A DNA stretch of 64,000 nt from the NCBI GenBank assembly GCA_950295325.1, contig OX485807.1, forward strand, positions 1,614,501 through 1,678,500, read 5' to 3'. The DNA comes from Polytrichum commune. Lineage: Eukaryota; Streptophyta; Polytrichopsida; Polytrichales; Polytrichaceae. Shown piece by piece: positions 1-64,000 of this stretch; within the stretch, counting starts at the first letter, position 1, and the number at the start of each line of letters is the position of its first letter. The position numbers were made by a program, and so were the translations under genes. The notes beneath the pieces were generated by a model. It was given only the letters and a program-made list of their open reading frames with translations, was not told where the DNA came from and did no database searches.

Positions 1-1454
1 AATGTTACTATCCATGATTCATATTCTAGAGTAGGGTCGGACGGTGGGGGGATAGTAGTGTGGGAGTGATTTATTATTTCTTGGGTGATAATAGGATGAT
101 TACGCCAATTTGGGTTGTTTTTTACGATGTAGATTACCTTGCGGATGAGGTGGTAGGTAGATAGGTTTAGTTTCCAATGTTTTTGGGATTTCTTTGGAAG
201 GTATCCTCCTTGTTTGGCTATATGAGTTGGTAGATTGGGTATCGGTGGTGCGGTACATGTTTCTGGGACGGTGGTGGTGATGTGGTCGGTGAGTGTGTTA
301 AATGAGGTACAAGCTAGTTGTCATTGTTCACTTGTTAATTGATTATTTTGTAAGAGTTGGATGAGCTCCTCTATTTGGTTTGAGTGTGTTTCAAAGAATT
401 TTGTGCGAAATTCTTCAAGTTTTTCCTTTGGTATTGGATTAAGTATTCTAGGAGGTGGCTCGGAGGTTGTAGTTGGAATTTTGGCAATGAGTGTGTTTAG
501 GGGGATTTGTAGATGTATGGGTAGGTGGTCGGAGTTTAAATTAATATTTTGGTTGGTAGTTGAGGTGTATAGGTTATTGTTGGGTGTTTTGATGAAGAAG
601 CCGTCAATTAAGCTATTTTGTGTGTAGTTGTTTTTTCTTTGTCTTGAAAATTTTGTGTTTGTCGGGACATATGATAAGTCAAGGCCGGTTGTGAATGTTC
701 GCCAAAGATAGTCCTCTGTTTGGGGTGGTGTGGTTTGTTGGTCGTTTTGCCTACCAATTAAGGCGATGTCTCTATTGAAGTCTCCACATAAGATGTATGT
801 ATGATTAGGGTGAAGGTTTATTTGATTAGTTATGGTATTTTGTATGGTGGGGATGAGGGGGATGTCTTTCTTATGTGAGGGCATGTATAAGTTGATTAGA
901 AGCCAAGGTTGTAAAGGTTGGTTTGCTATGCGAGTGATTTGGAGGAATGGGGATATATCGGCGGGGGTAGGGATTTTAGATAGATTACTTGGAAATGCAT
1001 GTGTTTTATGAATTAGTAGAAGTAGGCCACCTCTATAGCCTCTGTAGGTCATTCTTTGGCGTGTGACCCTGGTGATGTTATGTGTGTTGTTAAAGAAAAG
1101 TTTGTATTGTGGGAATAATCTTTGGATGTGGTTGGTGGATTTAGTGGCGGATAACTTAGTTTCTTGTATGGCGATAATTGAGGGTGGTCTTTGGGGATTA
1201 GTAATTAGGTCTTGTAGGCATGGCATGGCGGTGTTAAGAGAGGAGGCATTCCATGTGATAGCATATGATTTTTGGCTTGTTAGCGGGGGTAGGCTAGTCG
1301 ATAGGGGTAAGTTTTGTGTCGGAGGGGGGTTAGGGTGAGTGTATTCATTTATGGGTTCTTTGTATCTTAATGCCTCTAGTAGTAATTGTCGTGGTAAATA
1401 TGGGAATGCTTCACTCATGTTTTGAATGGTAATTGTGTCGGGATTTAAATGCAT
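1..1454 (-). pseudogene. LINE element 1 ORF2: APE-type endonuclease domain and start of the RT linker (interrupted, partial)
   Basis: Endonuclease/exonuclease/phosphatase (APE-like) domain that would nick target DNA for target-primed reverse transcription. Counting from the methionine at 1454, the family's catalytic and structural residues are all visible: Asn69 (TWNAS), Glu98 (IQETK), Tyr190 (INLYMPS), Asp225 and Asn227 (GDFN), Asp284 (LIDGF) and Ser308-Asp309-His310 (NSDHLP). A TGA at 321-323 stops the frame after residue 377. The same frame then stays open to base 1, with text such as KHWKL and NPNWRNH, so the TGA looks like one mutation (CGA to TGA is possible). Upstream of 1454 the frame also stays open to about 1560, where a run of six C on the sense strand shifts it against the preceding segment. 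RT itself is off the window. Confidence 0.88.
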
Positions 1455-1543
1455 ATAGTCATATAATTTTTTGTGTATGGTGTTAGGTGGTGTTATGATG
1501 TCTTTATAGATGTTGCGGAATTGTGTGTACGGGTGCGGGGTGT

Positions 1544-1903
1544 TTATATGTCTTTCGGGGGGTTTGTTAGTGTTGTCATTGTTTCTAGTAGTTGGGATGT
1601 CCAGTCTTGAGGTGGTGGTAGGTGTAGGTATGTGTTACATATTTCTATGGATGGGCTAATCATTACAATTAATGCGTAAATGATTCGTGGAGGGGGGTGG
1701 TTTATGTGTGTTTGTATGTATTGGTATAAATAGGGGAACGTGAGTATTGTTTGTGTATGTAGTGGGTGTGAGGCTTGAAGAAAGGGTTGAAATGTTTTGG
1801 CTAGGTGTTGGTATTCGGGTTGGAATTTGATTGTACTCGGTATAAAGTATGTCGTTTGTCTTCTTTTGTGGTCCGTGGGGTGTGTGTTTAGGAGGTCGGG
1901 CAT
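1544..1903 (-). pseudogene. LINE element 1 ORF2 segment just after the second 2A-like motif
   Basis: A 119-codon segment in the same frame as the upstream ORF2 segment that starts at 2782. It begins with the Met that directly follows the second NPGP motif (MPDLLNTHPT). It contains basic and Pro/Ile-rich sequence but no domain I recognise. It ends at a TAA only because the frame slips by one base in a C6 run around 1555-1560. In the alternative frame the protein runs on into the endonuclease segment. I therefore read it as the spacer between the 2A site and the APE domain, broken by a one-base indel, not as a separate gene. Confidence 0.6.
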
Positions 1904-1927
1904 AGGTCCGGGGTTGGGTTGGATATC
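1904..1927 (-). other. Second 2A-like ribosome-skipping motif (DIQPNPGP)
   Basis: Sense codons gat-atc-caa-ccc-aac-ccc-gga-cct encode DIQPNPGP, preceded by the hydrophobic stretch LLLILQCG and followed immediately by Met. The 2A consensus is D-(V/I)-E-x-N-P-G-P after a hydrophobic/Gly segment. Here Glu is replaced by Gln. Variants at this position are known in 2A-like sequences of LINEs, but activity of this one is untested. It lies in the same frame as the first motif and 94 bases downstream of it, with one TAA (1955-1957) between them. Confidence 0.7.
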
Positions 1928-1954
1928 ACCGCATTGTAATATGAGTAGTAATTG

Positions 1955-2782
1955 TTAATTGTGACATTTAATTGTTATGCTTGATGGTGGTTTGGGGAGG
2001 TCATGTAGGGTGTGTGGGGGGGGCCCCGGGTTGGTTTCAATGTCCCCACTAAGAGCTATAAGTGTGGTGTTATTCCATATGTAGTATTTTATAAGTTTAA
2101 TTTTGGGAGTTTTTAGGTGTGTGTGTGTGAGGTAGAGGATGTTACTAATGTGTATGGTGGGTTGAATGGGTGGGATGGGGGTTGGGATTGTTTGGAATAT
2201 GTGTTGGGTGGGATGTTGTGTATCATGTGCGTGGTTGGAGTGTGGGGAGGTGATTGGGGATTTGTGATTATGTTGATGTTTTAATGTTAGAATTGGGGTG
2301 AAGTTTTGTGTGTTATGTGGGTAGTGGAGGTTATGATATGGTGGGGTGGTGGAGGTGTTGTAATTTGTTTGATATGAGAGGCTTAGGTATGTTGGAGGTA
2401 ATGTTGTTTTATTTAGCGTGAGGTTGTGGTGGTGGGCGTATGTTAGCGAAAGGGTGAGGATAGTGAGTAAGATGTAAGCTTGGGATAGGGTGGGTAGGGT
2501 AGATTTGTGAGGTGGGGTGAGTGTGTTATGTGTTTGTATGGTGTTTGTTAGGATGATGTGGTGTGGGTTTGTATAACTTTGGGTATATGGGTCTTTGTAT
2601 TTATTGGTGTTGGGGTGGTATATTGTTGTTGTTTGATTAAGTCTAAGGTTGTTGGTGTATGCGGTAAGTGTACTAATTGTGGTAAGTGCAAGTGTATGCA
2701 TTTTATTTAGAATAGAGAGATAAGTAGTACAAAGTATGTGTATGAGTATCGTCCATGTGTATGCTATGGCTATTCTATTCAT
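1955..2782 (-). CDS. LINE element 1 ORF2 N-terminal segment with hydrophobic stretches and a 2A motif
   Basis: 275 codons, starting at an ATG that overlaps the ORF1 stop (ATGAATAG, 2775-2782). The protein is Thr/His/Asn/Pro-rich. It has a hydrophobic stretch at the N-terminus (about residues 5-24) and another near 101-120, which could act as signal or membrane segments. Residues 247-254 are a canonical 2A core, DIETNPGP. A TAA follows 21 codons later. Beyond it the same frame continues through a second 2A-like motif into the pol leader, so the TAA is probably a mutation in one long ORF2. If the first 2A works, this segment would be released from the endonuclease-RT polyprotein during translation. 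The function of the released piece is unknown. Confidence 0.7.
   Translation of the reverse strand: MNRIAIAYTWTILIHILCTTYLSILNKMHTLALTTISTLTAYTNNLRLNQTTTIYHPNTNKYKDPYTQSYTNPHHIILTNTIQTHNTLTPPHKSTLPTLSQAYILLTILTLSLTYAHHHNLTLNKTTLPPTYLSLSYQTNYNTSTTPPYHNLHYPHNTQNFTPILTLKHQHNHKSPITSPHSNHAHDTQHPTQHIFQTIPTPIPPIQPTIHISNILYLTHTHLKTPKIKLIKYYIWNNTTLIALSGDIETNPGPPPHTLHDLPKPPSSITIKCHN
2021..2044 (-). other. 2A ribosome-skipping motif (DIETNPGP)
   Basis: Sense codons gac-att-gaa-acc-aac-ccg-ggg-ccc encode DIETNPGP exactly, preceded by TTLIALSG. This fits the 2A rule (D-V/I-E-x-N-P-G, skip before the last Pro) and the usual upstream hydrophobic/Ser-Gly context. 2A-like sequences are known upstream of the endonuclease domain in some non-LTR retrotransposons, for example trypanosome L1Tc and sea urchin elements. 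The position here is the same. The next codon is also Pro. Confidence 0.85.
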
Positions 2783-3947
2783 GAAGAGGATATTGACCTT
2801 TGTGAAGACTTGATGGGGAGTTTCTAAAGTGAGCGCTATGGAAACCCGGTGGAGCTTGTTGTGGCATGGTGGTGTCCCCCGCGTTTGTGGTGGTGAGGGA
2901 GGTGCTTGGTGCGGATGGAAGTCTTGCGACGGTGGCGTGAGGGGGGTCCGGCGAGGTGGTGGCCAATGTTTGCATTATGTTGTGCATGCGGTTGTTCGAT
3001 TGTTGGAACTCCATAGCCATGGCACTCATGATGGTGTGTATGTTGGTCGCATGAGTCTTGAGGGTGTCCGTGGAAGCCTCAATGCGTAAGTCCGTATTGA
3101 GGTTAATGTTGTGTGTGAGTATGGTAAGTTTGTCGTCCATTGTCTCGGCAAGTTCCTTCATCGCCTTTGTGAAGAGCTTCTCCGAGACTAGCGGGGATGA
3201 TGCGGCGGTGTTGTGCATTGCTTGGGCCTTTTGAGCTATGACCTCACGTACGGGGGCTTGTGCAAGCCGGATGGCGGTTTGATTTGGTGCGGTGCCATCT
3301 ATACTCCCTTTGTGTGGCACGAAGTCTACTCGCCTTCCTAGTACGTATGCGGACTTATGTAACCACTCCGTGTACACCGCCGCATTGAGACATTGAATAT
3401 GACACCAACCGGCTTGCCGGTCATCGTCCATGTTGGTCTTGTGTCCAAAAGTGACGCCGGTGATGTTCTCCTCTCCAAAGAGCCTCTTGAGTGTTGTGGT
3501 AATCGTGGATTGGGACTCGCGTTGGGGTAGGTTGTTAGCCACAAGCGTGGTACTTATCCTCAACTCCGAAGGATTGCTCATGTCTTTATCCCTTGTGATG
3601 CTTACCTTGAGTTTTTCGGCATGGAAAGTAAGTCCGTTGGTAAGGATGTCGTTCTTTGACTCCTCGGTGGTGAGTGTAATGAAGGCGAAGTCCCTCTCCG
3701 TTTCCGACTTGGTAAGGGAAAGGATTTCCACTTCACGCCCGTCGTAGTAGAAATCCTTCATGAGGCTCCGGAGTATATCCAATGCCGTGTGGATACGGAG
3801 GGCTTCACCCTTAAGGTGTAGCCTCATGTTCTTCGCCTTGGTAATTAGCTCAAAACCTTTCTCAACTTTCCCAATGACCCTCTCTCCATCACCCATTGTC
3901 ATAACAAAGGCTCTTTCACCACGGAGTAGTGCTAGTCTGTCTCTCAT
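2775..3947 (-). CDS. LINE element 1 ORF1, C-terminal part (possible RNA-binding domain)
   Basis: 390 codons from an ATG at 3947 to a TAG at 2775. The same frame continues upstream through a TAG at 3981 into another long segment, so this is probably the C-terminal half of one ORF1 protein. Residues about 130-215 have an alternating strand/helix pattern (ISTTLVANNLP ... GWCHIQCLN ... RRVDFVPHK) that could be an RRM-like fold, common in LINE ORF1 proteins. That assignment is tentative. A helical stretch around 240-320 could be a coiled coil, and the C-terminus is Pro/Ser/Thr-rich. The last codons overlap the ORF2 ATG by 8 bases, suggesting coupled reinitiation or frameshifting for ORF2 synthesis. 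Confidence 0.65.
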   Translation of the reverse strand: MRDRLALLRGERAFVMTMGDGERVIGKVEKGFELITKAKNMRLHLKGEALRIHTALDILRSLMKDFYYDGREVEILSLTKSETERDFAFITLTTEESKNDILTNGLTFHAEKLKVSITRDKDMSNPSELRISTTLVANNLPQRESQSTITTTLKRLFGEENITGVTFGHKTNMDDDRQAGWCHIQCLNAAVYTEWLHKSAYVLGRRVDFVPHKGSIDGTAPNQTAIRLAQAPVREVIAQKAQAMHNTAASSPLVSEKLFTKAMKELAETMDDKLTILTHNINLNTDLRIEASTDTLKTHATNIHTIMSAMAMEFQQSNNRMHNIMQTLATTSPDPPHATVARLPSAPSTSLTTTNAGDTTMPQQAPPGFHSAHFRNSPSSLHKGQYPLHE

Positions 3948-3980
3948 TGGGAATTGAAGGTGAATTTTGACAAACCCACT

Positions 3981-4898
3981 CTAATTCCTTGTAACCGTAT
4001 TGATGCCGATGTCAATCGGGTTGGAGTAGGTGGTACCTAGTGGCATATTCATGCTCCGGAGTCGCTCCAAGCATGCAATTTTGACTTCTCTCCTATTGAG
4101 TTTCTTGTATTCACCGTCGAAGCGAATGGTGACGTGGAATCCCTCGGTGAGGCCCGTGTCTTGTGATATCTTCTCGTACATCGGAATTTGCGTGAAGTGG
4201 AGGTGTTGTCCGGTTACCGCATCCGGGCGCTCGTTGGGGTAGAGGAATTGCTTTGTTCGCGGGAATGCTCTTCGTAGTGAGCGAAATTCTTGTATCTCAT
4301 TGGTGGGCGTGCCAATTTTGACAAACTCTTCATCGGTGCACGTCTCCTTCAATTCTTTCTTTCCACGTAGTATGGCTAGTGTTTCATGCATTTGAAACCC
4401 GAGCCACATGTGTCCGGTCATGTCGATGCTTAGGGAGGCCGATCTCCTAGCACGCGCACTTGGTGGTGTTGGTGTGGGTTTGTGTGAGACGTCGGGCGTG
4501 GAGGTGGCGGTGTAATCGTCGGCCTTCCTTCGTTTGGTGGATTGGCTCTCCAAGATATCTTCAATTCGAGGGTTGCGGTATTGGAGTGTTGGAGGCGTGT
4601 TCTCGGTGTGGTGTGAGGAATTGTTGGGTAGTGCATGGGCGGCTTGTTGTGAGGTGCGCTCGTATGTCAATTGAAGTGAGCTCCCTCCTCGTTCCGGGGA
4701 CACGTTTTCAAGCTGCGCGTCCATGTCAAGATCTTCCATGTCGAACTCATGAGGTTGATGTGGATGCGGGGCCTGATTTGAGAGCTGGGACGTGAGGGGA
4801 GCTGGCGGCTGTGATAGGACTTGCTGCCGAAACTCCATGTACTGGTCGTTGAGTGTGGTCGGCTGCTTGGTACCTGTAGACTGATTAGCATTTTCCAT
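3981..4898 (-). CDS. LINE element 1 ORF1, middle part
   Basis: 305 codons from an ATG at 4898 (MENANQSTGT) to a TAG at 3981, in frame with the segments on both sides. The first half is Gln/Pro/Ser-rich with an acidic patch (EFDMEDLDMD, residues 51-60) and a short basic nuclear-signal-like run (KRRK, 122-125). The second half is a more globular, charged region (about 160-305). No family is recognisable by eye. The single TAG before the next segment could have come from CAG (Gln) by cytosine deamination. It is treated as part of ORF1 because of the shared frame and the lack of any other interruption over 11 codons before the next Met. Confidence 0.55.
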   Translation of the reverse strand: MENANQSTGTKQPTTLNDQYMEFRQQVLSQPPAPLTSQLSNQAPHPHQPHEFDMEDLDMDAQLENVSPERGGSSLQLTYERTSQQAAHALPNNSSHHTENTPPTLQYRNPRIEDILESQSTKRRKADDYTATSTPDVSHKPTPTPPSARARRSASLSIDMTGHMWLGFQMHETLAILRGKKELKETCTDEEFVKIGTPTNEIQEFRSLRRAFPRTKQFLYPNERPDAVTGQHLHFTQIPMYEKISQDTGLTEGFHVTIRFDGEYKKLNRREVKIACLERLRSMNMPLGTTYSNPIDIGINTVTRN

Positions 4899-4952
4899 GA
4901 GAATAGAGCGTTGGAGCCGGGGATTACCTTCTATATCAGTGATGCTACGGTG

Positions 4953-7571
4953 CTAAGCGTCAGATGTGCCGGGGTGATGTGGGAGTTTATTGATGCAGTG
5001 TCGGGGGCTGGGATTGTGGGTGTTGCATTGGGGAAGTCGTGGTTGTGGATGCTGATGTGGAGATGCTCCTGGGCGGATTGCTTGCTGTTGGGTTCTGGCT
5101 TTCGGTCTGGGTTGGTGTTCTCTGTGCTGTAGGTTGATTGTGGGAGCACTGCTGCTAAGGACTCGTTGGGGTAGCCGTTCGCTAATTGTTATCGTTGGTG
5201 CTGTGCAGGTGTTGTTTCTCGATTGGTGTGCGGCAGGGTGGAATGTAGGCCTAATCTTCAGCTGCGACTTCGGAGATTCTGGTTGCAGAAGATCGGGGCT
5301 AATGGGGCCGCTGTGGTGAGTTGCCGGGTGGAGCTGGGCGTGTGCTGTGTTGGGGCTGCTGGGAAGAGTTGTAGCTGAATTTGCCGAATGGAGCTGATCG
5401 CAGTGGGTATGGTGTGTATGGTGAGGACCTGTGGGGAGCGCTGAGCTGTGGGTTGAGTCGGCGGTCTCCTGGGAGCGTGGTTCTTGAGCGATGGTGGATG
5501 TGCTAGGATGTGAGGGGGGGAGGTGCTGTTGACTACAGTGGGGGAGGACTATTGAGAGGAGAATGGGAGTGGAGTGAAGAAGAGGCTGTTGATTATGGCT
5601 AAAGAAGAGGAATGTGCGGGATGGGAGTGAGGATTCCTGATGTGGTAATCCGTGAGAGGTGTGGAGTGAGGTAGAGGAGGTGAGGGTGGAGTGTTGATAG
5701 TTGTGTTGGAATGAGAGTGAGAGAGGGGTGTCGAATGTCTCCTTGTTGCACTTGTTAAGTAGTGGGGTGTGGAGGCTATTGTGGCTTGTTGGGGTGTATT
5801 TTCCGTTGTTGGCTGACAATGTGGGAGGATGGATCCGATTGTGGCGCTTTGTTTTTTGGGGGTGGTCTGGGTGGGAGTGGGATTTGTGTAAGAGCTTGGG
5901 TTGGGTGGGTATGAGCTGTGGGGGTTGTTTATGGGGAGTGATGAGGTGGGGGGTTGTCATTTTGTGTTTGGTGGGCACTGTTTTGAGAGGTTGTGATCTG
6001 GGTTGTGTGTTTTGTGTGGTGGTTATAGTGGGGTATGTGTGTGTGTCATGTTTAATGTGGGTGTTGTGTGTCCTGGGGTGTGTGTCAGCGGTTTGTTTTG
6101 GGCTTATTCTGGGGGTGTAGAAGGATAATTTGGTTTTTGGAGTTGGGTGATGGCTATGGGCGTATGTTTTGTGGGCGTTTGTGTAGGTTCTTCGGTGCGC
6201 TGATGGGTGTGTGGCGGCGGTCGGCCTGGGAAAATGTATTTGGTTCCGGGGGTGGGTGGGCGTGTCTGGGAGCAGCGCTATTCGCGTTGGGTTGCTAGTG
6301 TTGCTTTGGGGTGTAGCTAGTTTGGGCTGTGGGTACAGGTGTGCGGCAGTTTGATTTTTGGGTAGCCGTTTGAGTGTGGCATTTTTACTTTTAATGGGCG
6401 TGAGTGGGTTTTCTGTGGGGGGGTGGATGCATGTGTGGTTGATGTGTGTGAGGTTATGTATGGGTGGATGATTGTGTGCTAGGGGAGAAGTAGTTGGTGT
6501 TGGGGTGAGTTGGGGGCTTGTGTGGGTGGGTGTCATTTCGGTAGAGTGTTGCGTGGGCTTGGGTGGATTTGCTGTGTGTTCTGCAACTGTGGGTGGCCGT
6601 TTGAATTCGTGTGGGTGTGTGAATTTCTCCCAGGTAAGCCGCTGTCTGTGCATTTTGATTGGTTTTATTGTGGTATTTGTGAATGAAGTGTTGCTAGCAT
6701 GTAGCTGGGGGTAGTGGGTTTGTGTGAATACTGGGTGATCTGGAGTCAGGGTGAGGAAGTATGAGGGGTACTGAGACAGTGGGGTGGTGTGCGAAGGTTT
6801 GTGGTAGTTGGTTGTGTTGTGAAGGGTGGCGCTGGGTGAGTAGGTGGTGCTTGTCGAGGAGGTACTGGTGGGATGCGAGGGGGGCCGGAGTTGGGCTGCG
6901 GTGTCGGTATTGTTTCGGCCCGCGTTCGTTTGCAGCTGCTGGGTAGGGTGAGTTTTGGAGGGGCTTTCGTGGGAGCATTGGTATGCTTCTCGGGAGTGTT
7001 CGAATTTCTCCGAGGTAAATTTTTGTTTGAGTATATTGGGTGATCTTTGTGTGGCATTTGCTTGTGAGATGGGGGGTGAGGGTGTCTTCGAGGTGGGGGG
7101 CAGTGTTGGTGCAGGTGCTGGGCTTCGTGTATGTCGGGGTGTGGATGCGGGGAGTGTGTGAGTGATGCGGGGTGGCTGTTTGGGTATGGGTTTTTCTGTT
7201 TGTGAGTGAGTCAGTCTTTGTGGGGGTAAGGATGTCTGCGAGTGAGAGGGCTCTGTTTGTGTTGGCGAGGAGCTTCGGGTACTTCGGAGTGCTGGTGCGG
7301 GGAGCGTGTGAGATTTCCTTGGCGGCCGTATGTGTGCGTGTATTTTTGTTTGTGGCTGTATCGATCTATGGGGATGTGAGGGTGATTTCGAATTGGGGGG
7401 CAGTGTGTGTGTGTTAACGTGTGAAGTAGATGTGTTGTGTGTATTTTGTTGTTTTGTGTGGACTGGCCCGGGCTTTGATGGGTTAGCTGGGGGGGGCGGA
7501 TCGACTAGATTTTGGGAGGAAGCACGCGTCTGTGCTTGCGGTGGGCTGCCGTATTTGTCGACATGCCGCAA
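4953..7571 (-). CDS. LINE element 1 leader frame: Pro/Thr/Ser/His-rich low-complexity protein
   Basis: An uninterrupted 872-codon frame, in register with ORF1 downstream and ending at a TAG (4953-4955). The protein is extremely rich in Pro, Thr, Ser, His and Gln. It contains imperfect repeats beginning THTLP or SHTLP (starting near residues 55, 88 and 138) and two related charged patches (KFTSEKFEH and RLTWEKFTH). The sense strand is C/A-rich, which lowers stop frequency. However, the other frames on this strand hold no open run longer than about 100 codons here, so the open frame is probably under coding constraint. It could be an N-terminal extension of ORF1 or a separate protein. No function is assigned. 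Confidence 0.5.
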   Translation of the reverse strand: MRHVDKYGSPPQAQTRASSQNLVDPPPPANPSKPGPVHTKQQNTHNTSTSHVNTHTLPPNSKSPSHPHRSIQPQTKIHAHIRPPRKSHTLPAPALRSTRSSSPTQTEPSHSQTSLPPQRLTHSQTEKPIPKQPPRITHTLPASTPRHTRSPAPAPTLPPTSKTPSPPISQANATQRSPNILKQKFTSEKFEHSREAYQCSHESPSKTHPTQQLQTNAGRNNTDTAAQLRPPSHPTSTSSTSTTYSPSATLHNTTNYHKPSHTTPLSQYPSYFLTLTPDHPVFTQTHYPQLHASNTSFTNTTIKPIKMHRQRLTWEKFTHPHEFKRPPTVAEHTANPPKPTQHSTEMTPTHTSPQLTPTPTTSPLAHNHPPIHNLTHINHTCIHPPTENPLTPIKSKNATLKRLPKNQTAAHLYPQPKLATPQSNTSNPTRIALLPDTPTHPRNQIHFPRPTAATHPSAHRRTYTNAHKTYAHSHHPTPKTKLSFYTPRISPKQTADTHPRTHNTHIKHDTHTYPTITTTQNTQPRSQPLKTVPTKHKMTTPHLITPHKQPPQLIPTQPKLLHKSHSHPDHPQKTKRHNRIHPPTLSANNGKYTPTSHNSLHTPLLNKCNKETFDTPLSLSFQHNYQHSTLTSSTSLHTSHGLPHQESSLPSRTFLFFSHNQQPLLHSTPILLSIVLPHCSQQHLPPSHPSTSTIAQEPRSQETADSTHSSALPTGPHHTHHTHCDQLHSANSATTLPSSPNTAHAQLHPATHHSGPISPDLLQPESPKSQLKIRPTFHPAAHQSRNNTCTAPTITISERLPQRVLSSSAPTINLQHREHQPRPKARTQQQAIRPGASPHQHPQPRLPQCNTHNPSPRHCINKLPHHPGTSDA

Positions 7572-7775
7572 GGGAGGAGTCGTCCAGTGGTGAATCTTGG
7601 TAAGTGTGCCTGTGTGGATCTTGGTGTGTGCAATGTCATTGTGTGTAGATCTATGTATGTGTAGGCACTGATGGTGGATGATATCGCTTTGTATGAGTGT
7701 TGTGTGAGTGTATGGCCGAGTGGGTTGTGTGTATAGACAGTATACAAGAAATGAGGTTAGGGTTTCGATGTACCT

Positions 7776-8372
7776 CTAGTGGGTTGGAGCAGTATTCGCT
7801 AAGTGGGTGTTGGCTGTGTGTGGGGGTTGCAGGTGGGTGTTGCTGCTCGAAGGCGGCGGCGGGTTGATGAGGGGGCCCCTTCGGAAGTGCCATCTGCACT
7901 CTGCTCCTGCTCCGGTGTTGTTGGAGAGTGGCTGTGGCGCTTGTGATATGGGTGGTGGAGGGCGTCGGTGTAGATCTCGGCTAGTGCAGGGTCTGGAGGT
8001 GTGTAGGAAGGTAGTTTTAGGGTTGGACTTGTAGAAGTGCAGTACCTGAGGGGGGCTGCAGAGTGTGTATAACACTATTACAATGATAAGAAAACGTTTT
8101 CGAGAACTACTCTGTTGTTGCCTGCTGGATCTGGTGTCTATGGTATTGTTCGTTGCCGCTAGGGTTCGGTGTTGTTGTTGCTGAGACTCCTGTTTGTTGC
8201 TCCATCTTCGGTGGATGCCATTGCTTTCTTGATGGTGCGTTGTTGTGGAGGATGTTGTTTGTGTCGACCATCTGGTTTCTGGGTTGGGAGTCTCTTCGTT
8301 GTTGTGCGGCCAGGCGGGGATCGGTGCGGCGGCAGCGTCCATGGCTCTCGGTGTTGGTCCCATTTCTTCCAT
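7776..8372 (-). CDS. LINE element 1 first reading frame at the 5' end
   Basis: 198 codons from an ATG at 8372, essentially the first base of the element, to a TAG at 7776. The frame is the same as the 872-codon frame and ORF1 below it, and it is open between 7776 and 7571. The region 8372-2775 is thus one frame of about 1866 codons broken only by three TAG codons. The protein is Gln/Ser/Thr/Pro-rich with one hydrophobic run (FLIIVIVLYTL, about residues 94-104) after a basic RKR. No domain is recognised. It may be the true N-terminus of a giant ORF1, or leader sequence that happens to be open. Confidence 0.4.
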   Translation of the reverse strand: MEEMGPTPRAMDAAAAPIPAWPHNNEETPNPETRWSTQTTSSTTTHHQESNGIHRRWSNKQESQQQQHRTLAATNNTIDTRSSRQQQSSSRKRFLIIVIVLYTLCSPPQVLHFYKSNPKTTFLHTSRPCTSRDLHRRPPPPISQAPQPLSNNTGAGAECRWHFRRGPLINPPPPSSSNTHLQPPHTANTHLANTAPTH

Positions 8373-8893
8373 CTTCTAGAGAGATAAGACTAAGGCCCCC
8401 TACTTTCTTGGGCATCATGCAATCATCCCAACTTACACGAGCTCTAGTTGTGCTCTCCGATCCAGACCAAAGATAGTTGCATAATAAAGCTTTAATCCTC
8501 CCAAGAATTTTCTTTGACCCAGCCCATACCGTAATAAAATACCAAAGGATGGCATTAACACTTGGTTTACAATGAGAGTGTGTCCTGCAAGTGACAAGTT
8601 GGTGGAGCTCTTGAGTTTGCCCTTAACCCTATTTATCAAAAATTGGTCGATGTCCAACAATTCCAAATTGAGACCAAAAGGCGTGCCTAGAAGTTTTGAT
8701 AAGTCTCGAGTAGCAACTCACTTCCATTGGTATTTCCCCACCCATCTCGGTGGTCGTCCTCAGCTGTACCAATACGCCATACTCTTATGCCAATTAATTT
8801 CGAGTCCAGAGGTCTTACCAAACTTGTGGAAAATTCCTACAAGGTGATTACAAGAATGCACATTGTCAAGAATCAACAAGAGATTTTGTAACC
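8373..8893 (-). pseudogene. Relic of an older plant L1-like LINE: RT C-terminal region
   Basis: The minus strand encodes recognisable plant L1-type pol text downstream of the catalytic RT core: SGLEINWHKS, LLGTPFGLNL, KLSSAG-like LSLAGHTLIVNQVL, and PKKVGGLSLISLED near 8375-8415. Two in-frame stops lie upstream (in the Y-S-*-G-R and W-K-* stretches near 8740-8770) and one after RRAQLELV (8433). The frame is cut at about 8373 by the 5' end of LINE element 1. This makes the relic the older sequence and the likely insertion target. Only about 170 codons are left. It is a different family from elements 1-3. Confidence 0.8.
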
Positions 8894-10316
8894 AACATTT
8901 CTCACATTACAGTTTCACTATATATATATATATATAGATGAGTGCACATTCCCACATGGATACAAAGGATCCCCCCAAAAACATTTTAAATTTTTTTAAA
9001 AATGAAGTGATGTTCAAGATGAATGGCCAATACATGCTCAATGTTGAATCAAGATTCAACATTATCACTTAAGTATGTTGCTCAATTCAATGAGAATTTG
9101 CTCTTGATTCTTGGTAACTGACATAGTTGGAAATGACGATGAGTAGTCGCAAATCCATTTGCTGAATTTGCTCCTCAAATCCAACAATTCTCAAGGCACA
9201 AGGAGACAACATATGCACTTATCCACTTCAATGGTAGGAGTGAGAGTGATAGTTTTGAAGTATATACACGTAGTTCTATCAATGGGTCAAGTGATAGAAA
9301 TTGTAGAACTAGTCATAGATGTGGAGTGCATCTCGCGTTGTAAATTGTATTTGTTGGCATGTACATTGTGTTATTTGTTTTAAAAAAAACACATCTAGAG
9401 TGGTGTAATGAGCACATTGCTTTCCAAAGTATGTTTATTTAAAATTTCCATGCTCTTCTAGTTTCTCCCCCTGAATAATTTGTTTTGCAATGTGCATGTA
9501 TCGATGCTGCAAACAATACTCTCCTATGCACTATTATATCTAATCGAGTCTTTTGTCCATGTTTATTTAAACCTCAATTTGGTAGGACCCCATTTCGATG
9601 TGAGCAACACATTCAGTAGAAGGTTGCATTTTCAAATAACTATATGGCAACAACTTCATGCTATTATTGTTTGGAAAACTTTTGCAACAGTAAAGTTATT
9701 TGTAAAGTTCCTCAAAAGGGGACTAAACCATGGGTTTGATCCCTCTTTGAGAAAACCTTCTATTTAAGAACTCATTCGCTCGTCACGTGTCAAAGCTTAT
9801 TTTAAAAGTTGGGTGAAATTATTGAGACCTTCTCTTTCCACCTCTCAAACTTTGAAAGAATTCAGAATATGAAATAGGGTATGTGCATGGGACCCACTAT
9901 CCTAAATCCCAGACCGACCTATGCAAGGCTAGCTTGGCCTACCCATCCTAGTAGGACAAGCTGGAAAGGCAGTTTTAAATAGCCCGACACCACTCTTTGT
10001 GTATGGTAATTTCAACATTATGAAAACTTGCGTGACTTTGTGTTAAACTCTCATAAACTCAAGGTTTGGGACCAAACCCATAGATTCATCTGCTTTACTT
10101 TACAAATACCTTTAATTCCTCTCTAACGTTTGACCTCATTGTGAACTTGAACAATGGATGGGTGGAAGACATGGAAACATGTCATATGACCAAATCAACT
10201 ACAACTGAGTACTTTAACACCTTGTATTAGTCTAGTGGGATCCCCATACGACTAAATCAATCACAAGTTGGAGGAGGGAGTTTTCAATACTACAGTGAGC
10301 GTCATTCACTCCATCT
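8894..10316. other. Intergenic stretch, no gene seen
   Basis: AT-rich sequence between two LINE insertions. A short (TA)n run lies at about 8922-8937. Short open frames near 9159-9383 and 9480-9767 show no recognisable protein and no intron-exon logic. Nothing further can be supported. Confidence 0.6.
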
Positions 10317-10328
10317 GGTTACTTTCAA
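10317..10328. repeat. Target-site duplication, left copy (LINE element 2)
   Basis: GGTTACTTTCAA, repeated exactly at 14926-14937. The two copies flank the 3' tail and the 5' truncation point of LINE element 2, as expected for target-primed reverse transcription. Confidence 0.88.
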
Positions 10329-10349
10329 GAAGAAGAAAAGAAAAATTAC

Positions 10350-10368
10350 GCCCGTACATTGTACCGGC
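10350..10368 (-). other. Terminal 3' UTR hairpin of LINE element 2
   Basis: Inverted repeat GCCCGTAC-ATT-GTACCGGC with one mismatch in the stem, about 20 bases before the 3' end of the element. LINE RTs often recognise a 3' stem-loop. Element 3 has a comparable hairpin right before its tail. Confidence 0.5.
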
Positions 10369-10397
10369 ATGAATGTGAGCCCGTTATCCAAATGTTT

Positions 10398-10415
10398 AAC
10401 ACGGCGAGCCGTGTT
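10398..10415 (-). other. Second 3' UTR hairpin of LINE element 2
   Basis: Perfect 8-bp inverted repeat AACACGGC-GA-GCCGTGTT with a 2-base centre, in the 3' UTR about 70 bases from the element end. It may be part of the RT recognition structure. The role is inferred only from position. Confidence 0.45.
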
Positions 10416-10482
10416 GTTACATAAGGAGTTATGCCTCTCTGTGGGAGGTGGGCTCTGTTAGTTTGTAATGTTCGGTCCTTTT

Positions 10483-12021
10483 TTAGGGTGGTGCAACTGT
10501 ATTTTGTTTATTGTCTAGTTTTCTTTTGTTAAGTACAAGGTATGTTAAGTATTTAATGGCATTTTGGTGTATGTTTTTCATGAGAGTTTTGACGCTAGTT
10601 TTTGGTATTTTGAGGTCTGTTAGCCTTGTGATGGATTGTTCGTGTATGGCGCCTCTTACGCCGGCTGTGATAGTTATGAGGGGGTTTGTTTTCCAGCCTT
10701 TGCTCCGTATAGCATTGATTAGTGGGTCGTATTTTGTATGTTTTTGTGTGATTGCTTGTTCCGGGAATCTGTCATGGCAATATGTGAATTCAATAAATTG
10801 TATTGTGTGAGCGGGTGAGGGTATAAGGGGTGTTGAGGCTTGGTTTGGGGCTCCTAGTATACAAAGAATGTCTGGGCGTAGTCTTGCTTGGCATTGACAC
10901 TGTGCTTGTGGGCACGTGCATTCTAGGAGCCATTCTGGGACCGTTTGTTGTTGGTTTGTGTTATTGAGGTTTCCTGCATTTGTTAATGTGTAGTATATTG
11001 TGTGTTTGTTGGCTTGTAGTGTTTGAGTGATGAAGTGAACCGCGTTGTTGTGGCAGGCTATTCTTAGTCCTTTTAGATAGGGATGTTCGCACATTGATAG
11101 TAGATGGGGCCATGTGTCTCTATCATTTTTGTAGCATAGTGTGCAATTGGGGTTTCGGAATTTGAGGGGCCAGAAAATATTTTTTCTGTGGTTACCCATA
11201 TATTGGGCATATCTGAATTTTAGTGTTTGGGTGATTTGAGCGTCTGTTATTTTTGTGTTTTTCCAAAAGTGGTTGGAGAGTTTTTGATTTATATGGTCGT
11301 TAGTTAACCATCTTTCTACATATGGGAATATGTGTTGGGCATGTGTTTTTTCTCGGTTGGTGTGTTCTTTTAGTATGAATTTGTGAATATTTCTGATAGC
11401 TCCATCGTGGGTGGCGGTTGGGCAACTTGCTAGCCAGTAAGGTGTGGCGTGTGCCAGGTGGATGTGTGGGGTGTTGGTTGGTTTTTCTTGGAGGTTTCCT
11501 TCGTTGGCTAATATGTCCGCTTTTTCGTTTCCCACAATTCCTGTGTGGGCTCGTACTTTGTGAATGTGGATGGAGTGTGGAGTCCAATAGATTTGGTGTA
11601 TTATGGCTGCTATGAGGAGTTTATCGGGGTGGTGATGTTGCGAGGTTGGGCGTTGTATATGGTTGTTAATTAAGTATATACTGTTAAGGCTATCTGTGAA
11701 TATGTGTGTGTCCATTTGGGTAGTTTGTATGGTTTTGACCACTATGAGTATGGCGTTGAGTTCTGCTCTGAGTATGTTTTGGTATCCCAGTAATCTCTCT
11801 GAAATTTGGATGTCTTGGTGGGGACTATATACTCCGGAGCCGGCCGTGTTGCCTATTATTTGGTCTTCCGAGTTTTTTGATGGGGGGATGAATGACCCGT
11901 CGGTGTACATGCATTGTTGTGGTTGGTATTTAGGGGGGTGTTGGGTGTAGTATTTATTTGGTAAGGCATTGGAGTGGTGGTTGTTGTTATGGGAGTATCT
12001 ATTTTGGGAGCATTTTTCCAT
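10483..12021 (-). pseudogene. LINE element 2 pol C-terminus: RNase H, CCHC knuckle and RLE-like nuclease
   Basis: 512 codons. RNase H has all four acidic residues: Asp41 (YTDGS), Glu87 (RAELN), Asp110 (FTDSLN) and Asp169 (NEKAD). A zinc knuckle follows at Cys293, Cys296, His306, Cys311 (CX2CX9HX4C). After a Cys-rich turn (CTCPQAQCQCQ) comes a block with the signature of R2-type restriction-like endonucleases: Arg-Pro-Asp (382-384), Glu411 (IEFTY), Lys427, then Lys430-Tyr431 (KY.PL), followed by a GW and a TAGVRGA segment. Element 3 repeats every one of these positions at identical spacing. The usual R2 spacing between the two acids is shorter, so there is an insertion here. The RNase H would degrade the RNA template; the RLE could cut target DNA. 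The frame opens only after a shift upstream (12021-12080). Confidence 0.85.
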
Positions 12022-12573
12022 GTATTTGAGAATTTGATATGGTAGTTTGGTGTGGTGGGTTTGATGGGGTAGGTGTCAATGTGTGTGTTAGTGGTTAGTT
12101 TTAGTGCATGTGTGAGTGCGGGGGGGGGGGGGGGGGTTAGGTTCGGTGCTAAGTGTGTTTGGCTATGTATACAAATTATTGAGACTAGGGATGGTTCTTC
12201 GTAGTGGTAGTATTTTGGCCATTCGGGTGTAGGGTTGTATTGTATTGTGTGTGGGGGGATAGTGGCTTGTATGTGTATGTCTCCCTTTGTTGAGATTGGG
12301 AATTGTTGTGGCGTCCAATCATTAAGGTTGATTACGAGGATAGTTATTGTGTCTATGTCTTCCTTAGCTGCCATACGGGCCCAATGGATGGCTTCTATCG
12401 TGGTGTTGTAGTCCATGGGGTGTGTGAGGCCAATACCTTTCCATCTAGAAGATTGGGCATGACCCAAGGAGCCAAAGATTTTATCTCGGTTGTGTGGGGA
12501 GTAAAGTTGTGTGAGTTGGGTGGGGCACGTGAGGGGGGATGAATAGTATGAGTGTGTGATGTTAAGTGATTCT
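11856..12573 (-). pseudogene. LINE element 2 pol linker between RT and RNase H (frame-shifted)
   Basis: A third frame that joins the end of the RT segment to the RNase H segment. It carries the sequence IEAIHWARMAA, conserved in element 3 (QAIHWARMAA), so it is genuine pol coding sequence. The frame is open upstream into the RT region up to about 12595. A run of 17 G on the plus strand (about 12120-12136; Pro codons on the sense strand) lies inside it and is a likely hotspot for length change. Downstream of about 12080 the reading passes to the RNase H frame. The functional domain of this linker is unknown. Confidence 0.65.
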
Positions 12574-12574
12574 A

Positions 12575-14925
12575 TTAATGTCTTGGTGATTGTTGGGTGT
12601 AGTGTATGGGGAGGTTGCTTGGTAGTGTGTTTTTTGGTTTTTTCTTAGGAAGGATTGTGATGTATCTTTGTATAAGCCATAGTACTACTGTTTCGAAATT
12701 TTGGGGTGGGGGTTGGATTTCATTAATTAAGTGAGTATGGTTGTTGTGTGAGAATTGATCCCAAAGCCATTGTAGTCTTTCAATGGTAAGGGTGGCCATG
12801 TAGTTGCCTGTGGAGTTGTATATGTTGGCCTCCAAGGCTTGTATTTGGATGGTAGGTTGGGTCGTTTGTATATCTTTATCGGGGTTGCATTCGTGTATAG
12901 ATAGTGTTAGATTGGTAATTCTTCGGGGTGGGTGTACATATTTGTTGTCTTTTGTTTGTTCGTGGTTGAGAAAGTTGGCGTATGTTTGTATATTTTGTTG
13001 TTTTGTTTGGGTGTGGTGGTATTGTGTTATGCGTAGTATGTTATGTTCAAGGAGGATGTTATCCGGGTGAATTAGTTTTTCTTCTTTGCGCCATTGTTGG
13101 GAGATTCCTTGTGGTAGTTGCCATTGGCATAGGTACATTCGTTTTATGGCTTGTGCTCCCCATTTGTCTTTTCGGATGTTGGTTTTGTCATTGATTATTT
13201 TTTGGATGGGTTGCCCTAGTGTGGGTTGGGAGGTTATGGTGGGAGTGTTAGAAGCATGAGGGTCTTGAGAGAGGGACGTGGGTATTGTGACGGTGGGAGT
13301 AGGGAATAATATTGTGGCTTGTTGGAGGGCTTCTTTGATAAGTTTTGGGGCGTGTTTATATTTGGCTTGGAATTCTTGGGGGGTGAGGATGGTTTTTGTG
13401 TCGGGGTTTTGGATTTGGGGTAGTGTGGTGATGCCGTATATGTAGAGTTTATTTAAATATTTTTGGGTTTTGGTTATGGAATTTTCCGTAAGGTTGGCGT
13501 AGTTGGGATTAGTTGTCCAAGTTTGTTCTAATGGTGTCTTTTTGATGGGGAATGATCGTTTTGCGGAGGTGACATGTATTTCATATTCTCTTTCGAGGAG
13601 GAATAGCGTTCGAGCTATGGGCGATCTTATGCATGCTTGTTGCTTGAGTTTAGGTAGGTGGAGTGAGCCGCCATATTTGGCCGTAATATGTTTTGTGAGT
13701 CCTTGGTAGATGATACCTAATTGACCGGGATCGTTAAGGGCTTGGATTAATTGTTGGCCTATGCATCTTACATAGTCCGGTAGTAGGGAGGTTGCATTGA
13801 TTCCAAAGTTTCCGTGAGGGAGGTGAGTGAGGATATTGGCCGTGCTTTTGGGAATGTGACATATGTCTTTGGTTAACTTACTAATTATTTTGTCTAATTT
13901 TTTAATGTTAGGTTTGGAAAATGAGACTGCATAGTATGCGTATGCTATACGAGGTTTAATGATCGTGTTTAGGATTTTTATTTTTTGTATAAGGCTACCT
14001 GACGAGTTGGCTAACAATTGACTTTGTTGTTTGACTTTCTTTAATGTTGTTTCTTTTTGTAGATTCCATTTAAGTGATGGTGTCAATTGTATGCCTAGGT
14101 AGGTGTAAGATTCATTTTGGGTGAGGATGGAAAAATTTTGTGATTTGTACGTGATATTTTGGGATTGGATGTAGGCTTTGAAGGTATTAGGCTTGAATTT
14201 AGATTTATTAGGGCATCCGGTGATGGCGCACTTTGAGAGGTTGAGATGCATGTAGGACCATTCTGCATATTTTTGTAATTTGATGATTTGCGTTTGAATA
14301 TTTTGTATGTTGTCCATAAGGATGGCTAAGTCATCGGCGTAGGCGGTGGTGGTGCACGTGGAGTGGGAGGTATTGAAGTGGTATCTTACATCATTTTTTT
14401 CTAGCCATCTTAGGAGTGGTTCAAGAAAGATAATAAATAAATATGGACTAAGGGTGTCTCCTTGTATCGTCCCTCTACTTATTCGTATTGGGGGAGTTGT
14501 CCCGAAATGGCTTCCCGCGAAGGAGGTGGAGGAGTTTTCATATATGTTGCCCACTATTTCAACCGTGTCTAAGGGGTAGCCTAGGTCTTCCATTAGGGCG
14601 AGGAGGCGGGCGTGGTCTATGGATCCAAATGAGTTTCGGAAATCGATGTAGGTTAAGTATATGTCTTGTGTGGTAAATTTGGCATCTTCTAGGGCCGCTA
14701 TGATGGTTTGAATTTGGCGTGATGTATTTCGTTGCGGTCTAAAACCTTCTTGGCTGAAGTGGAGTAATATATGTTGCTCTCCATAGTTTGTTAGTAATGT
14801 GGTTAGTGTGTTTGTGTATAGTTTATAAATCGTGTTGGCTAATGCTATTGGTCTATAGTTGGCTAGGTGGGTCGGGTCGTTTTTTTTGTGCAGTAATATT
14901 GTTTTACTGTGTTTCCAGTGGTGCG
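12575..14925 (-). pseudogene. LINE element 2 reverse transcriptase
   Basis: Reverse transcriptase for target-primed insertion. From the 5' truncation at 14925 the frame is open and shows, in order, a P.HW.....LLHKK block, NYRPIAL (motif with YKL), QEGFRPQR, YIDFRNSFGSIDH (first catalytic Asp), RGTIQGDTLSPYLF and AYADDLAIL (YADD at 14330-14341, the catalytic pair). A long thumb and linker region follows to a TAA at 12575. All catalytic residues are intact, although the copy is truncated and frame-shifted downstream. The block order is that of LINE RTs, not LTR-element RTs. Confidence 0.92.
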
Positions 14926-14937
14926 GGTTACTTTCAA
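14926..14937. repeat. Target-site duplication, right copy (LINE element 2)
   Basis: GGTTACTTTCAA, an exact match to 10317-10328. It marks the 5' truncation point of element 2. Confidence 0.88.
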
Positions 14938-15559
14938 TTACACATCACTTCCAATGCTTTGAACATCAATGCCGACTGGACAAATCTCAAAACACGGTTT
15001 CCTTGCAAACAATGTGATACCTACTACTAAGCGAATGTGAAATAGAAATATGGGCTAATGTTAAACTGAGTGTTGGAAAGGGGTCTGCAGAAAGACACAA
15101 GGATTTGATGTGGGTGCCTTCAAGATTCTTATCGAATACAAATAGTCGTGTAAATAAGTTGTGAATGCCAATGTTGAGCAATGAGGAGGAAGGCCAGTGC
15201 GAAGACTTCAACTTAAGCCACACAAGTACCAGACCGTTCTCTTACAAGTTTCAACTACACTAGACTATCACAAAAATTGTGTCGTCATGGTCAAGTGAGC
15301 TGGGTGATGATCGAGGTTACTTGTCTCTTGAATCGTCAACTCTTTCCATAGTTTAACTTATGTCATTACCAGGTCTAAGGGGTTGTTTACACCATGGATC
15401 ATGAAGTCGTCCCAAGGCCCTGTAAAATATGTGATTGGCTATTGAACTCGTCCCGGGACCACTTTGGTTTATACCGAGGAGCAAATGTCAGCGTGACCAC
15501 GGAGTTCGAGTTCGAGGTGACATATTTTAAGGCCTACATTATCCACTATAGTGATCGAA

Positions 15560-15781
15560 GAGATTTTTGAGCATAATCGGTCGAGATCCTAGTGTTTGTA
15601 AGTCCGACCCGGTTACATGTTGACATCCTTCGGTTTTCCTTTATTAAATTGGGGCATATTTTTTATACATTCCTCTAAAATGATCGGTAATTTTCTTGCA
15701 GCCTTGAACTTCAACCGGTTATTTCTCAAACTCAAATGGTTCATCTATAACTAACTACCGGTTCTCCCGGATCATAGATCC
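15560..15781 (+). repeat. Dispersed repeat, copy A (partner at 42001-42246)
   Basis: Collinear similarity by eye to 42001-42246: shared words include gagattttt.gcataatc, gatcctagtgttt, cttcaacc.gttatttctcaaactcaa and a final tgatcc or tagatcc. Same orientation. Probably fragments of one unidentified transposon. Confidence 0.7.
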
Positions 15782-17404
15782 ACTGACATGATCCAACGAG
15801 TTTTGCAGTGAGAGAGGCAAAAGAGGTGCTCTAGTAGAAAAAGGCAAGGGCCCGTAATAGAGAATGTTGTTATAGTAAAATTTTAATGAGTTTTATTTTG
15901 AAGAAGAGAAGATGAAGACAAAAGAATTATCAAACTTTAATTTTTTTAGATTGCCCTTTTTGGGCATATATTAAAGAAAAGCAACACATTCACTTTTTGG
16001 TGCATGGTCATTCCTCTTGGTCCACCTTTGATTTACACCTAGTGAGGGGCCCAAAGACTTTGTAAAATGATTTTTCAAGAATTCATACCATGGAAGTTGG
16101 ACCATGAAATTGGACCATAGAAAAAGGCCCTCTTCCATGGTCCGACTTCATGGTCCATGGCGTAATCCACCCCTACACGTGTTCTATGAAAGTTTCAATC
16201 TCATTGTAATTTAGGTACCTAGAACGGTGCACAAATTCTTTGAGAGCGAGGGTGTGGGGTGCAAAGAAAGGACTCGCTATTCGAGAATGTCGAGACTCCA
16301 TGTCCTTCATGGATAGTGCCAGGCATTTTCTGTGTAAGTGGTCACCCTTTGCCATTATAGTCAATCAGCTATATCCTAGGGCTTTGGTACGTTACTTCTT
16401 CAATGTAGAGGGGTTTCTTCATCACATTTAATATTGACCCCTAAATGCCCAAGAAGCCAAAAAGTTGGTTGCACGCGTTTTCAAAGATATGTTTCCCGAG
16501 GCAAACTATTTTCTTTTCTTATTGTCTTTTCTTCTTGCACCTTGACATAGTAAACGTATGCACCATCTAGAGCAAACCAAGCGAACTTTTATATCAATGA
16601 CTATGAGGTAAGGACCTTGAAGTGGTTAGAATCTTTAATGTTTTCTTTGTTACATTATTAACTATTTTGGGAAAGTAACAATGACAATGACATGAATATT
16701 TTTGGTTTTCCCCACCAAATTATGCAATTCATAATTTTAGCCAATCATACCAAAGTTCAGGTGGTTTTGATACATCTTGGAGTTTTTGTTATTTTAAGAA
16801 GGAAATTGCTTGTGAAATGAATTGGTGGAGACTGAGGATAAAGATCCATAGTCCAACTGCGTGGACATGATTTAAAATAACCCTCTAAAACTTTCTCTTG
16901 TATGCCAACACGAAAGAAAGATTCTATTTCATACTTTATAGTACATCTTGGATTCAATCTAAAACCCAAGGCTTTTAGGGGTTAAGGTGATGTTGTTCAA
17001 TCTCTAAGTTGGGCGGTAGGGAGCAAAAGGCTCACATTCCATCAATATGAGAAGGTTTGGATTTGATCATCCCATGATTTTGGCTGGGGGGCCACTGAAC
17101 ATACATGAACTACTGAAAAATTCTAGTATGTTTGTTATTTCAAATTCCATGCATAGATGACTAAAATAATGCATTAAATCATTCTAATGGGACTGTTGAT
17201 TTTTGTAAAGGGTTGTGGGAATTCATTTTTAGATCACATTTATACAAATACTATGCCACATTCATGACTATTAAATAGATTAGCTTAAAACGCAAATGAC
17301 AAACTATGATTGGTATTCAACCTTAGAGATCGAGAAGTTCTTGTTTGTCCACGTAGCCACCTGTCCATACCTAGTGGACATGTTTACCTTATAATCTTAT
17401 GAAT

Positions 17405-17582
17405 TGGGACACATGGACAGCTGAAATTTTGTGTGAACAATCCTAACTCCACAAACATGTCATCCATACAATCAAAGCCATCATTGGAGATACAAATTTT
17501 CTTTATTAACCTGTTGCATTCGGATGACATCATTTATGCGATTTTGGGGAGATTTGGGCTGAGACCTCTAGAAATTAAGCAT
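17405..17582 (+). repeat. Dispersed repeat, copy B (inverted partner at 41522-41715)
   Basis: The reverse complement of 41522-41715 aligns with it along its length: gggacacatgga, gaacaatcctaact, tcaaagccatcat and ttggggagattt recur in order. It is probably a fragment of the same kind of unidentified element. No coding potential. Confidence 0.65.
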
Positions 17583-18627
17583 TTAGCCAACCTCTTCATG
17601 AAATGTGACATGAGGTATTGAAATATGTCAAATCAAAATGGCATCATGAGGGAGATAGAGAGACTCTTATTTCTTATTTTTAAAAGTCAAGAAATATAAA
17701 ACAAATGACACCCAATGAAAGAAATTTAAAGTCTAGCATCCTCAAAGTAAGATATCTATTGGTGTTTCATGAGAGTTTATAATGTTCTTACTCGCTTTCC
17801 AAAGGCTTCACAAATTGTTCAAGTGACAACTTGGTTTGAGCTTTGGGGGAGCTCTGTAGGCATTCAAGAGTTGACGTAAATTTATTATTATTATTATTTT
17901 GTTTCAAATAGGTCAGAATTAAACCATTCATTGTACTTAAGCACAATGGAGACTACACGGTTCATTTCCAATAGTGTGGCCCACACTAATTCTATCCATT
18001 CACATTTTGGAATGAATGTGGACCACACTCATTCTAAAATGGTAACCAACAATTTTGATAGCATCAATTGTATACCGCATGAGATATTGTGGTGTGTGAA
18101 ATTAAAGTGGATTGTGAATACAATCAAAGTCTATAATCTTCTTTGGGTGTGTAATATTTTTCCCTTGAATTCCATGAGGCGTTTGGATCCAAAATGGATC
18201 ATCTTGAAAGCCCTATCTGAGAATCTAAAAATTAACAAAAGAATTGACATAGCCGCAACATACATGCAACTTTAGGACCACTTCACACATGAGCCAGAGC
18301 TGTGACCTTGTAATGGTGAGGACCCTTGACTCTCATCCAAAGGCTGTACCGTGGGTGTTGGGAAAGCCATTTTATGTAGTCACGGGCCCTCAAGTATAAT
18401 GAGAAGTGAGAATGGACCATGTTGCGGGGCCATTGCATATTTTGTCGGCGGGAAAAGAGGAGAGGATTTGGTTTAATATAATATGTTTCAAACTCTATCA
18501 AATTGAGAGAATTGCTTGGTAGTGTTTGTTTGTCATAGAATCTATTCTAGAATATGCCTTGCAATTTGTCATGAAATTTGTCCTATTGGAGAAATTTTAA
18601 AAAAAATCATGATCTCCCGGAATTTGC

Positions 18628-18658
18628 GTCAAGCCCACCTCTTGGAGGTGGGCTTGAC
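18628..18658. repeat. Perfect 14-bp foldback with 3-base loop
   Basis: GTCAAGCCCACCTC-TTG-GAGGTGGGCTTGAC. The flanks continue with weak complementarity (ctcccgg... against ...gagag). It may be the core of a small foldback element. No transcript evidence. Confidence 0.6.
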
Positions 18659-19057
18659 AAAAATTTTGAGAGACCATGAAACCTTATCCATAGTCCACCA
18701 TGTAGGACTCCATGTAGACTTTTCATTCATAAAGTCTTCTTTGGGCCTTTAGGCCTTCACCTTTGTGTGTGAAGTGAACTTGGACGGTCTCCGCCCTTTC
18801 AACGAATGAGAGCTCTTAGATTGCACTGGTCGTGGGCCTTCAGTCTTGTGTGTGAAGTGGCCCTTCGAACAATTTGAAAATTTGGAGGTGATTCTTGTTT
18901 TACAAAACAAGCTAAATTTACCAACGAATGTATAAATTTACTATTATCAAATTGAAAGAAGCAAAAGAAGGTTCTATTTCTTATTGTATTTGCCATAATG
19001 ATGGTATATATATTAAAAATTTGTTTATTACTAGTTTATCTATAACATAGGCATGAA

Positions 19058-19067
19058 GGTTATAGCA
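19058..19067. repeat. Target-site duplication, left copy (LINE element 3)
   Basis: GGTTATAGCA, repeated exactly at 21589-21598. It directly abuts the (AAT)n tail of element 3. Confidence 0.85.
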
Positions 19068-19091
19068 ATAATAATAATAATAATAACAACT

Positions 19092-19112
19092 TCGGTCTCC
19101 GAAGGAGACCGA
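19092..19112 (-). other. Terminal 3' UTR hairpin of LINE element 3
   Basis: Perfect 9-bp inverted repeat TCGGTCTCC-GAA-GGAGACCGA, immediately before the (ATT)n tail (sense strand). It is a good candidate for the RT recognition structure and parallels the hairpin near the end of element 2. Confidence 0.6.
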
Positions 19113-19218
19113 CGTGAATTAAGTGTCTGTTCGATCTACCATCAATCCCATGCCCACAGGACAAAGGTATGAAGGAGAAGATCTACTCCCCCCTTTTGAG
19201 AGTAGACACTTTAGACAT

Positions 19219-19226
19219 AAGAAACC
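19219..19226. repeat. 8-bp target duplication, left (MITE copy 1)
   Basis: AAGAAACC, repeated exactly at 19567-19574 on the other side of the MITE. Confidence 0.85.
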
Positions 19227-19566
19227 CTCGGGGGGGGGGGGGGTAGTCATTGGTTGGAGTAGCAATATACGTGCGAACAAATGATAGGGTATTTTAAAAA
19301 CATGGGGGCTAAAAATTATAAATGGACTTAAGAGTAATATAGGGTATAAAAAATGGCACTGGACATCTTTAAAGTACTATAGGGTATGGAATAATAGGAA
19401 ATTTGGAATTATAAGTAATGCAAGCCATTTTTCTATTAACCCAAAGTAGAAATTTACATAATGATAGCATGTGAAAAAAAAAATTGAAAGTAATACCCCC
19501 CTATAAAATAATGGTTGTTTGCACCTATATCCTTAACTTTTTAACACACTGCCCCCCCCCCCCGAG
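19227..19566 (+). mobile_element. hAT-like MITE with G-run terminal inverted repeats, copy 1
   Basis: A 340-bp non-coding element. It begins CTCGGGG... and ends ...CCCCGAG, so the termini are short inverted repeats made mostly of a homopolymer, with AGT after the run at each end. It is flanked by the 8-bp direct repeat AAGAAACC. Copy 2 (44913-45266) is the same sequence in reverse orientation, with a different perfect 8-bp repeat. 8-bp duplications are the hallmark of hAT transposition. There is no ORF, so an autonomous partner elsewhere must supply transposase. It is nested in LINE element 3. Confidence 0.88.
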
Positions 19567-19638
19567 AAGAAACCAATAATACAATCCACGACTAATATTA
19601 TACCCCGTGCCCCTTACCCCTAACTTTTAAGTTTTGAG

Positions 19639-21588
19639 TTATGGGGGGTCTGGATTGTGGGGGAGTGGTTGGTGGTTTTTAATTCTCCTTTTATGGAGGA
19701 GGATAGACATGGCATATTGTATTGCAATGGTGTTAATATTTTTGAAAGTATTTTTTATGGTGACCATGGGTATTTTGAAATTGGTCTCTAGTGCTTTCAT
19801 AGATAGGATGTGGGTAGTAGCTCTGGCACCAGTAGTGATGACCATAAGTGGTTCGATTTTCCATCCTCTGGAAGCGATACTAGCAATTAGTGGACTGTAT
19901 TTGTTATTTTTTGCTTCAATTGTTTCTGGGGAGAATCTATCATTGCAGTATGTGAATTCAATAAATTGTATGGTGAGGTTAGGGTCAATGTCGCTGGGAG
20001 GGACATTTTGATATGATAATCCCTTAACACAAAGGATATCAGGTCGAAATCTTGCGTTGCAGTGACATCTTTGTGTACTGCATGTGCAGGGGAGTAACCA
20101 GTTGGGGACTGTGTTTTCTTGGGGGTTGTTATTGAAGGTGTCCGCATTCATGAGAGTAAAACATCGAGATTTTTCGGATGAGATTAGGAGCTTCCTAATT
20201 TCCCCAACTGCTTTGTTATGTCTTTTAACTCTAAGTGAGTGTATATGTTGGTGTTTACATGTAAGTAGTACGTGTAACCATGTATCTGGTTCGTTTGAGT
20301 TGCATATGGGGCACGTAATAGTGGAATATCTTTGGTGACCGAAGAACATTTGTTTCCTCGCATTACCCATGTAGGTTCATGTGCGGAATTTAATGAGGCA
20401 TGATTTTTGTTTGTCGGTGATAGCGGGATTTGTCCAAAATTCGTTCGACAACTCTTTGTCTATGTCCACATTTTTTGTCCATTTACAAATGTTGGGGGTT
20501 TGTGTGGCCATGCTTGCTAGGTTCGTTTCCCTATCATATTTTTTAATTTGTTTTTCTAGGAATCTGACTGGGCCTTTGTCTGGAACGTCTTCCATCGAGG
20601 CCCATACGTCTTTTTGGTAATAGTAAGGGGTGGCGTGGGCGTGTTCGTATGAGTGAGTGGCAATTCTGTGTTCTAATTCTAATCCTTCTTTTGCTAGTTT
20701 ATCTGCTTTTTCATTACTGTCAATGTTGACGTGTGCTCTAACTTTGTATAGTGTGATTGGTTGTGTCCGTTTTTGAAGAATTTTTACCATGGAGGCGAGT
20801 GTGGTTTGGTCTGGGTGACTATTATGAAGTGTGGTATGTTTAATTTGTGTGTTAAGTAGGTATAATACATTTAGGCTGTCTGTGAATATGAATGCGGGTT
20901 CGTTAGGATATTGTGTGTTGATAATTCTTAATGTTTTGTGTATAGCAATCATTTCTGCTCGTAATATGTTTTGGTGTCCATGTAATCTTTTGGCGATGTT
21001 TAACCCTTTGGGGTTGTAGATACCATATCCAGCTCTTTCTCTTCTCCATTCCCCAGGGGCTATTTCTTTGGGTTTCATAAAGGAGCCATCAGTGTAGTAG
21101 CTGAATTGGGGGTGGAATTTTAGAGGTAGATTTGTCTGGTAGTTTGGGAGTTGTGGGGTGGGAATGTTATTGTATGGGAGTATATTTGGGTAGTTTGATT
21201 TAGACCATTTTTTACTAGAGTTCACGGTGATGTTTGAAGGGGTGGGTGGTGCAATTTGGGTGTGGCTTTGTAGTATTTGGAGATTATCAGCTATGTCCTT
21301 TAGTAATTTCATTTGTTCATAGGTGCCTATGTTATTGTTTTGGTGGTGGATACAAAATATTTGTAGGGTAGATGATTATTTCCTTGTAATATTGAGTTCG
21401 GGGGGTATTGTGGGTTCTTCATATGTGATCGTATCAGCGGCAAAGTGGGCAATGACGTGTGTGTCCAGGAAAGGACCTTTGTGCGGGTTAGAGTTTTTGT
21501 ACCATTCGCTATCCGGGGATATAAGTATAGTGATTGTATATGGATCATTTTGGGCCGCCATGCGAGCCCAGTGAATGGCTTGTTGTAG
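19639..21588 (-). pseudogene. LINE element 3 pol C-terminus: RNase H, CCHC knuckle and RLE-like nuclease
   Basis: One reading frame of 650 codons from the truncation point to TAA at 19639, broken only by a TAA (21376-21378) and a TGA (20377-20379). It starts with QAIHWARMAA. The RNase H acids are Asp (YYTDGSF), Glu (RAEMIA), Asp (FTDSLN) and Asp (NEKAD). The knuckle is C-P-I-C...H...C. The RLE block reads FRPDILC, IQFIEFTY, then Lys and KY.PL, with the same 27- and 16-residue spacings as in element 2. Despite many substitutions against element 2 these positions are unchanged, which points to selection on the RLE domain in the ancestral element. Confidence 0.87.
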
Positions 21589-21598
21589 GGTTATAGCA
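21589..21598. repeat. Target-site duplication, right copy (LINE element 3)
   Basis: GGTTATAGCA, an exact match to 19058-19067. It marks the 5' truncation point of element 3. Confidence 0.85.
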
Positions 21599-21999
21599 TC
21601 TATACATAACAAACTACAACAATCTATTTATTTTCATTTGATTTCTTTGAGAAATTGACATTTAAACCATTGGCTTTGTACGGGCATCTCCAATATTCAG
21701 AGTGTGCACTTAATGGCTTACTACAAGAAAGGGTGGATGTTTTAGCAAGCCGTTAATATACAACATTAAATACTGCTGGTTGCGAATTTTAGGAGGGAGG
21801 TGCTTATAACACCCCTCCATGTTTATTTTGAACATTGAAATAACAAAATTATATATTAAAAATATTGGATTAAAATGATACATTGTAACATGAAAGTAAT
21901 ACACTCTAGTATAAACCGAGACGTTATATATATAGTTTGGTCAACCTAGAAAGTGAATAGATTTATATACATAAAAAACTATATTCACGCAATAATGTG

Positions 22000-22190
22000 T
22001 GGATGTGAGGTCAATCTAAGCTCTATTATGGAGATAAAAAGCTTGCACTTGGGAGGTCTCGGGTTTGAATTCAAAACTTAGTGAGGCAAGTATGTCATAG
22101 TTGAAGTTTTGGGACCCAAGGGTGGGACTCTTCATTGGAAACCTAAATGATGTGCATGGGTCACTCTAAAATTAAACCCCGTGTGTACGA
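22000..22190 (+). repeat. Possible degenerate tRNA-derived SINE
   Basis: The stretch 'agctctattatgg...gcttgcacttgggaggtctc' followed by GGGTTTGAATTC (22061-22072) resembles the body and B box of plant tRNA-related SINEs (B-box consensus GGTTCGANTCC). The A box is poor and no target duplication was found, so this is only a suggestion. Confidence 0.3.
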
Positions 22191-25100
22191 GAAGTTTATA
22201 GAGAAAAACAAATGTACACATACTAACAACATGCTAGAAAATGGATTCGTGTACTTATACTAGGCTTTCAAGTTAATGCCTCCACTGCATATACATATTA
22301 TAAATCATGCATTAAATAGGCCTCTATCATACATAGATTTTACTTTCATTTTCCAATAAGAAAGTCGTTGAATGTTTTTTCATCCATAGCATGTAGCTCA
22401 ACAATTGTATCAAACAAACAAAGGCAAGAACACAATAACTTAGCCACAATCTGGAGAACAAAACTCAAGGAAGCCCAAAAGCACTCCAAGAGCCTCTAGT
22501 TGTTGACAACCTAGGACCCCAAATGCAAACCCCTAACAACAACATACATGGTAGTCATTAAGGACTATGACCATATGACAATAACTGATGAAAACATGAA
22601 TTGGATGAACTAACACATTTAGTGTCAATTTGACCTCTAGACCTTAGGACCCCCTTTATACATCTACCTTTACTTCAACAAAATTAATATACTTTTTAGA
22701 TGTATACACTATAGAAAAAATAATACCTCTCCCTCATATATACTATATAGGCTAATGCTGCACATAATACCCCTTCTTACTCTCACATAGTTCATATGTG
22801 GTATGAAGAGTCCAACCCCCAAGTAGTGGGACGCAAGAAATTATGATAACATCATTTTTCTTTTACAACCAAAACATTCATATAAATCATTATGATGTCA
22901 CAATCGCTAGCTATTGTGACATGTGAGATTGCAAAAAACATATCTATTTTTATCTTCTTGATGTCCACAAGAGAGAGGCATAAATTTAGTCAATTTAGTG
23001 TGTTTTCCTAAACGGTCATGTCTAAAAAGGCACATGTTTTTTTGCCTTGTTTATTCTTATTGATGACCATAATCTTTTGTAGTCACTAAAAGACAAAGAG
23101 ACTATGCAATTTGACTTGCTATATCTTTTGCATCCTTATTACGATTCTAGCACTTCAAATGACAATTTTCATGACTCTACATTGCTTGTAGAGTCAATTT
23201 TCTTTGATTTTGGCCTCAATTAGAAAAAACATTGTGAAAAGAGGTCAATTAAAATGAGACATTCAATTAGCATGTGATAAACCATGCCATATATTAAGAG
23301 ATATGAAAGAGAAAAGACTATAGAAGGCTATGGTATGATAGGAGTAATTACCACCATACAAAATCAACACATGCCTTGTCGTTGTTATATATAGGCGGTG
23401 TATTTCTCAAGAAAGGGTCTTAGACCATTAAATTTACCTACATCGAACCTCTAATGAAATGAAAATTGACTTGTAAAGGCAAATAATTGTGATGATATTA
23501 AAATCAAAGATTGAATAAGATCCTTTGTAAATGAAATGCACACTAGTTTGTGAAGCATAGCAATTTTGTTGGACATAGAGTAATTCTCTAGTCCATTGTC
23601 TGATTGTTTTTTATGCGTGATTGAAGAACTCTAATTCAATAAGGAGTCTTGATGAATTTATGTGACATTTTCTATGTACAAGTCAATGGTATTTTATTTA
23701 CGTTATGAGAGTTTGATTTCTACACAAAGAGGTTGGATCAATTGTTTGTTGAATGAATAAAGTAAAAACAACAAGAGAGGTTGTGCTTGTGAGCCAATTG
23801 TCTTGCCTATGCCGTGAGTGAACCACTATGATTAATATGCACTTTGTGTTGGTCTCGTAATCCGGGTGAAGTGAGATCTTAGTTACCAAGCTTTAACTTG
23901 CTAGTCAATAATATGGTAGAATATTACACCCAAGTATATGCCTTGGAGGAGAGTTACTTTTGGGACTTATAGGGGATGAAATTATTAGAGGTGATTACCT
24001 TTTGACGTTGCTACAGTTTTTTATTTGAGAGACAATTATATGATTGTGTGATAAAGTTATACATCATGTAGTGGGACAAATAGGGAGTGAGCAAAGATGA
24101 ATCCCTCCTTATTAAGGGAATCCTTGATGTTTATGAGGATCTATGAAGATCTCATTGAGAGCCATTGTCTGGTACGAGTGTTTTGAGTTGTTGAGAGAAT
24201 TAATTGAAACATTGAGTTATTGGTATTAATGAGAGAAAATATTGAGTGAAAAATATAAGATTATGGACTTGGTAAAGACTATGGTCTTTCATAATTCTAG
24301 GGATGAGTGATTGCCTTTAAGAAGAATGTTGTTATGATATGCAAGTGATGTAGTTTGAATCAAAACCAATAAGAAAACAAGAGGAGATGAATGCTTTGGA
24401 GGTCAAGAGGTAATAGTATGGTGCATGTTTAGGTACCTAGTTGTTTTTGTGATTATTGACATGACTGAGGACCTGAACATATGACTGTCTAAGACTAGAG
24501 GTTGTGCAGAGGCCAAGAAGGCAAGATGATTTGATTGTTGATATATCAGTAAGTATCATGCTCTCATTGGATATTGTACAATATTATCACTCTAAAATGC
24601 TAAGACTATTGCCTAGATCAATAGTGAGTTGAGAGATGGCCACAATTGCATGTACTATTGTGAAAGTATATAAAACTTTACCCTATAAATCATCATCCAA
24701 TTGCCAATTCAAAACTGAAACAACTTGGAATAATCATGTGATTGTCTTAATAAGACTCATCTCAGACACCTAGGAGATGATGTAAGAGTCACCTTTTAAG
24801 TCTTCCATGAGTATTACCCTGGTTTTTTGTCCTATCCAAAATCCTTACTACTTTGCTAAATAAAAGATAATATATCCACATTCCATGGAACTATCACGCA
24901 AAAAGATAATTAGTGCAAAATGTACACAAGAGGGCCACATGCCTTAGAACGTCATTGTATAATGACTTTGGTTTCAAACATGTATTGGTGGTGGGCGAAC
25001 CTAGGCTTCATTTGAGCAAATTCCAAATGCATAGAAGGTGACACAAATGCAGTGTTATTAAGAGAGAGAGAGACTCTTTCATTTTATTTAGTGTGGGTTT

Positions 25101-25934
25101 AAATGATGTGCCATCAAATTAGGGTGACCCACTTCAATTGAAGATTTATTGGGGGGGGGGGGAATAAAATAGCCCAATAAAATAATTGCCATATGCATGC
25201 ATTACTGCATGGGATCCGCTAAATGGTCAACACTTTCAAAGGAACAATATCTTTAAAATTCTCGAGATGCTTGTCATGCTTTGGTGCCAATGCTACTTGA
25301 CATGAATAATATGTTTTATATCTTTATTTGTGGTGAAGTGTGTGCTTGCAGGTTAAAGCCCAGGTTAAACTATTAAAGGTGTTGTACACTACAGCAATTT
25401 CTCTATTTTGCAGGTAGTGTTCTACTATAATGTATATGACATGAAATCCTGAGACAACTAAATTAGTGACAAAAGATCCAACAATAAAGAAGCCCATACC
25501 AAATAGAAGAAAGGATTTAGTCATTTAATGTTCCCAAAAGGCTCAATTCAAACTTCTTTTTCGTCCACTTAACTTTATGATCATGCGAACATAATTTCAA
25601 GGATAAGGAGTCCAGGAGAAATTCCGGTGGATAAGGACTCCAACTGTGTGGGGGTGGTAACTAGGTTAAATGATAAGGCTTGCAGTTGATAGAACAGACA
25701 GTAAAAACACAGACAGGTGCTGAGACTGATTGAGATTGGGCTGTGTGCAGCTCAATAAGGTAGACAAGTTTTATTTGGATACGTTTCGCTCTGCATCCAC
25801 TTCTCGTTGGATACAAAACATGCAATTACAGTAAGCTACTGCAAGATGATTAGCAAATCCAAATCGTGACTGTAGCCATTTGTCTCATAATTGTCCAAGC
25901 TCATATGAATATCTTATTCATTATCAAAGTGAAG

Positions 25935-25937
<3 letters not shown>

Positions 25938-25982
<45 letters not shown>
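25938..25982. repeat. (GA)n microsatellite
   Basis: About 22 uninterrupted GA units, 0.9 kb upstream of the CSP41b start codon. GA tracts can bind BBR/BPC-type factors in plants, but at this distance no regulatory claim is made. Confidence 0.95.
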
Positions 25983-25984
<2 letters not shown>

Positions 25985-26878
25985 ACTACTGTAGTGTTGG
26001 GGTGAATGAGGGATATCTAAATTTGAGTGGTGTGTTTTTGTGCCTGGATCTAAGAACAAATACCAATAAGACATGTCTAAAAGAGATTGGACTACGTGTT
26101 CAGAATTTACTAACCATTATGGGTTCAATAGTGAACATAACTGAAGAGCTTATATGATCGTTTAATGAGATTGTCTTTTCTTCTCACTTGATATTGAATA
26201 AAAACATTCATATAAGCTCAAAAAACTTAAGGAAATAGCTCTAGGCACGATTTGGAAATTTTGCTAATCATTTTGCACTAATTGTGTGTTTTGTAGCCAA
26301 CGAGAAGTGGGGGCATATCGAAAAAATGCATGACTGAGGGCTAGATTACTGATTAGCTCATAGATAATAGTCTTGAAATTATGGATGATATTGCGCATGC
26401 ATGGATGAAACATTCTCACAAATGGTCGGAACCCTTATGCTCTTGGATGAGCAATCCACTATGGTCCACTTACCATATGAGATCTTGAAGGTGTTGCCGT
26501 AACATTACTCAGTTGATGATCTGTGTTCAAGTGCCTTGACTTTAGATTCGGTCTGAAGCACTGGGATTCTGGCATCCGGAGGTTTTAATCTCGAATCTAC
26601 TGCGGGGTCATGAACACAACTCATCAGCTGACTAATGTTACGGGTGTGCAAAGTAAAGAAATGAAACAAAGAATAGAAATACTGCAGGTGTGAAAGGGGA
26701 GGTGGTGATTGCGGGACACGAGTGGATGTCGAGCGAGACACTCCGCAGCCACCCAACCCACAATCATCTCCTCACAATCCTTTGGCATTCTCATCTCTAG
26801 AAGTGCTTTGAAGAATCTCTCTTCCCATTCCCACCAGAATTTGTGAGCTCGATTGCTGCAGTCTCCGAATTGGCAGCC

Positions 26879-29800
26879 ATGGCCGCCGCGCACCAGGCCA
26901 TCCTCGCAGCTGCGCCCGCGACCTCTCTCTCCTCACTCTCGAGAGCCTCCGCAGGCCACAACAATCCCACCTCCGCTCGCACCAGCTTGCCCCTCTTCGG
27001 CTCCTCCTTCACTGCCTCCGTCGCCGGCCTCCGCCTCGACAGCAATGCCGCCCTCGCTCTCACCAAGGTGGGCCTCTTTCTCCACCTCTTAATTTTGTGG
27101 TTTCGGTTTCTGTACCTTGCGCATTGCCTGTAGATTGTGTACTAGGGGCGAGAATCCGTGGTGTGTTGTGGATTGAATCATCACAAGAAGAAATGCCACC
27201 CGGTTCTCCGCTGTGAAATCTCATGTCAGGATTTGTGGATAATTGGTCGTCCTGTGAAAATGCGTCCATAATCAGCAGATGTTCATTTTTGAAGTCATGC
27301 ATTTATTTGTTCGAGTGCAATTTCTCCCTCAAATATTCGGACGCTGTGGCATAGATTTCTCCTGCGGCTTACTTATTGGCGTTTTGAGGAGGAAATGTGG
27401 CACCCTTACCTTTAAGGAACCAGTCGAATCCGCAGATAACATTCTTAAGCTTTGTGATCTCGTTCTCTTTCTGTTTAGACTCAATGAACAAATCTCCAAG
27501 AATCCGGGTGCTCATTTCTACGAATAAATGCAAGATATGGTCAAGTGATATGCTTTGACAAGCTCTTAGTAGTCCTCACCCCATTATGAGCCTATCTTAG
27601 ACGTGAAGCCTTCACACATTCTCAGATTAAAGTTTAAAATTGCACAATGGTCTCTTACAAGGCTCTTCGCTTGTATATAAGTGGCTTTGATTCCCGGTCC
27701 TACGGAACACTCTTATGAAGCTTAATATTGTCAGAGACTCCCTTGGTGGCGGATGTTGACATTTTTCGTAAACTCTTGAAGTTATGAAGTGATTGGTGAT
27801 TTTGGATTTTGGGTTGGTTGGGAGCTCTTGGTGGCGAATTTGGACGTATGGTGAAGTGCGAGAAATGGCAGTTAGTAGGTGGTGGGATTTCATTGTGTTC
27901 AGTCGGGGCGAATGTGGAATTGGTCACGCAGAGCACTCTTATGAAGCTTAATTATGTTACAGACTCCCTTGGTTGCGGAAGTTTTCATGAACTTTTGAAC
28001 TTCTGAACTGATTGGTGATTTCGGATTTTGTACTGGTTGGGAGGGTTTGGTTGCGAATTGTTTTCTTTCTTTTTAGAATCAATGAAACAAATCTCCAAGA
28101 ATCTGAGTTCCTCACTCTACGAATGAATGCAGAGCATATTTAAGTGGCAACCTCTGACAAGCTCCTATTTGACTATGAAGTGATCGAATTGATATATTAC
28201 AAGCCTATCTCAAGACGTATAGCCTTCACACATTTTCAGGTTAAAGCTAAAAATTGCACAAAAGTCTCTTACACGACCGTAGTTTGATGAAAATGGCATT
28301 GATTCCCGGTCCCACGGAAGACTTTCATGAAGCTTAACGTTGCTACAGACTCCCTTGGGTGGCGTATATTGACATTTTTTGTACACTTTGGAAATCTGAA
28401 GTGAATGATGATTTCGGATTTCGGGTTGGTTGGGAGCGCTTGGTAGCGAATCTGGGTATTTTGTGTGGTGAAAGTGTGGGAATTGGTAGTGGGTTGTGGG
28501 AATTCATTGCGTTGGGTTCTGGAGAATATGGGTACTCGTTTGTGGCGAACTCAGTGTGGTTGGTTGTGGCGATAGGCTTTGGGCGTGGACGTAGCCATTA
28601 GGAAGGAAGGACGCAGCAATGTGCGTCGCGCGGTGGTCTCTGCGTCTGCGTCTGCCGTGGAGCCCCAGAAGATTCTCATGATGGGCGGGACTCGCTTCAT
28701 CGGTCTCTTCTTAGCTCGCGAGCTCGTGAAGGCAGGGCACGAGGTACCAACATTTCTCACCGTGAATTCGCTCCTGTACATGGTCGCAGTTTTCTGTGAC
28801 GCAATTTGACACTCAAAAGTTGTGGCAATTTGTAGGTGACATTGTTCACCCGGGGCAAGGCACCAGTCACCCAGCAGCTGCCAGGGGAATCCGACCAAGA
28901 ATTTGCCGACTATTCATCGAAGGTGAGCTGTTTGCTATCGACGAACTACCATACGAGTCGATTTGACACAAATGAACCCCTGTTTTTGTTGTTAAAAGTG
29001 CCACATGTCATGATTTGATCGGGTGTCACCTCTTCAAAGATTACGTGGAGATTGAATCTAGGCAGAGACGTGCTCCATCAACTTTTGCGCTGACATCCAA
29101 TTGCATCAACAATGCCTGGCCATGAATGGCACGAGTTGCTGAAGCTTTACTTCCGTGATGTGTGCCATTCACGCAGGTTAAACACATTCAGGGCGACCGG
29201 CAAGACTACGAGGGACTAAAGGAGAAGCTCCAGGGCACAGGCTTCCAAGTCGTCTATGACATCAACGGTATTTATTCTCTTGCCGCCGCAATCTTTCTTG
29301 TGAATGTCTTTAATGACAATCAATTCTGAATACACTTGCAATATTCTTCACCCAGGTTGTCACAGACTTCCATTCACAGCCTGATATGTGCACATGAATC
29401 CACACGACTCTGAGCGTGCATTCCCTACTTCAATTGGGTTGTGGCCACGTTTTCCCTGACATTGGTGTGATTTGTATTCACAGTGACCACTTTCATGCGT
29501 GCTTTCTTATACACTTATGTGTAACTTCGGAAGTTCTAGATTGGCAAGCTTCTTCTTGTGAGTAAAATATGTCAATCTAGGCCTTTACTAAGTGAATGCC
29601 TTTGATGATTGTGCAGGAAGAGAGGGAAAGGAGGTGGAGCCTATCTTGGAAGCTCTCCCAGGTCTTCAGCAGTAAGTTGTCTCAAATCTCTCAAGTCAAT
29701 TCTTGGGCTGATAGTTTTCGTTAGGGCATCAATCGTTGAGGATGTGGTGTGAGGATCCTTGCACAGTTGCACCGGGAGATCATCAATGAGACGGTATATC

Positions 29801-31716
29801 GTAGCTGAGGAAACTAACTGCGGTGGATAGTTATCAAAAGTGAACCTATTTCAGCCCTTTGAAGATGCTTAAGGGTTCTTAATAGCTCTCATTCCCTTAC
29901 ACTGCTGATGCAGGTACATTTTCTGCTCATCAGCAGGGGTTTACCTCAAGTCTGATCAACTGCCACACTTTGAGGTATTTTCAGCTGATATCTTCTCAAA
30001 ATACAAGTGTCCAGCGTTTACTGTTGAGTCTGTGTTGATACATATCCTTTAGGGTTTGACATTTTCTCAATGCCAACTCAACCTTTACCTAATGATTCAT
30101 TTCACACTGACTCAACACATAATTCAACCTTTTAGATCTTGAAACTATAAATTATAGAAAGTGAGGGCTAAGAGTGCAACCTTATGTTTGATAGGTACTG
30201 ATTCCAAGTTGTCGTTTATGTGATTAAATTTATGTGAAATCAGAGTTGATGTATGAATCTAGAGTTTTGTGATGTTATGTTGTTGTCGTGTACATTCGGT
30301 AGGCGTGTTCGTGATGCTTTCTCTAAGCCAGTTGCATATTGCTGCTGGTAGCCCGGTATCATAATTGTGTGGTTTTTTGGGCAGGTTGACGCTGTGGACC
30401 CCAAGAGCCGACACAAAGGCAAGTTGGACACAGAGACTCTCTTGCAGAGCAAAGGAACTCCCTGGACTTCGATTAGACCTGTGTACATCTACGGGCCTCT
30501 CAACTACAACCCAGTCGAGGAGTGGTTCTTCCAGCGCCTGAAGGAAGGTCGCCCCATTCCTGTCCCCGGCTCCGGGATGCAAATCACCCAACTGGGACAT
30601 GTCAAGGTAGGCGTCTCAACGTCTCTTATACCTACTGTTCTGCAACAAAATTGACTTCTGTAATTTCTGCTACGATTATTCTGTGATTCTCAAAGGGTCA
30701 AGTGAGAGAACTGGAGAGATTCATAGTGAAATCCATAGCAGGTAGATTTCACCAAGAAATTGAGTTAGTTGTGGATTTCTGTCCTCTGTGTCCACATACC
30801 GCAAGTTCAGGTGGCAAATGTAAAAGTTTCCACGCAGGGCTGATATTGAAGTCTCGGGAAACAGTTATGGGCTTCTTTCCAGTATAAGAATAGTGGTGTG
30901 TTACCTTCTGTGCTCCCCAGTGTTAGTTTGATCATTTTAGTTACCACTCTGCCATTTGGCGCTAATAGCTCTTTGATGGTATTTGCAGGACTTGGCCACT
31001 GCATTCGTGAAGGTTTTGAAAAATGAGAAAGCTTACGGTCAGGTGTACAACATCAGTGGCTCCAAATATGTCACATTTGATGGCATTGCGAAAGCATGTG
31101 CTAAGGTGTGAATCTTTGTCTTGATTTTTGCAGGACCACTTCTAGAACACTCTTTTCGGTATACCCGCATTGCTAAATCCATTGAACCGAGAGTGGAGAA
31201 ATTTCTTTTGATATTTATTGCTTGAATGTCTATGTGGACAGGCCGGGGGCTTCCCAGAGCCTCAATTGGTGCACTACAACCCCAAGGAATTCGACTTTGG
31301 AAAGAAGAAAGCTTTTCCTCTGCGAGATCAGGTAGAGTGATTTATGTTCACTAGTGCATTCATGTTGTCTCGTCATTGACTACTTTTGCAGATGATTTGC
31401 ACGTCGTTGGCATCAGTCATCTATTGGTAATTTCTGGATCAGGAAGTTGGGCAATTGGTACACATTCATCATTTGAACTCTGATTGTACCCTAAATGTTC
31501 TATTGATAATTGGTGGCCTTTGTGCAGCATTTCTTCACTTCCATTGAGAAATCTGTGTCTGAATTGGACTGGGCCCCTGAATTCGGCCTTGTGGAGGGCC
31601 TCACTGATTCATACAACCTTGACTTTGGCCGGGGAACTTTCCGTAAAGCGGCCGACTTCTCCACTGATGACATGATTCTTGAGAAATTAGGCGTGAAGAG
31701 TGCTGTACCTGCTTAA
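26879..31716 (+). CDS. CSP41B: Chloroplast stem-loop binding protein CSP41b-like (ten exons)
   Basis: Chloroplast RNA-binding protein of the extended SDR (NAD-epimerase-like) family. In Arabidopsis CSP41b binds and stabilises chloroplast transcripts and ribosomal RNA. Exons with GT-AG borders: 26879-27067, 28576-28743, 28836-28922, 29177-29267, 29617-29671, 29914-29974, 30385-30606, 30989-31105, 31242-31331, 31528-31716; total 1269 nt, 422 aa. The ATG has a good context (gcagccATGGcc). Exon 1 gives an Ala/Ser-rich transit peptide. Exon 2 holds the Rossmann motif (MMGGTRFIG). Later exons carry LPGESDQEFAD, VVYDING, YIFCSSAGVYLKSD, DPKSRHKGKL, RPVYIYGPLNYNPVEEW, KYVTFDG, GGFPEP and GLTDSYNLDFGRGTFRK, all near-identical to the family. 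It is longer than the 378-aa Arabidopsis protein, mostly at the N-terminus. It looks intact and functional. Confidence 0.96.
27480..28455 (+). repeat. Duplicated segments inside CSP41b intron 1
   Basis: Intron 1 (27068-28575) contains an imperfect direct duplication. About 27480-27850 resembles about 28080-28455 (shared words: caatgaa.caaatctccaagaat, ctctacgaat..atgca, atgaagcttaa, cagactcccttgg, ttggttgggag). A third, partial copy of the 3' half lies at about 27929-28056. These repeats explain the unusual length of this intron. No splice site or ORF seems to come from them. Confidence 0.75.
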
Positions 31717-34700
31717 AGGTCTCCTGCATTCACATTTTAGTATAGGCAGCCCAGAGAAATTGGCACTTGTTTGATAGTCATACATTGTAAAGTGCGAGCG
31801 TATGCAAATTATTCCAATCTGAAAGGCATTTTCTACATCAATAAGTGGGGATTGCCGCTGCTGACAGGTTCAGTCTGGGTTTGTTTAGTGAGAACCATAG
31901 ACATGGATAATCATATGGAAAACCAAAAAAAGAGGGTTGTGTTCAGATGCTCAGTGATAACCTAGTTATGCCCCCTTCCCACTTGACTTTAGCTAAGCCT
32001 AAAAGTTGGTTCTAAAAACACGGCCTTCACACCATCGACACTATCTAGTTGGCAAATGATGTGGCATGGTTTAAAAGTGGAGGTTTTAAGCCTCAAGCAC
32101 CGACCCTCCCACCGGTACCTAGACATGAGGCAAGAATGTAGGACCTTCAAAAGTGTTGCCTCCCGCCCTTGTGATTGGTTGCTTTTAGTCTTAGCTATGA
32201 GGGCACGAGGAGCTACATTAACAAAAACCGACGGTAAGATAGATGAGTAGTAGGGCATTTGGGGACGGGACAAAAACTATCCAACATTCATTGCTTGGTA
32301 GATAAAACAATGAACATGTATGAAAACTACTTATTCAAAACGTACTCGAAAATCTCCGGAGCAAGTTCTTGTAGGTGCATTGAGATAGCCGGATGCCTCC
32401 GCTATAAGTGAGAGCTGCACCCGGTTTCCATGAAAGACTTTGGTTATTTGGTAAAGTTAGGTGGGAAGGAGGTATTACACTCTTAACTATTTGTCCTCCT
32501 CAACAACATGTGTTCTCAACAACCTCATGCAAATTAGCTGTTATCTTGACTAAACACAATTATCTGAAAGCTAAAGTAGAGAAAAATTACTGGAAAATCA
32601 GTAGAACAGTAAATGAGACATGAAGGTGTCTTTGATTCCTGTATTTGCAGTATTCATGGGGTTAGGAATTTATTTGGATGTCATCCAATTCAGACCTTGA
32701 ATTCTTCCAAAAGAGATGTTCATTCTCTATGTACTTCTACGTCTTCATCTCCATCATCTGATGGGTCACTGGAACATCGCAGCCATCACTGTTGTAGGGC
32801 TTACTGGCATAAAGTATCCCTGTGGCTACATTCCAACTGATTTTCCAGTGCCTGATGTTGGCTATTGCAGTCATGGCTATTTCCCTCTCAAATTCGGCAC
32901 TTCACGCCATGAAGAGAGGTGTTTACACTTTGTTCCTGTAGGAATCTGTAGTGCTCTAAGCAAGTAAGATGTGTGGTACTACTCATCTGTGGAATCCAAG
33001 ATATGTAGGCCTTATGTGGTCACTCTTCACAATTGGACGCCTACATTTGAGTATTATATGGCAAAGCTTGTGGTCAAGAACGGACACCAAGAGCACGCGT
33101 GTTACAATGAACTTGGACTCTGCATTGAAAATATAGACACCTTTTTTAGGTTCCACACTGAACAAAATTGGGAGAGCCTATGTAAAAGACTCTTCACTTT
33201 GGACTTATGATTTTGCGCATCTCTACTTCACTTTAGAAACTTGAAATGACAATCTTTGTGATTCGCTATTGTTATATGGATGAGATGATTCCCAAGATAA
33301 TCCAACAACCATAAATGTCTATGGAGTTGGAAGTATCCACATTAGGGCCATGTGCTTTAGTCAGTCAATATCTACCATCAACTATAAAGACCCCCAAGCT
33401 GGTAATAAAATTGACATGATCATATACATACTCAAATGAGCAAGGTAGAGAGGCATCTATGGTATTGTAGTAGATAACTTCTATTACAACTGGTGAGTAA
33501 CCTTTGGATGTACACAAGAGTCATACGTTTCCCCAACAACAAAGTACCAAGAGACACAGAAATGATCAATTTTTCCACCTTGTCTACCAAGGGGATTCAC
33601 TTGTCTATAGAGATTGAAGCAACAAACCTACTCCACATCCTACACATGCTCTAAGGCACTCCAGTCCATGCCTCATTTGAAAGGTATATATTCTATAAGG
33701 ACAATAGGTGCCTCCACCATATTTTCGTACGATCAAAAGAATGTCACTTGACAGTGCCAGCAAGACAAGCTCATGCAACGTACTAATTGTCTTCTGCATG
33801 TATTCTTTGTCTTTCGCATGGTGTCGATGCATCGGTCATTTGGTGGGCGGAAATTGAGCGATACTTGAGAAGGTTTGTTACTATGGTGTTGATGGAACCT
33901 CAATGATATACAAAACAATCATTGTAAAAAAACAAAAAACAAAAACACGATGACTCTGATGTTGCCACTGATGTGAAGTATGTTAATGCTTCATTTTGAT
34001 TTGGTCTAAGTCTATATGTAATCCCAAGACAGACATTATGGGAATTAGACAACCCTCAAAGATTGTTGCCTCTGTTTGAAGGTGAACACTTCGAATGGGT
34101 GTGGAAAAGCTCACTGGCACCTATCTCCTCCAAGGGCAAGTCCCTAAATTCTAACATGATTGGTTGAAAATATCCGGTTCATTTGGATACCCCTATTGAT
34201 ATGATTTGGGTGGACCATAAGTGATAGGGTGCATCATAATCCAACATTAGAAGGCCACCATCTGAATAATATTCCAGCCTTTGGTGGCTTAAGCTTGGGG
34301 TTCCCATTAGATCCGGGTTAAAGGTCCGGGTTAAAGGCCTTGTGTACAAGCAACCCTTTCATTGTGCACTATCATTGGAGTGTTGTACATAAATGAGGAA
34401 CATATGAAGGATAACAGATGCATCAAATTTCGGCGGTGAAGTTTTTCGAGCTTTTATCAAGAGTAAACAGTTGTTATCATAGATGTTGAATTTGACTTGG
34501 ACTTCGTGCATTCAGAACTGAACAAAAAATTCCATACCTCGAATGTAGACCAGATGCCAACCCTGAAGTAATCTGTAATCCAAATTTTTTGAGCAAACAG
34601 AAGTGGACAGGAATTTGTACTTCAATCTCAATAAGTTTCCATTTATGTAGATTCATAGGCAGGCGTACCATCGGATACCCGAATTTGAGAAGCCGGCAGC

Positions 34701-35018
34701 ACCTCGCACAATGGACTTCTTTGAAGTACCATGCTTGATGAATACGATACATTCTATCACACTACTCTTAACTTTATTGTCTGGCTTTGGTCCCACAATG
34801 CCATGGCATTCCTCGAAGGGACTGACCAAGAATGATACATATTACGAACCCCTAAGCAGAAATTATACTCTGCAAAGAATGGGAACAGGTGGAGCTTTTG
34901 CTGTCGCCTTGAATTGCGGTAGAATGGTGTTTGGAAATCGCAGTAGTATTCTCTCGTGAAGGAATGAAAACCCCTAGACAACCGGAAAATGGTCCTGGCC
35001 TCAAATTTGTAGGTCGAA
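31717..35018. other. 3' flank of CSP41b and intergenic DNA to the pectinesterase, no gene seen
   Basis: The CSP41b 3' UTR should occupy the first few hundred bases. The remainder has short open frames only. The part at about 33350-33620 has the feel of old transposon DNA but gave no recognisable protein on either strand. Both genes are transcribed toward this interval, so it is a tail-to-tail spacer. Confidence 0.5.
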
Positions 35019-37915
35019 TTAGAGCTGTGCTTGAAAGTCAACAGTCGTTGAAGGCAACCACGTGGATCCTTCGATGAACGAGACAGTGTATCTGTTTGCA
35101 ACGTTAGGGTCTGTGATGTGAGTGGCCCAACTCACACGCTGATTAAATGCTGCTCCAGGACCTGGATCATGCAAGTCGATCCATTAGAATCTAGGCATGA
35201 GAGACTCAAAGTTATTCAATCAAGTGCCAGACACGTTTAAACACGATCTTATACTACATTGATCACAATTTATACCACATTTAATTATGTGGGCTGCGAA
35301 CTGGATCGTCTTAGGTCATCTTTAGTTCCCTTTGATCCCTCTTAATGACCGGACACCTATATAAGAGTGGTATACGGCAAGACTGATAGTCAAGAATGGA
35401 CACTAAAGAGACTCATTTTTATGATGATATTAGACTACATGCTCAGAATGTAGATCCTATTCTAAGTCCAATAATTAAATACAACTGCGAGGGCCTGTCT
35501 TCACTTCGACCTCTTCTGACTTTTGCTTCTCAACTCGAATTTTAAAACATGGAATGGGAATATTTTTGATTCGCAATTCCTAATCATATGAGAAAATTCT
35601 GAATCCGACTCAAACACCAAAGTTGTCTGCGGAGTTGCTACAACAAATGCAAGGCAGAGTACAGTCACCAAGTCTTACCTCCATTTTGATATTCGCCGTA
35701 GAACAGGGTAGACAAGGCAAAGGTGCCATTCCATGCGGCCCAGCCAGCAGGGTTGATGACATTGGTCATGTAAGATGTCAGGTACACAGTTCGCGAGTAC
35801 AGCTTCCAAGGTCGGCCCAGGTAAGTTTGGATGGGCTGCGTTGCGAGAGCCTGCTTCAGATCCGGGGCAGCGTCAATGTAACATGCTTGGAAGGAAAATC
35901 CTGTGTTCTGCTGCGAAATCGTCCTGCCTTGCGCTGTCAAAGTGTTGAACTGACCAGACAGAGGTGCTCGAACCAGAATGGTGCATGTTTGGAAAACAGC
36001 TGCAGCATTCCCAAAAATGAAGTCCACTGTTCCTAGGATGGTGCAGTTCTTGTAGAACTGTCTCTTGGTGTGTGCGTACAGTGTGTCTTGGTATCCTTCG
36101 AAAGAGCATCTGAAGAAGGCGGACTTATCACTGTCCACCCTGGCTGCCACTGCCTGGTGGTTACTGGGTCCTGCTGTATTCCGGAAGGTCATGTCTCGCG
36201 CAACAAATCCCCTCCCGTTGATAGCTGCGGATCCAAGCGACACACCAAATTATTGTCAGCCCTGGAAAGCTCATCACAAGGAGGTTTGGAGCATTTCCTT
36301 CAAGGAAATGGGGGCACATTTCCATTTCAACACAAGGAAATGAGTGCATGAGTGGAATTTGTGCCATAGAGGCAAAGTTGCACTCGAACAAATCTAGACA
36401 TGATTTCAAATGTTAGATTCGCTGATTTTCGAATTCCAACACGGGAAATACAGAATATTCCCTTCGATATAACTTCGCAAAGAGTAGAAAGGGTGCTATG
36501 AATGCTGCTTGCTTCACAGAAATCTGTAGTGATACTCCTTGTGAATATTATTGCAATGCAAAAACATGGTGGCTGAGGTGAAACCAGAATGGAAGACAAC
36601 CTCGGCAACTTGTGGCCTAGCCACACTCAAGCTCATGCGTGCAAGCTTGGTGGGTCAAGGTAAACGAATTTGGCCCCTTAGAGCTTGGGTTTCTCTTGTT
36701 TTTGGATTGATTTTCAATCCCAAATCCTAACTTTGTGCTTGAAAATCAATGCAAATAAAGTGGGAGCAGGATTAAGACAAAGCTTCACCATTTAAGGCAT
36801 ATGTAAAGGCTGCCTTTCTTTGACATTGGCCTTCCAAATTTGCAAGCTTGAGCTTGAGCTTGAGCTCAAGTGAGGCAATGGCATGAACATATTAGGGTTC
36901 AGAGCAGCTTACCGATGGTTGCCGTCTGGTATGTGGTGACGCCACTGCCGATCACGCTCATGCTCCCGGAGATGACTGTCTTGGAGATGCCGTCTCCCAC
37001 GAACATGACATTGGTAGCCTTAGTCGAAACAGTGACCTTCTCAAAGTACACACCTTGCTTGATTTTGATGACATACAACTTGGCGTTGTTTTTCGGAACG
37101 TTGTCGACTGCTGCTTGAATCGATTTGTACTGCCCAGTTCCATCTTGTGCAACAGTGGCATCAAATAAGGTAAGATTGGTGGTTTGTTGCAAGAGCCGCC
37201 GGCGATGCGCTCCTTGCAACCATGACGGATACTCCTCTCCATCCATTTCGTAAGGTAAATTTCTGTCCTCGTCGCTGATTGATCTCTCGGAGAGGAGACG
37301 TCGGTTTCGAGGAGTCACAGCTGCTGGGGTTTCGAAGGCTCCCACCAAATTGGATACTATTGACACGGCATTTTCCACCAATTTCTGCGATGTGCCTGCC
37401 TGGGCGACCATGGCGTCCCTGGTGGCACCGGGACTATTCTCCCACCCATCCAAGCATGTGGTGTGATAGGTCAAGGCCGCACTCATCCATGTCAACACGT
37501 CGGTCATCTTGGACTTGAAGTTGAAAGGGTTAATTGTTGCAAGCTCACCCAGCGAGTTCGCCATCTCTCCTTGCGAATCTTGGAGCGTCTCAAGACACGA
37601 GCTCAGCGAATAGCGCTCCCGCATGTCTCCCGTGCTCCCCTGCAGGTTAGCGGCGAAGCTGTAATAGTTACCGATCCCGCTCATTGCACTATTGACGGCC
37701 GCATTTGAGAACCCTGTCATCTGAGAGTTTGATGAAACATCGGCTGGTTGCGCCATGGACAGCGATGATACGCATAACTGAGGGTGTTGGGCGGCGCGGC
37801 AGGCATCCAACAGAGACGTGGAGTCGGCTTGGACTTGTAAGAGTACTATAACCTCCCAGGAGATTATGGCGAGCGCTACAAGCAAGGGCAAAGATGTCCT
37901 TGATGATTTCAACAT
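35019..37915 (-). CDS. Pectin methylesterase with N-terminal PME-inhibitor domain (three exons)
   Basis: Secreted cell-wall enzyme that removes methyl esters from homogalacturonan. Exons (minus): 37915-36913, 36224-35679, 35161-35019; 1692 nt, 563 aa, GT-AG borders, frame exact. A signal peptide occupies about residues 1-30. The PMEI pro-domain follows, with the four expected cysteines (39, 48, 107, 154). There are two basic processing motifs (RRLL 205-208, RRRLL 238-242) where subtilases usually cleave. The catalytic domain has Gln358 (NHQAV), Gln380-Asp381 (YQDTLY), Asp402 (GTVDFIFG) and the LGRPW arginine. The last exon encodes the family C-terminus (GPGA...RVSWATH, FIEGSTWLP). All key residues are present, so it is probably functional. 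The exact substrate and tissue cannot be told. Confidence 0.95.
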
Positions 37916-38097
37916 GTTGACAACTCCTTCACCTGTGAGTTATAAATCCTCGAACGACAGTCCCACTTGCATGAACTACCTGCTGTGGCATATTATCAAA
38001 CAACACATTTAGCTTTCTCTCGCTGTTGAGACAGCAAAATGTTAGCAATACAATGTGATGGCACTCTATTTAGCAATACACCATTTAGCAGTTCTAG

Positions 38098-38790
38098 CTC
38101 TATTGCCCGACCTGCGTGGGTATGTCTGATTGGGCATGACTTTTCAGTTCATTTACAAAAAGAGAGGATGATGTATGAAGATTCATGAGCAACTGATCAT
38201 GAGCCACTCACTCACCCACAGTCGAGAGACTCCAAAATGCCGCCACCCAATCTGTAACTGCAGCTGGTCCTGCGACCTTGGAGGCTTGCCAGCGTCGTCC
38301 AGAGTTCCCTTTCTAGCACGTGAGGAGCTCAGTCAGTGCTGCGGCGCCTGCACAAAGACCTTTTCGAGCTGCACACACATACACATGTAGCTTTCCTTGC
38401 TTTCCTGAACCAGGAGGACTGTTTGTGCATGGCATTTAGGGAAAAGCACTCAGCTGCATACTAGATTGCAGTGTGCGCACCCACAAAGCAACTTGTGCCA
38501 AAGCCTACTACCATTCTGGGCAGTTATAGCTGTATCGCCGGACCTGCGTGGATAATGAATACCTGCCAGCTGATTGGGAATAACTTTTCCCTGCATCGGC
38601 AAAACAAAGGTTGATGCATGAAGAGGCAAGAGCAACTGATCATGAGCCACTCACCCAGAGTCGAGAAACTCCAAACTTGTCCTCCGACCTTGGAGTTCTG
38701 TCAGCGGCGTCCAGAGTTAGAATCCCTCTAGTACATGAGGAGCTCAGTCAGTGCTCTGCACTTGCATCTTTTTTTTTCCAGCTGCACAGA
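38098..38790. repeat. Direct duplication of about 0.28 kb upstream of the pectinesterase
   Basis: 38098-38385 and 38526-38790 align in order: gacctgcgtgg, gcaactgatcatgagccactca, agtcgaga.actccaaa, cgaccttgga, gtccagagtt, tgaggagctcagtcagtgct and agctgcaca recur. They lie in direct orientation within the upstream (promoter-side) region of the pectinesterase. The copies are diverged, so the event is old. Confidence 0.8.
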
Positions 38791-39254
38791 CACAAGACTA
38801 AGAGCTCAGTTTCGCTTCAGCTGTAGCAGCTCCAGTGTAACTGGCAGCTGCACCTTCACCGCAGTTTCATCCACGACCAACCCAGCAGTACTTAACTTCT
38901 TACTCTCGGCAGGCAGCGCATGTGATCGAGTATTCTACTCTATAACCTTGACTCGCTCATAATCATTCGTGACAAAGCCTGCACAGTGCTGGAATGGAAA
39001 GCAGCACGGCAGGAGCTGCAGAAGGTGCTTAGTCCCAGCCCGGCCAGTTGAAATCGGGATCTCTGACAGAGCTTTTCTCTGGACATGGTGAGGGTGCTTC
39101 TGCCAAAAATCAAATCCATCTGATGAGCTTCGATCATCAACGTCAATCGCTGCTGACAATGGCTAATATCTTCACGGCCCAGGCATGGGTAGTGTTGTCG
39201 GGGAAGTAGACATTTGCGAGATTTTTGACCAAAACAAAGTTACTGACAACATGA

Positions 39255-40510
39255 CCTTTCCTCCTTTGCCAGAGCTCCGCACCACTCACCTATTTGAATT
39301 ATTAGGTCTGCGGCTTCTACAATTATCACACGTATCTTCCCACTGCAAAATATTCTTATCTGAGCTTTGCTGAAGCACACACACTCCTTGATATTGTAAG
39401 AAACCGTTTTGCCAGAGAAGAGATTACCTGCACCCATAAGCTATGCTTTGAAGTTTCCACTTCCGAAGCTCCGGCGCACCAATGCGCTTGATCACTTATA
39501 TTGTAGTACCTCCACCCTACCAGAGTGATATTTTACAACATCTTTCAGCGCGGCACCACTCACCTATTTATTACTCCAGCTCCTTATATGATGACCGGTA
39601 CCTCCCCTTTGCAATTTTCATTTCTTTTTGCCCCCTAGTTCACGAAGCGCCACATATATTCCTTAATGATGATAACTTATCACTTTTCCCAAATAATAGA
39701 AATGAAACTGCACCCATGAGCAGGGCACGAGCTAGGCTTTGAAGTTTCCTCTGCTTGAGGCTCTGCAAAAAGCTCCGCACCCATGAGCTTGACCAATACT
39801 GTAGTGACTGCCTGCTCCACCTCGTCATATGATTATGATCAGTACCTTCCCACTGCAATTTTCTTTTCTTATTTCCTCCAGCCGAAACACATTCCTCAAT
39901 GTATCTAACAGACCGTTTTGGCAGAAAATACCTTACAAAAAAACCTGCACCTATGAGCAGGCCATGAGCTATCCTTTGCAGTTTTAGTCTCTCTGCAGAA
40001 GCTCTGCACCCGATTACCTAGATATTCACTACGCCATCACCACCCACTGTAGTACCTCAACCCTACTTCAGTAATGAAATTTCACTGCATCCTCCATACA
40101 CCACACTCCAGAGTCCATACCACTTACCCTATTTGTTACTTCAGCTCCTTATGTAATTATCAGTACCTTCCCACTGCAAATTTCCTCTTATTAATTCCTC
40201 CCCTAGCTAAAGCACATTCCTTGATGTAATATCTAACAAACCGTCTAGCCATAAAATACTATACTCGACACCACTTAATTACATATCTACTACTTCAGCT
40301 CCTTATATGGTTACCAGCACCTTCTCACTGGAATTTTTCTTTTCTTAAATTCTCCCTAGCTGAAGCATATTTCTTGATGCATCTATTACGAAACTTCCTG
40401 GCTCGAAAATTACCTTAAAAACCCGCACCCACGAGCAGCAGGCCCATGAGCTATGAGTACTTTGAAATTTTCTCTTCGGCCGAAGCTGATCCGCAGCTAA
40501 TAATCTTGAA
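39255..40510. repeat. Degenerate tandem array, about five units
   Basis: A composite unit recurs about five times: caccactcacctattt, then cagctccttatatgatta.cagtaccttcccactgcaattttc, then agctgaagcacattccttgatg, then aaccgtttggcag, then acctgcacccatgagcag, then tttgaagtttcctctt.cgaagctc. The anchor cttcccactgcaa occurs near 39336, 39600 (variant), 39846, 40168 and 40321 (variant). Unit length therefore varies from about 155 to 320 bases through indels. Non-coding. Confidence 0.75.
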
Positions 40511-41521
40511 CACATGAATTATACAAGTAGTAACTGAGTCCACACTCCTGCAGTGAAACTTCCACTAAATCCAGCAGCCAAGTGTAGCTGATCTGTCCAG
40601 TACACAAAAGTCGCAGTTGCCTTGAATGCTTGCCAGGGAGTTAGGTCCGTGCTTGGCCGTGCTCTTGAATGCAAGAGAAGTGGTGGCGATGGTGGAGGCT
40701 CCGACTGCAGTAGTGCAGTTTAGACAAGTCCATCCCATCGGACGGCTGGAAATCCTCCATGTCGCCAGTGGTCTCGATCTGAACCGTTCAGATGAATCCT
40801 GGGGAGCGTTTCGTGATTCTTCTCTACCCTCGCTCCTCTGACAGGCCCAGCAGCCAAGCAGATGAGCATTGAAGAGGCAACCATATCCGACGGCTCAGGT
40901 TGTAGATCATGACACACTCTCATCCACTTTGGGTGTTATGCTTTGTGCAGAAATCTAACCACCGTCATTCAACAATAAGTTGAGATGAGCACTTTCTTAT
41001 ATCATGGCCCCGTGCAAGACACTGAAAACTATATTTTAAAGGGAGAGATTTCAAGTAAAATTGGAGTTTTTGGAAGTCCGTAAGTCGTTGGTGGTAAGGT
41101 ATGTGGGTGTTGTTTGGTTACTTTTCTTGATCGGATACCTATATGTGATTGGTGTGTGATTGAGTGAGGATCAAAGAACAAAGGTCACCAGAAAGATACA
41201 ATGTTTCAAACAAATTGAATTATGTCTTCATATTCTAGTAATTACTCCACGCACACACACTGCAATGATTCGTGAATACAATTGGGAGGGCCAATTTATT
41301 CAGGTTGAGGATTCAACAAACAAGCACTTTCAAAAACCGTAACTAAAGCAAGGGAAGTTTGAATTTCATTGCGATTTTTGGTGATGCTTCATCGTATATT
41401 TGGTAATGTGACACAATTTTTGATGTGCACATCTAATAGGTAGAAGTTGAAAAACATGTAATCGAACCGAATAGCACCCACGTAGTATGTGCCTTAGTCC
41501 GATGGTGACAATTTCAACCAA

Positions 41522-41715
41522 GTTAACCCCTAAAGGCCGAAGCAAAATCTCCCCAAACTTGTCTAAAACACTTCAAACACTTCAACAACTTATTAGGTAG
41601 AAAGAAAAATGTACCTTCTATGATGGATCTTCTATGATGGCTTCGACCGTATGGCATCTTTGTAAAGTTAGGATTGTTCAAACTATGCATAAATTTCGAA
41701 TTCTCCATGTGTCCC
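41522..41715 (-). repeat. Dispersed repeat, copy B partner (inverted relative to 17405-17582)
   Basis: The reverse complement aligns with 17405-17582. It lies 285 bases from the copy A partner, whereas at the first locus the two repeats are about 1.6 kb apart, so they may be parts of one rearranged element. Confidence 0.65.
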
Positions 41716-42000
41716 AAATCATTCACGTATATGATGGTATGGTCGGGAGAGATGGTAACCCATACAAAAACATCCTTCTCGATGTTTAGGGGTTATTGAG
41801 TTCAAGATACGTGGTTGTGTTGTGGGCACTTCCAACCTCACATACAAATTTTGCCATGGAATTAGATTGGGGAGTGTATTTCATGCAAGTATAGAATACT
41901 TGACCCAGCTGGTACCACATCCTTGAAGACCAATAGTGATTGTTCCACATTTAAATAACCATTGCTAATTTCCATCTACATATCAGTAGCAATGTTGGGG

Positions 42001-42246
42001 GAGATTTTTGGGCATAATCACTCAGATCACTCAGATCCTAGTGTTTCCAAATCCAATTGGTTACACGTCGTGATATTTCGGTTTTTCTTTACTAAGTTGA
42101 GGTATATTTCATAGATTCTTCTTAAACGATCAGTAGTTTTCCCAATGTCATGAACTTCAACCAGTTATTTCTCAAACTCAACCAGTTGTTTCTCACACTC
42201 AACCGGTTCATCTGTAAGTATCGTTTGTTCCCCTTGTTCATTGATC
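42001..42246 (+). repeat. Dispersed repeat, copy A partner (of 15560-15781)
   Basis: Same-strand similarity to 15560-15781. It has an extra internal duplication of the tctca.actcaaccggtt or ccagtt word. Confidence 0.7.
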
Positions 42247-44600
42247 CATAGACAATTTATGAGTACTATTTTTAATACCATGATCCACTGCGTATCAATC
42301 TCTGGGTTGTTATTAATTTAGTTTTCAACATCCATACCCATTGGTATAAGACTCGAGATTAATGATAACCATACAACACTGCTGTTAACCTGGCGTGATC
42401 GTACTATGGTAGGCTAGCACAATTGAAGACACAGTAATAATCGTTATCACACTTGATGTAACTCTTCGACGTAAAGAACCTTCTGGAGGACACCGTAATA
42501 ATTATTGTTACATTGGGTGTTATTCTTTTCCGAGCTTTCAAAGGACAATGAGCTCAAGCAGCTGAAGCCAGTAAATGATGATGAGAGGTTCTCATTCACA
42601 ACCATCAATGTTGCATGTGCCTCCAAGCTTCAAAACATCATGTAAATGATTAATTCAAGGAAACTAGTAAGCAATTCCAAAACGTATAAGAGTTATCCTT
42701 TGACTCGATCGGAGTTTTGGTCAGGAGTTTATTGGTTATTTTACATACAAAAATTTCCATGTTTGTTGAGTTTTTGGTGTATACTTACAGTCAATCCGTG
42801 GAGGTTTAATGAAGAACATTCTATTGGAGTCAAACTTATTTAAGCATTTTTTTGATATCCCAAAATGAGTTTGACCCTCAATAAACCTGTATAAAAGATT
42901 TTGTGTTCAAACCTTCACACCGGTTCCAAGCATGTATTGAATACTTACCAAACATAGAAACCTTTAATGTAAAATTATCAACCAACTCCTAAACCAAAAC
43001 CTTGGGTAATAAATTAGAGGATAACTCTAACATGAGGCACATATCACCCAAGTTCTTGGGTTGAACTTTCATCCAATGTCTAGGACTACACCCCTAGTTT
43101 CTTAAGCCCAATCTTGTATCATAATTAAGTTGTGGACTAGGCTACCTTTAACGACCAGGAAGCCCAAGCAAGATTAATGGACATAACCTTTGGGTGGTTT
43201 TCAATATGGGCCCTCCAATCATGGACATTGACAACTTAGAATGAGGAGAGGAGAGGAGAGGAGAGGACAAGGTTGAAATGTTATGAAAATTTCATCATTT
43301 TCCTTGAGTCGATCACATCCCCTTACGTTTTGTAACCATGTGCTATAATGGGGTATTTAATGGGGGGATATTATGCACCTCTCAATATTTTTTCCCTCCC
43401 TATTTGTAGATAAAAAACTACTTTGATGAAATTTTTAGCACCCTATATCTATTTGTAATTGTTTAAAGAGGTTGTTTTTTGGCACATTAAAAAAAAAAAA
43501 AAAACATACGAGACCCAAATAGTGGACGGAATATTATAGCGTTGTGAAACCAACTATGTGAGCAACAAACACCCCAAACCATTTAATTTGTCATTCAATT
43601 GGTTTCAATAAGTAATACCAATCCTAAACCATTCAAAGTACCAATCAAAACAAAACCAATAGCACTTGGAACTAGTTAAAGGGTTATCAATAAACATGGA
43701 GATAACAAAATATACAAGCTGAAATAAACAAGTTATATATAGACACAGATAGCGCAAAACAAGAAATACAATCACTTGTGACAAGACATGAAATTTTTTA
43801 CAACTACCTACTCCAAAAAAACAAGGTTGTATTCAAATACAAGAAAACTATATACAAAAAATCAAAAATCAAAATAATTGTGTTCACAAACACATTCAAC
43901 TATAGTCCCATTTAAATCTTTTAACAAACATTTACAATGTGAAGGGTTAAGATACAAATATGCAGCCTCCAATACTATCAAGATACATGTTCAACATCCT
44001 CTACAATGTCATGATACGACTAATAAATTGTGAGAAATTTAGCATTAATGAGGACGAACTAGCTGATAACATGAGCGGGGCAACCTTCGAAGACTCCAAG
44101 TACTCCACCTTGTCTTCCTCCAAGGCAAAGCGCAATCCTCCAAGTCTACCACAATGAGGTTACCAAATGTTGTAGCGACCATTGATCATCTAGAAAGGGT
44201 TGTTGTAACAAAGACCAACTTGGTCAATGATCCATTGTTGAATACAACCTGATATTATGGAAAAACTAGGGCTTCGCTTGAATAGCCGGTGGAGATAAAA
44301 TTGTGAACCATGAATCTACCAAAGGGCTTCTATAATGCCTTCAAAGTTGGAAAACTTCAACCTGCATAATGCACATCCACATCAAGTTAAGGACACCCTT
44401 AGTATTCAAGATACAATTTGAAAAAAAGAATAAACCAAAGGTCATACACAGAGTGTTAGCTCATCAAAGTTCAAAGGCAAATGTATGAAGAAAAAGATTG
44501 ATAACTAATTGCTTGGAGGAAAATTTGTGAAATTCTCAAGTCAAAGTAGCAAGCCATCATATTACATTTCTTAGGAAAATCCCCAAGGTTGACAATGATG

Positions 44601-44724
44601 TCCACACACACACACACACATACGACATCAAATGTTGTGTGATCAGACACACACACATATATGACATGAAATATTGTGTGATCTCTCTCACACACACACA
44701 TGACATGAAATGTTGTGTGATCAC
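44601..44724. repeat. Composite minisatellite: (CA)n plus a 20-base word, three units
   Basis: Three consecutive units of about 40 bases, each a CA run followed by 'tgacatgaaatgttgtgtga'-type sequence and 'tc'. The CA run and the unique part are tandemly repeated together. Confidence 0.85.
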
Positions 44725-44904
44725 TCTCTATTTTTCTAAGTTTAAGGAAGTTTGAGTTGCCACCTTGCTTGTCAAGGAAACTTGAATTCCATGCCCACAA
44801 CTTCTGCAATTGTTCATGTGTCACCAATCTTACAAGCTCCAATTGTAAACAGATCAATATTTTAGCAAAAAAGGTGATCGTTTCACTCCCCTGTACACTG
44901 AAAC

Positions 44905-44912
44905 AACCAAAA
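44905..44912. repeat. 8-bp target duplication, left (MITE copy 2)
   Basis: AACCAAAA, repeated exactly at 45267-45274. Confidence 0.88.
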
Positions 44913-45266
44913 CTCGGGGGGGGGGGGGGGGCAGGCAGTGTGTTAAAAAGTTAAGGATATAGGTGCGAACAACCACTATTTTATAGGGGGGTATTACTTT
45001 CAATTCTCTTTTTTTTTTCACATGCTATCATTATGTAATTTTCTACTTTGGATTAATAGAAAAATGGCTTGCATTACTTATAATTCCAAATTACCTATTA
45101 TTCCATACCCTATAGTACTTTAAAGATGTCTAGTGCCATTTTTGATACCCTATATTACTCTTAAGTTCATTTATAATTTTTTGCCCCCATGTTTTTAAAA
45201 TACCCTATCATTTGTTCGCACGTATATTGCTACTCCAACCAATGACTACCCCCCCCCCCCCCCGAG
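44913..45266 (-). mobile_element. hAT-like MITE with G-run terminal inverted repeats, copy 2
   Basis: A 354-bp element, CTCGGGG...CCCCGAG, in opposite orientation to the copy at 19227-19566 and similar along its whole length. Shared internal text includes ggttggagtagcaatatacgtg and ccttaactttttaacacactg, read on opposite strands. It is flanked by the perfect 8-bp repeat AACCAAAA. The length differs from copy 1 by small indels, including in the homopolymers. No ORF. Two copies with different target repeats prove mobility of the unit in this genome. Confidence 0.9.
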
Positions 45267-45274
45267 AACCAAAA

Positions 45275-48200
45275 TCATTTCTTGCATGAATTTAGTGTGC
45301 TTTCTTACTATGCAAGACAAATCTTTAGCAGGGGCAATGTACACTCCTGGGGATATTTGTGATTCTTAAGCATAGCACCCGTATAGAGCCAGGTGGTTAA
45401 TTCAACCTTAACCACCAAGGGGTGTGAATGCTCCATTATTTCCAGTAGTGGATAAATTTTGCTAGGTTTGTGCAAAGGGAGGCACTGGAGACAAGATGAG
45501 TCATGAAACATGGCGAAGGTGTAGAATGATACTCAGATTTGCCTTCACCTCAAGTGGAGAACTCAGTCTGATTCTAACAGCAATTTAGAAGCGAGAAATG
45601 GTCACTTACTTGAAATCTGAACACTGTTACAACAGAAAAAATTGAGCTGACTATTCCACAGATTTGGGTTTTTTCAGCATTAAAGAGTGCTTTGGAGATT
45701 GAGAAACACAAATATGTTCGGAGAAAAATGGCCACTTAATTTGACTTCTATCTCAAATTGGGCACCTCCTGTCTTTGTAAGTGAAACTAGCCACAACCAT
45801 TACCACTTACTCCACTTGCTAAGATTAAAAATCATTTGTGGATCTTATAATTCTTTATTGTTTCTGAAAGCTGAAACCTCATTGAACTCCCAAGATTCGA
45901 AGACATGCACAAGAATCATGATCCATTGTCAAGTCCAGCTTGCAGCGTGCGCATGACAACAATTAACATAGGAGAGTTGCATGCTAAGGTTTTTGAAGAT
46001 TTAAGTAAAGTTGTTGACTCAATATCTGTAACTCATCAAGGCTTGTTCTTTATCATAATCTGGCAGACAATTCAACCAAATCATACTAGTTCAGCATATG
46101 CATCCTTCCCAACCAGGTTGCAGCTTCCTCTTGTACTTCCAGCAACAAGCTAGGAGCGTCTTAAATCTCCTAACAAATCCTTGTAATGATCCTATGTAAG
46201 TTACATCACAAGCTATAATACGTGATCTCTAATCAAGCTGCCCTGTAGATTGCTATTCTTTACAAATTGTTTGCTGCAAGTCTGAGTGAATACAAAATAA
46301 AAAGCAAAGAGTAGGGGTGTGAAATTGCACATGGCGGGATAGAAATTTTCCTTGTCCGGACAATATCCATGGCATACCTGGTGAGGAGGAGCTGGAGTGT
46401 GAGGATCCACCACAAGGTGCGAGAGAAGACCGGTTTACAGATCCAATCACTCCATATTGATGGCCAACGATGAGGTGCAAATGTTGAGGTCAAATGTGAA
46501 AACATCTCTGACATCTATGGAAAATGCCGAGGTCTCCGCAACTTCGCGATGGAGATCTCCACAATAGAAAAAATGTTTGCCTTCGGCACCCATGAAACAC
46601 CTTGTGTGAATGCTTACAAGTTTTATAGAAGCAATGGAGCAAAGAAGAAAGCTCAAAAAAATGTGTCTTACCTACCAAAGCAATGCAAGACCTCCTACCC
46701 CAACTCCACACTTCATCGCCTTTGTGCCACTGTGCCTGCCCAAACCCTAAGCAAGCCTTATCCTGAAATCGCTCTACCAAAACTTGAGCGAGGTCCCACA
46801 TGTTCAACACCGTTGTAGAACCCAACAACCGTTGAGGAGCGCCATCACATTCCTTCCCCCAAAAAAATCCCACAACATTTTCCTCCATACTAACGCTCTT
46901 GATTCAAATTTGGGTAGAAACTACACACTTCTTCATCTAAGTAGTCAAACCCATAATTATTCTACTAATCTTATTACACACTTTTAGGGGGATCCTATAT
47001 CTATGACCTTAATTTTTTTCTACTAATTACTAAAATGAAGGAATTATCCACCACCCTTTCTTATATATAATCATGTAGGGAACATATTTCCAATGCTATG
47101 GTAGATCTAACGAAATTATATTTTTTACCCTAAACGAATTAAATTAGCCCTATTTTTTTTATTACACATGGTTTTCTAAAATTCCGATAGTCACCTCCTC
47201 GAGTCATTTCCAATTTTGGAACCATGGCATCATCTTCAATGTCAAATGGTTGTAGTGGCATGTTGCTCTATGGACTTAGAACAAATTAAGACTAATTGGA
47301 GCATCATATTGTCTAAGTGCTCAAAATCTTAGTTATTAAGACTTAATCTCGAATTCAAGGTAGACCTCCATCACCATAATGTCTGCATATTTAGGAGCAA
47401 TTAGAGAATAGTTCCTTCCATAGACTTCATTACCCTCCCCATGACAACATGTCATCATGAGGTAGAAGCGCCTATAATGGACATTTTGCAATGAGCACTT
47501 GAAACACCTTTATTTGTCAATCTTAGAAAGAGAGCAATTGTTTTGCAGCTGGGTTTTGGGCCTTCAAAACTTTTATCTTACTTTCTATGCATTGGTGTGA
47601 CAAATGTGCCATGCAATATGCAACTCTAGAAAATTCAAAAGCTAGTAGACTTTAGGTGTGGGTTACTAGGTACCTCTTGTGAAAGGAAAGGCTTTATCTC
47701 CCTATTATGCACATTGAATTGAGGTGTGCCAATAGAAAATAAATCCTCATGCCATACTTCTCCAATTGTAGTTTTGTTTTCTGATGGTAGATGCAATAGC
47801 ATCACATGCACATATGTGCATAATGCAAGCAACAATGTAGAGACTTTAACTTGCCCATATCACATGAGTTCGCTCTTAAATGCCCATTTATTGACATGTC
47901 TTCATTTTTGGTTCCTCTTGAACATTTTGAGTATCTTGAATTGAACCTTGCTCATGATTTTGGATGAGATGAATAATTCACAGAAATATCCCAAGTTTCA
48001 TCAATTTACTGCAATAGCTATAACATGAATTTTATTGATTGGAAGCGATCCACTATGCAGAATCCATGTACATGATGGATTCTGAAGCTGAACTCACCTC
48101 AAATTTCATCAGCCATCAACCTGCTCAAAAACATGGCTACCGTTTTGGCTAATTTCTTTCAGTCCTATTATCCCAAGAGGATGAACACATTTTGTGCAGT

Positions 48201-49059
48201 AAGATTAATTCGTGACAGCAATCAACATATGCAAAGTTGTAGTTAAATTGACATCAATTGGAAATGTCTTCTGAAATGGTTTCTTTGCATTTCACAGTCG
48301 AAGATGAATGAATGAATACAAGTGAATGAGGAAGGAAGAGTTGGCTGCAACAATTGTGATTCCTCTATGGCTTCTTACTAATTCATGATGATTTCCGTAT
48401 TAAGATCAGTTTCTGAGAAGAAACTCTGAGAGTTTGATGTACTTTTTCCTACATTTAATTCTGATGTGTGCATTTGGGCAGATCATGAATGGTGAGCCTT
48501 CCTGCAAGCAAGACGTCTTAGCCGACTCTCAGTCGACACCTACTATTAATGAGACTCCCAATAGAGAAGATGATTTTCTTGATTTGCTATGCACAGTCAG
48601 ATTGATTTGTACTTCCATCGGTGACTAATTTGTTCATACGGTGGAATTCAGTTTGCCATCAAAATACATACTTAGTTTGGCGTGAGAATTGTGAATGTAA
48701 TAGCATGAGGTTGTAATTGCATCGCACTCAAATACATCTGACATCGAGGACCCCCTTAGTACCCTGGATACACTACAGAATTTTTCTGACTTGAGTGGTC
48801 CGAAATCAGTGTGGGCAAGCTAAGTAATTTATTGCAAAATCAGGGCAGGTTGCATTGTCATGGCTCTTTGCATTGTTTTGGAATTCAGCTCGTTATAGCG
48901 TGCCTCAGTTGTCAACAATAATTATGACAACTTTGGAAGCCATACTTGTAACTCATTCATTTGGATTTTCTGGGGTGTGCAGGGCTCACTTTTTGCCATG
49001 AATTGTGCATCCTTGTAAGATGCTAGCAATCCAGTTTATAGTTGTACACAGTAGTACAT
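45275..49059. other. Intergenic stretch, no gene seen
   Basis: Many short frames, none with recognisable protein. A longer open frame on the minus strand at about 46490-46888 (Cys/Trp-rich, GFFWGKECDG) does not match a family I know and lacks supporting context, so it is not called as a gene. Confidence 0.5.
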
Positions 49060-49440
49060 CTCAAAATGCAACTCGCCAGAGTGTAATTTCAAGTCAGTTG
49101 ATACATACCCCTTCAGGGTCTCGGATAGTTTCAGTGCTAACCCAACATATATCTAATGATTCATTTATCACTGATTCAATTCATAGTTCAACAGTTTAGG
49201 TCTTGCAAATATAGATTCAAAAACTTAAGACTTAACCACAACCCTGTCGACTATGTTTGGTAAGGCAATCGATTCGATGTTGTTGTTTGATGTGATTGAA
49301 TCGATGTGAAATTAGTGTTGTTATACGAACTTAGAAGTTTGTGATGCAGGTTGAGGTTACAGATTCGAGTATAAATCTCGCATGGAGGATCATCAACCTC
49401 GCACGGTCAGCCTTGACAAAACTCCTCATAGTCAAGGTAT
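49060..49440 (+). pseudogene. Decayed copy of a CSP41b gene segment (intron 6 to exon 7 region)
   Basis: 49090-49340 aligns with CSP41b intron 6 (about 30030-30290): gatacata.cc.tt.agggt, ctaatgattcattt.cactga.tcaa, cataattcaac.tttag.tcttg and gtttgtgatg recur in order. It ends with gatgcagGTTGA, matching the exon 7 acceptor gggcagGTTGA. An 84-base open stretch follows and ends GTCAAG|GTATGC, like the exon 7 donor GTCAAG|GTAGGC. The exon's protein text is not preserved, so this is either a decayed paralog with an internal deletion or a repeat shared by both loci. Confidence 0.45.
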
Positions 49441-49791
49441 GCTTCTCTGTCAGCTCGAGCTTTAATATACTTCAGGATAGCCACTTTCAATACATACAGA
49501 CATTGGAAAAGGCAACTATGTGGGATTCAGGAACAAAAGATGAAATGAAAACGAGTCTTTTGTTTTCTTCCAGAAACACGATTGGATCAACAGAAAAAAC
49601 CTCCACACATCACCGCTCGAGAGCTGTGTCTTCCGCGCCTCACTATCTGACGCCCTAACCTAAGCCCTACATTTACCCTCGCAGTAGCTCCGTAAGCTAG
49701 AATAGATGTAATAACAAAGATGAAACAGTCACTGGAGAAAATGCAATAAGACCAATGATCTCATGCACTGATCGAAGATGGCATTTGGGAA

Positions 49792-50598
49792 CTACCAACG
49801 ACTCCAACACCAATTATAGCACCAGTAGTATGCTCGGTAACAAGGCAGTGCGACATACTGGGTGACAATTCGAGGAACATACTGGGTGACAGTTCGAGTA
49901 ACATACTTGATTTTGGTGACGGTGATGTATTCCTTGATGTACTTTGGGACGATCTTGTCAATGAATATGGTGACATACTCGGTGTTGGTGACATACTTGG
50001 TGATGACTTGCGGTGGCTTGTCTTTGCACCGCTTCAACTCACACTTGTAACACTTGAGCAGACACGCGTAGCATTTCACGCTGCACTTGCAGCAGCACTT
50101 GAGCTCACAATTGCACTTGCAACATTTCAGATCCTTGCACTTGCAGCACACTACCTCGCTCTCGCAGCATTTCACCTTCTGGCAGCATTCTGTCACGGTC
50201 TGCTTGCATTTCACTCCGAGTCCGGCCTTGCAACGTTTCAGCTCACAATTGCAGCACCTCAATTCACACTTGCTGCACTTCACCGCACACTTGCACTCCT
50301 TCAGCTCGCATTTGCACTTGCAGCATTTCAGATCCTTGCACTTGCAACACACCACCTCACCCTCGCAGCATTTCACAACCCTTTGGCAGCAGTCCTGGCT
50401 GAAGTTGGTGCATGGCTTCTCCAGATTACCCTTCTGGCCATCCAGCTTCTCCTGCAGCTCCTTGATCTTATCCTCCAACTCAGCAATTTTATTGGGACAC
50501 TCCTCCACAATCTGCCAGTAGTTCTCAATCTGCTCATGGAGTTGGCGAGGGTCCCATATCGTCTTCATCTCTGCTTTGGTAGGAGGAGTAGGTGCCAT
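49792..50598 (-). CDS. Novel-looking cysteine-rich, metallothionein-like protein with duplicated Cys domain
   Basis: 268 aa, intronless, from an ATG at 50598 (MAPTPPTKAE). The frame extends upstream but no earlier ATG supports it. Residues about 20-55 are a coiled-coil-like helix (KIAELEDKIKELQEKL). Two about 55-residue Cys domains (70-124 and 138-192) are an internal duplication. Each is built of CC, CKC and CxxC clusters and contains the identical VVCCKCKDLKCCKC. The protein has about 45 cysteines, interleaved with Lys and Glu. A tail (198-251) of short Tyr/Val/Thr repeats (KYVT, EYVT, TQYV) follows and ends YYWCYNWCWSRW. There is no signal peptide. The Cys pattern suggests metal binding, like a large metallothionein, but the architecture with coiled coil and YVT tail is not one I recognise. 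The function is not assigned. Confidence 0.8.
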   Translation of the reverse strand: MAPTPPTKAEMKTIWDPRQLHEQIENYWQIVEECPNKIAELEDKIKELQEKLDGQKGNLEKPCTNFSQDCCQRVVKCCEGEVVCCKCKDLKCCKCKCELKECKCAVKCSKCELRCCNCELKRCKAGLGVKCKQTVTECCQKVKCCESEVVCCKCKDLKCCKCNCELKCCCKCSVKCYACLLKCYKCELKRCKDKPPQVITKYVTNTEYVTIFIDKIVPKYIKEYITVTKIKYVTRTVTQYVPRIVTQYVALPCYRAYYWCYNWCWSRW

Positions 50599-52798
50599 CT
50601 CTGAAGCTCTCTCGAAGATCAAGACACAGACGAATCGCTCAGAATAAAATACTACCAAGCTCAACTCTGCCTCCCAAGATGATTTTCACTAGTGGTGATC
50701 TTAATCACTAGCCGCAGAACGCCAGGAGAACAGATTAGTAAAGATCCTGAGCAAGACCAAGCCAAAATTGTGGAATAGCCTTGGTGGATTATTTGTAATT
50801 CTTCTTGGCATAAATATTAGTGGATTTCGAATGAAATGTCTCAATAAACTCAAAAAATGAAGAAGTCAGAACCTCCAAAATTGTGGCGATACTTCGGTAC
50901 CGACCGCTGTCAGCTACTACAATTTAGAAATATCTCTCAATCTCAAAACCACGCAATTCACAAGGAACAAAAAATTATCAACCTCCCGGATTGAGACGAT
51001 CAACTACCCTACACAAGAGTGCAACACTTGAACTGACAAGAATCAACTTCGTGATCCGAGACTTGCAAGCTGGAGCTAATGCGTGGTGAATCTATGAGAC
51101 TGTGTGGACAGAGCGATCAGATCAGAGCTTCTTCTCTACTGGATGTGTGAATGGCTCCAGCTTGCAAAGATTGCTACAAAGATTTCTTATATTGCGAGTG
51201 TACCCGAGTCTATCCATCTTCTTCGACCCTTTCACTCACAAGATTAATGAATGAATCTCATCTGACAAATTGTCCTGAAATCGTGTATATAATACCTAAT
51301 CCAAGATGAACATGTGCCCCAACATGAGTAAACAATGAATGCACAATTTACAGACAAAGTACAAAGTGGCCGTGTGCAGGACTTGCTCAGCCCATAGATT
51401 CGACCCATTGAATAAGTTAAATGCCGTCTCCCAAGAAAATAGAAAAGATAGAAAAGATAGATAGATGCCTTGAATCCTTGCAGCTTGCAGCTGGCCAGAC
51501 CGAAATTTCCAAGAGTGTCTGTACATAGATTAAATCCGACAGTTCCTACCTTGCAAGATTATAGATATCATCATAATACAGCACCTTCAGCAGGAAACAA
51601 ATTACGTAATCTCGACGCCACGGTCTTGAATTGGCCTTGTTTCTATGAGTTCCGTGAGGCTAGTTAGATTAGAACTTAACTTCGGGTATAGCCACTGTCG
51701 AATGGCTTCTCCTTTTCAGGTTTGAATCAGCCTTCAGATTTATTTTATTGGCTCTGTATGTAGGACTGAGACTATGCATCAACTTCTATGTTTCAAGAGC
51801 AAAATTTCTTAACCACTTTGTGTTCACACTTGGTCATTATTTGTTGCTGCTATTTTGGTCCACATGGATGGTGAAAGCTTGCAAACCTTGGACAACTAAC
51901 CAACTAATTCAATTATTAGTTAACTAGTTGCCTTACGTAACCATAGTTGTTTGCGATTTGACTTGCTAGAAAAATGTAGTTAACCATAATTGTTCTAAAA
52001 TCTAGTTAACTATAGTTATACATATCTAGTTGATTGTACTTGTTCCCTAAAATGTATTGAAAAATAATATAATTGACTATAATTGGTTATAGGTATAGTA
52101 AATAGCCATGAACTGGCATGAGCAAAGTGTACAACTATAATTATAATCTTTCATAGGAAAGGACAAAGCCTCACGGTTCTACCATTTTCTTGTTTCTTTT
52201 CATTTTTGGGAGTGTGCTCAGGAGGGGACAAGTGATGTTAAATTTCCCTCATGAACTTATAGGGGAGGTAGATTCAGGCAAGGGCAACACCCTGCCCAAA
52301 AAATGTAGATTTTTTGGACCCGATCGAAAACTATTGCCCGCCTACCCGACTATGAAAAAACCATTGCCCTTGCATTCTTGAAGACCCTTATCCACAAATC
52401 TCATATTGAGTGCACTTCATCTTCAAGGTCCAAAATCCAATATATATGTTCACTTCCATTGAGTAAATAAGAAATTGACTGGGATTTCATCTTCAAAGTG
52501 AAACGGCCAATAAAGCATATAATCAACTTGGAAGTCAAAAATATTACAAAAACCTCATTAGAACAAAGGTTATAACTTTTGTGACTTACCATTGAAAAGG
52601 TCTTTGTCATTCTAAAATGGAACTAAAATTAGTGATTTATTTATTTTATTTTATTTTATTTTATAAAATGTTAGTGAATACCTTCTATTTTCACAAAGTT
52701 TTCATACACGTTTAAACTAATTAAGTGTGATTGAATGTAATTAGGTCTAATTAATCTTGATCAATTCTAATTAAGTCCAATTAAATCAGAAAGCATGC
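50599..52798. other. Upstream region of the Cys-rich gene and intergenic DNA
   Basis: No gene seen. A (TTTTA)n-like run lies at about 52637-52668. The promoter and 5' UTR of the Cys-rich gene must be in the first part, but no element stands out. The right end abuts the truncated 3' part of the Ty3/gypsy element. No 3' LTR was found. Confidence 0.5.
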
Positions 52799-54051
52799 TT
52801 ATAAAAATAAAAAAATTGCCGCTACCCAGGTGGCTTCTTTCTCATGATATCCGTGCCATTTCACCAAGTACTCCTTTCCTTTTTGCTTGGGGTTCTTACA
52901 CTTGAGGATGCCCTCTACCTCATATTCCAAATGACCTCCTGCAAGGTCAGAAGGTGGCCTCATCACTTGCTTGTGATCATGCCACAAGGTGTCTTCCTTG
53001 AATGGCTTTAGTAGTGAGACATGGAATGTCGGATGCACTTTGATCTTGGGCGGTAACTCCAACATATACTCGTCCTTGAACACTCGTTTCACGATGGGAT
53101 ACGGAGCTACAAATTTGGACATGAACTTTGGAGTGAGGCCTTTGGGCAAGGTGAAGTTGTTCACATTCAACAACACCTTTTGGCCCACCTCATACTCCGC
53201 TTCGCGTCTTCTGGCATTAACTTGCTTTTTGTAGCACTTTTGGGCTTTCTCCAACAACAACTTGGTCTTCTCCAAGACTTGTTCACATTTCTTGGCCAAG
53301 TCCTCACAATCTTGGTTGAATTTTAATGTTGAATGTGCCCTCTTGAGAGCTAGGTTAGCAAGTTGGAGCGCTTCCACTTCAAAGCCACCACGAAAGGCGA
53401 CTTCTTAGTAGTTGAGTGCATGGCTACATTGTAACTAAATTCCGCTAGACCCACATAGTCCGCCCAATCACGTTGGTCCGCACTCACCAAGCTCCTCAAG
53501 TATTGGTTCAAGACTCCATTCACACACTCTGTTCCCCCATCCATTTGGGAATGGAAGGCCGTGCTAAACCTTAGTTTTGCTCCAACCTTCCTAAAGAAGT
53601 GCCTCCAAAATGCACTTGTGAACTTTGGATCTCAATCTGGCACAATTACTCTTGGCAACCCCTGGTGCCTCCATCATACATTGAGAAAGGTCTATGCGGT
53701 CTCCAATGCGGTTGCAGTTCCCACAATCAGCACCATGTGTGCCAACTTGGTAAACCATTCTACCATCAACAATATGGCATTATACCCTTGTGACTCTGGT
53801 AAACTTGTGATGAAGTCCATGGACATACTATGCCATGGCCCTGGCAGGATAGACAACGGTTGCAAGAGGCCGGGTTATTTTTGTTAAGAGGCTAGATTCA
53901 CTTGGCACTTCATCCAAGCCTTCACAAAGTGGGCTATATTCTCCTTCATGCACGCCAATGGTGCCTCCTTGACACCACTTTATGGCGGTTTTTTTTCTTC
54001 TTCCTCTATGGCCGGCAAAGGGACTATCATATTTTTCCTTCAAAACCTATA
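52799..54051 (-). pseudogene. Ty3/gypsy integrase and chromodomain
   Basis: Integrase that would insert the cDNA, with a C-terminal chromodomain that directs it to chromatin. Visible blocks: the zinc-domain end (DSPFAGHRG), the core (D.DPKFTSAFW, with a TGA in place of Arg before DPK near 53629), TECVNGVLNQYLR with the catalytic Glu, and LAEFSYN. Next come the C-terminal domain (VGQKVLLNV, KFVAPYPIVKRV, LPPKIKVHPTFHVSLLKPF) and the chromodomain (YEVEGIL...YLVKWHGY...ATW). There are several frame breaks. It ends abruptly in a low-complexity ATTTTTT stretch at 52799. Confidence 0.9.
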
Positions 54052-55602
54052 CCGTAGCACCATAGCTAGTTCGTGCACCTCAAAAAAAATATTTATTTAT
54101 TTTTTGAAAAATAAGGTTCGTCAACAAAAAATATAATTTATGCAATTTCGTCAATCCTATGATTTTTAAAAGATTAATTATTTTTTTCGTTAAGGTCCAG
54201 CAGTTGTGCAAGTAGGTTGTTGTTTTTTTCATTCATTCGTGGCGGCTTCTTGGCCTTAGACCTAAGTATCCACCTTAACTTTATAAACACGTCATATTCA
54301 CAAGACTTCCATGTTGCTGCTCCAGCAGCAGGAGCAACAAACATGTCTATTAGATATACATTCCTACAAGTTTCAGAATGAGTAGGTAGTTGTCTTCGAT
54401 TCCTGCTTGAATCAAACTACATACGGTGGTGTCAAAGAACTTTCTGCACAATTAGAAGGTTACAATAGCTTACACCATTCTCTAATTACACTCATAACGT
54501 CCCCATGTACATAGTATAGTACAAGCCAAAATCCCTGACTCTTTCGGACATTACATGTTTAGAGCCCTGGCCATGTCCTAGGTACACCAGGTTGCACAGA
54601 CTCCTTCAATACTTCCTCCTCACCGTGTTGCAGCTCCAAATCTACACTGCCCTCAGCTGCCACTGGATCATTGGAAGCTAGAAAGTTCGAAACACATAAG
54701 TCTTCCAGGCCAATTACGATCCATTTCACTACATTTGAACAGGAAGTCCTTACACCTCCACTCTCTCAAGGTGATTTCAAAGCTCATATCACTGAGCATA
54801 GCGTTGCCACGACAATTCTTCATGTCATCTTCGCACTGGAAATGGAAGACCAAGCGCTTTCTTGTAACTGGAACGTGTGTTCTTCGTGCTACATTGATCA
54901 TAGTGTTACTCCAAGAACCATCAAATTTCACATCCACAACCTATGTGAGATGTGTTGCACATAAGTCTTGTCTACCACATAAAATACAATAGATAAATAC
55001 AACCTCTATATGCAAGCCTCCAAAACAACGTCATATGTAACTAATTCTACTACAGACAACAAATCTCTCTACTTAAACATCAACTAGCAGTTACAAAAGA
55101 TCATTCAAGCATATGGGAAGGTGGCGAGTGAAAATTAACCTCGGGAATTAGCTCATGCCCTAATCCCCTAACGAATGAGAACAACATGATTTGCAAATAT
55201 AAAAGCATAAAAACGATGGTTAGGTATAGGTTGGTAGAGCTGCTCCTCGTGTAGAAGCCTTTGGGTCTCCTCGCCCTCATAAGCCCCTCCTCTACACTTA
55301 CTAGGCAAGATGAAGGCAAGGCATTTTAAGGGTAGCGTTGGGAAGTGCTCGGCGTTTTTGTCCCGTGACTTAAGCAACCTCGTGAAGTTCGTGAGCAAGG
55401 CGCCGAGCCATTAACGCGTAATCATGCAGCCTCTTATAACACGTTGACGTGGTTGGAGCTTAGAAGAGTCCAAATTTTCCATTATTCATTTTTTTTCTAA
55501 TGTAAATTTTCACTTATTCGTTTGATTCGACTCATAATTTTCGATTTTTTTCGGTTTTTTATTTGGGAATTATTTTTGCACGAACCAGCTATGGTGCTAC
55601 GG
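54052..55602. mobile_element. 1551-bp TIR transposon inserted at a TA in the Ty3/gypsy element
   Basis: Termini are 26-bp inverted repeats (54052-54077 and 55577-55602), starting CCGTAGCACCATAGCT and differing at one base by eye, flanked by TA on each side. Removing the element plus one TA restores the reading frame of the host retrotransposon across the junction (...GKL before, VLKEKY after, apart from a TAG codon). This confirms the target duplication. A TA target fits Tc1/mariner-like elements. Short frames inside (for example 54668-54937, minus) have no recognisable transposase or DDE/D motif, so it is probably non-autonomous. Confidence 0.8.
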
Positions 55603-56469
55603 TAGCCCTAACTTGCCTTGTGGCACATACACCCAACTTTGCTTATACTTGAGCAATCCATCCATCAACTTAACCTCTTTGAACGCCTTGCCCTTGCAAA
55701 GCTCACCTAGAAGCCTTTGTGTTTTGGGATAGTTAATGTACCCCTCCCTTATCTTGCATCACAAATTTCCTTCACTGATAAACATTAGCCACAAAATTTG
55801 GATGGTGCTCATTGGTTGGAACTCTTCCCGTCTACTTAGCTCGTCCGGCACCACATTGTCACAACTTGGTTTGTGGATCAAATCCACCTTCATAAGCGCC
55901 AAGGTATCGTGCCACCACAATGGTTTGGCACTCACTTGCGCTTGTGTCTCAAAATACTTCAAGGACATATTGTCTGTGTACACCTTGGTTGTGTGCAACC
56001 CCAAATAGTGTTGACACGTCTCCAAGCAATGCACTACATCGAAGAGTTCTTTCTCATGAGTTGGTTGTCTCCTTTAACAACCATTAAGCTTCTTGCTCTC
56101 ATATGCAATGGCCATCCATCTTGCATCGACACCCACCAATGGCAAAGTCCCTCACCTCCGTATGCACCTCAAAAAGCTTGTGAAAATCCGGGAACTTGAA
56201 CACATGTGACGAAGACAACTTGCTCTTGAGCTCCCCAAAGGCTTTGTGACAAGGCTCATCCCACCCTTGGGATAGGCATTTTTTAAACAACTCAAAGGTC
56301 CTAGCAACCTTAAAAAAATCTCGAATGAAGCGGTGATAGTAGTTGGTTAGGCCAAGGTATGATCTTAGTCATTTTTAGATCAAGGGCCGCTTCCATTCTT
56401 GGATTATCTTGACCTTCCTCATATCCGGCCTAATTGTATCATTTGTCACCACATAGCCTAAGAACTCAA
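55603..56469 (-). pseudogene. Ty3/gypsy post-RT and RNase H segment
   Basis: Minus-strand blocks in order: IEFLGYVVTNDTIRPDMRKV (post-palm RT), LSQGWDEPCHKAFGELKS, PDFHKLFEVHTE, then RNase H text TCQHYLGLHTTKVYTDNMSLKYF and LIHKPSCDNVVPDELSRREEF. It is followed by VPQGKL, where the TIR element interrupts. It contains stops and shifts. The sequence upstream of IEFLG that should hold the catalytic YxDD is not in the element on either side of the insertion. Confidence 0.88.
56465..56469. repeat. 5-bp target duplication, left (56470-60174 element)
   Basis: CTCAA, repeated at 60175-60179. Joining across one copy rejoins the Ty3/gypsy frame (QHIEFLGYVV). Confidence 0.8.
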
Positions 56470-59400
56470 TGTGGGAGCACACGAACACCAAAAGTTTCCG
56501 GATAGGCGTTTTTCAATGCCTAATCCGGTCTGTCCGGATGATCCGAGTATCGTCTAGGGATTTTGTGAAGTGTAGGATGTCAAGGACCCTCTTTTCCTGC
56601 TTGAAAATCGACCACCAGCTAGATCGGCTTTCCGGATCCGGATGGTCCTTTGGAAGCCCTTGTTCCAGGGGTTGCCTTCCGGATTGAACCTCTATAATTA
56701 AGTCTTACTCCTACGTGCATCTTTCCTCAATACCTACCTATTTATATCCTACCTCCAATGATGATTTGGTTCATCCGGTGAAGACATCCATGTATGGTCA
56801 GAATCCGGATTTCTCTCACAACCAGTCCGGATCGGCCTAATTTTTCCTGGCAGGTCACACAGAGAATCCGGATGGTTCCCCAGAACTACAACGACAGAAA
56901 GGTCAAGATTCGTCCGGAGATCTGTTAATCCGGGCTAACTGGGCGATCCGTGCCACTTTCCGGATTGCCCCGCCCAAAGACTGTGAGACCTCTTCAGAAG
57001 GTCGGATGGCGTAAGTCCGGCACCTCCCTGATCTTACCCAGTCCTAACGACGGCTATCTCACGTAGACGTTACCCAGACATCCGGAATAATGAGGTTTCC
57101 TTCCCATTACACTCAGAAAGGATCCATAGTACTGCAGTCGGATCCGATCCGGGTTTCCTCTCCTTTGTCCTATCCGTACTTCCTGCTCATTCATTCCCTC
57201 TAGATCTGCAACATTCTTCTAATAGTCCATGCACCAAACAAATCAGAATAGATTGAGAACTAAAGCTTTATTGAGTGGGGAGCGACAAAATACAACATCG
57301 GAGAAAAGAACCCTTCTCCAGCTCCTTATTCAGCCTTAAGTAGAGACTGCAATCCCTAACTACGGGTGGCGGCCCAGTTGGCCGCCCAGAAAACCCTAGC
57401 AGCGAGAAATCCGGAAACTCGCCCTTCGTGGAATTTCCGGATCTCGATTCGTTTTTCGCGCTGACAAAAATTTGAATTTACAGTTTTGCCAAAACTCAAA
57501 AGTATCCTAAACTCTGCCTGCCTAATTCTGATCTACCTACAGCTGGATGCTTAAGTCTAAACTAAGTGATACGATGCTTCTTCGAAGTTGTCCCGTCCTT
57601 GGAGTGACTCGCGGGCCCACTGATGGCAGAGGAGCCTCCTCTGGGGGTCAAAAGCCGCCGTTCCTGCAACCTTGTAAATACTCTCCTCATGTTTGGGGAG
57701 GGGGCGATTTCTTCCTCGGAGTCGCCGACAGTGGACGGATCCTCTCCTGGTCCGTCACCCGATCCGGACCACGCTGTTCCGGAAGCCTTATTCTCCTTCC
57801 GGGAGCTCTGGATGGGTGAAGGGTCACTCCCGGTGGTCCGCTCCCTGTTTCGGCCACAAGAAACCGAAGTCACCCGAGGATCCCTTGCTGACATCACGTG
57901 TGAGGGTGGGGGCGCCCACTGCTCCAATATCATACAATCCGGAGCAGGAGTTGGCGAGGCCTGCGACATCGGCGCCTTACCCCGATCCGGAGTCTTCGTC
58001 CGATCCGGTGTCCTCATCAATCCCGGAGTTCTGGCCCTTTTCGGTGTTCTGGACCGCTCTGATGCCCTGCCCCGATCTGGATTCGGTGATTGCCCACGTC
58101 CGGATCTGGTTGATCGTTATGTGCTCTTCCGTCAAACCTGGGATGAGCGGGTCCGTTCCGGGACAATAGTCTTCTCCCGATCCGGAAATCTTCCGGATTC
58201 CGGTGGCTTGGAAGTTCCTGCTGGCTGACTGGGCCCCGCACCCGCCTGAGAGGCCGGTACTAATTCAACCTCCCCTATAACCTCGTACAACGTGCCCGTT
58301 GGAGATCCGGGTGGACCCGGATAGAGCACCCGTCTGGGGGTACCACTCGGAGGCAGAAGCTTCTGGATCTCCTTGAGCAGATCCTTCATCGAGTGGGAGT
58401 ACTTCACCAGGATCTGGAGCGTTTGTCGGGCGGAAGACGGATCCGCTGACTCCATCAACTGGTCATAGAGGTGCGCCTTGTTGACGACTTCTCCCGGATG
58501 GCCCACCAACTCCCGGACCGGGCTTAGGACTACAACATGTTCCGCCTAGTACTTCCGGATCTCTTCACTCTTCTGGGTGAGCTCCTCCGTCATAGCAGCC
58601 ACCTGTGCGGCGAGCTACACCTTCTCCGTCTCCAGGGTCTCTACATGTTTCCGGTCCGTCCGCTTGGCCAACTCCCGGAGGATATTTCCGGGTCCACAGT
58701 TATCTAAGGCCCGGTTCACCCCACGAGTGATATGTTCCATCCGGAAGTATTGGTTCTGGAGTTCCGTCAACTCCTCCCGGACGCGCTTGAAGGGGGCTTC
58801 CAGAAACTCAAACGTCGAGAGGTCGATGTCCCTCCAGAGAACTTCCCGGCTGGTTCCGGCTTCCTGTCGTGGTGGTGGTGAGGCTAGTTTCCGGACTTTC
58901 GGAGGGGACAAAGCGGGAGGTGGTTCCGGAACCGCGGTGTCACTAGAGTCTTCAGTTCCGGTTTCCACAATCTCAACTTCCGGACCGAGCTTGTACACCA
59001 CCTCGTCTTCCGCTATCGTCAGCATATCCTCTTCCGCTTCATTGATGCAGCCGTGGTGCTGGTAGAGATGGAGGATGTAGGGAGAGAGGTAGGAGGGTTT
59101 CCGGCCAATGTGGGGGAGAGATTTCTCCACATACTCCTGAATTATCCTACCCCAATTGACGGGCCGGACTCCGGACATCGCTCCAAACAGGGTGTTGGCC
59201 ATGGTAATGCTAAGCCGCTTGGGCTTTTCCGGACTAAGTATGGGGAGGATGAATTCTATTACTCTCCGCTCTCTAGGGTTCCGGCAATTCCTGGGATGGA
59301 ATCCGTCTTTCGGATCAGGATGCGTTCGGAATTTTCCTACATAAAAATTATCCCGGCGGCTAGCCCAGCCCTCCCCCTTTCCTCGCGGAAATCCGTAAAC

Positions 59401-60174
59401 CCCAGCCCATACTTCTACTGTCCATTTTTCCGGATCTTGCCTAATCGTCTTAAACCACTGATTGCCTCTCTCGAATAAAAATTCGCGCAATGTGGCCCCC
59501 GCCCGGAGATTCTAGGGCTTGGCGAGTAGTCCCTCGCACCCCATCCGGCTAAGATCCTCTATGAGCTCCTTCAACTCAGATTCTCTCTTTGGGATGGCAG
59601 GCGATATGGGTTTCACTGGAATCGGGACATGCTCCGTCTCATCTTCCTCTCGCGCTTCCGGCATTTTGCTTCACGACCTCAAACCTTCAACAATACCCGG
59701 ATTCTCCCCTCCGGAATTCTACCCGCTAACCACTACAGAATCCCAGCAAGCCAACTGCTAGTGACTCGAAAAAACAACTCACCACTCGTTCTCTCAACAA
59801 TGCCGCTCGCGCAAATGACTCGGAGAAGAGGAAAATTTCCCTTAAGTACTCTCTCCCTCTTTCTCTCTCTCTTCTAACGGGTCTGGTTCCGTAACCGTTC
59901 CCCCGCAACCGTTCGGAGTCCGTTGTAACTGTCTCCCGGTCCGGACGCTCCGGACCGGACCGTTCCTAAACGGTCTTCCCCGGTTAATATCTGGTCCGGC
60001 CAAAGTATCCGTTTTAATCATTTTAACGCGTAAGGCGGATGCCTAGAACCTTATTTCTTAAAACAACTAACCTATCCTAGGAAACCCTACTTTAATACAA
60101 TCTCAGGGTATTATCCGGGTATTAATCCGGTTCAGAAGCCAATCCGGACTTCCGTGGATTTTTGGGCTCCCACA
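56470..60174 (-). mobile_element. 3705-bp insertion with TG...CA inverted termini and 5-bp target duplication, no paired LTRs
   Basis: Begins TGTGGGAGC and ends GCTCCCACA (perfect 9-bp inverted ends, with weaker similarity beyond), flanked by CTCAA on both sides. The host retrotransposon frame rejoins across the site. TG...CA ends and a 5-bp duplication are typical of LTR retrotransposons, yet I find no second TGTGGGAGC inside and no similarity between the first and last several hundred bases, so there is no LTR pair. It carries one long decayed ORF on the minus strand. The sequence is unusually rich in CCGG, mostly in TCCGGA-type words. Class uncertain: an LTR-derived non-autonomous element, or a TIR transposon with 5-bp duplications. 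Confidence 0.75.
57562..59664 (-). pseudogene. Long decayed ORF of the 3.7-kb insertion (gag-like or plant-transposon-type protein)
   Basis: One frame of 701 codons from ATG at 59664 (MPEAREEDE) to TAG at 57562, interrupted by TAG at 59512, 58615 and 58546, TGA at 58132 and TAA at 58117. The first half is globular: WFKTIRQDPEKW, FYVGKFRTHPDPKDGFHPRNCRNPRERRV, LPILSPEKPKRL, NTLFGAMSGVRPVNWGRIIQEYV and SPYILHLYQHHG. That text resembles proteins encoded by uncharacterised plant transposons that I have seen but cannot name. It is followed by a helical segment (about residues 260-430) and a Ser/Arg/Thr/Pro-rich tail with RTPDRTKTPDRG. Every stop could derive from CAG, CGA or CAA by C-to-T change. 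No nuclease or polymerase motif. Confidence 0.6.
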
Positions 60175-61000
60175 CTCAATATGTTGTCGAGAAATATTAC
60201 TCTACTCTACTTGGCGGTATTTTTTGGGGCAACTCATTGATAAGTACATCATTGTACTTTGCCAACATCCCGCAAATGCATTTTGGGAAGGTCTATCTTT
60301 CCTAGCCTCCCCATGAGTTCCTTAGAGTTGCTCCAATTGAGCCTCAAACACCTTTATTTTTCATTTTTCGTTTGGTTCATCAGGACCAAATTCAACTTGG
60401 CTCCTCCTACCATAAGAGTCCTTATCAATTTCAAATTCACCTCTTTACCATCATGGCATACCATAAGCTTACGAGCTTATGCCTCATATCTACCGTGTGA
60501 GTTTCAAAGAAGGTCCTCCAAAATGAGATCACCTCATTCATTTCACATAGTGTAAAATCTCAACAAATTCCGATGTCCCACATGATATGCTTAAATACAA
60601 CGCCACCTCCTTTGTGTCATATGGCTCGCCCTTTATGAACCGCACGTTGATGGGTTTACCCGCTCTATGCGTTGGCAAGCCCAAATTCCCTTGTGAACTT
60701 CGGGCTCATGAAACAATGCATTATCTCTTCATCAACAAAATATTTCTTCCATTCATTTGAACCTTGAGGTATAAAAGACTTGGCCTTGGCTTAAGGCTAT
60801 TAGCCTTGGCCACAAAGTTACCGTCTAACATTCGATTTGCGGCAACAACATAATTTGCATTGGTATCACAAGACCACCTTCTAACATCCGCTCCGCAACC
60901 CAAACATGATTTGCATTGGTACCATAAGGTCATTTTATTATATTCCATACACATCACAAATATAAATTGCCTTGATACTACAGAGCTATTTTTTTGTTTT
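60175..61000 (-). pseudogene. Ty3/gypsy protease-to-RT-linker segment
   Basis: Minus-strand blocks: LYLKVQMNGRNI near 60750 (start of a retroviral-type protease region), then VDMRHKLVSLWYAMM, GGA.FNLV-type text, GKIDLPKMHLRDVGK and LINELPQKIPPSR, the conserved block just before RT. After this only about 30 bases remain before the junction with the post-palm segment, so the RT palm has been deleted. Frame shifts and stops are frequent. Confidence 0.7.
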
Positions 61001-62065
61001 TAACATTGAATGGTTTTCCTCCTTGGGTGCCACCCTTGTTGGGAGTTGTACCTTTGGCTTATCTTTTGTGTTGGTATAATGGCCCAAACTTCTTGCGATT
61101 TGTGCATCGGAACATATTTCAGCTCAAACTACTTTCTTGTGAGGCGCCGCCCAACTTCTATTTAGGGCCATCGGCTTCAAATGCTTTCGGCAATTTAGAT
61201 GATTTTCACCATGTTCTCGGAAAGCTTTAGGAACTTGAGCAAGGTGTCTATCACACACTTTTGCAACCCTCACTTAAAACGATGCATCTATTAGGAAATT
61301 TGTCATTCTTAGATATAACATTCATTTGGGCGTTAAAATCACGTACATAGGCCTTATTAAATCATGTGTACCTCTTCTGCAATAAGTTTATTCCCTCACA
61401 TAATTCTTTGTATTCCGATGTGAACCTCTTAATAAACAACTCCTTAAAGCCAACTCAAGTCAAGTTTGTCACCACCTCGGGCTCTTGCGATTCTTTGTTG
61501 ATCCAGCACTCAAGCGCATGGTCCTTCAAAAATTAACCGCTATAGCAACCTTAATATTCACCTCGGACCTTTGGACATCATAATAGTTGTCTATTTCCAA
61601 CACAAATTATTTCAACTTTCTTGCCTTACTAAAGCCTAACAAGATACTTGGCATGTTTATCTTAGCCAATTTTTTTGTTGAAGAAGAAGGCCTAGCACTT
61701 TGCATCACGAGGAACTCGATTATTTTGTTTTGTTGGCTCCTTTCTTTCTTACTTCACTTGAGTTGTTAATTCATTGAATGCATGAACTAACGCATTTTGA
61801 GTTCGAATTTCAATCCAACATCATCATTTTCCATGATCTTAGATGCATACGGTAATGTAGCCTTCGAATTATCTTTAAGGTTTGTGGGAGCCCTTTCAAA
61901 TGATTCCTCCATTTCCTCACCAAATCTACCATCATCCTCACTATTGTTATTAGCATCAATGGCGGGGCTAAAATCCTTTTAGACAAGATCTTTGTTCCGT
62001 TTTGAGCGTTACAACTTTTTAGAAAACTCGGACTCATCATCGTCACCCGCACGTTTGGTAGCCAT
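61001..62065 (-). pseudogene. Ty3/gypsy gag region
   Basis: It starts at an ATG at 62065 (MATKRAGDDDESEFSKKL), 35 bases after the putative primer-binding site, so the start is well placed. Degenerate text continues to about 61000 with acidic stretches (NNNSEDDGRFGEE) and LLGFSKARKL. It is highly broken (stops and frame changes every few dozen codons). The capsid function is inferred from position. Confidence 0.65.
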
Positions 62066-62100
62066 CTCTCTTTTAAAAAACTAATTCAAAGACGGAACCG

Positions 62101-62113
62101 TACTCTAATATCA
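62101..62113 (-). other. Putative primer-binding site of the Ty3/gypsy element
   Basis: Sense TGATATTAGAGTA, close to TGGTATCAGAGC, the complement of the initiator methionine tRNA 3' end used by most plant LTR retrotransposons. It directly follows an LTR-like CA end (CGACACA), so the 5' LTR should start at 62114 going right. Confidence 0.6.
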
Positions 62114-64000
62114 TGTGTCGCAACCCTTGCTAGTGCCCCTTAACCCTTGCTAGTGCCCCTTACCAATGTAGTGGTGTTTTGTGGTCAATTAATTTGTGTT
62201 TCATGTGAGTGATTTGTATGAGTAAGAAGTAATTGCTCTCAAGCGAGGATCTTTGAATGATTGGTATACCAAGGTAGATTGTGCATAGGAAAGATGCAGT
62301 CAATAGCCCATGTTGAGTTCAAGTGGTTCATCCCTGGTTAATTGACTAATTATAACTATGATTTATTTAGTCCATGGATTTATTGCCTTGAGTGGAGAAG
62401 AGATATAAGATATCCCTTCTTCATTTAACATGATAATGTTCATGTGGATTCCATGATAGCCAACTTAGCCGAGTTAAGTGCCTGATATGAGTGGAGTGGG
62501 ATAACAATTAAATTTGGATTCATTCAAGTTTAGGTAATTGAGTGACATCAAGAGATAGTCAGAGGAGATATTTTTCTTTCACCTACTCCTATGAATTAAG
62601 GGCCATGAATCCTTGATCTAAATTTGATGAGTGGTTGAGAGGAAGCTCCTAACATAGATTGTGTATATTGTGTGATTAGAATGCAAGTGGCCTAAGTAAG
62701 ATTGCACTCAATAGAGGAGGAGTATTGTTGTAGTGCGTTCATTTCATTCTTGAGTGGTAATTGAGAGTCTTGGAAGAAGAATATTTTGGGAATTTCAAAG
62801 ACCATAGACTACTTTTTGCAGTGAGTATCTTATGTTGGCCTTCTCTAACACTTGGCAAAGTTGGAAGACGAAAAGTCAACTAGATGAGTCCATTGACTAT
62901 GAAGAAGAAGGATCAGTGACCTTTGAGGCGAATGTGAATGCAATGGACGCCATTTGGCAAAGGACTATAGTTTGACAACTAGTTTATAATAAAGGATCAT
63001 TTAAAGAACATTGCTCACTATGAGTGGGTAACCGGAATGACAAATGCCCCACAAATGCTTGTAGCCACAAACACAACTAGAGCCAACAACGTTTTTAGAA
63101 GAAAAAGACAAAACATAAACTGTAAATCCACATCCTAACAAAGTATCCACACTATCAACCACATCTAATCCTAAAGAAGAAACCACAAAAAAAGGAACAT
63201 GCTTTGTAAGAACACATGTAGCTACGTATGCCCAACTCAATTGCTCCAAGCACGACCTACATCCTCCTCCAACACTAATTGACCATCACCACAACATGAT
63301 TTACGAAGCCTACATAATGCCTCCAATTGCTCCTACCAACGTCAACACTTCAATTCATGCCCAAGACTAATAGACACTGGCAAAAAAAAAAAGACATAAT
63401 CCAATTCGTAATAAAGAGTATTTTGTTTACTATGCCAACTTCCTCCTGGCTCTCCTGCTCGTCTACCTGCTTCTACACACACAAACTCTATCAAGACAAT
63501 CAAATCTTTGGCACTCGCCTTCTAATTCACACCTTTCTCTTTGTATACAACATATCACTCCTTGAAATGACCATCTTCATGATTTGCAATTGCAAAGAAG
63601 ATGAGACAATTCTCAATCCAATCCAAGAACCAAAATTACATGTGGAGTTGGAAGTACCCACAATTTGTGCCAACTCTATCACTATCCTTACTACTATATT
63701 ATCAATTGGTTATTCACTACAACATCCAATGGGTTTTTCCTTGTAAGTTTACTTAAGGATCTTAAAATTTTCTCATTTTCTTCAAGGTACCAAGAATTAC
63801 AATCGCAATATAGCACCATGCATCCTGAAACTAACTACATTTGTAAGATTTTTGGGGTGACCGAAGATGATGATGTGCCTAACCAAGATCTACTGCTGGT
63901 AAAATGAAATCACAATGGCAATAGTGGGAAAACAACAGTGTTTGTCTTTTGAAATCAGGTTGGCTTCAATTGTTTCATGACCATTTTTGTACCATCCTCA
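62114..64000. other. Putative 5' LTR start, then intergenic DNA
   Basis: On the plus strand the stretch starts TGTGTCGCAACCC, then has a tandem 20-base duplication (cccttgctagtgccccttaa, about 62121-62162). The LTR's far end could not be fixed because no 3' LTR is available for comparison. Short frames at 63327-63746 and 63665-63907 show no recognisable protein. Confidence 0.4.

Follow-up and report, generated by a model that had tools for sequence, protein, structure and literature searches.

LINEs of the Dualen/RandI type are described from Chlamydomonas and other green algae (PMC8226300, PMC4640811, PMC3747384). Algal RandI elements end in (ATT)n and (CTATTT)n (PMC3747384), and the position of Dualen is taken as showing that APE-type LINEs arose by APE replacing RLE (PMC4640811). 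The moss elements reported here, three of which (E1, E2 and E3) lie in a 64-kb window (the whole stretch of DNA that was analysed), resemble Dualen/RandI in that APE and RLE occur in one element together with reverse transcriptase (RT) and RNase H, in that their RT falls into one clade with chlorophyte proteins, and in their short-repeat 3′ tails, which are here of (TTC)n, (ATT) and TTTTC type and not poly(A). They differ from Dualen/RandI in the land-plant host, in forming a branch of their own and in having no Josephin-type protease. To our knowledge, a PCIF1-like domain is not part of the description of Dualen, although relatives in the present comparison do carry it.

R2 LINEs (R2Bm, R2Tg), which are without APE and RNase H and insert into rDNA, share the C-terminal zinc knuckle and RLE. 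The moss elements, in contrast, have APE, and no common target is evident in the few insertion sites seen. With an RLE that is not the sole endonuclease and an RT outside the R2-type clade, that of the R2-named protein P0077, they fall outside the R2 group. Plant L1 LINEs have APE followed by RT as well, and the variable target-site duplications (TSDs) are another likeness, L1 TSDs being variable in length; the moss elements differ from them in carrying RLE and a PCIF1-like domain. The latter shares the methyltransferase core fold with the cap-specific adenosine methyltransferase PCIF1/CAPAM, but its NPPF motif is replaced and it is embedded in a LINE protein.

Layout and Boundaries of the Elements

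E1, E2 and E3 are all on the minus strand (Table 1), in the common orientation that a sequence-only reading of this DNA had given them. The start of E1 is placed at 8369/8370 by its 13 bp TSD, of which the last bases, GATG, may double as the first bases of the element. To the left of base 1, E1 continues for ~5.77 kb with RT, PCIF1-like domain, RNase H and RLE, and then the 3′ end, which in L009 consists of a hairpin read by eye and a (TTC)n tail. The E1 insertion site is within an L1-like ORF. E2 is flanked by a TSD of 12 bp, within which TT may be tail sequence. The TSD of E3 is 10 bp long; a longer, 13 bp AT-rich repeat was passed over, as it lies off the junctions. The boundary fixed in this way agrees with the right end given earlier, 21588, and the 3′ end of E3 again shows a hairpin read by eye, followed by an (ATT)n-type tail. 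TSDs of 10–13 bp were found in three of the five copies checked, and none of at least 7 bp at two nearly identical full-length copies. No RNA family reached the gathering score in the 64-kb window.

Table 1. Features of the three elements in the window.
Feature	Position	Strand	Remarks
E1 (element 1)	1..8369	-	5′ part of dual-endonuclease LINE, ~14.1 kb in full
E1 5′ TSD	8370..8382	.	13 bp; second copy in L009 directly past 3′ tail
E1 ORF1, conserved C-terminal part	2778..4952	-	codon 3981-3983 is TAG in E1
Two 2A-like motifs ahead of E1 APE	1904..2044	-	DIETNPGP 2021-2044; DIQPNPGP 1904-1927
E1 APE endonuclease domain	414..1259	-	HMM E 5.7e-80; Pfam PF14529/PF03372; open frame 321-1634
E2 (element 2)	10329..14925	-	5′-truncated copy, second subfamily
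E2 3′ TSD	10317..10328	.	
E2 5′ TSD	14926..14937	.	
E2 RT	13721..14929	-	HMM limits; insertion itself stops at 14925
E2 PCIF1/CAPAM-like domain	12297..12898	-	spread over two frames, break near 12630
E2 RNase H	11503..11910	-	
E2 zinc-knuckle region and RLE	10522..11325	-	zinc knuckle 11122-11325; RLE 10522-11118
E3 (element 3)	19068..21588	-	5′-truncated copy, third subfamily
E3 3′ TSD	19058..19067	.	
E3 5′ TSD	21589..21598	.	
E3 PCIF1-like domain, end only	from 21442	-	
E3 RNase H	20689..21099	-	
E3 zinc region	20293..20538	-	
E3 RLE	19684..20289	-	

Domains

The E-values of the domains are far from chance expectation. All five motifs that we take to be catalytic in APE (WN, QET, GDFN, ID, NSDH) are present in E1 and intact in 6/6 aligned copies, which bears out the complete set of catalytic residues noticed earlier; in a single-sequence PDB search the APE gave weak exonuclease III matches only (0.018). 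RT and RNase H were confirmed as Pfam RVT_1 and RNase_H, both upstream of RLE. The zinc knuckle and RLE, with the active-site motifs of the latter kept, resemble the C-terminal region of R2 by profile and fold; a single-sequence PDB search with the RLE yielded nothing convincing, and the RLE profile fared better. The earlier statement that E2 and E3 encode RT/RNase H followed by RLE is correct for E2, whereas E3 has RNase H and RLE but no RT. The PCIF1-like domain had been overlooked.

DIETNPGP, DIQPNPGP and a further variant, DIHPNPGP, are close to the 2A ribosome-skipping consensus, D[VI]ExNPGP, and are considered 2A-like motifs with putative skipping activity. Programmed readthrough of a stop between APE and RT (TGA then CAA) was rejected: the in-frame stop past APE is TGA in E1 and L021, and 5/7 compared copies have TGG. 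Readthrough of the ORF1 stop was likewise discarded, as TAG occurs in E1 only and TGG in 4/4 other copies. The long ORFs of the A+C-rich 5′ region were not counted as evidence for genes, because low T and G alone lengthens open frames.

APE and RLE in One Element

As noted earlier, no copy inside the window shows APE and RLE together. E1 has both once it is read past the left edge, where RT and RNase H follow, as does the [KR]PD...E...K..KY block. Full copies spanning APE to RLE were also found in the genome. Both domains are present in 12/12 copies, the first seven of which came from an APE-containing query, while the next five were picked mostly for long open frames. In L023, L024 and L025 a single uninterrupted ORF holds APE and RLE. 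The two are linked in the expected order in 50 of 138 hits and in reversed order in none, with a near-constant spacing (median 5,386 bp, 48 pairs). Sixty-two APE matches at 44–48% identity had no link to any match of the RLE search, as would be expected for other subfamilies. The first-look candidates, 1,197 for APE and 6,909 for RLE, are mostly unscored and are not copy counts.

The elements are very long, 11.9–14.1 kb, and present in many copies. ORF2 holds in one frame, in this order, the 2A-like motifs near its N-terminus, APE, RT, the PCIF1/CAPAM-like domain, RNase H, the zinc knuckle and the R2-type RLE. One ORF begins at the element's 5′ terminus, as seen in the DNA, or ≤8 nt from it. 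Copies are up to 98.6% alike, some with an open ORF2.

Subfamilies and Relatives

The RT tree, for which 66 of the 121 RT rows were used, groups the elements with chlorophyte APE+RT proteins and dual-endonuclease relatives in a clade of 47 rows (support 100/99). It includes P0041 of Pleodorina and P0054 of Haematococcus, which have APE and RT in records that end before RLE and serve as proxies for Dualen-named sequences. The moss elements form their own well-supported branch. E1, E2 and E3 had been suggested to be one family; they are related, but amino-acid identities of 52–63% between the RT pieces of E1 and E2 and 63% between the RLEs of E1 and E3 make them separate subfamilies. No named land-plant relative was found among the 120 listed RT matches or the 74 RNase H-RLE matches. 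Kojima and Fujiwara in 2005 reportedly described Dualen with a cysteine protease domain. When 120 relatives were scanned with a Josephin-like protease HMM, 11 gave a match, among them P0041, in which Pfam recognises the domain as well; none of 9 moss stretches did. By RT sequence and domain content, the moss elements are placed in the dual-endonuclease clade and outside Dualen sensu stricto, because no Josephin-type protease was found in the moss stretches.

PCIF1-Like Domain and Selective Constraint

The domain lies between RT and RNase H in the LINE protein and is present across the clade. It matches the PCIF1/CAPAM methyltransferase core, aligned with residues 417–668 of human PCIF1, in both fold and sequence. 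The FxSPL and FG[SA] blocks are kept. The catalytic NPPF motif is retained in 0/36 rows, which is why the domain is named PCIF1-like and not methyltransferase; in its place one relative has SPPF, four have NPEY, L021 has HPHT and E2 has HPMD. Its catalytic residues have apparently been lost. Omega, which is rough since dS is high (medians 0.4–2.0), is 0.14–0.15 for APE, 0.14–0.17 for the linker behind it, 0.08–0.09 for RLE and 0.10–0.14 for the PCIF1-like domain. APE is therefore no more constrained than the linker and less so than RLE, and omega of both endonucleases is far below 1 in two groups.

Alternative Explanations

The absence of any single copy with both domains inside the window would suit an ordinary APE LINE (L1 or I type) in E1 with R2-type RLE LINEs, E2 and E3, as mere neighbours. 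This is almost certainly wrong, being already refuted by the three uninterrupted ORFs; moreover, E1 itself runs on into RLE, the one-way linkage comes with near-constant spacing, and APE lies upstream in L026, a close kin of E2. An algal or other contaminant in the assembly might be suspected from the Dualen/RandI reports consulted, which concern green algae and cryptophytes. It is highly improbable, since the window sits in a 52.9 Mb contig with plant-like neighbour genes and the scored matches are spread over contigs C1 to C7. A plant DUF247 protein adjoins E1, and a pectinesterase on the same contig has its best named match in Sphagnum; these genes back the land-plant host suggested before.

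The dual layout could also be real with one endonuclease active and the other a relic. RLE-only and APE-only LINEs are both functional, so one endonuclease would suffice, and the higher omega of APE, close to that of its linker, points the same way. Nevertheless, the active-site motifs are intact in both domains, omega is low for both, and 16 relatives keep both endonucleases, which makes a relic quite unlikely. As to the PCIF1-like domain, the retained fold and blocks, its low omega, and SPPF and NPEY in some relatives would be consistent with a domain that is still active as an adenosine methyltransferase despite its changed motif and that marks the RNA of the element itself. We consider this unlikely given the lack of NPPF in every row and the HPHT and HPMD variants; in human PCIF1, NPPF is usually changed to SPPG or APPA when the enzyme is to be inactivated (PMC10544176).

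Proposed Mechanism and Significance

The extension of E1, the full copies and the RT grouping support the two-endonuclease reading, and very probably the elements represent a multi-subfamily dual-endonuclease (Dualen/RandI) LINE in a land plant, with target-primed reverse transcription as the proposed mechanism of integration. One endonuclease would nick the first strand, probably APE, because the few targets seen look unspecific. By analogy with R2, the RLE/zinc region may hold the target or cleave the second strand, and RNase H would remove the RNA. The PCIF1-like domain would no longer methylate and may bind RNA, perhaps at the capped 5′ end.

In the open-access literature, among the matches listed and in the parts of the papers available, no report was found of Dualen/RandI in a land plant or of a PCIF1-like domain in any LINE. 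A land-plant genome with several subfamilies, near-identical copies and open ORF2s makes the roles of the endonucleases and the retention of both testable. The PCIF1-like domain is found throughout the clade and is under constraint, yet is without the catalytic motif; this points to a role in recognising RNA, of which we know no case from other LINEs. We tentatively suggest, as a rather speculative possibility, that throughout the group, in land plants and algae, a captured PCIF1/CAPAM domain has fallen catalytically silent and now reads the cap at the 5′ end of the RNA of its own element, and that together with the ORF1 start at or near nucleotide 2 it would allow recognition and full copying of the intact transcript. 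If so, the LINE reverse transcriptase protein would contain a cap-reading module.

APE and RLE in one element

The sequence-only reading predicted that E1, the minus-strand copy cut by the left edge of the window, would continue beyond it into RT, RNase H and RLE. Left of base 1, the same strand indeed encodes an RT, a further conserved region, an RNase H and an RLE. Full copies spanning APE to RLE, sought genome-wide on the same proposal, were found as well: with pieces of E1 and of the 5′-truncated copies E2 and E3 as tblastn queries, all seven first-fetched copies, E1 included, show the colinear order. In one of them, L021, the frame downstream of the APE stays open for 1,815 codons, as far as the end, and a further 390 codons are open upstream; the single stop between the two stretches is TGG in five of the seven copies compared.

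The E2 RLE was used as a genome query, and 131 places were scored among 6,909 first-look candidates. Five copies were taken from this search, mostly for their long open frames, with L026 picked as kin of E2. APE, RT, the PCIF1-like domain, RNase H and RLE are present in all five, and three carry them in a single uninterrupted frame (L023, L024 and L025, with 2,422, 2,372 and 2,305 codons, respectively); in L026 and L027 the frames are broken. A separate APE query scored 137 of 1,197 candidates, giving 138 rows. An RLE match lies 3–12 kb downstream on the same strand for 50 rows and upstream for none. These 50 use 49 of the 131 RLE matches, two rows being pieces of one copy, and 48 of the top 74 rows are linked, at a median spacing of 5,386 bp. 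None of the 62 rows of 44–48% identity is linked, as expected since only RLEs close to that of E2 were scored; the count thus speaks for subfamilies with such an RLE, not for those of the 62 rows. The far greater number of first-look candidates for RLE than for APE comes from different queries and is only a hint, such an excess being expected if most copies are 5′-truncated.

Identity of and selection on the domains

The APE of E1 and L021 matches Pfam Exo_endo_phos and Exo_endo_phos_2 above cut-off, and its motifs WN, QET, GDFN, ID and NSDH are kept in six of six copies. In the RLE alignment of 13 rows, the zinc-knuckle Cys/His and the PD and E residues are invariant. The profile built from it matches R2 proteins of solved structure (R2Tg, 7e-10; R2Bm, 7.1e-05), and the first seven Foldseek matches of an AlphaFold2 model (pLDDT 83.7) are R2 proteins.

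Selection was measured as median pairwise dN/dS (Nei-Gojobori). The values, rough because median dS is 0.4–2.0, are for E2-type and E1-type groups, respectively, 0.15 and 0.14 (APE), 0.09 and 0.08 (RLE), 0.05 (only 6 usable pairs, 8 saturated) and 0.09 (RT), 0.05 and 0.06 (RNase H), and 0.14 and 0.10 (PCIF1-like domain), with 0.14–0.32 for the linkers and N-terminal part. Judged by sequence, neither APE nor RLE looks like a relic; the constraint on the APE is no stronger than that on the linker following it.

Element ends

A sharp 5′ end, one base ahead of an ATG, is common to two copies that lie on different chromosomes and are 98.6% identical over 11.9 kb. In the copy on contig C5 this ATG opens an ORF1 of 1,294 codons; a Pfam search of its first 1,066 codons gave no match. 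The ATG opens 382–383 codons at +8 in a second pair (97.9% over 12.9 kb) and 198 codons at the junction of E1, which totals ~14.1 kb; in these three copies ORF1 is interrupted further on. Five full-length copies from different subfamilies thus have an ATG directly at their 5′ end or no more than 8 nt from it, and the transcript may therefore have almost no leader. Two 2A-like NPGP motifs precede the APE in E1, L024 and L027; the related protein P0006 likewise has two NPG units. The sense strand of E1, E2 and E3 is A+C rich (about 0.57–0.82 per 300 bases), which itself extends open frames by chance.

At the 3′ end, a hairpin recognised by eye precedes a tail of (TTC)n, (ATT)-type or TTTTC-type repeats; algal RandI likewise ends in short repeats. 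Target-site duplications measure 13 bp (E1), 12 bp (E2) and 10 bp (E3). Duplications of at least 7 bp were looked for in the nearly identical full-length copies L024 and L027, and none was found; this difference may perhaps reflect two modes of second-strand cleavage.

Coordinates of features in the window and in fetched copies
Feature	Location	Strand	Remark
5′-end ATG	window 8370		E1
5′-end ATG	L028, from 3902
5′-end ATG	L029
5′-end ATG	C5, near 2.25 and 31.6 Mb		L018, L020
NPGP motifs	window 1904-2044		E1
A+C-rich stretch	window 1-8370		E1
A+C-rich stretch	window 10329-14925		E2
A+C-rich stretch	window 19068-21588		E3
L1-like LINE ORF	window 8383-8622, plus sequence in L009 to the left of the 3′ end of E1		E1 host site
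Pectinesterase	window 36899-37939
297-aa ORF	window 49792-50685	minus	Cysteine/lysine-rich repeats (CCKCKDLKCCKC), no Pfam match
SH3_Tf2-1 + Chromo ORF	window 52799-53404		Likely terminal part of a Gypsy-type polyprotein

Genomic setting

The window lies at 1,614,501-1,678,500 of a 52.9 Mb contig in a 408 Mb assembly. Its pectinesterase has its best named match in Sphagnum tenellum (41%), with seed plants next, and a DUF247 plant protein is encoded left of E1; by their sequences, the non-LINE genes around look like those of a land plant, and the host is probably a moss. E1 sits in an L1-like LINE ORF, and joining its flanks restores an open L1-like reading frame across the empty site.

Phylogeny and known relatives

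The RT was placed in a tree, as proposed. In a tree of 66 of the 121 RT rows, the moss rows and the related proteins P0001-P0059 (P0057 apart) form one clade (100/99), inside which Pleodorina and Haematococcus proteins fall; the moss rows and three unnamed proteins make up their own branch (100/100). A quick 93-row tree is concordant (SH-aLRT 97 and 100), with P0060 and P0064, both left out of the 66-row tree, as next relatives. Accessory domains occur in some relatives: a C5 DNA methylase (PF00145) in P0028, PF02902 and PF00856 in P0060, and, by eye, an Ulp1-like stretch in P0010.

Published descriptions place Dualen/RandI in green algae and cryptophytes (PMC4438587, PMC8226300, PMC12747079). 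Among the matches listed in the open-access literature, there was no report of Dualen/RandI in land plants or of a PCIF1-like domain in LINEs. Of the two, the PCIF1-like domain is more surprising than the element itself.
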